From: Micromonospora siamensis
GTDB lineage: Bacteria; Actinomycetota; Actinomycetes; Mycobacteriales; Micromonosporaceae
Reading direction: 5' to 3'
Length of the DNA stretch: 64,000 nt
Assembly (NCBI RefSeq): GCF_900090305.1
Contig: NZ_LT607751.1
Location: 1,798,001 to 1,862,000, forward strand
The notes beneath the pieces were generated by a model. The model worked only from the letters and a program-made list of their open reading frames with translations. It ran no database searches and was not told the DNA's origin. Positions 1 to 64,000 of the stretch are shown piece after piece. The translations under genes and the position numbers were made by a program. Each line of letters begins with the position of its first letter. Position 1 is the first letter of the stretch.

Positions 1-24
1 GAGCCCACCTTCGTTGGAGGTTCG

Positions 25-1359
25 ATGAGCACCGACGCCGAGAAGACGAGCACCGACGCCGGCGAGCCGACCGCCGACCGGGCCGGTACGACGCTCTCCC
101 GCCGCCGGGCGATCACCCTGGCCGGTGTCGGGGTGGCCGGCGTCGCCGGGGTGGCCGGCGGGGCCGGCGCGCTGATCCGGGGCGCGGCCGACCACGCCTC
201 GGCCGGCGCCGGCGCTCCCGCCGACGCGGTGCCCTTCCACGGCGCGCACCAGGCCGGCATCACCACCCCGGCCCAGGACCGGCTGCACTTCGTCGCCTTC
301 GACGTGATCACCAAGGACCGGGGCCGGCTGGTCGCCATGCTCCAGGAGTGGACGGCCGCCGCCGCCCGGATGACCACTGGCCGCGACGCCGGGGTGTTCG
401 GCGCGGTCGGCGGCGTGCCGGAGGCCCCGCCGGACGACACGGGTGAGGCGCTCGGGCTGCCCCCGTCCCAGCTCACCCTGACCGTCGGCTTCGGCCCGAC
501 GCTGTTCCGCGACGCGCAGGGACGGGACCGGTTCGGGATCGCCGACCAGCGTCCACCGGCCCTGGCCGACCTGCCGCACTTCGCCGGGGACGCCCTGCGC
601 CCGGAGATCTCCGGCGGCGACATCTGCGTCCAGGCCTGCGCCAACGACCCGCAGGTGGCGGTGCACGCCATCCGCAACCTGGCGCGCATCGGCATGGGCG
701 TGGTGAGCGTCCGCTGGTCGCAGCTCGGCTTCGGGCGTACGTCGTCGACCTCCCGGGAGCAGGCGACCCCGCGCAACCTGTTCGGCTTCAAGGACGGCAC
801 GGCGAACCTCAAGGCCGAGGACGCCGCCCTGCTCCGCGAGCAGCTGTGGGCCCAGCCCGGCGACGGACCGGACTGGATGACCGGCGGGTCGTACGCCGTC
901 ACCCGCAAGATCCGGATGCAGATCGAGACCTGGGACCGCAGCTCGCTGGGGGAGCAGGAGCAGATCGTCGGGCGGACCAAGGGCAGCGGTGCGCCGCTGG
1001 GCCGCCGGGACGAGTTCGACGAGCCGGACTTCGCCGCCCGCGGGGACGACGGGCAACCGGTGATCGCCGAGACCTCGCACGTGCGGTTGGCCCACCCCAC
1101 CCTCAACAACGGTGCCCGGCTGCTGCGCCGTGGCTACAACTTCGTCGACGGCTCGGACGGCCTGGGCCGGCTCGACGCGGGGCTCTTCTTCATCGCGTAC
1201 CAGCGGGACCCGCGCCGGCAGTTCGTGCCCATCCAGACCCAGCTGTCCCGGCACGACGCGATGAACGAGTACCTGCGGCACGTCTCCAGCGCGTTGTTCG
1301 CCTGCCCGCCCGGGGTGTCCGACGCCGGCGACCACTGGGGCCGGGCCCTCTTCGCCTGA
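25..1359 (+). CDS. efeB: Dyp-type heme peroxidase / deferrochelatase, Tat-exported
   Basis: A 444-residue EfeB-type dye-decolorizing peroxidase. The N-terminus carries a twin-arginine signal (SRRRAITLAG near residues 25-34, then an Ala/Gly-rich hydrophobic stretch), so it should be folded with heme and exported. The family motif GFKDGT is at about residues 254-259 and the heme-ligand region SHVRLAHPTLNNG is near 350-363. Such enzymes oxidise substrates with peroxide and in the EfeUOB system help iron uptake. GGAGG lies 4 bases before the ATG. The tight start at the window edge suggests an upstream efeO, which cannot be seen. Confidence 0.93.
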   Translation: MSTDAEKTSTDAGEPTADRAGTTLSRRRAITLAGVGVAGVAGVAGGAGALIRGAADHASAGAGAPADAVPFHGAHQAGITTPAQDRLHFVAFDVITKDRGRLVAMLQEWTAAAARMTTGRDAGVFGAVGGVPEAPPDDTGEALGLPPSQLTLTVGFGPTLFRDAQGRDRFGIADQRPPALADLPHFAGDALRPEISGGDICVQACANDPQVAVHAIRNLARIGMGVVSVRWSQLGFGRTSSTSREQATPRNLFGFKDGTANLKAEDAALLREQLWAQPGDGPDWMTGGSYAVTRKIRMQIETWDRSSLGEQEQIVGRTKGSGAPLGRRDEFDEPDFAARGDDGQPVIAETSHVRLAHPTLNNGARLLRRGYNFVDGSDGLGRLDAGLFFIAYQRDPRRQFVPIQTQLSRHDAMNEYLRHVSSALFACPPGVSDAGDHWGRALFA

Positions 1360-1394
1360 ACCGGCCGCGCCGCTGGCGAACCGGGGCCCGACCG

Positions 1395-1420
1395 GGGATC
1401 ATGATGGTGACCGTGATCCC
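1395..1420. repeat. Inverted repeat upstream of mtrA
   Basis: GGGATCA and TGATCCC arms enclose a 12-base centre that includes GGTGACC. The repeat lies between efeB and mtrA. It could be a weak terminator or an operator, possibly for MtrA autoregulation; the sequence does not decide. Confidence 0.35.
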
Positions 1421-1453
1421 ACCGACGTGAACGGGGATGCCAACATAAACCCC

Positions 1454-2143
1454 ATGAGAGCCCGGGTACTGGTGGTCGACGACGACCCCGCGCTCGCCGA
1501 GATGCTCGGCATCGTCCTGCGCAGTGAGGGCTTCGTGCCGTCCTTCGTCGCCGACGGGGAACGGGCGCTGGCCGCGTTCCGGGACAGTCGACCCGACATC
1601 GTCCTGCTGGACCTGATGCTGCCGGGCATGAGCGGCATCGACGTGGCGCGCGCCATCCGCGGCGAGTCCGGCGTGCCGATCGTGATGCTCACCGCCAAGA
1701 GCGACACCGTCGACGTGGTGCTCGGGCTGGAGTCGGGCGCCGACGACTACGTGGTCAAGCCGTTCAAGCCCAAGGAGCTGGTGGCCCGGATGCGGGCCCG
1801 GCTGCGTCGGGGCGAGGACGTGGCGCCGGAGATGCTGACCATCGGGCCGCCCGGGAACCAGATCACCATCGACGTGCCGGCGCACACGGTGAGCCGGGAC
1901 GGCGAGGAGGTCAAGCTCACCCCGCTGGAGTTCGACCTGCTGGTCGCGCTGGCCCGCAAGCCGCGCCAGGTGTTCACCCGCGAGGTGCTGCTGGAGCAGG
2001 TCTGGGGCTACCGGCACGCCGCCGACACCCGCCTGGTCAACGTGCACGTGCAGCGGCTCCGGGCCAAGATCGAGCCGGATCCGGAGCGACCCGAAATCAT
2101 CCTCACTGTGCGGGGCGTGGGCTACAAGGCGGGCACCGGCTAG
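1454..2143 (+). CDS. mtrA: MtrA response regulator (OmpR/PhoB family)
   Basis: A 229-residue DNA-binding response regulator. The receiver domain (about 1-120) has the acidic DDD at 9-11, phospho-acceptor Asp53 in LLDLMLPG, and Lys in VVKPF near 102. The winged helix (about 135-229) has the typical TPLEFDLL and VNVHVQRLR stretches. MtrA partners MtrB and controls cell-wall, division and replication genes in actinobacteria. I chose the ATG giving MRARVLVVDDD; an in-frame GTG at 1427 would add nine residues not typical of the family. mtrB follows 13 bases later. Confidence 0.95.
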   Translation: MRARVLVVDDDPALAEMLGIVLRSEGFVPSFVADGERALAAFRDSRPDIVLLDLMLPGMSGIDVARAIRGESGVPIVMLTAKSDTVDVVLGLESGADDYVVKPFKPKELVARMRARLRRGEDVAPEMLTIGPPGNQITIDVPAHTVSRDGEEVKLTPLEFDLLVALARKPRQVFTREVLLEQVWGYRHAADTRLVNVHVQRLRAKIEPDPERPEIILTVRGVGYKAGTG

Positions 2144-2156
2144 CCTTGGTCACACT

Positions 2157-3902
2157 GTGGCCACCCTCCGCGTACCCCCGGACCAGAATGCCCACCAACG
2201 CTCCGCCGTGTGGGACATCTGGCGTGCCCTGACCGGTTGGGCGGCCCGGCTGGTGGCCGGTCTGCATCAGACCTGGCGCCGGTCGTTGCAGGTGCGTGTG
2301 GTGTCCATCACCCTGGTCGCGTCGAGCCTGCTGGTCGGCGGCTTCGCCTACCTGATCGCTGACAAGATCACCAACATCCTGCTGGAGAACGCCGAGACCG
2401 ACGTGCTCCTGCGGCTGCGCAGCGGCAGCGACTACGCCGCCAAGCAGCTCGGCCTGTTCAGCCAGCCGCAGGACGCCCAGGTCCAGGACACCATCGACAA
2501 CACGGTCAGCTACCTGGGCGACCCGCAGCAGACCAGCGGGGTGGTGGTGGCGCTGACCGCCGACCACACCGACAGCATCAGGCCGCGCAGCTCACCGGAC
2601 GTCGACTTCCAGCCGCTGGTCAGCCCGGAGCTGCGGGCGGCCGTCGCCGACGGCAACATCGCCCACCAGATCCGTACCGGCCGGCTGAACGGGAACGAAC
2701 CCACCAAATACCTGGTGTACGGCTCACCGGTGCCCACCCGGTTCGGCCAGGTCGAGCTCTACTACCTCGTACCCCTGGCCCGTCAGGACAGCACCGCCGC
2801 CGACGCCCGGGCCACCGTGGTGGCCACCGGCGTCGCCCTGGTGCTGCTGCTCGGCCTGCTCGCCGCGCTGGTCACCCGGCTGGTGGTCACCCCGGTCCGG
2901 GTGGCCGCCCGGACGGCCCAGCGGCTCTCCGCCGGCCTGCTCGACCAGCGGATGACGGTCAACGGCGAGGACGACCTGGCCCTGCTCGCCGCCTCCTTCA
3001 ACCAGATGGCCACCAACCTCCAGCGGCAGATCCTGCGGCTGGAGGAGATGTCCCGGTTGCAGCGCCGCTTCACCTCCGACGTCTCGCACGAGCTGCGTAC
3101 GCCGCTGACCACGGTCCGGATGGCCGCCGACCTGATCTTCGCCGAGCGGGACGAGTTCGACCCCGCGGTGGCCCGCAGCGCCGAGCTGCTCCAGGCCGAG
3201 CTGGACCGGTTCGAGGAGCTGCTGACCGACCTGCTGGAGATCAGCCGCTTCGACGCCGGCTTCGCGATGCTCGACTCCGAGCCCACCGACCTGGTGCCGG
3301 TGGTGCACCGGGTGGTCGACCGGCTGGCCGGCCTGGCCGAGCGGGTCGGGGTGGCCATCGAGCTGGACGTCCCGAGCACGCCGGTGATCGCCGAGGTGGA
3401 TCCGCGCCGGGTGGAGCGGGTGCTGCGCAACCTGGTCGGCAACGCCGTCGAGCACGGCGAGTCCAAGCCGGTGCTGATCACCCTCGGCGCGGACGAGACC
3501 GCGGTGGCGATCACCGTCCGCGACCGCGGGGTGGGGCTGAAGCCGGGGGAGGAAAAATTGGTCTTCAACCGGTTCTGGCGGGCCGACCCGTCCCGGGCCC
3601 GGCAGACCGGCGGCACCGGGCTGGGCCTGTCGATCAGCCTGGAGGACGCCCGGCTGCACGGCGGTTGGCTGGAGGCGTGGGGCGCGCCGGGGCAGGGCGC
3701 CCAGTTCCGGCTCACCCTGCCGGCCCGCTCCGGTGACCGGCTCACCACCTCGCCGCTGCGGCTGGTGCCGGCCGACGCGCCCTTGCCGTTCGGCGGCCCG
3801 CGCGACGGCGGGCTGCTGGCGATCGGTCCGGGCAGCGCCGGTGCGCTCGCGATCGGCCCGGGCCCGGGCGGGGACGCCGAGCGGGCGGGGGTGCGGTCGT
3901 GA
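2157..3902 (+). CDS. mtrB: MtrB sensor histidine kinase
   Basis: A 581-residue membrane histidine kinase. There is a TM helix near residues 45-66, an extracytoplasmic sensor region, and a second TM near 222-241. HAMP follows, then the dimerisation domain with phospho-His at about residue 311 (FTSDVSHELRTPL) and an ATPase domain with N (LVGNAVEHG) and G (GGTGLGLSI) boxes. It phosphorylates MtrA. The C-terminus has an Ala/Gly/Pro-rich tail of about 60 residues. The GTG start has no clear Shine-Dalgarno sequence. Its stop overlaps the lpqB start (GTGA). Confidence 0.94.
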   Translation: MATLRVPPDQNAHQRSAVWDIWRALTGWAARLVAGLHQTWRRSLQVRVVSITLVASSLLVGGFAYLIADKITNILLENAETDVLLRLRSGSDYAAKQLGLFSQPQDAQVQDTIDNTVSYLGDPQQTSGVVVALTADHTDSIRPRSSPDVDFQPLVSPELRAAVADGNIAHQIRTGRLNGNEPTKYLVYGSPVPTRFGQVELYYLVPLARQDSTAADARATVVATGVALVLLLGLLAALVTRLVVTPVRVAARTAQRLSAGLLDQRMTVNGEDDLALLAASFNQMATNLQRQILRLEEMSRLQRRFTSDVSHELRTPLTTVRMAADLIFAERDEFDPAVARSAELLQAELDRFEELLTDLLEISRFDAGFAMLDSEPTDLVPVVHRVVDRLAGLAERVGVAIELDVPSTPVIAEVDPRRVERVLRNLVGNAVEHGESKPVLITLGADETAVAITVRDRGVGLKPGEEKLVFNRFWRADPSRARQTGGTGLGLSISLEDARLHGGWLEAWGAPGQGAQFRLTLPARSGDRLTTSPLRLVPADAPLPFGGPRDGGLLAIGPGSAGALAIGPGPGGDAERAGVRS

Positions 3903-5728
3903 GGCGCCGGCTGGCCGGGCTGCTCTGCGGCGTGCTGCTCGCCACCGCGGCGGCGGCCTGCGGCATTCCGAAGTCGTCCGAGGTGCAGGTGGACGGGCGG
4001 GGACTGCCGCCGACGGAGGCGGGCTCCACCAACGGGCGTCCCAACCAGCCACCGATCCGCACGACCAGCGGCAACGACACCAAGGCGTTCGTGCTCAACT
4101 TCCTGGCCGCCGCGGCGGGTGAGCCCGATCGGGCCTACCTCCAGGCCCGGGCCTTCATCCAGCCCGAGCAGCGCAACCGGTTGCAGCCGAAGCAGGGCAG
4201 CGAGGTCGCCCTCACCGTGGTGCGGCTGCGCGAACCGGACCCGTTGGTCCAGACCAACACCGACGGCACCTTCTCGGTGGAGCTCGCCGTGCAGCAGGTC
4301 GGCCTGCTTCGCGCCGACGGCACCCTGGCACCGCCGGTGTCCACCGAGACCGAGTACAAGTTCAACCTCAGTGCCGACTCGGAGAACGGCAACGGCGGGC
4401 TGTACGTGACCGACCCGCCCAACGTGCTGCTGCTCAGCGACACCGCGTTGGAGCGGTACTACGAGCGACACCTGGTCTACTTCTGGAGCACCGACCAGAC
4501 GCGACTCGTGCCCGACCAGCGCTACCTGCCGCTCACCGTCCCCAAGGAGCGGCTGGTCAACGAGGTGGTCCGGTGGCTGATCGGTGGGCCGTCGGAGTGG
4601 CTGGCCAGCGGCGTCAGCCGGCTGCCGGATCGTACCGATCTGATCAACAACGCCACCGGGGCCGACAGCCGCTGGGAGGTCAACCTCCGCATGCCCGGCG
4701 AGGACGTCGGCAAGCTGAACCGGCTCGCCACCCAGCTCGCCTGGTCGCTGGCGGATCTGGGGCAGCCGGGTGGCCAGCTCGACCTGAAGATCGGCAACCA
4801 GAGCCGGCGCATCATCGACCTGGCGCGGGAACGGGCGGCCCACCCGGTCTACTCGCTGCTGCCGCCGGCAGCGCAGCGGTTCTGCGTGTACGACGGCGCC
4901 ATCCACCCGCTGAACTTCCCCGAGGAGCCGCCCGGACAGGTGCCGGTGGTGGCGGCGGAGAACCACGACATCGTCTCCGCCGGGCTGAGCCGGGCCGAGG
5001 AGGAGATCCTCGCCGCGCTGGTGGTGACCGGACCGGATCGCAAACTGCGGCTACGGGTCGGCACCGGCGTGCGACCGGTGGCCGTGTTCAACACCGGCGA
5101 CGACCGGTACGCGGCCATGGGCCGGCCGGTCTGGCTGCGGCCGTTGCACAAGGAGCCGCCGCACGGGCTGGTGGTGGCCGACAACCGGCTCTACTCCTTC
5201 GACCAGTCCGCCGGGATGACCCCGGTGGCGTTGACCGTGCCCGGCCCGGTGACCGCGGTGGCCGCCGCCCTGGACGGGCGCCGGATCGCGGTGATCGTGG
5301 GCGGCCGGCTGCACGTCGCGGCGGTCAACCTCGACGGCGGGGTGGTCAACGTCGGGCCGGCCCGGACGCTGGCGACCTCGCTGACCGGCCTGACGGCGGT
5401 CGACTGGGGCGGGGAGAACTCGCTGATCGCCAGCGGGCTGAGCGCCGGCCCGGCCGGGCGCCGCCCGGCGCTGCACGAGGTGGGCGTGGACGGCGCGTTG
5501 GAGACCTCGCTCAAGCCGGACGTGGGCGCCCAGGTCACCCACCTCGCCGCGTACCCGACCAACCCGGTCGTGCCGCAGCCGGCCAACGCGCTGATGTACG
5601 AGGCGAACGGTGTCTCCTGGGCGAACAGCCCCTTCGAGACCATCAAGCGGGATCAGGTGCTGGACGTGGCGCAGCCGCCGGCAGGGGGCCGGCCGTCCAA
5701 CCCGACCGCCCCGTTCTTCCTCTACTGA
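3899..5728 (+). CDS. lpqB: LpqB lipoprotein, MtrAB-associated
   Basis: A 609-residue lipoprotein. The short signal peptide ends at Cys21 (ATAAAACG), the expected lipidation site. A GerMN-type sporulation/spore-germination domain spans roughly 200-310, followed by a C-terminal beta-propeller-like LpqB region. In mycobacteria LpqB interacts with MtrB and modulates the phosphorelay. The gene overlaps mtrB by four bases, so it is translationally coupled in one operon with mtrAB. Length and order match the family. Confidence 0.94.
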   Translation: MRRRLAGLLCGVLLATAAAACGIPKSSEVQVDGRGLPPTEAGSTNGRPNQPPIRTTSGNDTKAFVLNFLAAAAGEPDRAYLQARAFIQPEQRNRLQPKQGSEVALTVVRLREPDPLVQTNTDGTFSVELAVQQVGLLRADGTLAPPVSTETEYKFNLSADSENGNGGLYVTDPPNVLLLSDTALERYYERHLVYFWSTDQTRLVPDQRYLPLTVPKERLVNEVVRWLIGGPSEWLASGVSRLPDRTDLINNATGADSRWEVNLRMPGEDVGKLNRLATQLAWSLADLGQPGGQLDLKIGNQSRRIIDLARERAAHPVYSLLPPAAQRFCVYDGAIHPLNFPEEPPGQVPVVAAENHDIVSAGLSRAEEEILAALVVTGPDRKLRLRVGTGVRPVAVFNTGDDRYAAMGRPVWLRPLHKEPPHGLVVADNRLYSFDQSAGMTPVALTVPGPVTAVAAALDGRRIAVIVGGRLHVAAVNLDGGVVNVGPARTLATSLTGLTAVDWGGENSLIASGLSAGPAGRRPALHEVGVDGALETSLKPDVGAQVTHLAAYPTNPVVPQPANALMYEANGVSWANSPFETIKRDQVLDVAQPPAGGRPSNPTAPFFLY

Positions 5729-5736
5729 GGCCCGGC

Positions 5737-6462
5737 GTGCGTGACGTCGGCGGGCTCTTCACCGACCTCACCGACCTGGTGCTGCCGACCGGCTGCGCGG
5801 GCTGCGGCGAGCGGGTGCCGGGCATCCGGCGCGGCGTCTGCCCGTCCTGCGTGGCGGAGTTGGAGTCGTTGCGTCCCGGCCCGGCACGACCCACCCCGGC
5901 CCCGCCCGGCCTGCCGCCCTGCGCCGCCCTCGGCCCGTACGCGGGGGCGTTGCGCGCGACCCTGCTGGCGTACAAGGAGCAGGGCCGGCACGGACTGGCC
6001 CGCCCGTTGGGCGGGTTGCTGGCCGAGGTGGTGGCCGCGGCGGTCGACGGCGACCGGCCGGTGCTGCTGGTCCCGGTCCCGGACACCGCGGCGGCGGCCC
6101 GCGCCCGGTACGGCGACCACCTGGCCGGGCTGGCCCGGCACGCGGCGGCGCGGCTGACCGCGGCGGGCTGGCGGGTGCGGGTGGACCGGCCGCTTCGGGC
6201 GCTGCCCCGGCCGGACTCGGTGACCCTGGACAGCGCCGGCCGGGCCGAGGCGGCGGCGGCTGCCTTCCGGCCCCGTTCGACGTGGTGGCCCGTCGGGTCG
6301 GGCCGGCGCGACGCCGCCGGTGACCCGGTGGTGGTGCTGCTCGACGACATCCTCACCACCGGTGCGACCCTGGCCGCCGCGAGCACCGTGCTGACCGCCA
6401 CCGGCCGGTCACCGGCGGTGGCGGCGGTCCTCGCCGCGACCGTGAAGCGGCACCATTTGTGA
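5737..6462 (+). CDS. comF: ComF-family phosphoribosyltransferase-like protein
   Basis: A 241-residue ComF homologue. The N-terminus has a four-Cys zinc knuckle (CAGC...CPSC, residues about 18-38). The C-terminus has the PRPP-binding signature VVVLLDDILTTGATL near 200-214. ComF proteins act in DNA uptake or processing in competent bacteria; the actinobacterial role is unclear. The start is a GTG eight bases after the lpqB stop. The same frame stays open far upstream inside lpqB, but that is a GC-frame artefact. Confidence 0.85.
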   Translation: MRDVGGLFTDLTDLVLPTGCAGCGERVPGIRRGVCPSCVAELESLRPGPARPTPAPPGLPPCAALGPYAGALRATLLAYKEQGRHGLARPLGGLLAEVVAAAVDGDRPVLLVPVPDTAAAARARYGDHLAGLARHAAARLTAAGWRVRVDRPLRALPRPDSVTLDSAGRAEAAAAAFRPRSTWWPVGSGRRDAAGDPVVVLLDDILTTGATLAAASTVLTATGRSPAVAAVLAATVKRHHL

Positions 6463-6470
6463 CCGTGCGT

Positions 6471-6495
6471 GTTTCCGTTTCACCCTTTGGTGTAT
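6471..6495 (+). promoter_or_regulatory. Possible stress-sigma (SigB/SigH-type) promoter for hpf
   Basis: GTTT (6471-6474), 15 bases, then GTGTAT (6490-6495). This is one mismatch from the GTTT-N14-16-GGGTAT consensus of SigB/SigF-family sigma factors in Streptomyces. It begins just after comF. A second, vegetative-like candidate is GTGACT (6534-6539), 17 bases, TAGCGT (6557-6562). Confidence 0.4.
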
Positions 6496-6539
6496 GAGCT
6501 GTGAAAATTTTGGGGCCGCCACGACGACTGGGGGTGACT

Positions 6540-6700
6540 GTTGGCCGAACACGAGTTAGCGTTTTCGTGTCGGGGGTAGGAGGTCATTCCCAACCGCTCC
6601 CGGCGGTGAGAGGAGGCGTAGCCGTACGAACCGGTCGACGCCGAGCGTGGGGTCTCCCCAAGGCGTCGTGACCGGGCAACCGGATCGAACGACCGTCCGA
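6540..6700 (+). ncRNA. Structured leader upstream of hpf; candidate raiA RNA
   Basis: About 250 non-coding bases separate comF from hpf. Their 3' half holds a strong hairpin: CCGGTC-GACGCC at 6631-6642 pairs with GGCGTC (6662-6667) and GACCGG (6670-6675), and an inner TGGGG-tct-CCCCA helix lies at 6648-6660. The conserved raiA RNA class, known from Firmicutes and Actinobacteria, sits in this position upstream of raiA/hpf genes. I assign it by location and evident structure only and have not matched its consensus. Limits are approximate; it may simply be a regulatory leader. Confidence 0.45.
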
Positions 6701-6714
6701 AAAAGGGAGGTCAC

Positions 6715-7353
6715 GTGGACATCGTGGTCAAGGGCCGAAACGTCGAAGTGCCGGACCATTACCGGGTTCATGTAGCGGAGAAACTCGCAAAGATCGAGCG
6801 CTACGATCACAAACTCATTCGGGTGGACGTGGAGTTGTTCCACGAGCGCAATCCACGCCAGTCCGACCATTGTCAGCGGGTGGAGATCACCTGCGTTTCC
6901 CGGGGCCCGGTGATCCGGGCCGAGGCCTGCACGAACGACTTCTACAGCGCGTTGGACGCCGCCATCGCCAAGCTGGACACCCGGCTGCGCCGGGCCGCCG
7001 ACCGCCGGCGGGTGCACCGGGGCCGGCACGCGCCGCTGTCGGTCTCCGCCGCCACCGCCGGCCTGCCGGTCGCTGACCTCGACGGCCCCGGCCTGAACGC
7101 CCTGGCCAACGGGACGGCCACCGCGGTCGCCGAGCGGGCGGAGGAGCCGGTCGACGAGTACGAGCACCAGCCGTGGCACATCGCCCGGGCGAAGGTGCAC
7201 CCGGCCGAGCCGATGACCGTCGACGACGCGCTGTTCCAGATGGAACTGGTGGGGCACGACTTCTACCTGTTCCACGACAAGGAGTCCGGACGGCCGAGCG
7301 TCGTCTACCGGCGACACGCCTACGACTACGGAATCATCTCCCTCGACGCCTGA
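6715..7353 (+). CDS. hpf: Long-form ribosome hibernation promoting factor
   Basis: A 212-residue long HPF/RaiA. The N-terminal S30AE domain (about 1-105, starting MDIVVKGRNVEVPDHYR) binds the 30S decoding centre. The C-terminal domain (about 155-212, PMTVDDALFQMELVGHDFYLF) drives 100S ribosome dimers. A linker rich in Ala and Glu joins them. The GTG start follows a good AGGGAGG at 6704-6710. The gene stands between comF and secA as in other actinobacteria. The stress-type promoter and long leader suggest growth-phase or stress control. Confidence 0.95.
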   Translation: MDIVVKGRNVEVPDHYRVHVAEKLAKIERYDHKLIRVDVELFHERNPRQSDHCQRVEITCVSRGPVIRAEACTNDFYSALDAAIAKLDTRLRRAADRRRVHRGRHAPLSVSAATAGLPVADLDGPGLNALANGTATAVAERAEEPVDEYEHQPWHIARAKVHPAEPMTVDDALFQMELVGHDFYLFHDKESGRPSVVYRRHAYDYGIISLDA

Positions 7354-7358
7354 GTTGC

Positions 7359-7392
7359 CGGAAGGGGCTCCTCATCGCAGGGGCCCCTTCCG
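7359..7392. terminator. Bidirectional terminator hairpin after hpf
   Basis: Arms CGGAAGGGGC (7359-7368) and GCCCCTTCCG (7383-7392) pair perfectly around a 14-base loop. It lies between the convergent hpf and acetyltransferase genes and can serve both. Confidence 0.75.
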
Positions 7393-7399
7393 ACGCGGC

Positions 7400-8512
7400 T
7401 CAACTGGGCCGGGGGTCGGTGGCGAGCAGGCCGTAGAGCGCCGAGTCGACCCGGGTGCCGTCCGGGCCGGGCAGCCGGCCGCGCATGAGCCCCTCCGACC
7501 GGAAGCCGGCCCGTTCCAGCGCCCGCCGGGACGCGACGTTCTCGGGCCGGGTGCCGGCCCAGAGCCGGGCCAGCCCCACGCCGAACGCCCAGTTGGCGAG
7601 CAGACGGAGCACCCGACTGGTCAGGCCGCGCCCGCGCGCCTCGGGCAGCAGGCTGTAGCCGAGCATGGCCTGACCGGTGGTCGGCTCGTCGTACACCAGC
7701 GCGCAGCCGCCGGCCACCGCGCCGGTGACGGCGTCCAGGATCGCCAGGTCGGCCGAGGCGCCGGCCAGCCAGTGGCTCTCCGCCAGCAGGCAGCGCCCCT
7801 CGATCGCGGCCCGCTCCGGCGGGACGGGCGGCACCCGGTTGGCCACCACCTCCGGCAGGGTGTGCAACCGGTGCATGGCCGCCGCGTCGCCGGGGGCGAG
7901 CCGGCGCAGCGTCACCACGCCGTCGGTGAGCTGCCCGCCGGGCAGGTCGGGCAGGAGCCGCGCGGTGGGTCCGGGCGGGTCGTCGGCGAGGCGTACCCAG
8001 GCGATCAGGTCGTCGCGGCCACCGTCGCGGCCGGGGTTCGCGGCCCGGCGTACCCCCTCGTGCCGAAAACCGGCGGCCAGCGCGACCCGCTGGCTGGCCG
8101 GGTTCTCGGGGTGGGTGAGCAGCTCCAGCCGGACGGCGCCGGCGGCGAACGCGTGCCAGGCGAGGGCGCGGGTGGCGGCGGTGGCGACGCCGCGGCGCCG
8201 CGCCCAGGGCGCCACCCAGTAGCCGATCTCCGCCTGGCTGCGGGTGGGCACCGGCTGGCTGAGCCCGATCCCGCCGAGCAGCCGGTCGGTGGCCGGGTCC
8301 GCGATGGCGTACGCGGCGCCGCCGGTGGCCCAGGCCGCGGGCGCGCCCTCGGTGATCCACCACCGGGCGCCGGCCTCGGTGTACGGGTCCGGCATGCCGG
8401 AGATGAACCGTCGGGTGAGCGGGTCGGCGCAGGCCGCCGCGGTGTCCGTCGCGTCGTCGAGCCGGAACAGCCGCAGCCGTACTCCGCCCGTCTCGATCAT
8501 CGCCGGTGTCAC
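7400..8512 (-). CDS. Double GNAT acetyltransferase (RimJ/RimL-like)
   Basis: A 370-residue protein with two GNAT domains in tandem (about 1-180 and 190-370). Each has the acetyl-CoA loop: APWARRRGVATAATRA in the first, LPEARGRGLTSRVLRL in the second. Each also has the family end motif (NPASQRVALAAGF; NVASRRALERAGF). Members N-acetylate proteins or small molecules; the substrate is unknown. GTG at 8512 overlaps the stop of the upstream gene (GTGA), so the two are coupled. An earlier start would run through the upstream gene. Confidence 0.85.
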   Translation of the reverse strand: MTPAMIETGGVRLRLFRLDDATDTAAACADPLTRRFISGMPDPYTEAGARWWITEGAPAAWATGGAAYAIADPATDRLLGGIGLSQPVPTRSQAEIGYWVAPWARRRGVATAATRALAWHAFAAGAVRLELLTHPENPASQRVALAAGFRHEGVRRAANPGRDGGRDDLIAWVRLADDPPGPTARLLPDLPGGQLTDGVVTLRRLAPGDAAAMHRLHTLPEVVANRVPPVPPERAAIEGRCLLAESHWLAGASADLAILDAVTGAVAGGCALVYDEPTTGQAMLGYSLLPEARGRGLTSRVLRLLANWAFGVGLARLWAGTRPENVASRRALERAGFRSEGLMRGRLPGPDGTRVDSALYGLLATDPRPS

Positions 8513-9663
8513 GTCAGGTCCTCGGCGAGCAGGGCGGCCAGCCAGGTGTCCACCCGGTTCCCCCGGTGGGTGAGCCCGCCGCGGGTGGTGCCCTCGAAGG
8601 TGAAGCCGGCCTTCTCGGCGACCCGCCGGGACGCGGTGTTGCCCACGTTGGCCCGCCACTCGACCCGGGCCAGGCCGAGCGTGGTGAAACCCCAGGCGGC
8701 CACCGCGGCCACGGCGGCGGGCATCCAGCCACGACCGCGGGCGTACGGGGCGGTCATGAAGCCGACGTCGGCCAGGAGCGGGTCGGTGGGTTGCAGCCGC
8801 AGGTCGATCGTGCCAGCGAAGCGGTCGTCGGGGCCGGCGATCACGAAGCAGCCGCTGGTGCCCCGCGCCCAGGTCTGCCGGACGAAGGCGAGGTATCCGT
8901 CGGCGTCGCCGCGCTGGTAGGGGTGCGGCACCGAGGTCCACCGGACGGTGTCGGGGTCCTGGCAGGTGGTCACGATGTCGTCGAGGTCCCGCTCCTCCAT
9001 CGGCCGCAGCCGCAGCTCGGTGTCGCCGGCGGTGGCGAAGAGGGTGGGTTGCGGCCGGCCGAAGACGGCGGCGCGGCGGGCCTCCAGGGTGCCCGGGGCG
9101 GCGGGGCCCGGATCGTCCGGGGCGGGCACCTCACCGGGCAGCAGTGAGCCGACCCAGGCCTCCGCCCGGCCCTCCTGGGTCGGGCGGGCCAGGCGCAGCT
9201 CGCCCTGGATGCGGAAGCCCGCGCGCAGGGCCACCAGCCGGGAGGCGTGGTTGCCGAGCTCCGCCTGCCAGATCAGTCGGCTCAGCTTCAGCTCGTCGAA
9301 GGCCCAGCGGGCGACCGCCCGGGTGGCCCGGACGGTGACCCCCCGGCCGCGTGCCCACGGCGCGGTCCAGTAGCCGACCTCGCCCGAGCCGAGGCCCCGG
9401 TCGATGGAGACCAGGCCGCAGGACCCGAGCAGCTCGCCGGTGTCGGCGGCGCAGACCGCGAACGGGGCGCCGGTGCCGTCGGCCCACGCGCTCGTCGACA
9501 TGCCGGTGACGAAGCCTTCGGCGTGTTCCGGCAGGTACGGTCGCGGTACGGTGGTCCAACGCTGGATGTCCGGATCCTGGCAGGCGCGGTGCACGTCGGC
9601 GGCGTCGCCGGGCCGCCACGGGCGCAGCAACAGTCCGTCCTCGGCGATCTCCACAGGCTCCAT
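8509..9663 (-). CDS. Double GNAT acetyltransferase (RimJ/RimL-like)
   Basis: A 384-residue protein, again two GNAT domains. The acetyl-CoA loops are APWARGRGVTVRATRA (first half) and APYARGRGWMPAAVAA (second half). The end motifs are NHASRLVALRAGF and NTASRRVAEKAGF. It is a relative of the gene it overlaps downstream. I chose ATG 9663 because AGGA lies a suitable distance before it; an in-frame ATG at 9672 is possible. It is divergent from secA across about 170 bases. Confidence 0.84.
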   Translation of the reverse strand: MEPVEIAEDGLLLRPWRPGDAADVHRACQDPDIQRWTTVPRPYLPEHAEGFVTGMSTSAWADGTGAPFAVCAADTGELLGSCGLVSIDRGLGSGEVGYWTAPWARGRGVTVRATRAVARWAFDELKLSRLIWQAELGNHASRLVALRAGFRIQGELRLARPTQEGRAEAWVGSLLPGEVPAPDDPGPAAPGTLEARRAAVFGRPQPTLFATAGDTELRLRPMEERDLDDIVTTCQDPDTVRWTSVPHPYQRGDADGYLAFVRQTWARGTSGCFVIAGPDDRFAGTIDLRLQPTDPLLADVGFMTAPYARGRGWMPAAVAAVAAWGFTTLGLARVEWRANVGNTASRRVAEKAGFTFEGTTRGGLTHRGNRVDTWLAALLAEDLT

Positions 9664-9832
9664 TCCGGGCATCCTGCCGGATCGTTCGCGCTGGGCGTAA
9701 CCGGATATGGTGCGCCGGACACAGCGGTTGCCAGTTATGTCTGATTCACGGCCTCGGACCGCCGCCACCAGTGACCATCGCCCCGATGGAACGCCTACGA
9801 TGGTTCGAGACTGTCTAGGGGAGCGTTGATCC

Positions 9833-12751
<2,919 letters not shown>

Positions 12752-12808
12752 TCGGTGCTTCTCGTCGCCCGTGCACCGGGTGACGGCGGGACGACAAGTG
12801 GTCCACGC

Positions 12809-12839
12809 GACGGGCCCCGGCCGACGGCCGGGGCCCGTC
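12809..12839 (+). terminator. secA terminator hairpin
   Basis: A perfect 14-bp stem, GACGGGCCCCGGCC (12809-12822) with its complement at 12826-12839, closes a GAC loop. There is no T-tract, as is common in these genomes. Confidence 0.8.
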
Positions 12840-12904
12840 GGCATGTCCCGACCCCTTGGGGTGCCCGACCCCCACGCCGGTCTGACGTGATGATCGCGCT
12901 CGAT

Positions 12905-12951
12905 CCTGGATGTAGTGGCCTCGTAGCGATGACGAGGCCACTACATCCAGG
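12905..12951. repeat. 20-bp-stem palindromic intergenic element (REP-like)
   Basis: Left arm 12905-12924 (begins CCTGGATGTAGTGGCC) and right arm 12932-12951 are perfect reverse complements around a 7-base loop. secA already has its own terminator upstream, so this looks like a separate dispersed element. GATC-containing sequence flanks it on both sides (12891-12904; 12960-12965). The rest of 12752-13108 holds this element, the secA terminator and the tandem repeat below; I see no gene there. Confidence 0.7.
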
Positions 12952-12970
12952 TTGCAGCACGATCTTGCAG

Positions 12971-13040
12971 CCGGGCGCCCGCTGCCCGGGCGCCCGCTGC
13001 CCGGGCGCCCGCTGCCCGGGCGCCCGCTGCCCGGGCGGCC
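12971..13040. repeat. 15-bp tandem repeat array
   Basis: Four exact head-to-tail copies of CCGGGCGCCCGCTGC (12971-13030), then a degenerate fifth copy. Each unit contains the palindrome GGGCGCCC. A second, looser G-rich repeat (CGGTCAGGGCGGGG-like) follows to about 13090. It is non-coding and lies between secA and the next gene's 3' end. Confidence 0.85.
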
Positions 13041-13108
13041 GCGCAGGGCGGCGGTCAGGGCGGGGGCGGTCAGGGCGGGGGGCGGTCGGGAAGGGGCGGC
13101 GGTCGGGG

Positions 13109-13711
13109 TCAGAGCACCTGGAGGGCGGTGCAGAGCCACCTGCCGCGCCGGTGCTCCAGGCGCAGCGCCATCGCCCAGCTGCGGCCGGCGGCGCTGCCCA
13201 CCACGGCGGCCACCTCGATCGCGCCGGCTCGTGGCTCGCACACGCGGATCCGGCGCAGTCGTACGGACGGGCGGGTCGAGCGACGGCGGACCGGGCCGGT
13301 GCGGGCCGCGGCCCGGGTGAGTTCCTGGACGACCTCGGCGGACTTCCCGGGTTCGCTCATCGGGCGGATCTGGCCGATGGGCCGGTAGCCGTTGAGGATC
13401 TCCAGGCAGGTGGCGACGAACCGGTGACCGGCCCGGGCGGCCTCCGGGGTGGCCGTGGCGCGTACGGCAGGCGGAACCGGCGCGGTCGGGTGCCGGCCCG
13501 GACCGGCCGGGGTGGGGCGGACGTCGCGGAGCCGGCCGGCGGGGCGGGTCGGTTCGGGGCGGCCCGGGTCATGGAGGTCGAGGGTGAGCTGGAGGCCGGC
13601 CGGGGGGAGCCAGGGTTCGGCCTCGTCGTCGGTGAAGGGCGGGTCGATCGAGGGCGCGGGGCGCAGCCGGATCGGTGGGCGGGGCGACACCGGACGGCGG
13701 GAGTCGACCAT
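13109..13711 (-). CDS. Rv3235-family conserved actinobacterial protein
   Basis: A 200-residue protein of unknown function resembling M. tuberculosis Rv3235. The N-terminal half is Pro/Arg-rich and probably disordered. The C-terminal half (about 85-200) is a compact domain ending LEHRRGRWLCTALQVL. Its position near secA matches that family. I chose ATG 13711 (MVDSRRPVS); translation from a codon further upstream would have to cross the direct repeat at 13734-13750. Confidence 0.7.
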   Translation of the reverse strand: MVDSRRPVSPRPPIRLRPAPSIDPPFTDDEAEPWLPPAGLQLTLDLHDPGRPEPTRPAGRLRDVRPTPAGPGRHPTAPVPPAVRATATPEAARAGHRFVATCLEILNGYRPIGQIRPMSEPGKSAEVVQELTRAAARTGPVRRRSTRPSVRLRRIRVCEPRAGAIEVAAVVGSAAGRSWAMALRLEHRRGRWLCTALQVL

Positions 13712-13733
13712 CGTGAACGGCCCCAATCCTTGC

Positions 13734-13750
13734 GTTTGCCTTCGTTTGCC
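13734..13750 (-). promoter_or_regulatory. Tandem GGCAAAC direct repeat upstream of the Rv3235-type gene
   Basis: On the minus strand GGCAAAC-GAA-GGCAAAC: two 7-mers with a 10-bp period. Its near edge is 22 bases before the ATG at 13711. The same arrangement at the same distance precedes the next gene. Confidence 0.6.
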
Positions 13751-13813
13751 TCCGACAGGAGCCATTCTCGGGCATGCTGACGCCCCCGGTCAATGCCCGG
13801 CGGAGCCGTCGGG

Positions 13814-14041
13814 TCACTCCCCGTCGCGGTCGGTCAGCGGGTTGCCGCGGACCCATTCGGCCGTCTCGGCGTACTTCTGCTGGATGTACTCCTCCAGCCG
13901 GGCGCGCTCGACGCGCCACTGGCCACGGCCGCCGATCTTGATCGCGGGCAGCTCTCCGCTGCGCACCATGTGGTACACCTGCGAGTCCGACACGTTCAGC
14001 TCGGTGGCCACGTCGGAGAGCAGGAGGAACCTCGGTTCCAC
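13814..14041 (-). CDS. BldC/excisionase-like helix-turn-helix DNA-binding protein
   Basis: A 75-residue protein made almost entirely of one MerR/excisionase-type winged helix-turn-helix: LLLSDVATELNVSDSQVYHM (helices 1-2), then a wing with WRVERARLEEYIQQKY. Size and fold resemble BldC, which binds DNA as head-to-tail oligomers on direct repeats. The start is GTG 14041 (VEPRFLLLS). A tandem direct repeat lies 22 bases upstream, and the same repeat precedes the neighbouring gene, so self- and neighbour-regulation is plausible. Confidence 0.8.
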   Translation of the reverse strand: MEPRFLLLSDVATELNVSDSQVYHMVRSGELPAIKIGGRGQWRVERARLEEYIQQKYAETAEWVRGNPLTDRDGE

Positions 14042-14063
14042 GAAGACTCCCGGGGTTGACGGC

Positions 14064-14080
14064 GTTTGCCTCAGTTTGCC
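14064..14080 (-). promoter_or_regulatory. Tandem GGCAAAC direct repeat upstream of the BldC-like gene
   Basis: On the minus strand GGCAAAC-TGA-GGCAAAC followed by GC. Period and distance to the start (22 bases) equal those of the copy at 13734-13750. The flanking GC after the second 7-mer is also shared. Confidence 0.6.
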
Positions 14081-14249
14081 ACCGGCGGCCGACACTGCCC
14101 AGCAGGCCGTGCCGCGGCGATGTGGGGGACACACCGGCCGGGGAGCTGCGCTCCCGCCGGTGCGCGGTGTGTGACGATTCCGGCGTACGGCATGATCTGC
14201 GCCCGGGACCGGTGGCCGCCGGCCCGGACCGAGCAGGGGGAGACGACCG

Positions 14250-14759
14250 GTGACCGACGAGCTTGTCCGGGTGTACGTGCCGGCGACCGTCCCGATGCTG
14301 GCCCGGCTGCACGCCGAGGGCCTGCGCGCGAGCGAGGCGCACGCCGTGACCCGCGACCTGCGTGAGTGGTACGCCGAGGGCGACGAGGAGGAGTTGGAGT
14401 ACGTCGCCTTCACCCGCGCCGCGCAGGACGCGTTGCTGCTGCTCCGGGAGGACACCTCGGCGCCCCGCCGGCGGGTGGTGGTCTCGGTGGACCTGCCCGC
14501 CGCGGCGGTCGAGCGGGCCGACGGGGTGCTCGGCTCCAGCCTGGTGCTGCTGTCGGCGCCGGTGCCCGCGGCTGCGGTGGCGGCCCTGCACGTGGACGGC
14601 GCGGAGGCGGTCGGCGACGTCACCGCGGCGGTGGACGTGGCGCGGGAGGCCCTGGCGGGTGACCCGGACGCCCAGTTCACCGTCGACTCCGCCGAGGACC
14701 ACGAGCTGGAGTGGTACGACGCGTCGGAGCTGGAGCTGCTGCTGCGTACGGTCTCCTGA
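14250..14759 (+). CDS. Conserved actinobacterial protein of unknown function
   Basis: A 169-residue acidic protein with no signal or membrane segment. It starts [16 protein letters not shown] and ends in an acidic [17 protein letters not shown]. It looks like a small conserved family common near secA/Rv3235 genes in actinobacteria. I cannot assign a function. The GTG start follows a purine-rich GGGGGAGACGACC. It converges on the next gene, 12 bases away. Confidence 0.65.
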
Positions 14760-14771
14760 CCGCGGCGGCGG

Positions 14772-15863
14772 TCAGCTGTCGGCGGGTTCCTCGTCGTGCC
14801 GGGCCGGGCCGAGGGTGCGGCCGAAGGCGATCAGCGCGGTGAGCGCCCCGACGAAGAGCACCCAGATCCCGTTGTCGATGCGGGAGGCGCCCAGCGACGT
14901 CTGGGCCACGGCGTCGGCGTCGCTCAGCGCGGCGGCCAGGTCGAGCAGCCCCTTGCCGCCGACCCGGATGATCACCTCGGCGAGCAGCAGGAGCAGCCCG
15001 GGCCCCGCCCCGGCCAGCAGGTACGCGGGCCAGCGCAGCGCCGGTGCCTGCGGGTCACGGCGGGCCGCCCGGCGGCGGGCCCAGGTCAGGTAGCCGAACG
15101 CGAGCAGCCCGGCGACCAGCCCGGCGAGCAGCGACTCGGTGCGGGACACCCACTTCGCCGCGTCGACCATGCCGGCCTGGGTGCCGTCCGCGCCGAACAG
15201 GTCGAACAGCGGGTCGCGGGCCCGGCTGAACGCCACCACGAACAGCAGGGTGCCGAGGGCGGCGGTGACGATGGCGCCGACCGGGGCGGCGGTCCGCGCC
15301 CCGGCCAGGGCGCCGCCGATGATCGCGGCGGCGGCGGCCGTACCGGCGATGGTGTTGGTGGTGGCGTTGTCCGCGTACGTCAGGTTGACCGCCACGGCGG
15401 TGCCGAGGCCGACGAGCAGGCCGGTGCCGACGGCCACCAGGAAGCGCAGGGTGGCCCGGTCGGTGCCGCGGCGGGCGAGCAGGCCGGTGGTGGCCAGCGC
15501 GACGGCCGCGCCGGCGACCAGCGCGGCGGAGATGACGCCGGGCAGCGCGAAGGCGGAGAGGCTGACCGCGGTGACCCCGGCGGCGGCCGAGCTGATCGCC
15601 TCCCGGGTCGACCAGAGCATCGCCGCCAGCCAGCCGACGGCCAGCAGCGCCAGCGCGGGCGCGCCGGGGGTACGACCGGCGCGGTGCCCGGGGGCGTCGA
15701 CCTCGTCCGGATCGGTGGCGGAGTCGGCCGGCCCGGTGTCGGCGTCCTCCGGCCGGGTCACCGCGTCGGCGGCGGCCGGCCGGGTGTCCGGCTCGGCGGC
15801 CCGGTCGGTGGTGGCCGGCCGGTCCGGCTCCGCGGCCGTGGAGCTGCCGGGCTGGTTGCTCAT
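14772..15863 (-). CDS. Multi-pass membrane protein, unknown function
   Basis: A 363-residue protein. The first 60 residues are a hydrophilic, Pro/Asp/Ala-rich, probably disordered cytoplasmic tail. Roughly eight hydrophobic segments follow (for example ALALLAVGWLAAMLW and GLLVGLGTAVAVNL). No catalytic motif is visible. ATG 15863 follows GGGGAGAC at a good distance. Not recognised beyond an actinobacterial membrane protein. Confidence 0.7.
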   Translation of the reverse strand: MSNQPGSSTAAEPDRPATTDRAAEPDTRPAAADAVTRPEDADTGPADSATDPDEVDAPGHRAGRTPGAPALALLAVGWLAAMLWSTREAISSAAAGVTAVSLSAFALPGVISAALVAGAAVALATTGLLARRGTDRATLRFLVAVGTGLLVGLGTAVAVNLTYADNATTNTIAGTAAAAAIIGGALAGARTAAPVGAIVTAALGTLLFVVAFSRARDPLFDLFGADGTQAGMVDAAKWVSRTESLLAGLVAGLLAFGYLTWARRRAARRDPQAPALRWPAYLLAGAGPGLLLLLAEVIIRVGGKGLLDLAAALSDADAVAQTSLGASRIDNGIWVLFVGALTALIAFGRTLGPARHDEEPADS

Positions 15864-16215
15864 CGTCTCCCCTTCGACACGCGGGCCCGCGGGGACGGGC
15901 ACCCGCACCGGCAACCCAGCGTACGCGCCCGGCGGGCCGCCTCCCGCAGCGCCGCCGCCGCCGGAGCGGCCTGTCTTTCGTCGGTTTCCGGGCCGTTCCG
16001 CACAAGAATCGGGGCTGACGCGGTTCGGCAGGCTTTAGATCGACGGACGGGCGGGAGGGCGGGGGCGCGGCCGGTGGCCCGCTCGGCGTGGGAGAATCGC
16101 ACCGAGGTCCCGCCGTCGCGCCCGATACGCCGCGCGACGCCCGGTGTCCGGCCGTCCGGTCGGTGCCCGCGGGTCCGATTTCGCCACCGCCGTCGAGATC
16201 GCACAGGAGCCTGTG
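15864..16215. other. Intergenic region upstream of pruA
   Basis: 352 bases between divergent genes. Both promoters must lie here, but I see no convincing -35/-10 pair, hairpin or RNA motif. The stretch around 15970-16040 is the least GC-rich. No supported gene. Confidence 0.5.
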
Positions 16216-17844
<1,629 letters not shown>

Positions 17845-17860
17845 GTCGTACGGCACACGC

Positions 17861-17890
17861 AGGGGCCCCGGCCGAGTCGCCGGGGCCCCT
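17861..17890 (+). terminator. pruA terminator
   Basis: A perfect 12-bp stem AGGGGCCCCGGC / GCCGGGGCCCCT with a 6-base loop, followed by TTTG. Confidence 0.85.
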
Positions 17891-17903
17891 TTGTGCGTCG
17901 GGG

Positions 17904-17926
17904 GCACTGTCGTCGGCCGACAGTGC
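17904..17926. promoter_or_regulatory. Palindromic operator candidate upstream of padR
   Basis: GCACTGTCG-tcggc-CGACAGTGC is a perfect 9-bp inverted repeat 75 bases before the PadR start. Form and position fit autoregulation by the PadR protein. Confidence 0.55.
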
Positions 17927-18001
17927 ACATAGGAAGACCCAACGGGTGGCGAAAACGGCAAATCCTGGACGCCGGGTCGGCAAAGTGGCAGCTTAGAGGG
18001 C

Positions 18002-18517
18002 ATGGCGGAATCCGGAGTCAACCCGACGGCGGCGGCCCTGCTCGGCCTGCTGCACGACGGCCCGATGACAGGCGGCCAACTGATGGCCGCCGCTGAGCGC
18101 CGGCTGGCGCCGTACTGGTCGATGACCCGCAGTCAGGTCTACCGGGAGCTGCCGGTCCTGGCCGAGCGGGGTTTCGTGCGGCTGGGCAAGCCGGGCCCCC
18201 GGATGAGCCAGCCGTACGCGATCACGGCGGCCGGAAAACGGACATTCTCCCGCTGGCTGGCGGAGGACCCGGGGCGGGACACCATCCGCAACCCCGTGGC
18301 GCTGCGCATCGCCTTCGGCAACCTGCACTCGGCCAGCCAGCTGAAGAACCTGTACGAAACGGCCAACCAGTACCACAGCGACGCCCTCGCGGCCGTCCGC
18401 GAGCAGGTGAAGAACGCCAAGAAGGAGGGCGAGGCGTACGACGCCAGCGCGCTGGAGTTCGCCGTCGCCTACCACCGGGCCGCCCTGTCCTGGCTGAAGA
18501 CCGCCCCGGTCGGCTGA
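18002..18517 (+). CDS. PadR-family transcriptional regulator
   Basis: A 171-residue PadR-like regulator. The N-terminal winged helix (about 8-90) has [20 protein letters not shown], the recognition helix region [19 protein letters not shown], and a wing with [13 protein letters not shown] helical C-terminal dimerisation domain follows. Its target is not obvious: the flanking genes are pruA and prfB. The palindrome at 17904-17926 may be its own operator. Confidence 0.88.
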
Positions 18518-18547
18518 CGCCTCCGACGGCTGGAGCGGCAGAGGCAG

Positions 18548-18553
18548 TATTCT
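18548..18553 (+). promoter_or_regulatory. -10 element of a probable leaderless prfB transcript
   Basis: TATTCT ends 8 bases before the GTG at 18562, placing the transcription start at or next to the start codon. No Shine-Dalgarno sequence precedes the GTG. A -35 box is not clear. Confidence 0.5.
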
Positions 18554-18561
18554 TATTTGTC

Positions 18562-19683
18562 GTGACCGCTGCCGATTACGCCGAACAGCTCAAGGACCTC
18601 GACGCCACCCTCCGCAACATCGAGGCGGTGCTCGACCTCGACCGGCTGCGCCAGGACAAGGCCCGGCTGGAGGAGCAGGCGTCCGCGCCGGACCTCTGGG
18701 ACGACCAGGCCAGGGCGCAGGAGGTGACCTCGCAGCTGTCGTACGTCAACGGCGAGATCGACAAGCTGGGCAGCCTGCGCTCCCGGATCGACGACGCCCA
18801 GGTCCTGCTGGAGCTGGCCGAGGACGAGTCCGACCCGGGCGTGCTGACCGAGGTCGAGACGGAGATCGCCGGGCTGACCAAGGCCATCCAGGAGATGGAG
18901 GTCCGCACCCTGCTCTCCGGCGAGTACGACTCCCGGGAGGCGCTGGTCGCCATCCGGGCCCAGGCCGGTGGCGTGGACGCCGCGGACTTCGCCGAGATGC
19001 TGCTGCGGATGTACCTGCGCTGGGCCGAGCGGCACGGCTACCCGACGGAGGTCTACGAGACCTCGTACGCGGAGGAGGCCGGCCTGAAGTCCGCCACCTT
19101 CGCGGTCAAGGTTCCGTACGCCTTCGGCACCCTGAGCGTGGAGTCGGGCACCCACCGGCTGGTCCGGATCAGCCCGTTCGACAACCAGGGCCGGCGGCAG
19201 ACCAGCTTCGCCGGCGTCGAGGTGCTGCCGGTGGTCGAGCAGACCGACCACATCGACATCCCGGAGAACGAGGTCCGGGTGGACGTCTACCGCTCCTCCG
19301 GTCCGGGCGGGCAGAGCGTCAACACCACCGACTCGGCGGTGCGACTGACCCACATCCCCACCGGCATCGTGGTCACCTGTCAGAACGAGAAGTCCCAGCT
19401 GCAGAACAAGGCCTCCGCCATGCGGGTGCTCCAGGCGCGGCTGCTGGAGCGCAAGCGGCAGGAGGAGGAGGAGAAGATGGCCGGTCTCAAGAGCACCGGC
19501 ACCGGATCCTGGGGCGAGCAGATGCGCTCGTACGTCCTGCACCCGTATCAGATGGTGAAGGATCTCCGAACCGAGCAGGAGACCGGCAATCCGTCCTCGG
19601 TCTTCGACGGTGAGCTGGACGCGTTCATCGAGGCGGGCATCAGGTGGCGCAAGCAGCAGCAGCTCGCCAACGACGCTGCGTGA
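18562..19683 (+). CDS. prfB: Peptide chain release factor 2
   Basis: A 373-residue RF2 that ends translation at UGA/UAA. The GGQ motif that triggers peptidyl-tRNA hydrolysis is at residues 249-251 ([13 protein letters not shown]), and the SPF recognition tripeptide is near 205 (RISPFDNQG). The frame runs without an in-frame UGA at the usual codon-26 region, so the programmed frameshift of E. coli prfB is absent. GTG start; probably leaderless. It begins the prfB-ftsE-ftsX-smpB-ssrA block. Confidence 0.97.
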
Positions 19684-19698
19684 TCATGCGTGGGCGGA

Positions 19699-19742
19699 GC
19701 GCGTCATCGATCTTCCGCTGACCCGGTGAATCGATGACGCGC
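19699..19742. repeat. Palindromic intergenic element between prfB and ftsE
   Basis: Arms GCGCGTCATCGAT (19699-19711) and its complement (19730-19742) enclose 18 bases. Further outer pairing is ATGCG (19686-19690) with CGCAT (19745-19749). It may terminate prfB, but there is no T-tract and the loop is long, which resembles the other palindromes in this window. Confidence 0.65.
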
Positions 19743-19765
19743 CTCGCATCGCGGGGGCGTGGCAC

Positions 19766-19793
19766 TTGGCTCTGCGGTTACACCGCGTAGACT
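19766..19793 (+). promoter_or_regulatory. ftsE promoter (leaderless transcript)
   Basis: TTGGCT (19766-19771), 16 bases, TAGACT (19788-19793). The GTG start is at 19802, eight bases after the -10, so the mRNA should begin at or beside the start codon. Confidence 0.65.
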
Positions 19794-19801
19794 CACCACC
19801 C

Positions 19802-20482
19802 GTGATTCAGCTTGAGCAAGTGACGAAGACGTACCCGAAGGCGTCCCGGCCTTCGCTCGACAACGTGTCCGTCTCGATCGAGAAGGGCGAGTTCGTCTTC
19901 TTCATCGGTCCATCCGGCTCCGGCAAGTCCACGATCATCAAGATGCTGCTGCACGAGGTCAGCCCCAACAAGGGCCGCGTCGTCGTGAACGGCAAGGACG
20001 TCACCACGATGCGCTCCTGGAAGCGACCCCACTTCCGGCGTTCGATCGGCTGCGTCTTCCAGGACTTCCGCCTGCTGCCCAACCGCACCGCGTACGAGAA
20101 CGTGGCGTTCGCCCTCGAGGTGATCGGCAAGACCAAGGCGGTCGCCCGCCGGGTCGTGCCCGAGGTCCTCGAACTGGTCGGGCTGGGCGGCAAGGAGCAC
20201 CGGTATCCGCACGAACTCTCCGGTGGTGAGCAGCAGCGGGTCGCGGTGGCGCGAGCCTTCGTGAACCGTCCGCTGATCCTGCTCGCGGACGAGCCGACCG
20301 GAAACCTGGACCCGGACACCTCGATCGAGATCATGCGTCTGCTGGACCGGATCAACCGCACCGGCACGACCGTCGTGATGGTCACGCACGACTCCAACAT
20401 CGTGAACCAGATGCGTCGCCGCGTCGTGGAGATCGAGAGCGGCCGTATCGTGCGCGACCAGGCCCGCGGCGTCTACGGCTGA
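19802..20482 (+). CDS. ftsE: Cell division ATP-binding protein FtsE
   Basis: A 226-residue ABC ATPase. Walker A is [10 protein letters not shown] near residue 37, the signature is [15 protein letters not shown] near 140, and Walker B is [13 protein letters not shown] near 160. The H-loop His is in VTHDSN. With FtsX it activates peptidoglycan hydrolases at division. The start is GTG 19802 ([11 protein letters not shown]); an upstream in-frame start at 19766 would lie inside the promoter. ftsX follows 72 bases later. Confidence 0.96.
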
Positions 20483-20554
20483 GCCGGCGCGCGCCGCCAG
20501 CCGTAGATCCTGACGACGAAACACCTCACGCCGGAGAGCCGGAGGAATTTCCCG

Positions 20555-21430
20555 ATGCGGATGAAATATGTCCTGACCGAGGTCATGGTCGGACTGTGGC
20601 GCAACGTCACGATGACCATCGCGATGATCATCACGATGGCCGTGTCGCTGTTCATGCTGGGCGGCAGTGGGCTGCTGTACCAGAAGGTCAGCGACATGAA
20701 GGACCTGTACTACGACAACATCCAGGTCTCCGTCTTCCTGAAGACCGACGTCAAGCCCGAGCAGCGCACCGAGCTGGAGACCAAGCTCAAGGGCGACAGC
20801 CTGGTCAAGACGGTCGACTACGTCGACAAGGACGAGGCGTACAAGCGCTTCCAGCAGATGTACCAGGACGCTCCGGACCTGGTGAACGCGGTCAAGCCGG
20901 ACCAGCTGCCCGAGTCGTTCCGGCTCACCCTGGTCAACCCTGAGCAGTACAAGCAGATCTACTCGCAGTACAAGGACGTCGAGGGCGTCGACGAGATCGT
21001 CGACCAGAGCAAGCTGCTGGACAAGGTCTTCGGCGTGCTGAGCGGCATCCAGACCTTCGCGCTGGCGATCTCGATCGTGATGGCGATCGCCGCGCTGCTG
21101 CTGGTGGCCAACACCATCCAGGTCGCCGCGTACAGCAAGCGCCGCGAGGTCGCCGTCATGAAGCTGGTCGGTGCCTCCAACTGGTTCATCCAGGCGCCGT
21201 TCGTGCTGGAGGCGGTGGTGGCCGGTGTGATCGGTTCACTGTTCGGCCTGGTGGCGCTGATCGCGGTGAAGACCCTGGGCGGCGGCGGCTCGCTGTCGGC
21301 GCTCGAGGGACTGATCTCGCCGATCTCCTGGGGTGACATCTTCCTGGTGTTCCCGCTGATGGCCGGCGTCGGCGCCGTGGTCAGCGCGGTCACCGCCTGG
21401 GTGACCCTCCGGTTCTACCTGCGGGTCTAG
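20555..21430 (+). CDS. ftsX: Cell division protein FtsX
   Basis: A 291-residue FtsX. An N-terminal cytoplasmic stretch is followed by TM1 near residues 20-42. A large extracellular domain of about 125 residues follows, then three C-terminal TM helices (near 165-190, 215-240 and 260-285). It couples FtsE ATP hydrolysis to an extracellular hydrolase such as a RipC-type enzyme. GGAGGAA precedes ATG 20555. Confidence 0.96.
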   Translation: MRMKYVLTEVMVGLWRNVTMTIAMIITMAVSLFMLGGSGLLYQKVSDMKDLYYDNIQVSVFLKTDVKPEQRTELETKLKGDSLVKTVDYVDKDEAYKRFQQMYQDAPDLVNAVKPDQLPESFRLTLVNPEQYKQIYSQYKDVEGVDEIVDQSKLLDKVFGVLSGIQTFALAISIVMAIAALLLVANTIQVAAYSKRREVAVMKLVGASNWFIQAPFVLEAVVAGVIGSLFGLVALIAVKTLGGGGSLSALEGLISPISWGDIFLVFPLMAGVGAVVSAVTAWVTLRFYLRV

Positions 21431-21448
21431 TCAGGTCCCGGCTCTCCG

Positions 21449-21489
21449 AGGGCCCCTCCGCGCCGGAATAAACGGCGCGGAGGGGCCCT
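21449..21489 (+). terminator. ftsEX terminator
   Basis: A perfect 17-bp stem (21449-21465 with 21473-21489) has a GAATAAA loop and is followed by TTGT. This is one of the strongest hairpins in the window. Confidence 0.9.
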
Positions 21490-21562
21490 TGTCTCTCGGG
21501 TAGCATGATCTCCGCTCCGCGGCCGGGTGGTCGCGGACCCACGAGGAGGGAGGTGGCGCCGG

Positions 21563-22042
21563 ATGCCACGGGAAAAAGGCCGCAAGGTGGTCGCCTCCAA
21601 CAAGAAGGCCCGCCACGACTACGCCATCCTCGACACGTACGAGGCGGGCATGGCGTTGACCGGCACCGAGGTCAAGTCGTTGCGGGCGGGCCGCGCGTCG
21701 CTGGTGGACGCGTTCGCCCAGGAGCGCGACGGTGAGTTGTACCTGCACGGCATGCACATCCCGGAGTACACCCAGGGCACGTGGACCAACCACGAGCCGC
21801 GGCGTACGCGCAAGCTGCTGCTGAAGCGGCTGGAGATCGACCGGCTGATCGGCAAGACCAAGGAGGGCGGCCTGACCATGGTCCCGCTCCAGGTGTACTT
21901 CTCCGACGGCTGGGCCAAGGTCGAGATCGCCCTGGCCAAGGGCAAGAAGTCGTACGACAAGCGACAGGATCTGGCCAAGCGGGACGCCGACCGGGAGATC
22001 CAGCGGGCGGCGGGCCGACGTGGCAAGGGAATGGACGACTGA
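21563..22042 (+). CDS. smpB: SsrA-binding protein SmpB
   Basis: A 159-residue SmpB, the partner that brings tmRNA into stalled ribosomes. It shows the OB-fold core ([46 protein letters not shown]) and a basic C-terminal tail ([18 protein letters not shown]). ATG 21563 follows AGGAGGGAGG; an upstream in-frame start would add twelve atypical residues. ssrA follows 105 bases later. Confidence 0.96.
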
Positions 22043-22147
22043 CTCGTCCCTTTCGTCCCGGTCGGCAGGTTCGGGCGGGGCTCGGGATGAAACCCGTTGC
22101 GGTAGGCGTTAGGCTTGTCAGTGCCACCGACACCGGTGGCCTGTCGA

Positions 22148-22523
22148 GGGGGTGACTGGTTTCGACTTCGTACGCAGCGACAGGGGAAGCGAGCCGAGGA
22201 AGCCGACGTCGTCTCGAGAATCGGTCGTCGGAAACCAATAAGCGCCAAGAACAATCGCGCTGACTTCGCTCTCGCCGCCTGAGGCGAGTAGTGAGTCTGT
22301 CGGCCTGGGAGCGCCTCCGTCCCAGTATGCCGGCATCAGTTAGGAGGCTGGCCAATCGGACCCGGTCGCGGGGTCCGTGCGGCGAGATCAATCAGCGACT
22401 GGGCCCGTCACACCAACTTGCTCGCGTGAGCGGTGGGGCCGAGTAGAGGCATAGCGAGCTGCGCTCGGAGAAGCCCTGACAAACCGGCGAAGGACCCGGG
22501 TTCGATTCCCGGCACCTCCACCA
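22148..22523 (+). ncRNA. ssrA: tmRNA (transfer-messenger RNA)
   Basis: The 5' GGGGGTGACTGGTTTCGAC pairs as a tRNA-like acceptor (GGGGGTG with CACCTCC, one G-U) with the 3' end GGTTCGATTCCCGGCACCTCC, and ACCA is encoded. The tag frame begins at GCC 22244 and reads AKNNRADFALAA, then TGA at 22280-22282; its ALAA end is the protease-recognised tail. A promoter candidate is ATGAAA (22087-22092), 17 bases, TAGGCT (22110-22115). It lies directly after smpB. Confidence 0.97.
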
Positions 22524-22531
22524 CCTTGACC

Positions 22532-22564
22532 TGTGCGCCCCGTCCACCCGGACCGGGGCGCACA
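22532..22564 (+). terminator. tmRNA terminator
   Basis: TGTGCGCCCCGTCC pairs with GGAC-C-GGGGCGCACA around ACCC, with one bulged C. It starts 8 bases after the tmRNA 3' end. Confidence 0.75.
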
Positions 22565-22603
22565 GTCGTCTCCACCCCCTCTCCACCCCCTCACCTCCGT
22601 ATG

Positions 22604-22674
22604 CCCCCGTTGATCATGAAGTTTGCCGCGACGAAATGAACATTCCGCACCGCCAACTTCATGATCAACGGGGG
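22604..22674. repeat. 20-bp-arm palindromic element (REP-like)
   Basis: Left arm 22604-22623 (CCCCCGTTGATCATGAAGTT) and right arm 22655-22674 are perfect reverse complements separated by 31 bases, with weaker pairing continuing inward. tmRNA has its own terminator upstream. The element abuts the promoter of the next gene. Confidence 0.75.
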
Positions 22675-22701
22675 TGGGCGTGGGCTGGTTAGGGTGACGG
22701 C

Positions 22702-23334
22702 GTGATGAATGAGCCGGTGCGGTTGTCGGTCGGGGTGTCGGGTGGGCAGCGGGCGTTCAGCGTCGTGGTGGGTGGGCTGTTCGCCGCGCTGGGGGCGGCC
22801 TTCGTGCTGCTGCCGCTGACCGGGGAGGCACTGCTGCGCCGGATCAGCGGCTTCGGGGACCCGGTGCCGTCGTACGAGGAAGCCCGGGACCTGCCGCCCG
22901 GCATGCTCCCGCCCGACCTGGCCGGTCGACCCGTCCAGGACGACGGGTTCGGGTCGGTACGGCTGGTGGGGCTCTGCGGGCTGCCGGTCGTCCTGCTCGG
23001 CCTCTACCTCGTACTCAAGGTGCTGCGCACCGCGGCCTGGCTGGACGGCACCCGGGTCCGGGCCCGGGGCGCCCTCGGCAGCCGGACCGTGGACCTCGCC
23101 ACGGCGGAGGTCACTGCCGGGGCCACCGGCTACCGGGCGGGAGACGACGCCGTGGTCCGGGTGCCAACCGTGGTGGCCCGGGATCCCGCGACCGGCCGCC
23201 GGGTGACCATCCCGTTGCGGAGCCCCGGGCTGGCGACCCTCCCGCCGCACGAGCTGCGGGCGCTGGCCGACGCGATGACTGCCGGCCGCCCGACCGCGGG
23301 CCGGGACGGCGACGTGCACGCCCTCGCCGACTAG
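22702..23334 (+). CDS. Two-TM membrane protein, unknown function
   Basis: A 210-residue protein with a TM helix near residues 19-40 and another near 86-106, a 45-residue loop between them, and a C-terminal soluble domain of about 100 residues with beta-strand character. No motif recognised. GTG 22702 or ATG 22705 may start it. TAGGGT at 22690-22695 lies 6 bases before the GTG, so it is probably leaderless. Confidence 0.65.
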   Translation: MMNEPVRLSVGVSGGQRAFSVVVGGLFAALGAAFVLLPLTGEALLRRISGFGDPVPSYEEARDLPPGMLPPDLAGRPVQDDGFGSVRLVGLCGLPVVLLGLYLVLKVLRTAAWLDGTRVRARGALGSRTVDLATAEVTAGATGYRAGDDAVVRVPTVVARDPATGRRVTIPLRSPGLATLPPHELRALADAMTAGRPTAGRDGDVHALAD

Positions 23335-23493
23335 CTGCGGGAGATGGCGACCAGACCGCTGGGCTGAGGCCGGCGGTGCCGCTGGGACTGCCGGGGACGA
23401 TGGGGCCAATGAGGCGGGCCGTATGCCTGGACAGGGCGGACCGGCGGGTCCACCATCGCTGTACGCGGTAGCAGCGCAGCGCGGGAGGTGCCC

Positions 23494-23964
23494 ATGGTCA
23501 CCCGTCCGGTCCGGCAGCCGACCACCGTCACCGGGACCGGCCGGCCGCCCGTCCCGCCGCCGTCCCGGCCCACCTTCAGCGGCGACGTGCACGCCCTGGC
23601 CCGGGCGCTCGCCGTGCCGCCCGGGGAGGCGCGCTGGCGGGAGCGGCTGATCCTGCGGCTGGCCCCGGTGCGCCGGGGCTTCGCCGAACACGTCCGGGCC
23701 ACCGAGGGACCCACCGGTCTCTACGCGGAGCTGCTCGGCCACGCGCCGCGACTCGACCACGGCGTACGGCTGCTGACCCGCGAGCACGCCGCGATCGCGA
23801 CCGCCCTGGCCGCCCTGCAACGCGCCGCCGAACTGCCCGGGGTGGAGTGCGAGGAGCTGTGCGGCCGGGCCGGGCACCTGCTGCGGGCGCTGGCCCGGCA
23901 CCGGCAGCGCGGCGCGGACCTGATCTGGCAGGCGTACCAGACCGATCTCGGGGGCGAGACCTGA
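23494..23964 (+). CDS. Helical protein, possibly hemerythrin-like
   Basis: A 156-residue, mostly helical protein. The segment RLDHGVRLLTREHAAI and the end ARHRQRGADLIWQAYQTDLGGE resemble a small actinobacterial family sometimes grouped with hemerythrins, but a full set of iron-binding His/Glu residues is not clear. The N-terminal 30 residues are Pro/Thr/Arg-rich. ATG 23494 follows GGGAGG by five bases. Confidence 0.55.
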   Translation: MVTRPVRQPTTVTGTGRPPVPPPSRPTFSGDVHALARALAVPPGEARWRERLILRLAPVRRGFAEHVRATEGPTGLYAELLGHAPRLDHGVRLLTREHAAIATALAALQRAAELPGVECEELCGRAGHLLRALARHRQRGADLIWQAYQTDLGGET

Positions 23965-24005
23965 CCGCCGGGGAACCGGTGCGCCGCAGCCGGCGTCCAA
24001 CTCCC

Positions 24006-25028
24006 ATGCGTCGCATCCTCGCCCTGCTGGGCCTGCCCCTCCTGGTCGTCGTGGCGGGCTGCGCCCCGGCCGGCTCCGACCCGTCCACCGCCGGCGGGGC
24101 CGAGCCGTCCGTGCCCGACCAGCGGCGGGCGGCGTTCGACAAGCGGGCCGCCGAGGTGGCCGGGGCGTGGCGTCCGGGCCCCGGCTGGGACACCGGGTAC
24201 GTCCCGTTGCAGGAGCCGACCGTGCTGACCGGCGACCCCAGGTTCAGCCCGGACACCGAGACGGCCTTCCGCGCCGGCTGGTACCGGCTGCAGAACCCGC
24301 TGCCGATGTTCAAGCTGGCCCCCGGCACCATCCGGTTCCCGGACGGCACGATGACCGTGCCGCTGGTCGGCGCGGACGAGGCGTTCCGCCAGCTCGACCA
24401 GGGTGATCCGCCGCCGTGCGAGGGCCGGCCGATGACGCCGCCCGGCCAGTCGCCCGCGCCCGGGTCCGACCCGACGGCGCCGGCCGGGCGCCCCAGGGCG
24501 CCGGGACCCGGCCCGACGATCGAGCCCGGCCCGGACACTCCGGTGCAGAGCGAGCCGTCCACCGCCTGCGTACCGCTCACCGTCACCGGCGTACGGCTCG
24601 GCATCGCGTCCGTACGCACCAGCCGGGGCGTTGCCGAGGTGCCGGCCTGGCTGTTCACGGTGGAGGAGCTGGCGGTGCCGGTGGCGCGGGTGGCCGTCGC
24701 CCCCGACGCCGTCACCGCCCCGCCGGAGGGGAGCGGCCCGGGCACGGCGGCACCGCCGGACGTGGTCGCCGGGGTGAGCCTGCGCGCGGTGACCGACGGC
24801 CGGATCGACTACCGGGTGGGGGTGGGCGCCTGCGACAGCGACATCACGCCGCTGGTGGTCGAACGTGACGACGTCGTGGTGGTCGGTGCCGCCGTGGTCC
24901 GCCCCACCGGTCCGTGCACCATGCAGCTCAAGCTGGAACCGGTGAGCGTCTCCCTCACCGCGCCGCTGGGCGACCGGCCGGTCCTGGACGTGGTCACCGG
25001 CGCCCCGCTGGCCCTGACCCGGGCCTGA
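24006..25028 (+). CDS. Putative lipoprotein, unknown function
   Basis: A 340-residue secreted protein. It has a short Arg-led signal and a lipobox-like LLVVVAGC ending at Cys19, so it is probably lipid-anchored. A central Pro/Gly-rich stretch (about residues 140-180) divides two soluble regions. No family recognised. The open frame extends upstream, but the signal peptide fixes the start at ATG 24006. Confidence 0.7.
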   Translation: MRRILALLGLPLLVVVAGCAPAGSDPSTAGGAEPSVPDQRRAAFDKRAAEVAGAWRPGPGWDTGYVPLQEPTVLTGDPRFSPDTETAFRAGWYRLQNPLPMFKLAPGTIRFPDGTMTVPLVGADEAFRQLDQGDPPPCEGRPMTPPGQSPAPGSDPTAPAGRPRAPGPGPTIEPGPDTPVQSEPSTACVPLTVTGVRLGIASVRTSRGVAEVPAWLFTVEELAVPVARVAVAPDAVTAPPEGSGPGTAAPPDVVAGVSLRAVTDGRIDYRVGVGACDSDITPLVVERDDVVVVGAAVVRPTGPCTMQLKLEPVSVSLTAPLGDRPVLDVVTGAPLALTRA

Positions 25029-25047
25029 GACCGGGCGCGGCGGGCGG

Positions 25048-26643
25048 TCACAGGATGGCGGGGACCTCGGTGCTGATCGGCACCGGCAGCACGGTCGGCC
25101 GGTCGGCGGCGAGCGCCCCGGCCAGGGCGTCACCCAGCCGGTCAAGGTCGTCGACGACGGTGGCCGCGCAGCCGTAGCCCCGGGCCACGGCGGTCACGTC
25201 CAGCCCGGGCAGGTCCAGCGCGGGCACGCCGGGGGTGTGCTTGAGTTCCGCGAACGCCTTGAGGATCGCGTACTGCTGGTTGACCGGCACCACCACGGCC
25301 AGCGGCAGGCGTAGCCGAGCCGCCGTCCAGAGCGACTGCACCGAGTAGTGGAACGAGCCGTCGCCGATCACCGCCACCACCGGCCGGCTCCGCCCGGTGT
25401 CCCGCTCGGCCAGCGCCACCCCGACGGCCGCCGGCAGGCCGAACCCGAGGCCCCCGCTGGCCATGGTGAGGTACGACGCCGGCCGGCGGATCCGCACCCG
25501 CCGGCGCAGGGCGGCCAGGTTGGACGGTGACTCCTGCACCAGCACCCCGTCGGCCGGCCAGCAGGCGGCCAGCGCCGCGAAGAGCGCGTCCGGGGTCGGG
25601 GGATCGGTCACCGCCGGCGGCGCCGGGTCGGGCCGTGGTCCCGGCCGGGCCCGGTCGGTGGGGGGAAGCAGCTCCCGCAGCGCAGCCAGGGCCAGCCCGG
25701 CGTCGGCGAGCAGGCTCTCCCCGACGGGCGCCCGGGCGGCCTCGTCCGGGTCGTCGGTGACGTGCAGCAGCCGGGCGCCGGGGGGCAGGTGGTCGCCCGG
25801 CACGTGCGGGTAGTACCGGAACACCGGCGCCCCGACCACCAGGACCGTGTCGTGGCCGTGCAGCGCCTCGGCGAGCGGCCCGATGGCGTACGGCAGGACA
25901 CCCCGGAACTGCGGGTGGTCCTCGGGGAAGACGGCCCGTTCCGGCGCCGGGGCCGCCCACACCGGAGCGGCCAGCCACTCGGCCAGCTCCACCGCGGCCG
26001 GCCAGGCCCCCGCCCGGTCCACCGCCGCACCGAGCACCAGCACCGGCGCCCGGCTGCCCGCCAGCAGGTCGGCGAACTCCCGTAGCCGTGCGGGGTCGGG
26101 CGCGAACCGGGTGGCCACCGTCCGGACCTGCGGCGGCGGGTCGGCCACCCGGTCCCAGTCGTCCATCGGCAGGGAGAGGAAGACGGGTCCGGCCGGGGGC
26201 TGCACCGCCGTGGCGTACGCCCGCATGAACGCCGCCGGGACGTCCTGCGCGCGGGCCGGCTCGTACCCCCACTTGACGTACGGTCGCACCAGCTCCGCCG
26301 CCCGCGGGCTGGCCAGCCGGGGCTCGATCAGCAGCATCTCCCGGGTCTGCTGGCCGGCGCTGACGATCAGTGGGGTCCGGTTGTGCCAGGCGGTGACCAG
26401 GTTGCCCATCCCGTTGCCGGTGCCCGGCGCGGTGTGCAGGTTGACGTGTGCGGGCCGGCCGGTGGCCTGGGCGTACCCGTCGGCCATCGCCATCGCCGAC
26501 GCCTCGTGCAGGGCGTGCACGTAGTGGAAGTCGGCGGGGAAGTCCTGGAGGAAGGTCTCCTCGGTGGAGCCCGGGTTGCCGAAGACGGTGGTCAGGCCGA
26601 GCGACCGCAACAGGTCGTAGGTCGTCTCCCGGACCGTCGCCAT
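25048..26643 (-). CDS. Thiamine-diphosphate decarboxylase, benzoylformate decarboxylase-like
   Basis: A 531-residue ThDP enzyme aligning by eye along its length with benzoylformate decarboxylase (MdlC). It has GNPGSTEETFL with Ser26, the cofactor-activating Glu47, NLHTAPGTGNG with His70, and the ThDP motif GDGSFHYSVQSLW. MdlC converts benzoylformate to benzaldehyde. The second active-site His (281 in the Pseudomonas enzyme, in FRYHQ) is replaced by Tyr in FRYYPHVPG, so the substrate may differ; an acetolactate-synthase-like role is possible. The start is ATG 26643. Confidence 0.8.
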   Translation of the reverse strand: MATVRETTYDLLRSLGLTTVFGNPGSTEETFLQDFPADFHYVHALHEASAMAMADGYAQATGRPAHVNLHTAPGTGNGMGNLVTAWHNRTPLIVSAGQQTREMLLIEPRLASPRAAELVRPYVKWGYEPARAQDVPAAFMRAYATAVQPPAGPVFLSLPMDDWDRVADPPPQVRTVATRFAPDPARLREFADLLAGSRAPVLVLGAAVDRAGAWPAAVELAEWLAAPVWAAPAPERAVFPEDHPQFRGVLPYAIGPLAEALHGHDTVLVVGAPVFRYYPHVPGDHLPPGARLLHVTDDPDEAARAPVGESLLADAGLALAALRELLPPTDRARPGPRPDPAPPAVTDPPTPDALFAALAACWPADGVLVQESPSNLAALRRRVRIRRPASYLTMASGGLGFGLPAAVGVALAERDTGRSRPVVAVIGDGSFHYSVQSLWTAARLRLPLAVVVPVNQQYAILKAFAELKHTPGVPALDLPGLDVTAVARGYGCAATVVDDLDRLGDALAGALAADRPTVLPVPISTEVPAIL

Positions 26644-26749
26644 CGCCAGCTGCCCCCGTCTGCCGCGCGGTGCCGGAGACGGCTGGGTGGTCAGCCCCCC
26701 GACCAACCGAATCTATCGGCAGCACGCCGCCTTTCGGGCGCTTCCGGGG

Positions 26750-27553
26750 TCAGGGCAGCTCGAAGGGGAGCTTGATCCCGTCCAGGGCGTGCGCGCACGG
26801 GCAGTCCCGCGCCGAGGGCAGCGCCGCCACCGCGTCCAGCAGCACCGCGCGCAACGTGTCGGTGTTCTCGGCGAAGACCCGGAAGACCTCCTCCTGGGTC
26901 ACCGACTCGCCGGCCGCCACCCCCGCGTCCAGGTCGGTGACCAGGGCGATCGAGGTGTAGCAGAGGGCCAGCTCGCGGGCCAGGACCGCCTCCGGATGGC
27001 CGGTCATGTTGACCACCGAGCCGCCGATCGAGGCGAACCAGCGGGACTCGGCGCGGGTCGAGAAGCGCGGCCCCTCGACCACCACCACCGTGCCACCGTC
27101 CACCGCGGCCACGTGCCGGCCGCTCGCCGCGTCGAGCAGCGTACGCCGGCCGGTGGGGCAGTACGGGTCGGCGAAGGAGACGTGCACCGCGCCCCGGTCG
27201 TAGTAGGTCTGGGCGCGTCCGCTGGTCCGGTCGATCAGCTGGTCCGGCACCACGAAGGTGCCCGGCCCCAGCTCCGGCCGCAGGCCACCCACCGCGCACG
27301 GGGCGAGCACCTGGCGAACCCCGAGTGACCGCAGCGCCCACAGGTTGGCCTGGTACGGGATCAGGTGCGGCGGGTGCCGGTGGTCGCGACCGTGGCGGGG
27401 CAGGAACGCCACCGACCGGCCGCCCACCTCGGCGATGGTGATCGCGTCCGAAGGCGCTCCGTAGGGCGTCTCGACCGTGTGCTCGGTGGCGCCGTCCAGG
27501 AGCGCGTAGAGCCCCGATCCGCCGATCACCGCCAGTTCCGCCGTTGGACCCAT
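26750..27553 (-). CDS. mtnP: S-methyl-5'-thioadenosine phosphorylase
   Basis: A 267-residue MTA phosphorylase/PNP family II enzyme that cleaves methylthioadenosine to adenine and methylthioribose-1-phosphate for methionine salvage. It has GGSGLY at the N-terminus, the phosphate-binding FLPRHGRDHRHPPHLIPYQAN-type segment, EGPRFSTRAES, and NMTGHPEAVLARE. A CPC pair near the C-terminus is seen in this subfamily. ATG 27553 follows GGAGGG. Confidence 0.92.
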   Translation of the reverse strand: MGPTAELAVIGGSGLYALLDGATEHTVETPYGAPSDAITIAEVGGRSVAFLPRHGRDHRHPPHLIPYQANLWALRSLGVRQVLAPCAVGGLRPELGPGTFVVPDQLIDRTSGRAQTYYDRGAVHVSFADPYCPTGRRTLLDAASGRHVAAVDGGTVVVVEGPRFSTRAESRWFASIGGSVVNMTGHPEAVLARELALCYTSIALVTDLDAGVAAGESVTQEEVFRVFAENTDTLRAVLLDAVAALPSARDCPCAHALDGIKLPFELP

Positions 27554-27632
27554 CGACCCTCCCTCGATCCTGTTCGATCATCCGCCCGTCAGACCTTAGC
27601 CAGCGGCGGGGACGCAGGCTATGGTGCCAGGC

Positions 27633-27689
27633 ATGGCGTTGACAGCGCGGACGGTCGAGGGCGTCGGGTCGGCCCCGGTGCGCGGCTGA
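27633..27689 (+). CDS. Possible leaderless 18-residue micro-ORF upstream of yqgE
   Basis: TATGGT (27620-27625) is a good -10. Seven bases later ATG 27633 opens an 18-codon frame, MALTARTVEGVGSAPVRG, that stops at 27687-27689, 12 bases before the yqgE ATG. If transcription starts at the -10 shown, this would be the first codon of the mRNA. It may act as a leader peptide; no direct proof. Confidence 0.4.
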   Translation: MALTARTVEGVGSAPVRG

Positions 27690-27701
27690 CGGAGGTCCAG
27701 G

Positions 27702-28292
27702 ATGCAGGGAGAGGGACAGGCGATCGGTGGTCGCGCTATGGAGTCGATGACCGGACGGCTGCTGGTCGCGACGCCCACCCTGAAGGACCCGAACTTCGAC
27801 CGTACGGTGGTGCTGCTCGTCGCCCACGAGGCCGGCGGCGCCCTCGGTGTGGTGCTGAACCGGGCGACCGAGGTGCCGGTGGCCGACGTGCTCGGCGACT
27901 GGAGCGACCTGGCCCGGGATCCCGCGGTGCTCTTCGAGGGCGGCCCGGTCCAGCCCGACTCGGCGATCTGCCTGGCCCGGATGCGCCACCCGATCAAGCC
28001 GCTCAAGGGCTTCCACCGGGTCTCCGGCGCGGTGGGCACCATCGACCTGTCGGTGGACCCGGAGCGGCTGCGGGAGAGCATCGGCGGCATCCGGGTCTTC
28101 GCCGGCTACTCCGGGTGGGGCTCGGGGCAGCTGGAGCAGGAGATCGAGGAGGGATCGTGGTTCGTGCTCGACGCGCTGCCCGGTGACGCCTTCGTCGACC
28201 GGCCCGACGACCTGTGGCCGATGGTGCTGCGCCGGCAGGGCGGCATGCTGGCCGCCGTGGCCCACTTTCCGCCCGACGTGGCGCTCAACTGA
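27702..28292 (+). CDS. YqgE/AlgH family protein (UPF0301)
   Basis: A 196-residue member of the YqgE/AlgH family, whose biochemical role is unsettled. It has GRLLVATPTLKDPNFDRTV, LNRATEVPV, FEGGPVQPD and FAGYSGWGSGQLEQEI, all typical. Length matches the family. GGAGG at 27691-27695 supports ATG 27702; ATG 27738 is an alternative. Confidence 0.92.
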   Translation: MQGEGQAIGGRAMESMTGRLLVATPTLKDPNFDRTVVLLVAHEAGGALGVVLNRATEVPVADVLGDWSDLARDPAVLFEGGPVQPDSAICLARMRHPIKPLKGFHRVSGAVGTIDLSVDPERLRESIGGIRVFAGYSGWGSGQLEQEIEEGSWFVLDALPGDAFVDRPDDLWPMVLRRQGGMLAAVAHFPPDVALN

Positions 28293-28321
28293 GCGACCCG
28301 CGCAGGGGGGACCCCCGCGAG

Positions 28322-28350
28322 ATGACCATGCCGAGGGCCGTGTGTATAGT
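28322..28350 (+). promoter_or_regulatory. tRNA-Ala promoter
   Basis: ATGACC (28322-28327), 17 bases, TATAGT (28345-28350). The predicted start is near 28357, about 27 bases before the mature tRNA. Confidence 0.7.
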
Positions 28351-28383
28351 TCTCTCGTGCCCGGGCAACCGGGACGACCGCAA

Positions 28384-28456
28384 GGGGCCGTGGCGCAGCT
28401 GGTAGCGCACCACACTGGCAGTGTGGGGGTCAGGGGTTCGAGTCCCCTCGGCTCCA
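28384..28456 (+). tRNA. tRNA-Ala (anticodon GGC)
   Basis: The cloverleaf reads directly: acceptor GGGGCCG / CGGCTCC with one G-U, anticodon arm CCACA-CTGGCAG-TGTGG with GGC at 34-36, and T arm AGGGG-TTCGAGT-CCCCT. Discriminator A is at 28456; the next bases are CCT, so CCA is added after transcription. Confidence 0.96.
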
Positions 28457-28466
28457 CCTGAGCGGA

Positions 28467-28503
28467 CGAAAGCCCCGGCGAGGAATCCTCGCCGGGGCTT
28501 TCG
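28467..28503. terminator. Terminator between tRNA-Ala and the XRE gene
   Basis: CGAAAGCCCCGGCGAGG-aat-CCTCGCCGGGGCTTTCG is a perfect 17-bp stem with A and T tracts inside it, suitable for both directions. Confidence 0.9.
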
Positions 28504-28531
28504 GCGTTTCTGGGCTCGCTGGTCCCGTCCG

Positions 28532-29425
28532 TCAGGGCGCCCGCTCACCGGCCGGCCGGTCGGGTGCTTCCCCGGCCGACCGACCACCCACCGGCGGCTG
28601 CTCCGCGAGCTCCCGAGCCGGTGCCACCAGGGCGGCCAGGGCCGCGGCGCTGCGGCTGCCCGGTTCGGGCGTGCCGACCAGCAGTTGCTGACCGGGAGCG
28701 TCGCGGACGTCGAAGGTCTGGTACGTCAGCTCGACCGGCCCCGCCTCGGGATGGTGGATGACCTTGAACATGCGGGTGAGGCCCTGCACGTGCTGGTCGG
28801 CCCAGAGGGCGCGGAACGGCGGCGAGTCCCGTCGCAGGTCGGCCACGAGCGCCCGGATCCGGGGATCGTACGGGAAGAGGCCGGCGTTCAGCCGCAGGGC
28901 GTGTACGACGTTCTCGGTCAGCGTCGGCCAGTCGGGGAAGACGGTGCGGGCCTGCGGGTGCTGGAACAGCACCCGGACCATGTTGGTCGGACCGGTGAAC
29001 GGGGAGAGCAGCGCGGCGGCCACGTCGTTGGTGGCCAGCACGTCGAACGCGGGACCGAGCACGTAGGCGGCGGCGGTGGGAAAGGCGTCCAGCAGCCGCA
29101 GCAGGGCGGGGTGAACGGAGTCCCGGGAGTTGTCCGGGCCGCGTCGGGGGTGGAGCCCGGCGAGCCGGAAGAGATGGCCGCGCGCGTCCGGGTCGAGGCG
29201 CAGGGCCCGGCCGATCGCGTCGAGCAGCTGGGCCGAGGGGTTGCGCTCGCGGCCCTGTTCGAGGCGGGCGTAGTAGTCGACGCTCACCCCGGCCATCACG
29301 GCGAGTTCCTCGCGGCGCAGCCCGGGTACCCGCCGGTCGCCGCCGCCGTGCAGACCGACCTCTTTCGGGTCTACCCGGGCACGGTTGGCACGGAGGAATT
29401 CCCCGAGCCGGTTTGAATCGGGCAT
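28532..29425 (-). CDS. XRE-family regulator with MmyB-like ligand domain
   Basis: A 297-residue regulator. The N-terminal helix-turn-helix (about 5-80) contains VPGLRREELAVMAGVSVDYY and ARLEQGRERNPS. The rest resembles the MmyB-type PAS-like domain (YVLGPAFDVLATNDVA...; DLRRDSPPFRALWADQHV). Such regulators commonly control the adjacent dehydrogenase gene. It is divergent from the SDR/reductase genes, with 233 bases between starts. ATG 29425 (MPDSNRLGEFL) is the family-like start. Confidence 0.88.
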   Translation of the reverse strand: MPDSNRLGEFLRANRARVDPKEVGLHGGGDRRVPGLRREELAVMAGVSVDYYARLEQGRERNPSAQLLDAIGRALRLDPDARGHLFRLAGLHPRRGPDNSRDSVHPALLRLLDAFPTAAAYVLGPAFDVLATNDVAAALLSPFTGPTNMVRVLFQHPQARTVFPDWPTLTENVVHALRLNAGLFPYDPRIRALVADLRRDSPPFRALWADQHVQGLTRMFKVIHHPEAGPVELTYQTFDVRDAPGQQLLVGTPEPGSRSAAALAALVAPARELAEQPPVGGRSAGEAPDRPAGERAP

Positions 29426-29658
29426 GTCGACCAGCCTACGGGTCCGGGCCGACGTCCCCGGCCGGCTGGCGACTTCGTCGGGTGCGCCGATCCGGGGTTC
29501 GCGCACGGGACCGGACAGAGGGCGTTGAAAGGGCGCGAAAGGTATTCGGTGCCAGGGTGTCGGGCACCCCGGAAACCGCACCCTTCCCGGGTCCGGGTGC
29601 CCGCCGGATCGTTGAGCAGCGGCGCTCGGCCGCAGCCCCGGAGGCAAGAGGAGGACCA

Positions 29659-30396
29659 GTGGGAGACAGTGCCGGCTCGAAGATCATTCTCATCACCGGT
29701 GCGAGCAGCGGCATCGGGGCGGCGACCGCCCGCCGGTTGGCCGCCGACGGCCATCACGTCGTGCTCGGCGCCCGGCGCGTCGACCGGCTGGCCGTACTCG
29801 TCGACGAACTGCGCGCCGCCGGTGGCGCCGCCGAACACCATGAGCTCGACGTCACGAGCCGGGACAGCGTGCGCTCCTTCGTCGAGGGCGCCCACGACCG
29901 GCACGGCCGCGTCGACGTCCTGGTCAACAACGCCGGCGTGATGGCCCTGTCCACCCTCGACGCGCTGCGGGTCGACGAGTGGGAGCAGATGGTCGACGTG
30001 AACCTGCGCGGCACCCTGTACGGCATCGCCGCCGCGCTGCCACTGATGCGGGCGCGCGGCACGGGGCACATCGTCAACATCGGCTCCACCGCCGCCTACC
30101 GTGTCGACCCGACCGCCGCGGTCTACTGCGCCACCAAGTACGCGGTCCGGGCCCTCACCGAAGGGTTGCGCCAGGAGAGCCGGGCCGTCCGGGTGACCCT
30201 GGTCAGCCCCGGCTACACCCACTCGGAACTCACCGAACGGGGTGGCGACCCTCAGGTGCGGGCCGCCGCCCACGCGGCGGCCGAGGAACTGGGAATGCCG
30301 GCGTCGGCCGTCGCCGACGCGATCGCCCAGGCGATCTCCCAGCCCGACAGCGTCGACGTCAACGAGATCGTCATGCGGTCCACCGCACAGGGCTGA
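29659..30396 (+). CDS. Short-chain dehydrogenase/reductase
   Basis: A 245-residue classical SDR. It has NAD(P)-binding GASSGIG near residue 13, NNAG near 90, and catalytic Ser in NIGSTAAY with YCATK as the Tyr-x3-Lys. An Arg after the second strand (GARRVDR) favours NADPH. The substrate is unknown. GTG 29659 follows AAGAGGAGG. It leads a three-gene set with the small protein and the quinone-reductase-like gene. Confidence 0.9.
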   Translation: MGDSAGSKIILITGASSGIGAATARRLAADGHHVVLGARRVDRLAVLVDELRAAGGAAEHHELDVTSRDSVRSFVEGAHDRHGRVDVLVNNAGVMALSTLDALRVDEWEQMVDVNLRGTLYGIAAALPLMRARGTGHIVNIGSTAAYRVDPTAAVYCATKYAVRALTEGLRQESRAVRVTLVSPGYTHSELTERGGDPQVRAAAHAAAEELGMPASAVADAIAQAISQPDSVDVNEIVMRSTAQG

Positions 30397-30420
30397 CCAC
30401 ACACCACGAGGAGTGCACCC

Positions 30421-30723
30421 ATGAGCGAAGCGCTCGAGATGACGACCTTCCGGCTCGTCCCCGGCCTCACCGGCGCCGACTTCGTCGACGCCAACGCGGC
30501 GATCAACGACTACCTGCGGCGACAGCCCGGTTTCCGGTGGCGCCGGATCGTCCAGGACGACGACGGCACCATCACCGACATCGTCGCGTGGGACTCCGTG
30601 GCGCAGGGCCGGCGCAGCGCCTCGGGAATCATGACCGAGATGGCCGACTCCCCGGTGCACGCCACCATCGACCACTCCACGGTCGACTTCCGGATCGTCC
30701 CGGTGCTCCAGCGCACCAGCTGA
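30421..30723 (+). CDS. Small dimeric alpha/beta-barrel-like protein
   Basis: A 100-residue protein. Its pattern (TTFRLVPGLTGADFVDANAAINDYLRRQPGF...ITDIVAWDS...) fits the ferredoxin-like fold of antibiotic-biosynthesis-monooxygenase/EthD-type proteins. No catalytic residues are assigned. ATG 30421 follows GAGGAG. It sits 24 bases after the SDR gene, so it is probably co-transcribed and may act on the same compound. Confidence 0.7.
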   Translation: MSEALEMTTFRLVPGLTGADFVDANAAINDYLRRQPGFRWRRIVQDDDGTITDIVAWDSVAQGRRSASGIMTEMADSPVHATIDHSTVDFRIVPVLQRTS

Positions 30724-30809
30724 CCCCGCGGCCGCCACCTCCAGCCGGGTGGCGGTCCGCACAACCGGCGTCCCGAGGACGCCTCGACAACAGAAAGGTG
30801 CGGTGCGTC

Positions 30810-31796
30810 GTGCGTGCCGTGGTACTCCGGGAGTTCGGTGCTCCCCTGCGGGTCGACGAGATCGACCGACCTTCCGCCGGCGCCGGTCAGGTGCTCGTGC
30901 GGGTCGTCGCCAGTGGCGTCAACCCGCTGGACACCAAGATCCAGGCGGGCCAGGCCCCGCACGCCCGGGTCCGACCGCCGGCGGTGCTCGGCCTGGACCT
31001 CGCCGGGGTGGTGGTCGCGGTGGGTCCGGACGTCACGGACTTCGGGCCGGGTGACGAGGTGTACGGGCTCACCGGCGGCGTAGGCGATCTCCAGGGCTCG
31101 TTGGCCGAGTACGCCGCCGTGGACCGGCGGCTGCTGGCGCGCAAGCCGGCCGCGCTCTCCATGCGGGAGGCCGCCGCGCTGCCGCTGGCCCTGATCACCG
31201 CCTGGGAGGGGCTGGTCGACCGGGCCGGGGTCCACGCCGGGCAGAAGGTGCTGGTGCAGGGGGGCGCCGGCGGCGTCGGGCACGTCGCGATCCAGCTGGC
31301 CCGCTCCCGGGGCGCCGAGGTCTACGCGACGGGCGGCCCGTCGAGCATGGATGTCATCCAGAGCCTGGGCGCGGTGCCCATCGACTACAGCGTCGTCGGC
31401 GTGGAGGAGTACGTCGGGACGTACACCGGGGGCGAGGGGTTCGACATCGTCGCCGACAACGTCGGCGGCGCGACGCTCGACGCCTCGTTCGCGGCGGTGC
31501 GTACCTACCACGGACACGTGGTGAGCGCGCTCGGGTGGGGGTCGCACGCCCTCGCACCGCTGTCGTTCCGCGGGGCGACCTACTCCGGGGTGTTCACCCT
31601 GCTGCCCATGCTGACCGGGCAGGGCCGGGAGCACCACGGGGAGATCCTGCGCGAGGGCGCGGCACTGGCCGACGCCGGCGCGCTGCGTCCCCGGCTCGAC
31701 GCTCGCCGCTTCACCCTGGACACCGTGGGGGAGGCGCACGACCTGGTCGCCCGAGGCGCCGCGCGGGGCAAGGTCGTCGTCGACGTCGACGCCTGA
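30810..31796 (+). CDS. Zinc-free NADPH:quinone reductase-like (MDR) oxidoreductase
   Basis: A 328-residue medium-chain reductase of the quinone oxidoreductase type. The N-terminal GroES-like domain has VVLREFGAPLRV and VLGLDLAGVVVAVG. The Rossmann motif is VQGGAGGVGHVAIQLA near 145-160. The structural-zinc Cys cluster is missing, as in QOR. It reduces quinones or enones with NADPH. GTG 30810 is the in-frame start nearest to AAAGG. It closes the SDR/ABM-like set. Confidence 0.87.
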   Translation: MRAVVLREFGAPLRVDEIDRPSAGAGQVLVRVVASGVNPLDTKIQAGQAPHARVRPPAVLGLDLAGVVVAVGPDVTDFGPGDEVYGLTGGVGDLQGSLAEYAAVDRRLLARKPAALSMREAAALPLALITAWEGLVDRAGVHAGQKVLVQGGAGGVGHVAIQLARSRGAEVYATGGPSSMDVIQSLGAVPIDYSVVGVEEYVGTYTGGEGFDIVADNVGGATLDASFAAVRTYHGHVVSALGWGSHALAPLSFRGATYSGVFTLLPMLTGQGREHHGEILREGAALADAGALRPRLDARRFTLDTVGEAHDLVARGAARGKVVVDVDA

Positions 31797-31873
31797 GGGG
31801 CCGTGGCCGATTCCGCCGCGCCGTCGAACCTTTGCCGGCCCGCGTACGTACCTGTGCGCGGGAGGTCGATCTC

Positions 31874-32779
31874 ATGGCCGTACGCCGACTGCTCGCCGCC
31901 GCCCTCGCCGGCGCGGTGACGCTGCTGCCCGTCACCACCCCCGCCCACGCGCACGGTGCCCCCACCAGCCCGGTCAGCCGCGCGGCGGCCTGCGGTCCGG
32001 CGGGTACGGCGGCCGACACCCCGGCCTGCCTGGCTGCCGTGGCGGCCGGCGCGGCGGTACGCGAGTGGGACAACGTGCGGGTGGCGCGGGTCGACGGGCG
32101 GGACCGGCAGCGGATCCCCGACGGGGAGCTGTGCAGCGGCGGGCTGTCCGCGTACCACGGGCTGGACCTGGCCCGGGACGACTGGCCGGCGACCCGGCTG
32201 ACCCCGGGCCGGGGGTTCACCTTCCGCTACCGGACCACCATCCCGCACAAGGGTACGTTCCGGCTGTACCTGACCCGTCCCGGCTACGATCCGGGCCGGC
32301 GACTCAGCTGGGCGGACCTGGACCAGCGGCCCTTCCTCACGGCCACCGACCCGCCGGTGCGCTCGGGGGCGTACCAGATGCCGGGGCGGGTGCCGACCGG
32401 CCGGACCGGCCGGCACCTGATCTACACGATCTGGCAGAACTCCGACACCCAGGACACCTACTACTCCTGCTCGGACGTGGACTTCCCGGTGCCGGCGACG
32501 CCGCGTACCCGGGTCGCGTCCGGTGGCGGCACCGCCGGGCCGGCGGCGACGGCCGGCGCGTCCTCGGCGGCGCTCGCCGAGCCGGACGGCGGGGTGCCGG
32601 TGGCGTCGGTGACCGCCCTGGGCCGGGTGAACCTGACGCTGGTGGCCGGGGTGGCCGGCGTCGTCGTGGTGCTGCTGGCGGCGATGCTCGGGGCGCGGTT
32701 GCGCCGCGTCGGCGCGGCGCCGCCGGGCCGGCAGTGCGAGGTCCGCAACCACCGGGCCGGTCGCCGCCGGGTCTGGTGA
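31874..32779 (+). CDS. AA10-type lytic polysaccharide monooxygenase with C-terminal membrane anchor
   Basis: A 301-residue secreted copper enzyme. The signal peptide ends at AHA before His-Gly-Ala, making the N-terminal His of the copper brace. The second brace His is probably in TTIPHKGTF. Conserved AA10 segments include CSGGLSAYHGLDLARDDWP and LIYTIWQNSDTQDTYYSCSDVDF. AA10 enzymes oxidatively cut chitin or cellulose. Instead of a carbohydrate-binding module, an Ala/Gly-rich linker leads to one TM helix (about 260-280) and a basic tail. Confidence 0.88.
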   Translation: MAVRRLLAAALAGAVTLLPVTTPAHAHGAPTSPVSRAAACGPAGTAADTPACLAAVAAGAAVREWDNVRVARVDGRDRQRIPDGELCSGGLSAYHGLDLARDDWPATRLTPGRGFTFRYRTTIPHKGTFRLYLTRPGYDPGRRLSWADLDQRPFLTATDPPVRSGAYQMPGRVPTGRTGRHLIYTIWQNSDTQDTYYSCSDVDFPVPATPRTRVASGGGTAGPAATAGASSAALAEPDGGVPVASVTALGRVNLTLVAGVAGVVVVLLAAMLGARLRRVGAAPPGRQCEVRNHRAGRRRVW

Positions 32780-32813
32780 CCCGCCGCGTGCGGTCCAGCC
32801 CCGGAAACGACGG

Positions 32814-32845
32814 AGCCGCGCCGCACCCGGAGGTGCGACGCGGCT
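32814..32845. terminator. Terminator between convergent LPMO and UDP-sugar dehydrogenase genes
   Basis: AGCCGCG-C-CGCACC pairs with GGTGCG-A-CGCGGCT around a CGGA loop, with one mismatch. Confidence 0.7.
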
Positions 32846-32866
32846 GCGCTGTTCAGCGGTGGGGCG

Positions 32867-34129
32867 TCAGAGCCGGTAGGCCTTGTCGCCCTTGGTGACG
32901 CCACGCGTGTCGAAGAAGCGCGGAGCGATCTCGGCCAGCCGGTCGGCGTCGTACTGCTTGTGGTTCTGCACCAGGATGACCAGGTCGGCGGCGGCGACGG
33001 CGCTCTCCAGGTCGTTCACCCGCAGCACGTCCACGTCGGAGATCTTCCACTGGCTCACGAACGGGTCGTGGTAGCTCAGCTTGGCGCCCAGGGCGCCCAG
33101 CTTCTGGGCCAGCTCGACGGCCGGCGACTCGCGCTGGTCGGCGATGTTCGGCTTGTAGGTCACACCGAGCAGCAGCACCGACGCGCCGTTGGTGGCCTTG
33201 CCGGCGTCGTTGAGCAGGTTCTGCGCCCGGTGCGCCACGTACGCGGGCATCGTCGCGTTGATCTCCTGCGCCAGCTCGACGAAGCGGAACGGGTAGCCGA
33301 GCTTCGCCCGCACGTTGTGGCTCAGGTAGTTCGGGTCGATCGGGATGCAGTGGCCGCCGACGCCCGGGCCCGGGTAGAACGCCTGGAAGCCGAACGGCTT
33401 GCTGGCGGCGGCGTGGATGACGTCCCACAGGTCGATGTCCAGCTCGTGGCAGAACCGGGCCATCTCGTTGACCAGCGCGATGTTGATGTGCCGGTAGGTG
33501 TTCTCCAGCAGCTTGGCGGTCTCCGCCTCGCGGGTGCCCTTGGCCCGGACCACCGTCTCGATGAACCGGCCGTAGAACTGCGCGGCCCGCTCCGAGCAGG
33601 CCGGGGTGTGCCCACCGACCACCTTCGGGGTGTTGTGCGCGCCGAACTTCTCGTTGCCCGGGTCGATCCGCTCGGGGGAGAAGGCCAGGTGGAAGTCCGT
33701 GCCGGCGGTGAGGCCGGACGCCTTCTCCAGGATCGGCCGGACCACCTCGTCGGTCGTACCCGGGTAGGTGGTCGACTCCAGGATGACCAGCATGCCCTCG
33801 GTGAGGTTGGCGGCCACGGCCTCGGTCGCGCCGATCACCGCGCGCAGGTCCGGGCCCTGGTCCTCCGAGAGCGGGGTCGGCACGCAGATCACCGCTGCGG
33901 CGGCGCCCCGGATCTCCGAGGCGTCGGTGGTGGCCCGGAAGCCGCCGCCGATCATCTCGGCGATGTCGCCGTCGGACAGGTCGTCGACGTGCGACTTGCC
34001 GGAGTTCAGCGACTCGACGACGCGGGCGTTGATGTCGAAGCCGAGGACGGTCATCCCGGCCTTGGTCGCCTCCTGGGCGAGCGGTAGGCCGACGTATCCG
34101 AGCCCGAGAATCACGACATCGACAGACAC
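32867..34129 (-). CDS. UDP-N-acetylhexosamine 6-dehydrogenase (WecC/WbpA-like)
   Basis: A 420-residue nucleotide-sugar dehydrogenase. The NAD fold begins ILGLGYVGLPLAQEA. Catalytic Cys lies in GPGVGGHCIPIDP near residue 265, and the C-terminal NDP-sugar domain contains LLLGVTYKPNIADQRESP. It oxidises the C6-OH of a UDP-sugar to the uronic acid. With wecB in the same locus, UDP-ManNAc is the likeliest substrate, giving UDP-ManNAcA; UDP-GlcNAc is the alternative. GTG 34129 follows AAGGAG. Confidence 0.88.
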   Translation of the reverse strand: MSVDVVILGLGYVGLPLAQEATKAGMTVLGFDINARVVESLNSGKSHVDDLSDGDIAEMIGGGFRATTDASEIRGAAAAVICVPTPLSEDQGPDLRAVIGATEAVAANLTEGMLVILESTTYPGTTDEVVRPILEKASGLTAGTDFHLAFSPERIDPGNEKFGAHNTPKVVGGHTPACSERAAQFYGRFIETVVRAKGTREAETAKLLENTYRHINIALVNEMARFCHELDIDLWDVIHAAASKPFGFQAFYPGPGVGGHCIPIDPNYLSHNVRAKLGYPFRFVELAQEINATMPAYVAHRAQNLLNDAGKATNGASVLLLGVTYKPNIADQRESPAVELAQKLGALGAKLSYHDPFVSQWKISDVDVLRVNDLESAVAAADLVILVQNHKQYDADRLAEIAPRFFDTRGVTKGDKAYRL

Positions 34130-34323
34130 TGCCTACTCCTTCGTTGGGTGGCCCGGTGCGGGGGTCTCTGCGTGCCGACCGGCCGAGTTGCGACGGACAT
34201 GGTTTCAGATGGAAGGCCGGTCGCTGGTGGCCCGCCAGGAATGATAGTGACGGCGCCCGTCGAACCGGACGAGGCGTACCTCGGGGGAGTCTTCGCCCTG
34301 TCCGGTGGCCCGCGGGCGGAACG

Positions 34324-35073
34324 TCAGGAGAGCTTGCGCTTCACCTTGCCGGCCAGCCGCTTGCCGCGGCGCAGGACGCCGAGCATCTTCCGACCGCCTT
34401 CGGACTTGACCAGGATAGCTCGCACGGCCTGCTGGCCTCCCGGCGCCTGCGGGCGCGACTTGAGCTCCTTGTTCAGCTTCTCGACCCGGTCGGCCAGGGT
34501 GCCGAGCTGCCCGAGCAGGGCGGTCTCGCTCAGTCGGCGGTCCCGCTCCGCGCCGGCCAGGGCGGTGGCCACCTCGACGTCGCGGCGAGCGGCGCCCTCG
34601 GCCGCGCCGAGGCGAACCGCGATGGCGGCGGTCAGCAGCTGGGCAGCCGGCTCGGTGCTTCCCTCGGCCAGCTCCAGCGCCGCGTAGGGACGGCCGTTGA
34701 GGCTGCCGAGGCCGGCCCACTTCAGGCCGGTCAGGCGGCCGGCGACCGGTTCCTCCGCGTCCGTCGGGCCCTCGACGTCGAGGATCACGAGCAGTCGACC
34801 GCCCGGGCGCACAGCCGGCCGGAGCGCCGGGACGAGCGCGTCGAGCCAGCGCAGATCCAGCGGGCCGCGGTCGATGACGACCGTGTCGAAACTCTCCGTG
34901 ACCGGAAGCGTACCAATCTGCGGACCGAGCTCGAGCACGGTCGCCGCCCGGAAGGGCAGGGCGAGCGCGTCGCTGCCGCGACGCCGTTCGTCCGTGATGA
35001 CGAGCAGTTCGTCGTCGGCTGCGGGCCGGCCATCGCTGGCGGTGCCGAGCATGGCGGGCGCACCGTTCGTCAT
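34324..35073 (-). CDS. SAM-methyltransferase-like protein with C-terminal coiled coil
   Basis: A 249-residue protein. The first 125 residues resemble part of a class I methyltransferase (VLELGPQIG, DTVVIDRGPLDL, VRPGGRLLVILDVEG). The glycine-rich SAM loop is weak, so activity is uncertain. Residues about 150-215 form a charged helix with heptad character (LADRVEKLNKELKSR). The end is strongly basic. It is divergent from the next glycosyltransferase, across 180 bases. GGAGG precedes ATG 35073. Confidence 0.65.
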   Translation of the reverse strand: MTNGAPAMLGTASDGRPAADDELLVITDERRRGSDALALPFRAATVLELGPQIGTLPVTESFDTVVIDRGPLDLRWLDALVPALRPAVRPGGRLLVILDVEGPTDAEEPVAGRLTGLKWAGLGSLNGRPYAALELAEGSTEPAAQLLTAAIAVRLGAAEGAARRDVEVATALAGAERDRRLSETALLGQLGTLADRVEKLNKELKSRPQAPGGQQAVRAILVKSEGGRKMLGVLRRGKRLAGKVKRKLS

Positions 35074-35253
35074 CCTGACGTACCTCCGGGACCGGAAGAC
35101 TGGCTACTATGCGCAGCGAAGACTAGCGCATGGGTCGACGCGGGCGGTTCACAGCACCGGCCTGGGACGTGGGCTTCGCAGGTGCCCGAAGATCGACGGA
35201 ACGTCCGCATCGGTCGCGACGACGGGCACCATCACCGTGGAGGGGTAACGATC

Positions 35254-37437
35254 GTGGCAGGCAGTCAGTCATCGAACGTTGATGTGGACGGCGGGAAGAA
35301 GGTCGAGACACATCGACGCCCATGGTTGAAGCCTGTGAAGGGTGCGGTCGACCGGAAGGTGCTCGCCGGCTGGGAGCAGGCCGCCGACCGGGACAGCCTG
35401 CACACCCGGGGCGCCCGCGCCCTCTCGCCCACCGCGCGGCAGCTCACCCCCGGCGTGACCGTGGTGCTGGCCGGCGCCGGTGACCGGTTCGCCGACACCC
35501 TCGACGGGATCGCCCGGCAGACGGTGGACACCGGTCTGGTCGAGGTGGTGGTCGTGCTGACCGACGGTGCGGGTCGGGCCGCGGTGCACGACCTCGGCGC
35601 CGCCCGGCCCGCCCTGGCCGTACGCGTGGTCACCGTCGCCGGGGCCGGCCTGAACCGGGCCTTCTCCCTCGGCGTGGCCGCCGCCTCCCGGCAGTACGTC
35701 ACCCTGGTCGAGGCGGGCGACCGGCTCTCTCCGAACTATCTGGAGGCGCTGCTGGCCGGGGCCGGCGACGGCGTCGTCGCCGCCGCCTCCGTGGTCGCCG
35801 ACGGCGAGGCCGTCGACAGCGCCGCCGACCTGGCGGTCGGCCGGCTGGTGAGCACCGCCCTGGCCGACCGGCTGTTCCGCACCGGTGTGGTCGACGAGGT
35901 CGACGGCGTCTTCTGGCTCGCCGCGGCCGTGCACGGCCCCGCGGAACTCACGACCGCCGCCGACGCGGTGTACCACCGCACCGCCGTGCCCGCCCGGCCC
36001 GGCACGGGCGACTTCCGCACCGAGATCACCGAGCGGCTGGCGACGGTCGTCCGGCTCGAGCGGCTGCACGCCGACTCCGGCAGCGCCGTCGGTGAACTGG
36101 TCACCCAGGCGGTGGCCCGGCAGGCCGAGCGGATGGGCGACTACCTGGCCCAGCACCCGGACCAGCACCCCGAGGTGGTCAAGGAGCTCGACCGGTTCCC
36201 GGTCTTCGAGCTGCCGCACGGGCTGGTCAACCGCGGCATGCCGCGCGGCCTCGTGGTCGCGTACGCCTTCTCGCCGTACGCCGACGCGAGCGCCATCGTG
36301 ATGGCCAAGCGGGTCCGGAACATGGGCGGGGTGGCGGACGTCGTCTACAACGCGATGGACCGGATGCGGACCAAGGACCAGACGGTCCGGCGGATCTCCG
36401 GCCCGTTCATCGCCGACGAGGCGCCGGTGGCCACCCCGACCTACTTCTCGCACTGGGGCTCGATGGAGAAGTTCGTCGAGGCCGGCATGGCGGAGATCCA
36501 CAAGTGGGAGGCCGAGAAGGGCCGCTACGAGTGGATCTACAGCCGGGCCCACTTCGCCGCCTCGCACCTGCTGGCCGCGGTCTACAAGCTGGCGAACCCG
36601 GAGGTCCGCTGGACCGCCGAGTTCTCCGACCCGCTGTCGAAGGACATGCTGGACGAGGAGCGGGGCACCCCGGTCGAGGATGGCCCGGTGCTGGAGACGC
36701 TGCGCAACGGCGCGAAGGCGCTCGGGCTGCCCATCCCCGAGTCCAGCAACTGCTTCGTCTGGTGTGAGGAGCTGACCTACGTCCTCGCCGACGAGCTGAT
36801 CTTCACCAACCCGAACCAGCTCGAGTACATGATGAGCTACTGCTCGGATGAGAAGGTGGCGGCGACGGCGCGGTCGAAGGCGGTCGTGTCGGCGCACCCG
36901 ACCCTGCCCAGGGACTTCTACTCCATGGTGGACTTCGACTACCCGATGTCGGAGGGTCTGATCCACCTGGCGTACTTCGGCGTCTTCTACGCCACCCGGG
37001 GCATGGACGACGTGCTGGCCGCCGTCGCCAACGCCCCTGAGGAGCTGCGCCGCAAGCTGCGCATCCACGTGTTCACCACCAAGCCGGCCGAGCTGGACCG
37101 GCGTGCCGCCGAGCTGGGCATCGCCGACTGCATCCAGGTCGGGCCGTACGTGCGCTTCCTGGAGTTCCTCAACCTCACCACCAAGTTCGACTGCCTCATC
37201 GTCAACGACGCGTTCACCGCCGACTACCAGCCACTGAACCCCTACCTGCCGTCGAAGTGGTCGGACTACAAGGGCAGCGGCACGTCGGTCTGGGGTCTGA
37301 CCGAGGCGGGCAGCCCGCTCAACGGGCAGAAGCAGCTCGCGTACAACTCGCCGGTGGGTGACGTGGAGGCCGCCGGCAAGGTCCTTGAGCAGCTCGTTCG
37401 CGACAAGCTCGCGGAGCGGTCGTCCCGCTCGGCGTAA
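35254..37437 (+). CDS. Large two-domain glycosyltransferase-like protein
   Basis: A 727-residue protein. Residues about 65-200 look like a GT-A (GT2) domain, TPGVTVVLAGAGDRFADTLDGIARQ then YVTLVEAGDRLSPNYLEALL, with the usual DxD replaced. Residues about 325-720 resemble a GT-B (GT4-like) enzyme (VVAYAFSPYADASAIVMAKRVR...; LIHLAYFGVFYATRGMDDVLAAV). It probably transfers a sugar to the surface glycan. GTG 35254 follows GGAGGGG. The open frame continues upstream but without family-like sequence. wecB follows. Confidence 0.72.
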   Translation: MAGSQSSNVDVDGGKKVETHRRPWLKPVKGAVDRKVLAGWEQAADRDSLHTRGARALSPTARQLTPGVTVVLAGAGDRFADTLDGIARQTVDTGLVEVVVVLTDGAGRAAVHDLGAARPALAVRVVTVAGAGLNRAFSLGVAAASRQYVTLVEAGDRLSPNYLEALLAGAGDGVVAAASVVADGEAVDSAADLAVGRLVSTALADRLFRTGVVDEVDGVFWLAAAVHGPAELTTAADAVYHRTAVPARPGTGDFRTEITERLATVVRLERLHADSGSAVGELVTQAVARQAERMGDYLAQHPDQHPEVVKELDRFPVFELPHGLVNRGMPRGLVVAYAFSPYADASAIVMAKRVRNMGGVADVVYNAMDRMRTKDQTVRRISGPFIADEAPVATPTYFSHWGSMEKFVEAGMAEIHKWEAEKGRYEWIYSRAHFAASHLLAAVYKLANPEVRWTAEFSDPLSKDMLDEERGTPVEDGPVLETLRNGAKALGLPIPESSNCFVWCEELTYVLADELIFTNPNQLEYMMSYCSDEKVAATARSKAVVSAHPTLPRDFYSMVDFDYPMSEGLIHLAYFGVFYATRGMDDVLAAVANAPEELRRKLRIHVFTTKPAELDRRAAELGIADCIQVGPYVRFLEFLNLTTKFDCLIVNDAFTADYQPLNPYLPSKWSDYKGSGTSVWGLTEAGSPLNGQKQLAYNSPVGDVEAAGKVLEQLVRDKLAERSSRSA

Positions 37438-37514
37438 CGTCGGCCGTCGGGCGGGAACCGGGTCCCGGGGCCCGCCCGACCGGCTGGAAACGACCACATC
37501 TCTGGAAGGCCTGA

Positions 37515-38594
37515 ATGTCTGATCTCGTCCTGCACATCACCGGGGCCCGCCCGAACTTCCCGAAGGCGGCACCGGTGATCCGCGCCCTGGCTGCCCTCGG
37601 CGTGTCTCAGAAGCTCGTCCATACCGGCCAGCACTACGACGAGCGGATGTCCGAGGTCTTCTTCCGCCAGCTCGGGCTGCCGGAGCCGGACGTCAACCTG
37701 GAGGTCGGCTCGGGTACGCACGCCAAGCAGACCGCGGCGATCATGACCGGTCTCGAGGACCTCTTCGAGGCTGAGCGCCCTGGGATGCTGGTGGTCTACG
37801 GCGACGTGAACTCGACCGTGGCCGCCGCCCTGGTCGCGGCGAAGATGCAGATCCCGCTCGCGCACGTCGAGGCCGGTCTGCGAAGCTTCGACCCGAGCAT
37901 GCCGGAGGAGGTCAACCGTCTGGTCACCGACCGGTTGTCCGACCTGCTCTTCGCGACCAGCCCGGACGCCGTGGCGCACCTGGGCAACGAGGGCGTGGCA
38001 CCGGAGAAGATCCACTTCGTCGGTAACCCGATGATCGACACCCTGCTGGCCAACATCGACCGCTTCGACCAGGACAAGGCCCGTACCGAGCTGGGCCTGG
38101 CCGACCGTTACGTGGTGGCCACCCTGCACCGGCCGGGCAACGTGGACGACCCGGCCGACGCTGCCGCGCTGGTCAAGGCCATGCACGCGGTCGCCGACCA
38201 GGCCGAGGTGGTGCTGCCGCTGCACCCGCGCGGTCGGGGCCGACTGCAGGCCGCCGGCCTGTTCGACCACCCGGCGCTGCGGGTGATCGACCCGCTCGGC
38301 TACGTCGAATTCCTCGGTCTGGTCCGGGGCGCCGCCGCGGTCGTCACCGACTCCGGCGGGGTGCAGGAGGAGACCACCATGCTGGGCGTACCCTGCCTGA
38401 CCCTGCGCCCGAACACCGAGCGACCGGTCACCATCACCCACGGCACCAACCAGCTGGTCACCCGGGAGCGACTGCCACAGATCGTGGAGGCGGTGCTCAC
38501 GGCCGGTCGGGCCGAGTCCTGGCCGACCCCGCCGCTCTGGGACGGCAGGGCCGGCGAGCGGATCGCCCAGGTGATCGCGGCCCGGCTGCGCTGA
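37515..38594 (+). CDS. wecB: UDP-N-acetylglucosamine 2-epimerase (non-hydrolysing)
   Basis: A 359-residue epimerase interconverting UDP-GlcNAc and UDP-ManNAc. It has ITGARPNFPKAAP, HTGQHYDERMS, VYGDVNSTVAAAL, HVEAGLRSFDPSMPEE and DSGGVQEETTMLG, all characteristic of the GT-B-fold family. UDP-ManNAc would feed the dehydrogenase at 32867-34129. It lies 77 bases after the glycosyltransferase gene and is probably in the same transcript. Confidence 0.94.
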   Translation: MSDLVLHITGARPNFPKAAPVIRALAALGVSQKLVHTGQHYDERMSEVFFRQLGLPEPDVNLEVGSGTHAKQTAAIMTGLEDLFEAERPGMLVVYGDVNSTVAAALVAAKMQIPLAHVEAGLRSFDPSMPEEVNRLVTDRLSDLLFATSPDAVAHLGNEGVAPEKIHFVGNPMIDTLLANIDRFDQDKARTELGLADRYVVATLHRPGNVDDPADAAALVKAMHAVADQAEVVLPLHPRGRGRLQAAGLFDHPALRVIDPLGYVEFLGLVRGAAAVVTDSGGVQEETTMLGVPCLTLRPNTERPVTITHGTNQLVTRERLPQIVEAVLTAGRAESWPTPPLWDGRAGERIAQVIAARLR

Positions 38595-38603
38595 CCCCAC
38601 CGA

Positions 38604-38638
38604 CGACGGCCGGTCCCGGTTCCCGGGGCCGGCCGTCG
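38604..38638. terminator. Terminator between convergent wecB and methyltransferase genes
   Basis: CGACGGCCGG (38604-38613) and CCGGCCGTCG (38629-38638) pair perfectly, with an inner CCCGG/CCGGG helix. Confidence 0.75.
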
Positions 38639-38651
38639 CGTGTGTCGACCG

Positions 38652-39740
38652 TCAGCCGGCGGCGCGCAGCACCGAGGCGCCCTTCTCGAGCTTGAACCGC
38701 TCCTCGGTGAGCGTCGGCACGTCGGTCAGCCACTGCTTGATGATGTCCTGCTCGTCGCGGCGCACCGTGTCGTCCATGACCACCGCGGCGTTGGCCGCGA
38801 GCCGGTCGGCGAGCAGCGGCAGGGCCGGGTAGCGGGCCTGGCCGGCGGTCGTGCCGGGCGGGCCGTCGACGAAGAGCAGGCCGATCCGGTCCAGGTCGGC
38901 CCAGGCCCGTCGGGAGTACCAGGGGGCGCTGTGGTCGCCCAGGTCGAACTCCTCCAGCGGGGCGTGTCGCGCCTCGGCCAGGTGACTGACCCCGTGCTCG
39001 GCGAGCAGCTTGTTGGTCTGCCGGGCGTACGCCTCGTCGTGCTCCAGGCTGACCACCCGGCCGTCGACGCCGAACTGGCGCAACGCCAGCGAGCACCAGA
39101 GCGTGGAGACGCCGCTGCCGCACTCCACGATCAATCCGGGCCGCTCGGTGCGCACCAGGTCGACCAGGAGCAGGAGCACGTCGGGAGAGGCCGCCCAGCC
39201 CCGCATCGGCGGCACCCGACCCTCCACGGTGATCATCGAATAGAGGTTGAGCAGCGACTCGACCTCGCGATAGGTGTGCCCGGTCTCCCGGACCACCACC
39301 CGCTTCATGTACTCGTTGACCCGCTCGACGGCAGGGTCCAGGGTGATCGCCTCGACCGTCTCCGTGGTGTGCCGCACCTCGGCGCGGATCTGCTCGTGCT
39401 GCTGCTCGGTGGTGTCGAACCGGCCGACGAGCCGGGTCACCTCGTGGTCGAGCTGCCCGACCCGACGGCGCAGCTCGTACATCACGAGCCGGTTCTGCCG
39501 GTGCGAGTGCAGCGCGGCCAGCAGCACCAGCCCGATGGCGGCCACCAGCAGGACCGTGGTGGCGCCGGCGCCCAGGAGCGTCGCGGCGACGACCGCCAGG
39601 GCCACCGCAGCCACCGTCGCCACCGCGACGTCCCGGCGGACGAGCAGGCTGCCCAGCGAGCCGAAGGCCGGCCGGAGCGTCCCCCCGTGGGAGGTCGCCG
39701 TCGGGCCGGCGGTGCCCCGCCCTTCGTCGGTTGCTGGCAT
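38652..39740 (-). CDS. Membrane-tethered class I methyltransferase-like protein
   Basis: A 362-residue protein. Two adjacent TM helices (about 38-62 and 64-82) are followed by a coiled coil (LRRRVGQLDHEVTRLVGRFDTTEQQHEQI). A SAM-binding domain then follows: LIVECGSGVSTLWCSLAL near 215, the acidic VVSLEHDEAYA, and LLFVDGPPG. This order suggests a methyltransferase held at the inner membrane, fitting modification of a lipid-linked or nascent glycan. ATG 39740 (MPATDEGRG) is chosen; longer in-frame starts lack support. Confidence 0.77.
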   Translation of the reverse strand: MPATDEGRGTAGPTATSHGGTLRPAFGSLGSLLVRRDVAVATVAAVALAVVAATLLGAGATTVLLVAAIGLVLLAALHSHRQNRLVMYELRRRVGQLDHEVTRLVGRFDTTEQQHEQIRAEVRHTTETVEAITLDPAVERVNEYMKRVVVRETGHTYREVESLLNLYSMITVEGRVPPMRGWAASPDVLLLLVDLVRTERPGLIVECGSGVSTLWCSLALRQFGVDGRVVSLEHDEAYARQTNKLLAEHGVSHLAEARHAPLEEFDLGDHSAPWYSRRAWADLDRIGLLFVDGPPGTTAGQARYPALPLLADRLAANAAVVMDDTVRRDEQDIIKQWLTDVPTLTEERFKLEKGASVLRAAG

Positions 39741-39865
39741 GGGTGCTCCCGGGTTCGACGAGACGAGACGACGATGGCTGTGCGGATTATAGGAGCCGTG
39801 GGGCCGTCCGGCGATCATCCGCGCGCACCGATCTCGCATCGCCGTCGGCGACCCCGCGAACGAAG

Positions 39866-39903
39866 CCGGGGCCCGGCCCACCATGCGGTGGCCCGGACCC
39901 CGG
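39866..39903. terminator. Hairpin downstream of the 39918-41957 glycosyltransferase
   Basis: CCGGGGCCCGGCCCACC pairs with GGTGGCCCGGACCCCGG around ATGC, with two mismatches in 17. It lies just after the stop on the minus strand. Confidence 0.6.
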
Positions 39904-39917
39904 CGTTCAGGACTCGA

Positions 39918-41957
39918 TCAGAGCGGGGAGAACTCGGCGAAGTAGCTGCGCGCGCCGGCGACGTCGCCGTGCAGGAGGTCCGCCCACGCGGCGACGACGT
40001 TGTCCGGGTTGTGGCTGCGGTTGATCTCGGCCTTGGCGCGAGCCGACTGCTCCGCCCATCCGTTGCCGTGGGCGGTGTTCAGCACGGCGGCGGCGGCCTC
40101 GCTGGTCGTCGCGTGCACCCAGTCCTTGTGGTAGAGCTCGTCCGCCCCCGGCCAGGGCCGGATGATCGGCACGGCGCCGGAGGCCATGCCCTCGGCGACG
40201 GAGGCGTGGCTGCCCTCCTCGTCGCTGGTGGAGATGATGAAGCCGACCTGCCGGAACCAGCGGGCCATGTCCCGACCAGGCGCGTGGAAGGTGACGGCGT
40301 CGCGCAGCAGCGGGTCACGCTCGATGCGCTCGAAGCACCAGCCGACGTACTCGCGCTCCTCCTCGTCCTTCCACGCGTACTTGTTGGTCCACGGCATCTT
40401 GCCGCGCACCGCCATGGTGAAGCGCGGGTCGGTGCGGCGGATCTCGGTGAGCAGGTCCAGCGCCAGGTCGAACCGCTTACGGATGAACTCGAAGCCGACG
40501 AAGCCCAGGGTGAACTCGGCCCCCGGCAGCTTCGGTCGGTCCAGCCACTCGGTCTCCATGTAGTTCGGGATGAAGAGCAGCTTCTCCAGCGGCCACTTCA
40601 GCTCGTCACGGATCCGTCGCCCGAACAGCGGTGCGATGTAGACGACCGCATCGACGTTCTCCATGACGATCTCGTGCGGGTACGGCGAGTCCAGCTCGAA
40701 GCGGTGCAGCCGCATCGCCATGAACTGGTCCGGGCGCTTGCGCTCGGACATCCAGATCGCGCTGGTCCGGGCCCACTCGGCGAAGATCGAGTCCGACTCG
40801 GCCATCCGGGCTTCGGTGAGATTGGTCGGCCGGGCCAGGCCGGGCCAGTCGTCGATGGACATCTCCAGGTCGGTGCGCTTGTCGAGGCGCTCACCCAGGT
40901 CCACCGCGAACTTCAGGTCGAAGCCGGCGAGCATCGCCTTGCGGGGCGCCCGCGGCGTACGCGGACGCTCCGGCATGACCGCCTTGCGCACCGCCTCGAC
41001 GCCCCGCCGCTGGGCGGCGGTGGTCCAGTCGGCCGGGGCGCCGTCGCTGGGCATCCCCATCGGCGTGGTCGGCAGGCCGTTGCCCCAGCCGGAACGCTCG
41101 GCGGGCAGCCAGGCGCTGGACAGGTCGCGGAACTTCGCGGCGGCGAAGGAGTACGGCAGCGGGCCGGTCTCCTGCTCGATGCTCAGCCGGCGCCAGAGCT
41201 CCAGCTGCGCCGGGCCGGCCGGCGGCGGCTCGGGGGTGATCACCTCGCCGGTCTCCGGGTTGAGCACCGGCTCCGCCGTGGGCCGCTCGACGACCGCGGG
41301 CTTGTCGGCGCAGGCGTCGCAGCGCCGGTCGACGGCGATCGGCGGGAAGATCTCGATCCTGGGGCGGCGGGTCGAGACGGCCCGCTCGACCGACTCGCGG
41401 GCCAGCTCGCTGTCGGTGAGGAAACCACCGATGACGTCCGCCACGCGGTTGAGCTGGGTGCCGTACTCCGTGGTGTTGCCGGCGGGCAGCCACTGCGCGG
41501 GCAGCGCCAGGGCCCACACCTGCCGGAACGGGGTGCCACCGTTGACCGCCGCGCGGGCGGCCTCCAGGGTCTCGGCGATGACCAGGTCGGCGTTCTCCAG
41601 CCCGGGCAGCGAGCGCGGCCCGGCCGGCTTGCCGGCCGGCGCGGCCTGGGGGGCGGGACGGGGGCGGAGCAGTTCGCTCGTACGCTGCAGGGATCGACGC
41701 GACTTGCCGTACGCCTTGGCCAGCGGCTTGCGCAGGGCCGGTGACAGGAACGCCAGGCGCGGTGTGCGGGCCGGGGCGGGCGCGTTGGGGAGCGGAGGAG
41801 CCGGGCGCCGCCAGGTCACGTCCTTGACCGTCGCGTTCGCCGCGGTGAAGGCGTCACGGACCGCCTGCCGCCAGCAACAGACACCGGGCTGCTCGGGCCA
41901 GCCACTGTCCCTGAGCAACACGACCCGCATGGCGGGCTCGCGGCTTTCGTTCTCCAT
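39918..41957 (-). CDS. GT4-like glycosyltransferase
   Basis: A 679-residue protein. The C-terminal 300 residues look like a GT-B catalytic half: LGFVGFEFIRKRFDLALDLL, then FIISTSDEEGSHASVAEGMASGAVPIIRPWPGADEL, which matches the nucleotide-sugar-binding E-x7-E region. The N-terminal 350 residues are unusual, with a Pro-rich stretch and a CDAC motif near 225. It probably builds the surface glycan. The start is ATG 41957; Met10 (MRVVLLRDSGW) is an alternative. Confidence 0.75.
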   Translation of the reverse strand: MENESREPAMRVVLLRDSGWPEQPGVCCWRQAVRDAFTAANATVKDVTWRRPAPPLPNAPAPARTPRLAFLSPALRKPLAKAYGKSRRSLQRTSELLRPRPAPQAAPAGKPAGPRSLPGLENADLVIAETLEAARAAVNGGTPFRQVWALALPAQWLPAGNTTEYGTQLNRVADVIGGFLTDSELARESVERAVSTRRPRIEIFPPIAVDRRCDACADKPAVVERPTAEPVLNPETGEVITPEPPPAGPAQLELWRRLSIEQETGPLPYSFAAAKFRDLSSAWLPAERSGWGNGLPTTPMGMPSDGAPADWTTAAQRRGVEAVRKAVMPERPRTPRAPRKAMLAGFDLKFAVDLGERLDKRTDLEMSIDDWPGLARPTNLTEARMAESDSIFAEWARTSAIWMSERKRPDQFMAMRLHRFELDSPYPHEIVMENVDAVVYIAPLFGRRIRDELKWPLEKLLFIPNYMETEWLDRPKLPGAEFTLGFVGFEFIRKRFDLALDLLTEIRRTDPRFTMAVRGKMPWTNKYAWKDEEEREYVGWCFERIERDPLLRDAVTFHAPGRDMARWFRQVGFIISTSDEEGSHASVAEGMASGAVPIIRPWPGADELYHKDWVHATTSEAAAAVLNTAHGNGWAEQSARAKAEINRSHNPDNVVAAWADLLHGDVAGARSYFAEFSPL

Positions 41958-42325
41958 CAGAGCTGAATCTCCCTGTCGTGCCGACGCGTCCGACGCTTCC
42001 GCAGGTCAGACTGTGAGCGCGCTGTCGATACCCGGTTGATACGCCGCGCGGGTGGGAACACCCGGCAGAGGTGAGCAGGGCTGCGACCTCCACTGACGAG
42101 TCGGCGATCGCGGAACGCCCCGAAGGCTACCCCAGCTCACACTCGCGAACACGGAGGGGCCGGCCCGGATCGGGCATTCCTGACCGGTGTTCACCCGCCC
42201 GACGCATCGATGCCGTGGCGATCCCCCACGGACACGGCCGTTCCGGCCGGTGCTCGGGTAAGGTACCGCCGCGGGGTCGACGGCCGACCGTCCCCGTCGT
42301 GCCGACCCGATTACGGAGAGGTTAC
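41958..42325. other. Divergent intergenic region, glycosyltransferase / sulfotransferase
   Basis: 368 bases without a supported gene. TAAGGT at 42259-42264 is a likely -10 for the sulfotransferase, giving a leader of about 55 bases. The minus-strand promoter is not clear. Neither a -35 box nor an operator stands out. Confidence 0.5.
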
Positions 42326-43069
42326 ATGCGCGCCTGGTTGAATCGCCGTGCCGAGGAGCCGCACGAGCGCGGTTTCCTGTTCGTCGTCACCTATGGGCGA
42401 TCCGGGTCGACCTTGCTGATGGGGCTGCTCAACACCATCCCCGGCTACCGGATCCGGGGGGAGAACGCCAACGCGCTGCACCACCTGTACCAGGCGGTCC
42501 GGGCGGTGCGCGACGGGCGCGAGACCCACCAGGGCGGCAACCGGGCGACCGACCCCTGGTACGGGGTGGACCAGTGGCGGCCCGACGGGTTCGAACGGGC
42601 GCTGGTCGACGCGTTCGTCGCCAACGTGTTGCGTCCTGCCCCGGGGGACCGGGTGCTCGGCTTCAAGGAGATCCGCTACACCTCGGAGCACGTCAAGGAC
42701 CTCGACGGCTACCTCGACTTTCTGCGGACCGCCTTTCCGCAGTCCCGGATCGTGTTCAACCACCGCCTCCCCGCCGACGTCGCGAAGAGCGCCTGGTGGG
42801 CGCAGAACCCACACGCCCTCAAGCGGATCGAGGCGGCCGACGCGCGGATGCGGGCGGTGCCCGCCGACGACCGGCACTTCCACTTCCAGTTCGACGAGAT
42901 CGACGACAGCCTGGCCAACATCCGGCAGCTCTTCGGCTGGTTGGGCGAGGAGGTGGACGAGCAGCGGGTCCGGCGCACCCTGCAGACTCCGCACTCGTAC
43001 CGGCCGGGAGAGGAGAGCGGCGTGCGGGCCATGGCCAAGCGGGCGTTGGGCGCCGCCGGGCTGCGCTGA
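42326..43069 (+). CDS. PAPS-dependent sulfotransferase
   Basis: A 247-residue sulfotransferase-like protein. The 5'-phosphosulfate loop is VVTYGRSGSTLLMGLLNT near residues 20-37. The 3'-phosphate segment SRIVFNHRLPADVAKSAWW near 137-155 follows the usual strand. It would move sulfate from PAPS to a hydroxyl, here probably on the glycan, since it is embedded among glycosyltransferases. GGAGAGG precedes ATG 42326 by four bases. No signal peptide, so it acts in the cytoplasm. Confidence 0.85.
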   Translation: MRAWLNRRAEEPHERGFLFVVTYGRSGSTLLMGLLNTIPGYRIRGENANALHHLYQAVRAVRDGRETHQGGNRATDPWYGVDQWRPDGFERALVDAFVANVLRPAPGDRVLGFKEIRYTSEHVKDLDGYLDFLRTAFPQSRIVFNHRLPADVAKSAWWAQNPHALKRIEAADARMRAVPADDRHFHFQFDEIDDSLANIRQLFGWLGEEVDEQRVRRTLQTPHSYRPGEESGVRAMAKRALGAAGLR

Positions 43070-43090
43070 GCCGACCTCGACCCGCCCGGC

Positions 43091-44119
43091 TCAGGTCCGG
43101 GGCGCGACCGACCGCAGCCGGCGGGCGGCCCGGTAGCCGGCGCGCAGGGCGGCGTACGCGGAGTAGTCGCCGCGGCCCACCAGCCGATGCTTCAGCCCGG
43201 CCAGCCCGCCCGGCACCGGGTAGCCCTGCGCCGGCAGCCAACGCCGATGGTCCCGGACCATCCGGTCGAAGAACGCCCGCCGCAGGGGGGCCGGCACCCG
43301 TCGCTCGTTGCCCACGATGACCAGGTAATGGTCGATCATCAGCCGGAACAGGATCGGCCGGTACCGGTCGTACGCCGGCGCGGCGTTCTCCACCAGGGTG
43401 AACAGCCGTTCGTACTGGTCGAACACCTCGAAGTGCCGCGGGCTCGGGGTCTTGGTGATGGCTCCGGTGTCGGCCCGCTGCCGGTAGCAGTAGCAGACCC
43501 GGTCGAGCAGGTCGATCGAGCGCGCCGCCATCAGCAGCGGGTGGCTGTAGGAGCAGTCCTCGTACCAACCGGGGGAGAAGCGCAGGCCGATCCGGCGCAG
43601 GAAGTCCCGCCGGACCACCTTGGTGCACGCCGACTGGGCGAGCTTCAGCAGTTCGGGGCGGTCGGCGAGACCGATCGGGGCGGTCGGCTCGCGCAGCGCC
43701 TCGCCGTACGCGCCACGCACCGTCCGGCCGTCCGGGAAGACCTCCTCGTGGTCGACCACCAGGACGTCGGGGCGCTGTGCGGCGAGCCGCCGCCGTACCG
43801 CGTCCACCGATCCCTCCGGCAGCCAGTCGTCGGCGTCGACGAACCAGACGTACTCGCCGCGGGCCCGGTCCAGGCCGGCGTTGCGGGCGCCGCCCAGGCC
43901 GGCGTTCTCCGACAGATGCACGACCCGCAGTCGGCCATCGGTCGCGGCCCGCTCGTCCAGGACGGCGCCGCTGGCGTCGGGTGACGCGTCGTCGACGGCG
44001 ATGACCTCGATGTCGGGTGCCGGGTCCGCGAGCACGCTGTCCAGGCAGCGCGGAAGGAAGTCCGCCACGTTGAACACCGGGATGATGATCGAGATCATCG
44101 GCTGCGGCCGCGGATCCAT
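43091..44119 (-). CDS. GT2 family glycosyltransferase
   Basis: A 342-residue GT-A enzyme. It has ISIIIPVFNVADFLPRCLDSV, EVIAVDDASPDASG (first Asp pair), the metal-binding VDADDWLPEG, and a WYEDCSYSHPLLMAA region in place of the acceptor ED motif. The basic C-terminus (YRAARRLRSVAPRT) may touch membrane. It resembles poly-ol-phosphate/teichoic-type GT2 enzymes. AAGG precedes ATG 44119. Last gene of the galE operon on the minus strand. Confidence 0.88.
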   Translation of the reverse strand: MDPRPQPMISIIIPVFNVADFLPRCLDSVLADPAPDIEVIAVDDASPDASGAVLDERAATDGRLRVVHLSENAGLGGARNAGLDRARGEYVWFVDADDWLPEGSVDAVRRRLAAQRPDVLVVDHEEVFPDGRTVRGAYGEALREPTAPIGLADRPELLKLAQSACTKVVRRDFLRRIGLRFSPGWYEDCSYSHPLLMAARSIDLLDRVCYCYRQRADTGAITKTPSPRHFEVFDQYERLFTLVENAAPAYDRYRPILFRLMIDHYLVIVGNERRVPAPLRRAFFDRMVRDHRRWLPAQGYPVPGGLAGLKHRLVGRGDYSAYAALRAGYRAARRLRSVAPRT

Positions 44120-44154
44120 GGTCACCTTGCCTGAATCGGGGAGGGTCGGGTGGG

Positions 44155-45819
44155 TCAGCCGTCGCCGGGCGGCTGAGCGCCGCCGTCGGGGCGCGGTCGG
44201 ACCGGCACGGCGGGGCGGACCACCCGGCGGCGGATCCGGGCGGAGAGCTTGCGGCCGGCCAGCGTACCGACCAGGACGGTGGCCTTGGCCAGCGAGCGGA
44301 CGCCGGCCACCTCGACCGCGTTCGGCACCCACCGGCTGCCCCCGAGGGCTGGGTCGGCGATGGTCCGCAGACCTGCGGCGAGCTGCTCCGGGGCGAACCG
44401 GCCCAGATCCACCATGCCGATCGTCTCGGCGGCGACCGTACGGCTGCCGTGCAGTTCGGTGACGGCGTCGGCGAGCGACCGGCCGGCCGTGCCGACCCGG
44501 TCGACTCGGCCGAGGGCGGCGGTGCGCCACAACCGGGTGGCCGGCCCGTCGGTCGCTCCCGACGGGCGCAGCTCGACCAGCCCCACCTGCTCCCGGTCGG
44601 CCAGCTCCACCAGCCGGCGTACGGCGTGCGGGCCGAGCCCGTGCCGGGCCGGCAGGTCCAGCCGGTACGCGGCCGGGAAAGGCGTGTGGGGCGCCTCGGT
44701 GACCAGCCGCACTCGCGGGTCCCCGCGGTAGGTCTCGGCCAGCAGCCGCAGGTCCAGGTCCGGGTCGGCGAGGACCCGCCGGCGTCCCTCGCCCAGCCGG
44801 TCCCAGGGGCCGACCAGGCACACCACCAGGTCGCGTTCGTCGCCGCCGAGGACGGCGTCGACGGCGGCCCGGACCCGCTCCAGCGGCTCGTCGCCGGCGG
44901 TGACCACCGCCTCGACCAGCGGCACCGACCAGTTCGAGCCGCCGACCCGGCGCAGCCAGCGCGGATAGGGCATCCGGTCGGCCAGGTACGGTCGATTGTG
45001 GCGCTGCACCCGCTCCTTGTCCTGCATCACGTGGCTGGCGCCGAGGTGCCAGCTGCCGGCGAGCGGCTCGGGGACGAACAGCGCCCCGGCTGCGGCGAGC
45101 CGGTAGCCCAGTTCGGTGTCCTCGCCCAGGCGAAGCGTGGTGTCCAGGCCGCCGCACGCCTGGTACAGCTCGCGGCGCAGCGCGGCGGTCGCGCCGACGT
45201 GGATGCCGAACACCTCGTGGTCGGCCGCGCGGAGCTGGTCGGTGCGGTCGATGTACCGCTCGACGTAGTCGTGCGGCTCGCCCTCGGTGTCGAACAGCCG
45301 TTGCGGGGTGCCGGCGTCCCAGAGCGCGACGACGGCGTCCGGGGTGGGCCAGTCGGCCGCGCCGGGGCAGGTGTCGACGAACCGCTTGTAGCCGAGGGTC
45401 ACCGCGTACGGGGCGACGTGGTGCCAGCGCAGTTGGGCCTCGACGTGCGCCGGGTGCGCCACCATGTCGGCGTCGAGCCAGTGCAACACCTCACCGGTGC
45501 TCACCGTGGCGCCGACGTGCAGCGCGTTGGCCCGGCCCCAGCCGTCGGAGTGCTCCCCGGCGCGGACCAGCCGGGTGTTGGCCGGCCGGACGGCGGGCAG
45601 CTCGATCGGCGGCTGCGAGCCGTCGTCGACGACTACGACCTCCAGCAGCTCGTCGGGGTAGGTCTGCCGGCTGAGCGAGGCGAGTGTCAGGTCCAGGCTG
45701 GCCTGGCAGTTGTAGGCCGGGATGACGACGCTCACCGACAGCTCGGGGCGCCAGCTGCCGAGGTCGGGGACGGTCAGCGTGGACCAGTCGTTGCGGTGCA
45801 CGCGGGGCACGGCGCTCAT
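44155..45819 (-). CDS. GT2 family glycosyltransferase with C-terminal extension
   Basis: A 554-residue protein. The GT-A domain is at about residues 27-300: SVSVVIPAYNCQASLDLTL, VVVVDDGSQPP, WLDADMVAHPAHVEAQ and GLDTTLRLGEDTELGYRL supply the metal and acceptor motifs. The C-terminal 250 residues contain no known motif and end in a basic segment. ATG at 45819 overlaps the upstream stop by four bases (ATGA), so it is coupled to the preceding glycosyltransferase. Confidence 0.86.
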   Translation of the reverse strand: MSAVPRVHRNDWSTLTVPDLGSWRPELSVSVVIPAYNCQASLDLTLASLSRQTYPDELLEVVVVDDGSQPPIELPAVRPANTRLVRAGEHSDGWGRANALHVGATVSTGEVLHWLDADMVAHPAHVEAQLRWHHVAPYAVTLGYKRFVDTCPGAADWPTPDAVVALWDAGTPQRLFDTEGEPHDYVERYIDRTDQLRAADHEVFGIHVGATAALRRELYQACGGLDTTLRLGEDTELGYRLAAAGALFVPEPLAGSWHLGASHVMQDKERVQRHNRPYLADRMPYPRWLRRVGGSNWSVPLVEAVVTAGDEPLERVRAAVDAVLGGDERDLVVCLVGPWDRLGEGRRRVLADPDLDLRLLAETYRGDPRVRLVTEAPHTPFPAAYRLDLPARHGLGPHAVRRLVELADREQVGLVELRPSGATDGPATRLWRTAALGRVDRVGTAGRSLADAVTELHGSRTVAAETIGMVDLGRFAPEQLAAGLRTIADPALGGSRWVPNAVEVAGVRSLAKATVLVGTLAGRKLSARIRRRVVRPAVPVRPRPDGGAQPPGDG

Positions 45820-47654
45820 GCGGTTCCGAAGCTCTCGTGGGGCGGCAGGCCCGTCCACTGCCGCAGCGGGTTCTGCACGAAGTAGTCCAGCCCAGGATCC
45901 CAGGTGTGGCCCTCGCCGTGCCGGGTGTAGAGGAAACCGAAGCCGTGCGTGCGGTAGACCAGGCCACCGGCGTCGAGCACCCGGTCCAGCAGGGCCCGGT
46001 CGATGGACCGGTTCACCGGCCGCCAGCCGCCGACCGCCTCCAGGTCGCCGCGGGACAGCAGCATGGTGCCGCCGGCCACCACGTCGTCGTAGATCTCGCT
46101 GGCCATCCGGCGCCGGACGGTGAGGTCGCGGGGCTCCAGGTAGACGAACTCGGCGCCCTTGCCGACCACCGTGGCGGCCGAGTAGTGGCGGGCCAGGACC
46201 AGGTCCCAGACGTGCTCCACGCCGTACCGGTCGTCGTCGTCGACCTTGGTGACCAGAGTGCCCCGGGCATGCCGGGTGACCTCGGCGAGCGCCGCGCCGA
46301 ACTGGACCCCGGCGCCGACGGTGACCACCTGCACGGGCAGCGGGCAGGCCGCGACGGCGGCGGCCACCTGGGGCGGCAGCTCGACGCCGTGCAGTCCGAC
46401 CACGACCTCCAGCTGCGGGTAGGTCTGTCCGGCCAAGTCGCGCAGCGCCACGACCAGCCGCTCCGGTCTGCGGGTCATCAGCAGGGCGGTGACCGAGGGC
46501 GGGGTCGCCAGACCGGGATGGTCGGCGATCGCCCGGGGCAGGGCCACCGCGGCGGCGTGCCGGCGCAGCGCGGCGCGGCGCTGCCTGACGCTGGCCAGTT
46601 CCCGGTCGACGGCGTCGGTGTCCGGCCCGGGTGGGGCGAGGGTGGTCAGCGCGGCCAGCTCCGGGCCGAGCAGCCCGGTCACCTCCGCCGGTAGGTCGGG
46701 GGCGTGCACCAGCAGGCCGGTCATGGCCAGCTGCGCCACGGTGGCGGCGAGCGCCGGGCCGGCACCGGCCTGCGGCGGCACGGTCACCGCGTACAGGTCG
46801 CGCAGCACGGCCGACTGGCGACCGTCGAGCGGTTCGCCGATCCGGCCGGCTACCACGGTGTGCGACTCGGAGCCGGTGTCGATGCGCCACCGGTCGTCGG
46901 TGAGGACCAGCCGGCCGACCGGCATCTTCGCGCCGTACCGGTTGCGGCCGACCGGGTTCGCGGCGCCGGCGTCGACCAGCACGACCGGCGGGTCGGCCGG
47001 GGGCCGGACGCCGGTGGTGTCGCCGGCCAGCCGGGCCGCGGGCACGTTGAGCCGGCCGGTCGGGGGTTCGGCGGGAGGCTCGGCGTCGGCGGGCGACAGC
47101 CGCAGGTCGTACGGGCGGACCGGGGCGTCACCCGGCTCGGGTCCGGCCGGGGCGTGGGTCACCGCGGCCGGGTCGAGCCAGCCGGGCAGGGGGCCGTCGA
47201 CGGCGATGTCGACCGAGCCGGGGGCGGGTAGTGCCGGGTCGGGCCGCAGCACGGCCAACACGGCGGCGACCACCCGGTGCAGCGGCAGCGCGTCGGTCAG
47301 GGTCACCGCGACCTGGGCCCGGCCGGTGCCGGCGGCGGGCAGCGCGACCTGGTGGGTCAGCAGCCCCGGCAGCGGGCCGAGCCGCCCGGACCAGCCGGGC
47401 CGGGGCGCCTGCCAGCGCTCGACGACGACCCGTAACTCCCGGACGGAGGCGGTGTCGGCCGTTCGCAGCAGGTGCCGGGTCAGCTCGCCGACGGTGCCGA
47501 CGGTGAGGTCGCCGGGCCGACCGCCGGTCGCGGTGGCCGACTGCTCGTCCCAGTTGGGCAGCCGGCGGGGGGTGACGTCACGAAGGCGTTGGGAGAAGGA
47601 GCCGAGTCGCCGGCGTACCCCGGCCACGACCTGGCGCCGGGTCACGGGCGCCAT
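45816..47654 (-). CDS. GT2-like glycosyltransferase with long N-terminal domain
   Basis: A 612-residue protein. The C-terminal 250 residues are GT-A-like: PSVTALLMTRRPERLVVALRD, LEVVVGLHG, the metal-site TKVDDDDRYGVEHVWDLVL, and GGTMLLSRGDLEAVGGW. The N-terminal 370 residues are unrecognised, rich in Pro/Ala/Asp, and might bind acceptor or partner proteins. The start is ATG 47654. The gene lies 47 bases after galE. Confidence 0.78.
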   Translation of the reverse strand: MAPVTRRQVVAGVRRRLGSFSQRLRDVTPRRLPNWDEQSATATGGRPGDLTVGTVGELTRHLLRTADTASVRELRVVVERWQAPRPGWSGRLGPLPGLLTHQVALPAAGTGRAQVAVTLTDALPLHRVVAAVLAVLRPDPALPAPGSVDIAVDGPLPGWLDPAAVTHAPAGPEPGDAPVRPYDLRLSPADAEPPAEPPTGRLNVPAARLAGDTTGVRPPADPPVVLVDAGAANPVGRNRYGAKMPVGRLVLTDDRWRIDTGSESHTVVAGRIGEPLDGRQSAVLRDLYAVTVPPQAGAGPALAATVAQLAMTGLLVHAPDLPAEVTGLLGPELAALTTLAPPGPDTDAVDRELASVRQRRAALRRHAAAVALPRAIADHPGLATPPSVTALLMTRRPERLVVALRDLAGQTYPQLEVVVGLHGVELPPQVAAAVAACPLPVQVVTVGAGVQFGAALAEVTRHARGTLVTKVDDDDRYGVEHVWDLVLARHYSAATVVGKGAEFVYLEPRDLTVRRRMASEIYDDVVAGGTMLLSRGDLEAVGGWRPVNRSIDRALLDRVLDAGGLVYRTHGFGFLYTRHGEGHTWDPGLDYFVQNPLRQWTGLPPHESFGTA

Positions 47655-47701
47655 GTCGATCCTCCGCGTCGCCGTACCCCTGTCCGGAACATCGGAGAAA
47701 G

Positions 47702-48826
47702 CTAGCACGGGGCCGGGTCGCCGCCGGTGACGACGGCGGCCGCGTCCCGCGTCCCGTCGCCCATCGCCGGGACCGTGGCGGTCGGCGCCGGCGCGCCGAG
47801 CACCGAGTCGCGTTCGGCCATCCAGCGCAGCGAGTCGCGGATGCCGTCGGCGATCGAGTACGTCGGGGTCCAGCCGAGTAGTTCCCGGGCCCGGTCGCTG
47901 CGGGTGTAGGTGCCCGCCGAGTCGCCGGGCCGACGGTCGGTCTCGTGGACCTTCACCGAGTGGCCGAGGACCTGCTCGAAGGCGGTCACCAGCTCGCGCA
48001 CGGTGGTGCCGTCGCCGGTGCCCAGGTTGATCACGGTGTACGCGTCGCCGTCGGCCGGGAAGATCGAGTCGAACCGGCGCAGGGCCAGGACGTGCGCCCG
48101 GGCCAGGTCCCAGACGTGCACGTAGTCGCGGATGCCGGAGCCGTCGCGGGTGGGCCAGTCGGTGCCGGTGAGCGGGAACTCCTCGCCACCGCGGGCGGCC
48201 TCGATGAGCCGGCCGAGCACGTGGGTCGGCCGGGGCACCTGCAGGCCGGTACGCAGCCGCGGGTCGGCACCGATCGGGTTGAAGTAGCGCAGCGACAGCA
48301 CCCGCAGCGGGTACGCCCGGGCGACGTCCTCCAGCATCTGCTCCAGCATCGCCTTGCTGCGCGCGTACGGGCTGAGCGCCTCGATGGGCGAGCTCTCGTC
48401 GACGGTGAAGTCGGCGCCGGGCTGGTAGATCGAGGCCGACGAGCTGAACAGCAGCCGGGTGCAGCCGTTGCGGATGAGGCTCTCGACCAGGTCGAGGGAC
48501 TTGGCGACGTTCTCCCGGTAGTAGCGCAGCGGGTGGGCCACCGACTCGGGCACCACGATCAGCGCGGCGCAGTGCACCACGGCCTGGATGTCCGGGTGCT
48601 CGGCGAAGATCTTGTCGAGCAGGGGGCCGTCGGCCATGTCGCCCTGGTAGAAGATCCGCCCCCGGGTGAACTCCTCCCGGCCGGTGCTGAGGTTGTCCAG
48701 GATCACCGGGGTGATGCCGTTCTCCAGGCAGGCGGTGGCGACCGTGCTGCCGATGAAGCCGGCGCCGCCGACGACGAGGACCTTCACCTCGGGCAGGGCG
48801 GGCGCGTTCTCGGTGCGGGGGAGCAT
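47702..48826 (-). CDS. galE: UDP-glucose 4-epimerase
   Basis: A 374-residue extended SDR. It has GGAGFIGSTVATACLENG, SSSASIYQP, the catalytic YARSK, and RYFNPIGADPRLRTG, typical of GalE-type UDP-Glc/Gal (or GlcNAc/GalNAc) epimerases. It would supply a galactose-type donor to the locus. ATG 48826 adds about 13 residues before the Rossmann fold; a GTG near 48787 is possible. The C-terminus carries an extra Ala/Pro tail. Second gene of the TetR-led operon. Confidence 0.9.
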   Translation of the reverse strand: MLPRTENAPALPEVKVLVVGGAGFIGSTVATACLENGITPVILDNLSTGREEFTRGRIFYQGDMADGPLLDKIFAEHPDIQAVVHCAALIVVPESVAHPLRYYRENVAKSLDLVESLIRNGCTRLLFSSSASIYQPGADFTVDESSPIEALSPYARSKAMLEQMLEDVARAYPLRVLSLRYFNPIGADPRLRTGLQVPRPTHVLGRLIEAARGGEEFPLTGTDWPTRDGSGIRDYVHVWDLARAHVLALRRFDSIFPADGDAYTVINLGTGDGTTVRELVTAFEQVLGHSVKVHETDRRPGDSAGTYTRSDRARELLGWTPTYSIADGIRDSLRWMAERDSVLGAPAPTATVPAMGDGTRDAAAVVTGGDPAPC

Positions 48827-48857
48827 CTTCGGTGTCTCCTGACGGGGGTCCTGGGGA

Positions 48858-49607
48858 TCAGGCGGTGACGGTGGCGCCCGGTGGGGGCGTGGTGACCGGT
48901 GGGACGACCGTGGCGGGGGCAGTCTCGGTGGCCGGGGGCGCGGCCGGTCGGGGCGCCGCCTCGCTGGCCGGGGGCGCGGGGGGTCGCGGCGCCGGTGGGG
49001 GTGGTGACATCAGCTCGGACTGCAGGGCGGCGGCGGTGACCGCGGCGAGCCGGGGCAGGTGGCCCTGGGGGATCCGGGTCCGGGAGATGGCCAACCGCCA
49101 GTAGAGCGGCCCGATGATCAGGTCGACGGCCGCCTCGGTGTCGATCTGCGGGGAGAGTTCGCCGCGGGCGATCGCCCGGCCGAGCAGCTGGTCGGCGACG
49201 TTGCGCTGGTTGGCGCGCAGCGCCTGCTGGAGGGTCTCGGCGATCTGCGGGTTGCGGGCCGCCTCGGCGAGCAGGTCGGGGACGACCTGGGAGGCCAGCC
49301 GGTGCTTGAGCACCTGGTTGATGATCTGGAGCAGGATCTCCAGGTCGTCGCGGAGCGAGCCGGTGTCCGGCAGCGGCATCTTGCGGACCGCGAGGTCGGA
49401 CACCACGTCGAGGACCAGGGCCAGCTTGGAGCTCCACCGGCGGTAGACCGCGGTCTTGCCCACGCCGGCCCGGCGGGCCACTCCCTCGATGGACAGGCGC
49501 CCGTAGCCGACCTCGGCGAGCTCCTGCATGACGGCGGCGCGGATGGCCGAGGTGATGTCTCCTCGGAGCACCGCTGCCCCCGCCGGAGCGCGCTTGTTCT
49601 GGGTCAC
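48858..49607 (-). CDS. TetR-family transcriptional regulator
   Basis: A 249-residue repressor. The HTH spans about residues 17-63 (LSIEGVARRAGVGKTAVYRRW). A helical ligand domain (about 70-195) of the TetR_C type follows. A Pro/Ala-rich tail of about 50 residues is unusual for the family. GTG 49607 is seven bases after a minus-strand TACGCT (49620-49615), so it may be leaderless. The gene is first in the operon with galE and three glycosyltransferases. Confidence 0.9.
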   Translation of the reverse strand: MTQNKRAPAGAAVLRGDITSAIRAAVMQELAEVGYGRLSIEGVARRAGVGKTAVYRRWSSKLALVLDVVSDLAVRKMPLPDTGSLRDDLEILLQIINQVLKHRLASQVVPDLLAEAARNPQIAETLQQALRANQRNVADQLLGRAIARGELSPQIDTEAAVDLIIGPLYWRLAISRTRIPQGHLPRLAAVTAAALQSELMSPPPPAPRPPAPPASEAAPRPAAPPATETAPATVVPPVTTPPPGATVTA

Positions 49608-49614
49608 GCAGGCC

Positions 49615-49666
49615 AGCGTAGCGCAACGACGGTACCGTTGCGTCTCGACGTTGGGTGGACTACATT
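49615..49666. promoter_or_regulatory. Shared operator and divergent promoters, TetR / ABC exporter
   Basis: CGCAACG (49622-49628) and CGTTGCG (49636-49642) form an inverted repeat, with ACGGTACCGT (49629-49638) palindromic at its centre. The plus-strand promoter TTGCGT (49638-49643), 17 bases, TACATT (49661-49666) has its -35 inside the right arm. The minus-strand -10 TACGCT (49620-49615) abuts the left arm. A TetR dimer here would block both. Confidence 0.65.
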
Positions 49667-49766
49667 CGGCGCAGCGTTGAAACGGACCCGTTCCGTCGGG
49701 TGCCGCTTATACGCTGAGTGACGGATGCTCCTCCCCAGAAGGACCGAGAGATCGGAGCACATCTCC

Positions 49767-50663
49767 ATGCCCGACACGGCGTTCGCCGATCCGGACGCGG
49801 GCCTGACCCCGGCGGAACTGGCCGCCCGGCACGGCCTCGGTTTCGCCGGCACGAGACCGACTCTCGGCGGATATGCCCGGCAGGTCTGGGCGTACCGGCA
49901 CTTCATCGTGGCGTACTCCAACGCCAAGGTGGCCGCCTCGTTCAGCCTGACCCGGCTGGGTCGGCTCTGGCAGGTGCTCACCCCGCTGACCAACGCGGCG
50001 GTCTACTACCTGATCTTCGGCGTGATCCTGGCCACCAGCCGTTCGGTGCCGAACTTCATCGCGTACCTCTGCACCGGGCTGTTCATCTTCCTGTTCACCC
50101 AGACGGTGGCCCAGGCCGGCGTCCAGGCGATCACCGGCAACATGGGGCTGATCCGGGCGCTGCACTTCCCGCGAGCCTGCCTGCCCGTCGCGATCGCGCT
50201 GATCGAGCTGCAGAACATCGCCGCCTCGATGCTGGTGCTGACGGCCATCGTGCTGCTCACCGGTGAGCCGCTCACCTTCGAGTGGTTGCTGATCGTCCCG
50301 GCGCTGCTGCTCCAGATGACCTTCAACACCGGCCTGGCGATGTTCATGGCCCGGCTGGGCAGCAAGCTCACCGACCTCAAGCAGGTCGTCCCGTTCATCA
50401 TGCGGACCTGGATGTACGCCTCCGGCGTCTTCTACAGCTCGACGCTCTTCGCCAAGCACCTGCCTGGCTGGGCGGCGGGAATCGTCGAGGCCAACCCGCT
50501 GCTGGTCTACATCGAGCTGATCCGGCACGCGATGCTGGAGAACGTCCAGCTCTCGTCTACGCTGCCCCACCTGTGGCTGTTGGCGGTCGTCTGGGCGGCG
50601 GTGGTCTTCGTCGGTGGTTATGTCTACTTTTGGCGAGGGGAGCAGGAGTATGGACGTGGCTGA
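49767..50663 (+). CDS. ABC-2 type polysaccharide exporter permease
   Basis: A 298-residue permease of the TagG/Wzm/RfbA type. About six TM helices follow a 55-residue cytoplasmic N-terminus; for example AAVYYLIFGVILA, TGLFIFLFTQTVAQ and LLVPALLLQ-type segments, with the last TM near the C-terminus (VWAAVVFVGGYVYFW). It moves lipid-linked polysaccharide across the inner membrane with the ATPase that overlaps it. GGAG precedes ATG 49767; ATG 49725 is an in-frame alternative. Confidence 0.9.
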   Translation: MPDTAFADPDAGLTPAELAARHGLGFAGTRPTLGGYARQVWAYRHFIVAYSNAKVAASFSLTRLGRLWQVLTPLTNAAVYYLIFGVILATSRSVPNFIAYLCTGLFIFLFTQTVAQAGVQAITGNMGLIRALHFPRACLPVAIALIELQNIAASMLVLTAIVLLTGEPLTFEWLLIVPALLLQMTFNTGLAMFMARLGSKLTDLKQVVPFIMRTWMYASGVFYSSTLFAKHLPGWAAGIVEANPLLVYIELIRHAMLENVQLSSTLPHLWLLAVVWAAVVFVGGYVYFWRGEQEYGRG

Positions 50664-51456
50664 GGTCGCCGACTACCGGGCCGAAGCCGGCCAGCGGATC
50701 CCCACCGTGATCGTGGACGACGTGCACGTCGTCTACCGGGTGCAGGGCCCCGGCACGGTCGGCAGCGGCTCCCCGGTGGCCGCGCTGAGCCGGATGCTCA
50801 CCGGCAAGCGCACCCCGGGTCTGCGCGAGGTGCACGCGATCAAGGGGGTCAGCTTCACCGCGTACCGGGGTGAGGCGATCGGCCTGATCGGCAGCAACGG
50901 CTCCGGCAAGTCGACCATCCTGCGGGCCATCGCCGGGCTGCTGCCGATTGAGAAGGGCGGCCTCTACACCGCCGGCCAGCCCTCGCTGCTCGGCGTCAAC
51001 GCCGCGCTGATGAACGACCTGTCCGGCGAGCGCAACGTCGAGCTGGGCTGCCTGGCCATGGGCATGAGCAAGGCCGACGCCCGCCGGACCGCCCCGTCGA
51101 TCATCGACTTCTCCGGCATCAACGAGCGCGGCGACTTCGCCTCGCTGCCGATGCGGACCTACTCGTCCGGCATGGCGGCGCGGCTGCGCTTTGCCATCGC
51201 CGCCGCGAAGAAGCACGACGTGCTGCTGATCGACGAGGCGCTGGCCACCGGCGACGCCCGGTTCCGCAAGCGCAGCGAGGCCCGGGTGCGCGAGCTGCGC
51301 GCCGAGGCCGGCACCGTCTTCCTGGTCAGCCACAACAACCAGTCGATCATCGACACCTGCGAGCGGGCCATCTGGCTCGAATCCGGGGTGATCCGCGGCG
51401 ACGGCCCGACCCGTGACGTGATCAAGGAATATCAGCAGTACATGAACCGCAAGTGA
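50650..51456 (+). CDS. ABC polysaccharide exporter ATPase
   Basis: A 268-residue TagH/Wzt-type ATPase. Walker A is GLIGSNGSGKSTI near residue 80, the signature region is TYSSGMAARLRFAIA, Walker B is VLLIDEALATGDARF, and the switch is LVSHN. There is no C-terminal carbohydrate-binding domain, so export should not depend on a specific end modification. It overlaps the permease by 14 bases; GGGGAGCAGGAG precedes ATG 50650. Confidence 0.92.
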   Translation: MDVAEVADYRAEAGQRIPTVIVDDVHVVYRVQGPGTVGSGSPVAALSRMLTGKRTPGLREVHAIKGVSFTAYRGEAIGLIGSNGSGKSTILRAIAGLLPIEKGGLYTAGQPSLLGVNAALMNDLSGERNVELGCLAMGMSKADARRTAPSIIDFSGINERGDFASLPMRTYSSGMAARLRFAIAAAKKHDVLLIDEALATGDARFRKRSEARVRELRAEAGTVFLVSHNNQSIIDTCERAIWLESGVIRGDGPTRDVIKEYQQYMNRK

Positions 51457-51462
51457 GACCGT

Positions 51463-52455
51463 TCACCGCCCGAGGAGCTCGTCGATCCCGGCCAGCTCCT
51501 CGGCGGTGAAGTCCAGCCGGCCCACCGCGGCAACGTTCGTCTCCAGCTGCTCCACGCTGCTCGCCCCGATGATCAGGCTGGTCATCCGCGGGTCGCGCAG
51601 CGCCCAGGCCAGCGCCAGCTGGGCCAGGCTCTGGCCCCGGCGCTCCGCCACCGAGGCCAGCCCCTGGATGGTGGCCATCTTCTCCTCGTCCAGGTCGCTC
51701 TCGTTGAGGAAGACGCTGGTCCGTACCCGGGAGTCCGCCGGGATGCCCTTGAGGTAACGGTCGGTGAGCAGCCCCTGCGCCAGCGGGCTGAACGCGATGC
51801 AGCCCGCACCGACCTCGGCCAGCGTGTCCAGCAGGCCGTCGGCCTCGGTCCACCGGTTGAGCATCGAGTACGACGGCTGGTTGATCAGCAGCGGCGTACC
51901 CAGGTCGCGCAGGATGGCCGCGGCCCGGGCGGTCTGCTCCGAGTCGTAGTTCGAGACGCCGACGTAGAGCGCCTTTCCGGAGCGGACGATCGCGTCCAGC
52001 GCGCCCATCGTCTCCTCCAGCGGGGTGTCCGGGTCGAACCGGTGCGAGTAGAAGACGTCGACGTAGTCCAGCCCGAGTCGGCGCAGCGACTGGTCCAGCG
52101 ACGCGATCAGGTACTTGCGCGAACCCCACTCGCCGTACGGGCCGGGCCACATCAGATAGCCCGCCTTGCTGGAGACCACCAGCTCGTCCCGGTACGGCTT
52201 CAGGTCGGTGGCGAGCATCCGGCCGAACGCCTCCTCGGCGGCGCCCGGCGGCGGGCCGTAGTTGTTCGCCAGGTCGAAGTGGGTCACCCCGAGGTCGAAG
52301 GCGCGCCGGACAATGTCCCGCTGCCGCTCGTACGGCCGGTCCGGGCCGAAGTTGTGCCACAGCCCGAGCGAGATGACGGGCAGGCGCAGCCCGCTGCGGC
52401 CGGCGCGCCGGTAGGTCATGGAGTCGTAGCGGTCGTCCGCGGCGAGGTAGGTCAC
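51463..52455 (-). CDS. Aldo/keto reductase (YghZ-like)
   Basis: A 330-residue AKR with the (beta/alpha)8 pattern of the YghZ/KCNAB-type group. The catalytic Asp/Tyr are in HFDLANNYGPPPG, Lys in VVSSKAG, His in VFYSHRFD. The NADPH-binding end is IIGASSVEQLETN. YghZ relatives reduce glyceraldehyde-3-phosphate or methylglyoxal. GTG 52455 (MTYLAADDRYDSMTYR). It converges on the exporter, six bases away, and is divergent from another AKR. Confidence 0.9.
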   Translation of the reverse strand: MTYLAADDRYDSMTYRRAGRSGLRLPVISLGLWHNFGPDRPYERQRDIVRRAFDLGVTHFDLANNYGPPPGAAEEAFGRMLATDLKPYRDELVVSSKAGYLMWPGPYGEWGSRKYLIASLDQSLRRLGLDYVDVFYSHRFDPDTPLEETMGALDAIVRSGKALYVGVSNYDSEQTARAAAILRDLGTPLLINQPSYSMLNRWTEADGLLDTLAEVGAGCIAFSPLAQGLLTDRYLKGIPADSRVRTSVFLNESDLDEEKMATIQGLASVAERRGQSLAQLALAWALRDPRMTSLIIGASSVEQLETNVAAVGRLDFTAEELAGIDELLGR

Positions 52456-52554
52456 GGATCACGAGCCTAGTCCGCGCCGCCGACGGCGACCGGGCGTCGG
52501 CCCGGCGGCCCGGAACGGGCGTGCCGGGGCGCTCGCGCGGGTAGCTTCGAGCCC

Positions 52555-53577
52555 ATGCGCTTCGTCCAGCTCGACACCCCCCGTCCCATCTCCAAGATCG
52601 GTCTCGGCACCTGGCAGTTCGGCTCCCGGGAGTGGGGCTACGGCGCCGACTACGAGCACCGGGCCGCCGACATCGTCCGGCGCGCCCTCGACCTCGGGGT
52701 CACCCTCTTCGACACCGCCGAGCTGTACGGCTTCGGCCGCAGCGAACGGATCCTCGGCGCGGCGCTTCGACCACTCCAGCACGACGCGTCTGGCGCCGCG
52801 CCGCGACCTGGAGCAGTCGTCGGCGACCAGCGGGACAAGGTCGTGGTGGCCAGCAAGATCTTCCCGGTGCTGCCGGTCGCCTCGGTGGTGCAGCAGCGGG
52901 CGGTCGCCTCCGCGGCGCGGCTCGGCGTCCGGCAGATCGACCTCTACCAGGTGCACCAGCCCAACCCGGTGGTCGCCGACACCACCACCATGCGCGGCAT
53001 GCGGGCGTTGCAGGACGTCGGCCTGGTCGGCGAGGTCGGGGTCAGCAACTACAGCCTGCGCCGCTGGCAGTTCGCCGAGGCCGCCCTCGGCCGCCGGGTG
53101 CTGAGCAACCAGGTCCGCTACAGCATGATCGACCGCAAGCCCGAGGACGACCTGATCCCGTACGCCGAGCAGGCCGGCCGGATCGTCATCGCGTACAGCC
53201 CGCTGGCCCAGGGCTTCCTCTCCGGCCGCTACGACGCCAAGAACCCGCCCAGCGGCGCGGTACGCCGGGCCAACCCGTACTTCCTGCCGGAGAACCTGGA
53301 ACGCGGCGCCGCGCTGATCGACACCCTGCGGCAGGTCGCCGAGGCGCACGACGCCACGCCCAGCCAGATCGCCCTGGCCTACCTGCTCCGGCACCCGAAC
53401 GTGGTGGCCATCCCCGGCGCGTCCAGCGTGGAACAGATGGAACGCAACGCCGCCGCCGCCGAGATCGACCTGGCCGACGACCAGTACGCCGCCCTCCGCG
53501 ACGCCGCCCACCGGTTCCGGCCGGTCACCGGGTTGGCCGCCGCAGCGAAGCTGATCCGCAACCGAATGGGAAAGTGA
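52555..53577 (+). CDS. Aldo/keto reductase
   Basis: A 340-residue AKR of a different subgroup. Catalytic Asp/Tyr in LFDTAELYGFGRSER, Lys in VVASKIFP, His in YQVHQPNP, and cofactor end IPGASSVEQMERN. An insertion of about 20 residues (around LQHDASGAAPRPGAVVGDQ) follows the Tyr loop. TAGCTT (52542-52547) lies seven bases before ATG 52555, so it is probably leaderless. The hemerythrin gene follows four bases later. Confidence 0.89.
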   Translation: MRFVQLDTPRPISKIGLGTWQFGSREWGYGADYEHRAADIVRRALDLGVTLFDTAELYGFGRSERILGAALRPLQHDASGAAPRPGAVVGDQRDKVVVASKIFPVLPVASVVQQRAVASAARLGVRQIDLYQVHQPNPVVADTTTMRGMRALQDVGLVGEVGVSNYSLRRWQFAEAALGRRVLSNQVRYSMIDRKPEDDLIPYAEQAGRIVIAYSPLAQGFLSGRYDAKNPPSGAVRRANPYFLPENLERGAALIDTLRQVAEAHDATPSQIALAYLLRHPNVVAIPGASSVEQMERNAAAAEIDLADDQYAALRDAAHRFRPVTGLAAAAKLIRNRMGK

Positions 53578-53581
53578 GCCG

Positions 53582-54079
53582 ATGGACGACATCACCGCGC
53601 TGATCCTCGACGACCACGCCGCCTTCCGGCGCGGTTTCGCCCGCCTCGACGACGCCCGCGACGACGCCGAACGGCTCGCCGTCTGGGAGGCGCTCGCCCT
53701 GCACCTGGACATCCACGCCGAGGCGGAGGAGGCGATCCTCTATCCGCACCTGGTCAAGCACGGCGACGACGGTGAGGACGAGACGGAGGACGCCATCGGC
53801 GACCACAACAAGATCCGGGACGCGGTGGCCGAGGCCAAGCTGCACCCGGTCGGCTCCGAGAAGTGGTGGGCCGCGGTGTGGAAGGCCCGCCGGGAGAACA
53901 GCGAGCACCTGGCCGAGGAGGAGGACGAGGCGCTGCCCGACTTCCGCAAGCACGCGAGCGTGGAGCTCCGCGCCGAGCTGGGGGCCCGCTGGCTGAAGTT
54001 CTACGGCGAGCACAAGAACGGCCGTGACCTGCGCTTCGCCGACAAGGACCCGCAGGAGTACGTGGAGGACCATCGCTGA
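53582..54079 (+). CDS. Hemerythrin-domain protein
   Basis: A 165-residue four-helix protein with the di-iron ligands of bacterial hemerythrins: LDDHAAFRR, LHLDIHAEAEEAILYPHL, GDHNKIRD and HLAEEEDEALP. It may bind O2 or sense oxidative or nitrosative stress. The C-terminal 40 residues are a charged extension. It is the second gene of an operon with the AKR. Confidence 0.92.
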   Translation: MDDITALILDDHAAFRRGFARLDDARDDAERLAVWEALALHLDIHAEAEEAILYPHLVKHGDDGEDETEDAIGDHNKIRDAVAEAKLHPVGSEKWWAAVWKARRENSEHLAEEEDEALPDFRKHASVELRAELGARWLKFYGEHKNGRDLRFADKDPQEYVEDHR

Positions 54080-54093
54080 GGTTGGTCGGTCGG

Positions 54094-54165
54094 GGGTTTC
54101 CGGGCAGCCCACCCGCTCCGGGCGGTCAGGTTCGATCCCTCCGCGGGCGGGCTGCCCGGAAACCC
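54094..54165. repeat. Long-arm palindrome after the hemerythrin gene
   Basis: Left arm 54094-54110 (GGGTTTCCGGGCAGCCC) and right arm 54149-54165 are perfect reverse complements. After one mismatch CCCGC/GCGGG extends the pairing, leaving a 26-base loop. It may terminate the operon, but its length resembles the other intergenic palindromes. Confidence 0.7.
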
Positions 54166-54247
54166 TGACCTGGTCGCGGCAGTCGGCCTGCTCGATCTCC
54201 CCGGTGCGGGGGAGTCGCCGGTCCGGTCGCGGCGGCAGAATGGGGCG

Positions 54248-55522
54248 GTGAGGGTTCATCGCGTGCTGGGGCCGCTGGTGCGGGTCAGCACCTGGCGGCG
54301 CGCGGTGTTCCTGCTGCTCGGTGGGGTGCTCGCGCTGCCGTACGCGCTGCTCGCGGCGACCTTCGCGCAGCTGTTCACCCGGGATGCGGTACCGCTGCCG
54401 ATGGTGGTCGGCCTGCTGCTGGTGGCGGTGGTGATCGCCGCCGTGCCGGTCTTCCTCCACGGCAGCCGGACCCTGGAGATCGCCGCCGCCCGGGCCCTGC
54501 TCGCGGTGGAGCTGCCGGAGCCGCCGGCCGGCCACCGGCTGGACCGGGAGACCCGGCTGCGCGCCGCGCTCTGGATCGCCCTGCACCTGGCCACCGGCGG
54601 CGTGGTGGTCTTCGCCGCGATCAGCGCCTTTCCGATGGCCCTGGTCTTCATCGCCCAGCAGTTCGGCATCGACACCGGGCCGGCGCAGGGCTTCGGGCCG
54701 CTGATCGGGCAGAACCGGGTCTGGTCGACGCTGGTCGGTGTGGTCGTGCTGGTCGGCCTCGGCTACGCGGTGGCCGGGCTGGGCGCGCTCGCCGCGTCGA
54801 TGGCCCCGGTGCTGCTCGGCCCCTCCCCGGCCGAACGCATCGCCGGCCTGGAGGCGCGGGCCGCCCGGCTCGCCGAACGCAACCGGTTGGCCCGCGAGCT
54901 GCACGACTCGGTGGGGCACGCGCTGACCGTGGCCACCCTCCAGGCCGGCGCCGCCCGGCAGGTGCTCGACGGCGACCCGGAGTTCGCCCGCCGGGCGCTC
55001 GCCGCCATCGAGGAGACCAGCCGCGCGGCCATGGACGACCTCGACCACGTGCTGGGCCTGCTCCGGGAGCGCGAGGACGGGGCCCGGCCACCCGCCGGCA
55101 CCGCCCCGCAACGCACCCTGGCCCAGCTCGGCCGGCTCGTCGACGACACCCGCGGCGCCGGGCTGCCGGTGCGTACCCGGATCGCCGGCGACCTCGCCGG
55201 GCTGCCGGCCGCGGTGTCCCGGGAGGGCTACCGGATCGTCCAGGAGGGACTGACCAACGCCGCCCGGCACGGCCGCGGACCGGTCCGGCTGCGGGTGGAC
55301 GTACCCGCCGAACCGGCGGACCCGGACCCCGACGGCCGCTGGCTGGAGATCGAGCTGGAGAACGACCTGACCGCCGCCACCGGACCCGGCGGCGGCGGGC
55401 GCGGCCTGGACGGCATGCGGGAGCGGGTGCTGCTGCTCGGCGGCCGGATCAGCGCCGGGCCACGAAACGGGCGCTGGCAGGTCCAGGTCCGCCTGCCGGT
55501 ACCGCGAGGGGAGCCGCGATGA
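54248..55522 (+). CDS. NarL-type sensor histidine kinase
   Basis: A 424-residue HisKA_3 kinase. Four hydrophobic segments lie in the first 200 residues (near 20-40, 55-75, 110-135, 160-185). Phospho-His is in NRLARELHDSVGHALTVATL near residue 220. The ATPase domain has EGLTNAARHG and ends with GRGLDGMRERVLLLGG. It has little extracellular sequence, so it may sense the membrane. GTG 54248. Its stop overlaps the regulator start (ATGA). Confidence 0.92.
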   Translation: MRVHRVLGPLVRVSTWRRAVFLLLGGVLALPYALLAATFAQLFTRDAVPLPMVVGLLLVAVVIAAVPVFLHGSRTLEIAAARALLAVELPEPPAGHRLDRETRLRAALWIALHLATGGVVVFAAISAFPMALVFIAQQFGIDTGPAQGFGPLIGQNRVWSTLVGVVVLVGLGYAVAGLGALAASMAPVLLGPSPAERIAGLEARAARLAERNRLARELHDSVGHALTVATLQAGAARQVLDGDPEFARRALAAIEETSRAAMDDLDHVLGLLREREDGARPPAGTAPQRTLAQLGRLVDDTRGAGLPVRTRIAGDLAGLPAAVSREGYRIVQEGLTNAARHGRGPVRLRVDVPAEPADPDPDGRWLEIELENDLTAATGPGGGGRGLDGMRERVLLLGGRISAGPRNGRWQVQVRLPVPRGEPR

Positions 55523-56169
55523 CCACCGACGTGCTGATCGTCGACGACGACGAACTGATCCGGGTGGGGCTGCGGGCGATCATCGACGCCCAGCCCGACC
55601 TGCGGGTCGTGGGGGAGGCCGCCGACGGCGCCGAGGTGCCGCCGCTGGTGGCGAAGCTGCGCCCCCGGGTGGTGCTGATGGACGTGCGGATGCCGGCCAT
55701 CGACGGCATCCAGGCCACCCGCCGGCTGCTCGCCACCTCCGCCGACCCGCCCCGCGTCCTGGTCGTCACCACCTTCGCCAACGACGAGTACGTCTACGAG
55801 GCGCTGCGCGCCGGAGCCAGCGGCTTCCTGTTGAAGCGGGCCCGCCCCGCCGAGGTGGTGGAGGCGATCCGGGTGGTGGCGGCCGGCGAGTCGCTGTTGT
55901 TCCCGGCGGCGATCCGGCAGTTGGTCGGGGCGTACGCGGGCCCGGGCGGGGACCGGCTGGCCTCGGCCCGGCTCACCGAGCGGGAGGGGGAGGTGCTGCG
56001 GCTGATGACCACCGGCCTGTCCAACACCGAGATCGCCGCCGAGCTGGTCGTCGGGGTGGAGACGGTGAAGACGCACGTCGGCAACGTGCTGGCCAAGCTG
56101 GGCGTCCGCGACCGCACCCAGGCGGTGATCGCCGCGTACGAGTCGGGGTTCGTGGTGCCGACCGGCTGA
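55519..56169 (+). CDS. NarL/LuxR-type response regulator
   Basis: A 216-residue regulator. The receiver has DDDE at 9-12, Asp55 in VLMDVRMP and Lys in FLLKRARP. The LuxR helix-turn-helix near residues 150-210 contains LTEREGEVLRLMTTGLSNTEIA and VKTHVGNVLAKL. It is coupled to the kinase by four overlapping bases. The two membrane-protein genes downstream are likely co-regulated. Confidence 0.95.
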   Translation: MTTDVLIVDDDELIRVGLRAIIDAQPDLRVVGEAADGAEVPPLVAKLRPRVVLMDVRMPAIDGIQATRRLLATSADPPRVLVVTTFANDEYVYEALRAGASGFLLKRARPAEVVEAIRVVAAGESLLFPAAIRQLVGAYAGPGGDRLASARLTEREGEVLRLMTTGLSNTEIAAELVVGVETVKTHVGNVLAKLGVRDRTQAVIAAYESGFVVPTG

Positions 56170-56238
56170 GCACGTCGAGGGAGCCCGGTCACCTGAGCGG
56201 GGGAGGATCCGCCCGGGCCACCGGCCGATGCTGCGTCC

Positions 56239-57396
56239 ATGGACCTTCCCGAGATCCCCCGCCCTGTCCGCCGCGATCGCACCGCCCGTCCGCCCGGGGC
56301 CCTGGTCCGCGCCTGGCGGCACTGGCCGGTCTGGTCCGGGTACGCCGCGCTGGTCTGGTGCCTCGGCTACGGCGCACTGGCGGTCGCCTGGTCGTCCGGC
56401 GCGGCGGGCTTCCCGTACGGCGACGCGGATCCGGACGGCGCCGGCATGGGCTCGGTGCTCGCCGGCGCGGCGGCCGCCGACGCGGCGCCCCTGCTCGCCG
56501 GTGGTTGCCTGGCCGGCGCGTTGGTCGCCGTGGCCCTGCTGCGCACCTCCGGACGGATCGCCAACCGGCTGGCCGTGGGGGCGGCCTGGCTGCTCGCCGG
56601 CATCCTGCTGCTGGTGCTTCCCGACGCGCGACTGTTGCAGAACGCCGCCTACGCGCTGCTGTTCATCTTCGTGAAGCTCGACTGGCGGGTGCTCAACCAG
56701 GGCGTGGTGGTGCTCGGTGGACTGGCCTTCGCCGGGGCTGCCCTGGCGGCCGGGCGGCGGCGGGCCGGGCGCTGCCCGTCCTGTGGGAGCGCCGACCGGC
56801 CCTCGCGGCTGGTCCGGCTCGGCCCGGTCGCCGCCTGGACCGCGTTCCTCGCCCCGCTGCCGTACGGGCTGGTCCGGCTGGCCTGGGCGCTCGGCGTCCC
56901 GCTCGGCATCGACCAGGGTCTGGCCGACCAGCCACTGGCCGCGCGGTTCGGGGAGGCGGCGCTGGCCGCGCTCGCGATCGGCGGTGGCGTGCTCGCGCTC
57001 GGGCTGGTCCGGCCCTGGGGTGAGGTGTGGCCCCGCTGGATCCCCGTCCTCGCCGGGCGACGGATCCCGCCGGCGCTGCCGACCACGCTCGGGGGGCTCG
57101 CCGCGATCCTCGTGACCATCGGCGGGCTCTCCGTCGTGCGGATCGTCGTCGGCACCGAGTTGGGTTGGTTGCGCCCCGAGCCGGAGGGACCGGAGATCAC
57201 CGGCTGGGGCGCCGGTGGTCCCGGTTGGCTCTGGCCGTTGTGGGGCCTGGGGTTGGCCGTGGCGACCGCCGCGTACCACCGGCGGCGCCGCCCCCGGTGC
57301 CCCGTCTGCCTGACCGCCGCTCCCTCGGCAGGGGGACCGGGCTGCTCCGCGGGCGGGAGGCCGGCGGGGATCGATCGGCCGAGGCTGGGGTCATGA
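56239..57396 (+). CDS. Multi-pass membrane protein with two CxxC motifs (paralogue 1)
   Basis: A 385-residue protein with about eight to nine hydrophobic segments. A CPSCG motif lies near residue 178 between TM groups and CPVC near 353 after the last TM. It is clearly related to the next gene in order and in motifs such as FPYGDADPDG, PYGLVRLAWALGVPLGIDQ and GLVRPWGEVWPRWIPVLAGRR. No function recognised. Its stop overlaps the next start (ATGA). Confidence 0.75.
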   Translation: MDLPEIPRPVRRDRTARPPGALVRAWRHWPVWSGYAALVWCLGYGALAVAWSSGAAGFPYGDADPDGAGMGSVLAGAAAADAAPLLAGGCLAGALVAVALLRTSGRIANRLAVGAAWLLAGILLLVLPDARLLQNAAYALLFIFVKLDWRVLNQGVVVLGGLAFAGAALAAGRRRAGRCPSCGSADRPSRLVRLGPVAAWTAFLAPLPYGLVRLAWALGVPLGIDQGLADQPLAARFGEAALAALAIGGGVLALGLVRPWGEVWPRWIPVLAGRRIPPALPTTLGGLAAILVTIGGLSVVRIVVGTELGWLRPEPEGPEITGWGAGGPGWLWPLWGLGLAVATAAYHRRRRPRCPVCLTAAPSAGGPGCSAGGRPAGIDRPRLGS

Positions 57397-58457
57397 CCAC
57401 GAGGACCCATACCCGGGAGTCGTCCCGGCTCCGCCTCACCGCACCGCTGGCCGCCGCCTGGCTGGCCAGCTGGGGTGTGCTCGCGCTCGTCGGCACCCTG
57501 ACCCGGGCCGGCTACCCGTTCGGCGACAACGACCCGTACGGCGACGGCGCGAACCTGCTCCGGTCGGTGCCGGTGGCGGCCGGGCCGCCGCTCTTCGCCG
57601 GCCTGCTGCTGGCCGGTGCCGTGGTCGCCCTGGTTGCCGCCGGTTCCACCCCGCTCCGCCGCCCGCTACGGCTGCTCGTCCTCGGCTACGGCTGGCCGCT
57701 GGCCGCCTTCCTCGCCGTGGTGGTGCCGGACGTGCGGGTGCTGATGATGCTCGGGTACGCCCCGATGCTGATCATCGGCGCACCGTTCGGTTGGCCACCG
57801 GTCGACTACTCGGAGCTGTTCACCTGGGCGCTGTTCGCCCGCGCGGCGGCGCTGGTCGGCGGGGTGCTGCTGGCCGGGGCGCTGCTGGTCTGGCAGCGGC
57901 GTACCAGCGCGGCCTGCCCGGCCTGCGGCCGGCGCGACCCGGAGCGCGGCTGGACCACGGCGGCGTCGGCGGCCCGGTGGGGCCGCTGGGCGACCTGGAC
58001 CGCCGCGGTGATCCCCCTGGTCTACGCGGCCACCCGGTTCGCCTGGCTGCTCGGGATCCCGCTCGGCATCGGCGAGGACTTCCTGGCCGAGATGCGCGAG
58101 ACCGGACTGGTCTGGGGCGGCGTCGGGCTGGGCGCGTTCGCCACCGTCGGCGCGGTGCTCACCGTGGGTCTGATCCGGCCGTGGGGCGAGCGGTTCCCGC
58201 GCTGGCTGCCCGGGCTCGCCGGCCGGCGGGTGCCGGTCGCCCTGGCGGTGGTCCCGGCGGCCCTGGTGGCCCTGTCGGTGACCTCGGCATCGCTGGCCCT
58301 GCTGACCGCGCCGGCGTTCTGGCGGCTCACCGAGGACTTCAGCTCGGCCGAGGCGCCGATGCTGCTCTGGCCGCTCTGGGGCGTCGCGCTGGGGGCCGCG
58401 GCGCTCGCCTACCACCTGCGTCGCCGGGGCGCCTGCCAGCGCTGCGACCGGGAGTGA
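57393..58457 (+). CDS. Multi-pass membrane protein with two CxxC motifs (paralogue 2)
   Basis: A 354-residue relative of the preceding protein. It shares FPFGDNDPYGDG-type, VYAATRFAWLLGIPLGIGE and GLIRPWGERFPRWLPGLAGRR segments, with CPACG near residue 175 and CQRC at the C-terminal end. The two look like a tandem duplication that has diverged. ATG 57393 overlaps the upstream stop. They probably work with the two-component system upstream. Confidence 0.75.
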   Translation: MTTRTHTRESSRLRLTAPLAAAWLASWGVLALVGTLTRAGYPFGDNDPYGDGANLLRSVPVAAGPPLFAGLLLAGAVVALVAAGSTPLRRPLRLLVLGYGWPLAAFLAVVVPDVRVLMMLGYAPMLIIGAPFGWPPVDYSELFTWALFARAAALVGGVLLAGALLVWQRRTSAACPACGRRDPERGWTTAASAARWGRWATWTAAVIPLVYAATRFAWLLGIPLGIGEDFLAEMRETGLVWGGVGLGAFATVGAVLTVGLIRPWGERFPRWLPGLAGRRVPVALAVVPAALVALSVTSASLALLTAPAFWRLTEDFSSAEAPMLLWPLWGVALGAAALAYHLRRRGACQRCDRE

Positions 58458-58463
58458 CGGCCA

Positions 58464-58498
58464 CCGGACCGGGTCGCGACGGGGGCGGCCCGGTCCGG
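58464..58498. terminator. Inverted repeat between paralogue 2 and the MoxR gene
   Basis: CCGGACCGGG and CCCGGTCCGG pair perfectly around 15 bases. It probably ends the two-component operon. Confidence 0.55.
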
Positions 58499-58538
58499 AC
58501 CGGGCCGGGACGGCCGGGACCGCGCTAGCGTGTATCGG

Positions 58539-59990
58539 GTGACTGCGCCCAACCAGGCTATTCCGGTCCCGCCCGCCGACCTGCCCGGCACGCTCGGGCA
58601 GCTCCGCGCCGCGGGACACCGCTACCGCACGGTCAAGCAGGAACTCCGCGACAACCTCCTGGCCCGGATGCGGACCGGCGAGGACCGTTTCCCCGGCATC
58701 GTCGGCTACGACGACACCGTCCTGCCCGAGGTCGAGCGGGCCCTGCTCGCCGGCCACGACATGGTGCTGCTCGGCGAGCGCGGCCAGGGCAAGACCCGGC
58801 TGATCCGCTCGCTCGGCGCGCTGCTCGACGAGTGGACCCCGGTGATCCCCGGCTCGGTGCTCAACGAGCACCCGATGCACCCGCTCACCCCGGCCAGCCG
58901 CGCCCAGGTGGCCGAGGCCGGCGACGACCTGGCGATCGGCTGGCTGCACCGGTCGATGCGCTACGGCGAGAAGCTCGCCACCCCGGACACCAGCGTCGGT
59001 GACCTGATCGGCGACGTCGACCCGATCCGGATCGCCCAGGGGCGCACCCTCGGCGACCCGGAGACCATCCACTTCGGGCTGGTGCCGCGTACCAACCGGG
59101 GCGTCTTCGCCGTCAACGAGCTGCCCGACCTGGCCGAACGCATCCAGGTGGCGCTGCTCAACGTGCTGGAGGAGCGGGACATCCAGGTCCGCGGCTACCA
59201 GCTGCGGCTGCCGCTGGACCTGCTCCTGGTGGCCAGCGCCAACCCGGAGGACTACACCAACCGGGGCCGGATCATCACCCCGCTCAAGGACCGGTTCGGC
59301 GCGGAGATCCGTACCCACTACCCGGTCGATTTGGAGCTGGAGCTGGCGCTGATCCGGCAGGAGGCCGACCTGGTCGCCGAGGTGCCGGAGCACGTGCTGG
59401 AGGTCCTCGCCCGGTTCGCCCGCGACGTCCGCGAGTCGCCGTCGGTGGACCCGCGCTCCGGCGTCTCCGCCCGGTTCGCCATCGCCGCCGCCGAGACCGT
59501 CGCGGCGGCCGCGCTGCGCCGCGCCGGCCTGCTCGCCGGTTCCGCTCCCGAAGGGGTACGCCCCGAGGACGCCGTCGCCCGGGTCGGTGACGCCGTCTCG
59601 GTGACCTCGACGCTGCGCGGCAAGGTGGAGTTCGAGAGCGGCGAGGAGGGGCGGGAGATCGAGATCCTGGCCCACCTGCTGCGCACCGCCACCGCGGAGA
59701 CGTTCCGGGCCCGGCTGGCCGGACTGGACCTCTCCGGCTTCACCGCGCTGGTCGGCGAGGGCACGGTGATCGAGACCGGCGAGCTGGTCTCCTCCGCCGA
59801 GCTGCTGCGCCAGGTCGGCACCGTGCCCGGGCTGGCCAAGGCGCTGGACCGGCTCGGCCTGGGCGACGCGCCCACCCCCGAGCAGGCCGCCGCCGGGGTC
59901 GAGTTCGTCCTGGAGGGGCTGCACCTGACCCGCCGGCTCGGCAAGGACCTCACCGAGACCGGACGCACCGTCTACGGCGGCCGGGGCTGA
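58539..59990 (+). CDS. MoxR-like AAA+ ATPase (Rv0958-like, Mg-chelatase family)
   Basis: A 483-residue AAA+ protein. Walker A is LLGERGQGKTRL near residue 75, the Walker B region GVFAVNELPDLAERIQVALL near 190, and sensor LLVASANPEDYTNRGRI near 225. The arginine-finger region follows in TPLKDRFGAEIRTHYP. Such ATPases remodel or activate targets together with VWA proteins, and the pair here resembles Rv0958-Rv0959. GTG 58539 is seven bases after TAGCGT, so it is probably leaderless; GTG 58530 overlaps that -10. Confidence 0.88.
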   Translation: MTAPNQAIPVPPADLPGTLGQLRAAGHRYRTVKQELRDNLLARMRTGEDRFPGIVGYDDTVLPEVERALLAGHDMVLLGERGQGKTRLIRSLGALLDEWTPVIPGSVLNEHPMHPLTPASRAQVAEAGDDLAIGWLHRSMRYGEKLATPDTSVGDLIGDVDPIRIAQGRTLGDPETIHFGLVPRTNRGVFAVNELPDLAERIQVALLNVLEERDIQVRGYQLRLPLDLLLVASANPEDYTNRGRIITPLKDRFGAEIRTHYPVDLELELALIRQEADLVAEVPEHVLEVLARFARDVRESPSVDPRSGVSARFAIAAAETVAAAALRRAGLLAGSAPEGVRPEDAVARVGDAVSVTSTLRGKVEFESGEEGREIEILAHLLRTATAETFRARLAGLDLSGFTALVGEGTVIETGELVSSAELLRQVGTVPGLAKALDRLGLGDAPTPEQAAAGVEFVLEGLHLTRRLGKDLTETGRTVYGGRG

Positions 59991-59992
59991 CC

Positions 59993-61945
59993 ATGGCCGG
60001 CAACCGGTTCCGCTACGGCCAGTGGCGCGGCGGCCCCGACCCGCTCGCCCCGCCGTACGACGTGCGCGAGGCGGTGGACGCCGTCGGCGCCGAGGTGCTG
60101 AACGGCGGCAGCCTGCGGGAGGCGCTGCGCGACCTGCTGCGCCGGGGACCGCAGGGCCGGGGTGGCCTGGAGGACCTGGCCGCCCGGGCCCGCCGGCTGC
60201 GCCGGGAGGCGCTGCGCCGCGGCGACCTCGACGGGACGGTCACCCGGTCCCGGGCGCTGCTCGACCAGGCGCTCGCCGCCGAGCGGGACGCCCTGCGTGA
60301 CCGTGCCGACGACGACGCCCGGTTCGCCGAGGCGGTGCTGGACAACCTGCCCCGCTCCACCGCCCGCGCCGTGCAGGAGCTGGCCGGTTACCGGTGGGCC
60401 AGCGAGGACGCGCGGCGGACGTACCAGCAGATCCTCGACGGGCTCCGCGGCGACGTGCTGGAACAGCGCTTCGCCGGGCTGCGCGACGCCGCGCGGGCCG
60501 CCGGCGACCCGGCGGTGCAGCGGCAGCTCGCCGAGATGATGCGCGACCTCAACGACCTGCTGGGCCGGCACGCCCGCTCGGAGGACACCACCGACGCGTT
60601 CGCCGAGTTCATGCGCCGGCACGGCGAGTTCTTCCCCGAACAACCCAAGGACGTCGACGAGCTGGTCGACGTGCTGGCCCGGCGGGCCGCCGCCGGGGAG
60701 CGGCTGATGCGGTCGCTGTCGGACCGACAGCGCGAGGAACTGGCCGGCCTGATGCGCCAGTCGCTCGGCGACCAACTCTCCACCGAGCTGTCGGCGCTCG
60801 ACGACCACCTGAAGGCGCTGCGCCCCGACCTGAACTGGCAGCGCGGCGAGCGGGTCCGCGGCGACCAGCAGCTCGGGTACGGCGAGGCGACCGGCGCGCT
60901 CGACGAGATCGCCGAGCTGGACGAGCTGCTCGACGCCCTGGACCAGGACCAGCCCGGCGCCACCCTGGACGAGGTGGACGTCGACGCGGTCGCCCGGACG
61001 CTGGGCCGCGAGGCCGCCGACGACGTACGCCGGCTGCGGGAGCTGGAGCGGGAGCTGCGCCGGCAGGGCTGGGTGAGCCGGGACGCCGACGGCCTGACCC
61101 TGAGCCCGAAGGCGTTGCGCCGGCTCGCCGGCACCGCGCTCCGCAAGGTCTTCGGTGACCTGACCGCCGGCCCCCGCGGTCAGCACGACCTGCGCTCGGC
61201 CGGGGCGGCCGGCGAGGTCAGCGGCGCCTCCCGGCAGTGGGAGTACGGCGACGAGCAGCCCCTGGACGTGGTCCGCACCCTCACCCGCGCGGTACGCCGG
61301 GCCGGCCCCACCGTGCCCCTGCAACTGGCCGTCGACGACTTCGAGGTGGTGGAGACCGAACGGCGCGCGTCGGCGGCGGTGGCGCTCTGCGTCGACCTGT
61401 CGTACTCGATGATCTCGCAGGGGCGTTGGGGGCCGATGAAGCAGACGGCCCTGGCCCTGTCGCACCTGGTGGCCACCCGGTTCCCGCAGGACGCGCTCCA
61501 GATCGTCGGGTTCGGCCGCGAGGCGGCGGCGCTCACCCAGCAGGAGCTGGCGGCCGTCGAGCCGGACCTCCAGCAGGGCACCAACCTCCAGCACGCGCTG
61601 CGGCTGGCCGGGCGGCACCTGCGCAAGCACCCGGGCGCCGAGCCGGTGGTGCTGGTGGTCACCGACGGCGAGCCGACCGCCCACCTCGACCCGGACGACG
61701 GGGAGGCGTACTTCCACTGGCCGCCGCTGCCGGAGACCGTCGAGGCGACCATCCGGGAGGTGGACCGGCTGACCCGCTACGGCGCCACCATCAACCTGTT
61801 CATGCTCGGTGACGACCCCGGCCTGCGCCGTTTCGTGGACGCGGTGGCGCGCCGCTCCAAGGGGCGGATGTTCACCCCCGACCCCGACGACCTGGGCGAG
61901 TACGTCGTCGCCGACTACCTGCGTGCCCGGCACGGTCGCCGCTGA
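59993..61945 (+). CDS. VWA-domain protein paired with the MoxR ATPase (Rv0959-like)
   Basis: A 650-residue protein. The C-terminal von Willebrand A domain (about 455-640) has the MIDAS residues in CVDLSYSM, QGTNLQHAL and VTDGEPT. The N-terminal 430 residues are helical and charged (for example LRELERELRRQGW). It starts two bases after the MoxR stop, so the two are coupled and likely form one complex in which the ATPase acts on the VWA protein's client. Confidence 0.9.
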   Translation: MAGNRFRYGQWRGGPDPLAPPYDVREAVDAVGAEVLNGGSLREALRDLLRRGPQGRGGLEDLAARARRLRREALRRGDLDGTVTRSRALLDQALAAERDALRDRADDDARFAEAVLDNLPRSTARAVQELAGYRWASEDARRTYQQILDGLRGDVLEQRFAGLRDAARAAGDPAVQRQLAEMMRDLNDLLGRHARSEDTTDAFAEFMRRHGEFFPEQPKDVDELVDVLARRAAAGERLMRSLSDRQREELAGLMRQSLGDQLSTELSALDDHLKALRPDLNWQRGERVRGDQQLGYGEATGALDEIAELDELLDALDQDQPGATLDEVDVDAVARTLGREAADDVRRLRELERELRRQGWVSRDADGLTLSPKALRRLAGTALRKVFGDLTAGPRGQHDLRSAGAAGEVSGASRQWEYGDEQPLDVVRTLTRAVRRAGPTVPLQLAVDDFEVVETERRASAAVALCVDLSYSMISQGRWGPMKQTALALSHLVATRFPQDALQIVGFGREAAALTQQELAAVEPDLQQGTNLQHALRLAGRHLRKHPGAEPVVLVVTDGEPTAHLDPDDGEAYFHWPPLPETVEATIREVDRLTRYGATINLFMLGDDPGLRRFVDAVARRSKGRMFTPDPDDLGEYVVADYLRARHGRR

Positions 61946-62017
61946 CCCGCAGCCCCGTCCGGGTGAACCGGTGCCGATCGGCCGGCACCCGGGCGGGGTG
62001 ACGGGTTGGCTGCGGGA

Positions 62018-62497
62018 GTGGTGGAGAGCGGGGAGTTGCGGCGACGCTACGACGAGGTGCTCGACCTCGTCGACGGCGGGGAGTTCGGCGTACCGGCCGA
62101 GGGGGAGCTGAGCGCGGAGCAGATCGTGGCGCACCTCGCCGCCAACGACGAGCTGATGAGCGAGGCGACCGAGGCGGTGCTCGCCGGTTCCCCGTTCGCC
62201 TACTACGACCTGGAGACCATCCACCGGCCGCAGCTGGACGCCCTGGCCGCCGAGTGCGGCGGGCTGGACGGGCTGGCCACCCTGCTGCGGGCCACCAGCC
62301 AGAAGCTCTGCGCGCTCACCGACCGGCTGGGCGAGGCCGCCGAGACGCCGGTCGACACGGTGCTGCGGGAGGGCTTCGACCTGGACGTGGACGAGTCCCT
62401 GCCCTGGGGGCGGGTGCTGGACCTGCACGCCCGCGTCCACCTCCCCATGCACCTGGCCCAACTGCACTCTCTGCGCCGCCACCCCCACCCCGCCTGA
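62018..62497 (+). CDS. DinB/maleylpyruvate-isomerase-like four-helix protein
   Basis: A 159-residue helical protein. LSAEQIVAHLAANDELMSEATEAVL and the C-terminal HARVHLPMHLAQLHSLRRH place His residues as in DinB/MDMPI metal-binding bundles. Function unknown; thiol-dependent transfer is typical of the fold. Start uncertain: GTG 62018, GTG 62021 or TTG 62006. It may be transcribed with the MoxR-VWA pair. Confidence 0.7.
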   Translation: MVESGELRRRYDEVLDLVDGGEFGVPAEGELSAEQIVAHLAANDELMSEATEAVLAGSPFAYYDLETIHRPQLDALAAECGGLDGLATLLRATSQKLCALTDRLGEAAETPVDTVLREGFDLDVDESLPWGRVLDLHARVHLPMHLAQLHSLRRHPHPA

Positions 62498-62516
62498 GCG
62501 CACCCCTGCCCGCGGG

Positions 62517-63512
62517 TCAGGTGGGGGAGTGGCGGAAGGTGCGGCGGTAGGCCGACGGGGAGACCCCGATCCGCAGCTGGAGTTGCTGGCGCAGGGCGGC
62601 GGCCGTGCCGAAGCCGGACCGGTGGGCGACCTGGTCGACGCTCAGGTCGGTGGTCTCCAGCAGCAGCCGGGCGTGGTCGGTGCGCTGTCCCAGCAGCCAC
62701 TGGGCGGGGCTGAGCCCGGTCTCCGAGCGGAAGTGCCGGGTGAAGGTGCGGACGCTCATCCGGGCGTGTCCGGCCAGGTCGCGGAGGGTGACCGGCTCGT
62801 GCAGCCGCTGGCGGGCCCACTCCCGGGTGGCGGCGGTGCCGGTACGCGGGCCGGCCGGCACGGGTCGCTCGATGTACTGGGCCTGGCCGCCGTCGCGCCA
62901 CGGCGGCACCACGCACCGCCGGGCCGACCGGTTGGCCACCGCGGCCCCGTGGTCGGTGCGGACGACGTGCAGGCACAGGTCGATCCCGGCGGCCACGCCG
63001 GCCGAGGTGAGCACCGGCCCGTCGTCGATGAAGAGCACGTCCGGGTCCAGGTCGACGGTCGGGTGCAGCCGGCGGAAGCGGCTCGCGTACGCCCAGTGGG
63101 TGGTGGCCGGGCGGCCGTCGAGCAGCCCGGCGGCGGCCAGTACGAACGCGCCGGTGCAGATCGACATCACCCGGGCGCCCCGGTCGTGGGCGGCCCGCAG
63201 CGCCTCGGCGACGGCCGGGTCGACGGTGCCGTCGTCCAGTGGGTCGCCGCTGTGGATGCCGGGGACGATCACGGTCTCCACGTCCGCCAGCAGCTCCAGG
63301 CCGTGCCGGGGGAGGACCTGGAAGCCGGCGCTGGAGTGGACCGGCCGGCCGCCCGGCGTGCAGGTGGCGACCGTGTAGAGCGGGGTGCCGTCGTCGGTGC
63401 GGGCGGTGCCGAAGACCTGGGCGGGGGTGCCGAGATCCAGGGCGACCACCCCGTCGAGGGCGAGCACCCCGATCCGGTGCGCGACGCTGGTCATGGCCTG
63501 ATTATTGCGCAT
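62517..63512 (-). CDS. GlxA-type AraC-family regulator with DJ-1/PfpI domain
   Basis: A 331-residue regulator. The N-terminal DJ-1/PfpI-like domain (about 12-190) contains IGVLALDGVVALDLGTPAQVF and the Cys-bearing SICTGAFVLAAAGLLDGR. The C-terminal AraC domain has two helix-turn-helix units (LRDLAGHARMSVRTFTRHF; VDQVAHRSGFGTAAALRQQ). GGAAAG supports ATG 63512; ATG 63494 is an alternative. It is divergent from the MFS gene, 53 bases away, and probably controls it. Confidence 0.9.
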   Translation of the reverse strand: MRNNQAMTSVAHRIGVLALDGVVALDLGTPAQVFGTARTDDGTPLYTVATCTPGGRPVHSSAGFQVLPRHGLELLADVETVIVPGIHSGDPLDDGTVDPAVAEALRAAHDRGARVMSICTGAFVLAAAGLLDGRPATTHWAYASRFRRLHPTVDLDPDVLFIDDGPVLTSAGVAAGIDLCLHVVRTDHGAAVANRSARRCVVPPWRDGGQAQYIERPVPAGPRTGTAATREWARQRLHEPVTLRDLAGHARMSVRTFTRHFRSETGLSPAQWLLGQRTDHARLLLETTDLSVDQVAHRSGFGTAAALRQQLQLRIGVSPSAYRRTFRHSPT

Positions 63513-63565
63513 GATGGCTTTCCGGCCACTCGCCGCCGGACGCGCCGGCCCGAAGACTCGACAGC

Positions 63566-64000
63566 GTGATCCGACACCGCCCGCATCCGGCCTGGTACGT
63601 CGCCGCCGTCGCCTTCGTGGCGCTGGTCGGCGCGGCCGGGTTCCGCGCCACGCCCGGGGTGCTGCTGCACCCGCTGCACGCCGAGTTCGGTTGGCCGCTG
63701 GCGACCATCTCCGCCGCCGTCTCGGTCAACCTCCTGCTCTACGGCCTGACCGCGCCCTTCGCCGCCGCGCTGATGGACCGGTTCGGCATCCGTCGGGTGG
63801 TGGCCGCCGCGCTGCTGCTGGTCGCCCTCGGCAGTGGCCTGACCGTCTTCATGACCGCGAGCTGGCAGCTCCTGCTCTGCTGGGGCGTACTGGTCGGGTT
63901 GGGCACCGGTTCGATGGCGCTGGCCTTCGTGGCGACCGTGACCGGGCGCTGGTTCGTGAAGCGGCGCGGGCTGGTCACCGGGGTGCTGACCGCCGGTGGG
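63566..64000 (+). CDS. MFS transporter, N-terminal part
   Basis: 145 codons of a major facilitator protein cut by the window end. Four TM helices are visible. The segment AALMDRFGIRRVVAAALLL carries the DRxGxRR loop between TM2 and TM3. The opening WYVAAVAFVALVGAAGFRATPGVL resembles oxalate/monocarboxylate-type carriers. GTG 63566 follows AAGACT by seven bases, so it may be leaderless. Confidence 0.88.
   Translation, partial: MIRHRPHPAWYVAAVAFVALVGAAGFRATPGVLLHPLHAEFGWPLATISAAVSVNLLLYGLTAPFAAALMDRFGIRRVVAAALLLVALGSGLTVFMTASWQLLLCWGVLVGLGTGSMALAFVATVTGRWFVKRRGLVTGVLTAGG

Follow-up and report, generated by a model that had tools for sequence, protein, structure and literature searches.

On the sequence evidence we lean towards the view that the exporter locus of Micromonospora siamensis directs the synthesis of a wall polymer of the teichuronic-acid type that contains an N-acetylated uronic acid as well as sulfate and would replace the ribitol teichoic acid of related species. 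The locus comprises 14 genes across 18.6 kb, here designated A to N, at 32867..51456 of the window, i.e. the whole 64,000-nucleotide stretch that was analysed. Pfam and NCBIfam profile searches located every gene family of an earlier sequence-only reading at the positions it had given (UDPG_MGDP_dh, WecB, GalE, Sulfotransfer_3, ABC exporter). That reading had proposed an exported, probably uronic and sulfated surface glycan. This is still the best interpretation and the sulfotransferase is co-conserved with the exporter in three Micromonospora, but the co-conservation is narrow.

Gene A (32867..34129, minus strand) encodes a UDP-sugar 6-dehydrogenase similar to WecC and Cap5O. The N-terminal, middle and C-terminal UDPG_MGDP_dh domains matched with E-values of 9.2e-39, 1.7e-30 and 1.4e-20 (Pfam), and the score against the dehydrogenase family TIGR03026 was 432.6 bits at a cut-off of 189.8. 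By this model UDP-uronic-acid enzymes are present in a wall-polymer locus, the mark of a teichuronic-type gene set. Scores against the UDP-ManNAc dehydrogenase equivalog NF008286 (257.5 of 459 bits) and a TviB-type model (236 of 592 bits) were below the cut-offs. The best PDB matches were Cap5O 3ojl (2.6e-63) and 4r16, a protein named UDP-ManNAcA dehydrogenase, with an aligned GGHC motif; Cap5O, the nearest solved relative, uses UDP-ManNAc. Gene D (37515..38594, plus strand) encodes WecB, the non-hydrolysing UDP-GlcNAc 2-epimerase (Epimerase_2 1.4e-102), and exceeded the cut-off of 210 of the WecB equivalog TIGR00236 with 301.6 bits. Its solved relatives include UDP-diNAcGlcA 2-epimerases that are about as close. 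The earlier assignment of UDP-ManNAcA to this enzyme pair was thus borne out for the WecB equivalog but not for the UDP-ManNAc dehydrogenase equivalog, and we infer UDP-ManNAcA as the likely product. Gene K (47702..48826, minus strand) codes for a GalE-type UDP-sugar 4-epimerase with 320.7 bits against TIGR01179 (cut-off 262).

Five glycosyltransferase-like proteins had been proposed, of which the GT2 enzymes H (43091..44119, minus strand) and I (44155..45819, minus strand) were above the Pfam cut-off, with Glycos_transf_2 E-values of 4.8e-35 and 7.1e-18 in the enclosing ORFs. The two-domain protein C (35302..37437, plus strand; Glycos_transf_2 17.1 bits, cut-off 23.3), the GT-B-like F (39918..41957, minus strand; Glyco_trans_1_2 24.7 bits, cut-off 25) and the GT2-like J with its long N-terminal part (45816..47654, minus strand; Glycos_transf_2 19 bits, cut-off 23.3) remained below one. 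Similarly, one of two presumed methyltransferases was recovered above cut-off, i.e. E (38652..39740, minus strand; Methyltransf_24 2.3e-12), which by eye has an N-terminal hydrophobic stretch. The small protein B (34324..35073, minus strand) is a doubtful methyltransferase called by eye only, with no Pfam match up to E 1 and no NCBIfam match. Several mechanical ORF calls begin upstream of the likely true starts. The 1097-aa ORF that opens at 34144 is convincing only beyond about 35.3 kb, and the start of C within it, 35302, is our cut at a GTC codon.

Gene G (42326..43069, plus strand) encodes a PAPS-type sulfotransferase. Its likely start at about 42326 lies inside the ORF 42071-43069, in which Sulfotransfer_3 was detected with E 5.9e-10 and 40 bits (cut-off 27), and a 247-aa database protein spans exactly 42326..43069. 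The domain has a predicted PAPS-binding loop and R...S element; GRSGSTLL and R147/S155 were invariant in 44/44 aligned rows (G and 43 relatives), and we take these to be the PAPS-binding residues.

The adjacent genes M (49725..50663, plus strand; ABC2_membrane) and N (50650..51456, plus strand; ABC_tran) encode membrane subunit and ATPase of a TarGH-type exporter, as their nearest solved chains were TarG (6jbh_C, 3.8e-07) and TarH (6jbh_A, 4e-51), respectively. Because N reached 165 of the 320 bits of the TagH equivalog NF010066, we describe the exporter as TarGH-like and do not class it as TagH proper. N has 268 aa, which leaves no room for a C-terminal sugar-binding domain. The sequence-only reading was correct in seeing ABC-2 exporter genes, but classing them as an O-antigen Wzm/Wzt exporter was rejected, since they are nearer to TarG and TarH. 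The TetR regulator gene L (48858..49607, minus strand; TetR_N and TetR_C_11), which is divergent from the exporter, was missing from the earlier gene list. The exporter has a TetR gene as its neighbour both in the window and in 19/19 other Micromonospora compared.

The surroundings of the exporter differ within the genus. In 17 of 20 Micromonospora compared, tetR-wzm-wzt is directly followed by a CDP-ribitol-synthase-like fusion of an IspD-type cytidylyltransferase with an SDR and by a Glyphos_transf protein, so that the exporter locus of those 17 looks like a ribitol teichoic-acid locus. Regulator and exporter are homologous to those of M. siamensis (Wzm 61-66%, Wzt 69-78% identity), whereas the cargo genes differ. 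The gene set of a ribitol wall teichoic acid locus was present in 17/17 other Micromonospora and absent here: beside the exporters of M. siamensis, M. mirobrigensis and Micromonospora sp. PLK6-60 neither fusion nor Glyphos_transf gene was matched, and the uronate/sulfotransferase cluster occupies that place (3/3 vs 0/17 in the 20-genome locus comparison; Fisher 8.8e-4, ignoring relatedness). The fusion gene was found in 150 of 160 Micromonospora genomes, and the ten others include all three with an exporter-linked sulfotransferase. It was absent from 4/5 genomes with a close sulfotransferase, counting the split gene of G290, vs 6/155 of the remainder (Fisher 3.9e-5, again ignoring relatedness). 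Those six genomes have neither fusion nor close sulfotransferase match; thus loss of the fusion gene does not require a sulfotransferase. In 160 genomes of the wider family a related Wzm was present in 93 and a close copy of the fusion in 35. Most of those with the Wzm thus have no close copy, and it is only inside the genus that a missing fusion stands out.

M. mirobrigensis and PLK6-60 have all 14 genes in the same order and on the same strands, which argues against a chance assembly. In these syntenic loci A is 94-99% identical, B is conserved in place at 41-42%, C has 50% identity (43% in genome G080) and J adjoins I. The closest named relative of F was from Tenggerimyces flavus (60%), compared to 51-52% in Micromonospora. 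A search of plasmids with C gave 5 distant matches only, at 22-33% identity. The idea of one chromosomal site for the locus in all Micromonospora was rejected: the right-hand flank is common to M. mirobrigensis and PLK6-60 only, i.e. 2 of 20 genomes (19 Micromonospora and G080; three stretches were below 10 kb). Locus L157 was excluded as it duplicates part of the window.

Close relatives of the sulfotransferase were found in 5/160 Micromonospora genomes, one of them off-locus and one the split gene. Linkage to the exporter, put forward as decisive by the sequence-only reading, was seen in M. siamensis, M. mirobrigensis and PLK6-60, where the gene sits between F and H, but it is narrow with 3/20 genomes in the locus comparison. 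M. endolithica carries the gene away from the exporter, next to homologues of H, I and J and with an F-like homologue, and Hamadaea flava has a similar cluster with no sulfotransferase match at its locus; by sequence, the sulfotransferase is optional for the cluster. Broad co-conservation with the exporter was rejected. Within 10 kb of the best 80 of 241 sulfotransferase relatives, many of these loci ending at contig ends, tblastn detected Wzm-like proteins in 4 and Wzt-like ATPases in 9, several of the latter at only 25-33% identity. The corresponding numbers were 6 for WecC, 4 for WecB, 12 for GalE, 14 for H and 9 each for I and J. Thus neither exporter nor glycosyltransferases are constant partners of the sulfotransferase. 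In one distant actinomycete MAG (L093), genes resembling Wzm, Wzt, WecB and WecC all lie less than 10 kb from a relative of the sulfotransferase.

In the proposed pathway WecB and the dehydrogenase would convert UDP-GlcNAc to UDP-ManNAcA, and K would provide UDP-GalNAc or UDP-Gal. C, F, H, I and J may build a lipid-linked chain in the cytoplasm, to be methylated by E, perhaps also by B, and sulfated by G from PAPS. The TarGH-like exporter would move the finished chain out of the cell, and a ligase encoded elsewhere would link it to the wall. Such a polymer, of the teichuronic-acid type and charged by carboxylate and sulfate, would take the place of the ribitol-phosphate polymer of its relatives. 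The sequence-only reading knew of no actinobacterial wall polymer of this kind; this has to be revised, because the teichuronic acid of Micrococcus luteus is [ManNAcA-Glc]n (PMC3005890). The likeness is one of polymer, and the available text of that report mentions neither sulfate nor an ABC exporter. The claimed novelty of a sulfated, ABC-exported ManNAcA glycan persists for the combination, which like a ribitol-to-uronate swap or any sulfated Gram-positive wall polymer was not found described in the literature searched, while the parts are known separately.

A related polymer, of ManNAc3NAcA, is known from Streptomyces griseus; according to the available text it is carried on ribitol teichoic acid and encoded by utrA-J, likewise a species-variable locus with UDP-sugar dehydrogenase, 2-epimerase, 4-epimerase and glycosyltransferases, but no sulfotransferase is described for it (PMC13274773). 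By analogy the M. siamensis product might be a hybrid, a uronate chain on teichoic acid with the polyol-phosphate part supplied by unfused enzymes elsewhere or by an orphan GT2-Glyphos_transf fusion. The latter, full-length and at G000:C1:1175676, is the sole Glyphos_transf match in the genome, and with it the strain may still be able to make a phosphate polymer, the CDP-ribitol route having been searched for in its fused form. Ribitol genes also occur together with an aminotransferase/oxidoreductase pair in 10/17 other Micromonospora, a pair we equate with utrA/utrB on the basis of described families rather than sequence comparison. On the other hand, the locus here differs from utr, which makes ManNAc3NAcA via an aminotransferase/oxidase pair: there was no match to the pair in the window, L034 and L035 at E 1e-30, and ribitol genes are absent. 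Furthermore, the genome lacks the CDP-ribitol fusion, the neighbours of the orphan gene look unrelated (judged by length and sequence start only), and PLK6-60 has the same locus with no Glyphos_transf match in its genome. We regard a hybrid as unlikely.

Slightly less likely still is a product that is not wall-anchored, such as a loosely attached capsule or a polysaccharide of the sporulation matrix. Sulfated capsules of determined structure, made by sulfotransferase genes and ABC export, are described for Vibrio sp. KMM 8419 and Cobetia marina KMM 1449 (PMC11641403, PMC11766843). According to the available text these are exported by a Kps-type system of Gram-negative bacteria, consist of Rha/Glc and Rha/Man repeats and have PAPS genes within the clusters, whereas the APS kinase here (E 4.3e-55) is encoded elsewhere in the genome. 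In the related actinomycete Actinoplanes missouriensis a sulfated polysaccharide was already proposed as wps-1 product and ascribed to the sporangium matrix, and gsf by description encodes GT2 proteins, a dehydrogenase for UDP-ManNAc/GlcNAc and, resembling E, a methyltransferase with two helices (PMC13390465). Yet wps-1 relies on Wzx/Wzy, and the available text names Wzx/Wzy or GtrA and no ABC exporter for wps-1/gsf. The M. siamensis exporter is nearest to TarGH and the ortholog-like partner of ribitol genes in congeners. About as improbable as the hybrid is that G modifies only an end sugar, or else some different acceptor such as a lipid or small molecule, with the bulk polymer being uronic and unsulfated. 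The H. flava and M. endolithica arrangements and the weak matches of G to solved structures (best E 0.0017) would fit this; a glycan acceptor is favoured by its position, which is between F and H wherever it is linked to the exporter (three genomes) and next to the H, I and J homologues of M. endolithica.

Bacillus subtilis swaps teichoic for teichuronic acid under phosphate shortage. If a sulfated teichuronic-type wall polymer is indeed made, the exchange appears genome-fixed in few Micromonospora, with a sulfotransferase added, against a genus that largely keeps the fusion, and a Gram-positive wall would then contain a sulfated polymer. A further, tentative proposal is that at the exporter's locus a phosphate polymer was evolutionarily replaced by a phosphate-free uronate and sulfate polymer, the inner glycosyltransferase block having further recombined between close relatives; sulfur would thus have permanently taken over from phosphorus in the wall of some Gram-positive bacteria within one genus. 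M. mirobrigensis DSM 44830 and PLK6-60 vs M. endolithica JCM 12677 offer a natural contrast of wall chemistries. Variable wall glycans of Streptomyces are umbrella toxin receptors according to the available text (PMC13274773), so polymer swaps may alter which bacteria can attack which.

In a tree of TarG-like proteins the three Micromonospora fell outside the two main groups of their genus and clustered with members of other genera, and a single Micromonospora clade was weakly rejected (p-AU 0.0385). Ten ORFs near three of the exporter's closest relatives in another genus (L174, L176, L179) showed no recognisable polymer genes by Pfam; GH65, GH76 and GGDEF proteins were among their products.

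The locus at 32867-51456 of the window, which itself lies at C1:1798001-1862000 of the single-contig 6.25 Mb genome, comprises 14 genes (A to N) as judged by frame-wise G+C, ORF calls, Pfam and NCBIfam. The closest database proteins bear the names M. mirobrigensis, M. endolithica and Micromonospora sp., which puts the host in Micromonospora. The gene families named in the sequence-only reading were borne out by Pfam and NCBIfam with the exceptions of gene B, which had no family match, and of the glycosyltransferase-like genes C, F and J, which stayed below the Pfam cut-offs. The assignment of the transporter to the Wzm/Wzt (O-antigen) type had to be revised. The closest PDB chains of the ATPase N were TarH (6jbh_A, 4e-51) and TagH, ahead of the O-antigen-type ATPases, and the matches of the permease M at E ≤1e-5 were limited to TarG and two further permease chains co-solved with TagH. 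With its 268 aa, ATPase N is too short to accommodate a C-terminal sugar-binding domain.

UDP-ManNAcA had been proposed as the joint product of wecB and the dehydrogenase. The epimerase D matched the WecB equivalog of NCBIfam, and the closest solved relatives of the dehydrogenase A were Cap5O and an archaeal UDP-ManNAcA dehydrogenase. Yet A stayed below the cut-offs of the substrate-specific NCBIfam equivalogs, and the similarity of D to UDP-diNAcGlcA 2-epimerases was about as high. Thus UDP-ManNAcA is the likeliest uronate, though not a certain one. Because the window genome encodes an APS kinase domain at C1:5960373, it can probably make PAPS. Directly adjoining the dehydrogenase gene is an LPMO_10 protein (5e-53; window 31535-32779), found in the same place in M. 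mirobrigensis and Micromonospora sp. PLK6-60; a published study connects an LPMO with the deposition of wall glycan in S. coelicolor.

The predicted sulfotransferase G gave weak sequence matches to solved structures, the best at 0.0017. Of 1206 relatives found, 119 besides G itself were listed, and 43 of these were aligned with G. GRSGSTLL, E46, GFKE, R147 and S155 were kept in all 44 rows; we take these to be the PAPS-binding elements of sulfotransferases. Close relatives of G (E ≤1e-30) are present in five of 160 Micromonospora genomes, i.e. the window genome, M. mirobrigensis DSM 44830, PLK6-60, M. endolithica and G290. The G290 relative is split into two parts separated by about 2.3 kb (L163:15157-18186), and the other cluster genes were absent from the 39 kb fetched around it.

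Synteny was analysed by tblastn on 20-kb regions. All 14 genes were found in identical order in two genomes, M. mirobrigensis and PLK6-60. Gene F had a match in 13 of 81 family genomes including the window's own, and five of the others were strong. Hamadaea flava carries J-I-F-A-C-E-D-H-K plus tetR-wzm-wzt; neither tblastn nor PF13469 detected a sulfotransferase at this locus. A PF13469 protein of any kind occurred at the exporter in three of 20 Micromonospora and in none of the remaining 17. In M. endolithica the sulfotransferase shares an island (L057:7676-15495) with H, I and J and an F-like glycosyltransferase. The island lies between unrelated flanks, a sugar ABC importer/LacI on one side and acyl-CoA dehydrogenase genes on the other. 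No exporter or uronate gene matched within 10 kb of the island, and the exporter locus of this species is of the ribitol type. In five Nocardioides loci (L077, L097, L114, L118 and L129) a sulfotransferase relative is near I- or J-like proteins at 32-53% identity. A metagenome-assembled genome (Actinomycetes bacterium DX1.bin79, L093) combines a sulfotransferase relative (40%) with Wzm- (30%), Wzt- (40%), WecB- (43%) and WecC-like (36%) genes within 10 kb, which is possibly an independent case of the sulfotransferase/exporter/uronate combination. Over the 80 named loci of sulfotransferase relatives no gene was a constant partner.

Among 160 family genomes, 93 carry Wzm, and none of the 20 Micromonospora in this set lacks it. 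In each of the 17 Micromonospora without the cluster, two genes come directly after tetR-wzm-wzt. One encodes a fusion of an IspD-type cytidylyltransferase with an SDR, 504 aa long in G003; the other encodes a Glyphos_transf protein, 558-570 aa long in three gene-called genomes. The other 16 copies were 87-93% (fusion) and 76-89% (Glyphos_transf) identical to those of G003. Its domains lead us to interpret the fusion as a CDP-ribitol synthase, presumably comparable to Bcs1/TarIJ; the Pfam scans covered the G003 fusion and the Glyphos_transf proteins of G003 and G045. In the three cluster-bearing genomes neither ribitol gene was seen behind wzt.

Genus-wide, the fusion was found (E ≤1e-150) in 150 of 160 Micromonospora genomes. 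The ten without it are the window genome, M. mirobrigensis, PLK6-60, G290, G177, G205, G226, G234, G273 and G307; the last six (5.1-6.1 Mb) also lack a close sulfotransferase match. Accordingly, 149 of the 160 had the fusion only, one had both genes (the sulfotransferase off-locus), four had the sulfotransferase without the fusion (one split and off-locus) and six had neither. The sole Glyphos_transf match of the window genome was a 743-aa protein (G000:C1:1174605-1176836; L155:7606-9837), whose GT2-like N-terminal part resembles gene H by eye and whose neighbours, judged by length and sequence start, have no obvious wall-polymer role. A full-length match of that kind was seen in 19 of 20 Micromonospora searched, and PLK6-60 had no Glyphos_transf match at all.

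An aminotransferase/oxidoreductase pair lies beside tetR in ten of the 17 ribitol-type loci, seven of which have a UDP-sugar dehydrogenase within the fetched stretch. Loci with the pair and the dehydrogenase resemble the Streptomyces teichuronic acid set. At high identity the pair was missing from the other seven; the aminotransferases of L046 are more distant, and a DUF6077 protein occupies that place in the two that were Pfam-scanned. Outside the genus the tetR-wzm-wzt module is mixed with other cargo: in 20 ten-kilobase exporter stretches the fusion was beside the exporter in five and the pair in ten.

WecC, TetR and Wzt of the window genome were 96-99% identical to those of M. mirobrigensis and ten right-flank proteins 85-98%, while B, C, E and F reached just 41-51%. 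Between M. mirobrigensis and PLK6-60 the latter four were 77-86% identical; D, G and H showed the same pattern in milder form. Thus the inner block at about 34.3-44.1 kb was probably exchanged in the window genome. Gene F was 60% identical to that of Tenggerimyces flavus versus 51-52% to its congeners. In the Wzm tree, built from 45 proteins, those of the three cluster-bearing genomes grouped with five from other genera (97/88), seven ribitol-only genomes formed one group and nine of the eleven with ribitol genes and the teichuronic acid-like pair another, the remaining two (G150 and G159) being placed elsewhere. A single Micromonospora Wzm clade was weakly rejected (p 0.0385). The right-hand neighbourhood of the locus is unlike that of the 17 other Micromonospora.

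The gene content fits a wall glycopolymer locus, where the polymer type would have been exchanged around a conserved exporter. That a sulfated, uronate-containing polymer replaced the phosphate-containing one is a tentative and rather doubtful extension of this reading. By analogy to known ABC-dependent pathways, the precursor enzymes would first supply nucleotide sugars, the chain would be assembled in the cytoplasm, then methylated and sulfated, exported by the TarGH-like transporter and ligated by enzymes encoded elsewhere; this order is inferred from the gene families.

Much of actinomycete wall chemistry has been published in subscription journals, and our search covered open-access literature; no description of a sulfated teichuronic-type wall polymer was found among the papers listed. 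The components are already known separately. Published work describes a ManNAcA-containing actinobacterial wall polymer in Micrococcus luteus, variable teichuronic polymers carried on ribitol teichoic acid in S. griseus, and sulfated capsules with ABC export in Vibrio and Cobetia; for Actinoplanes a sulfated polysaccharide has been proposed.

Finally, three Sulfotransfer_3 genes lie within about 11 kb, away from the exporter, in each of five Micromonospora (G045:C3:520-530 kb, G082:C1:5558-5569 kb, G123:C1:6892-6904 kb, G127:C4:436-447 kb and G156:C46:368-379 kb). These triplets are perhaps a second sulfated-glycan cluster.
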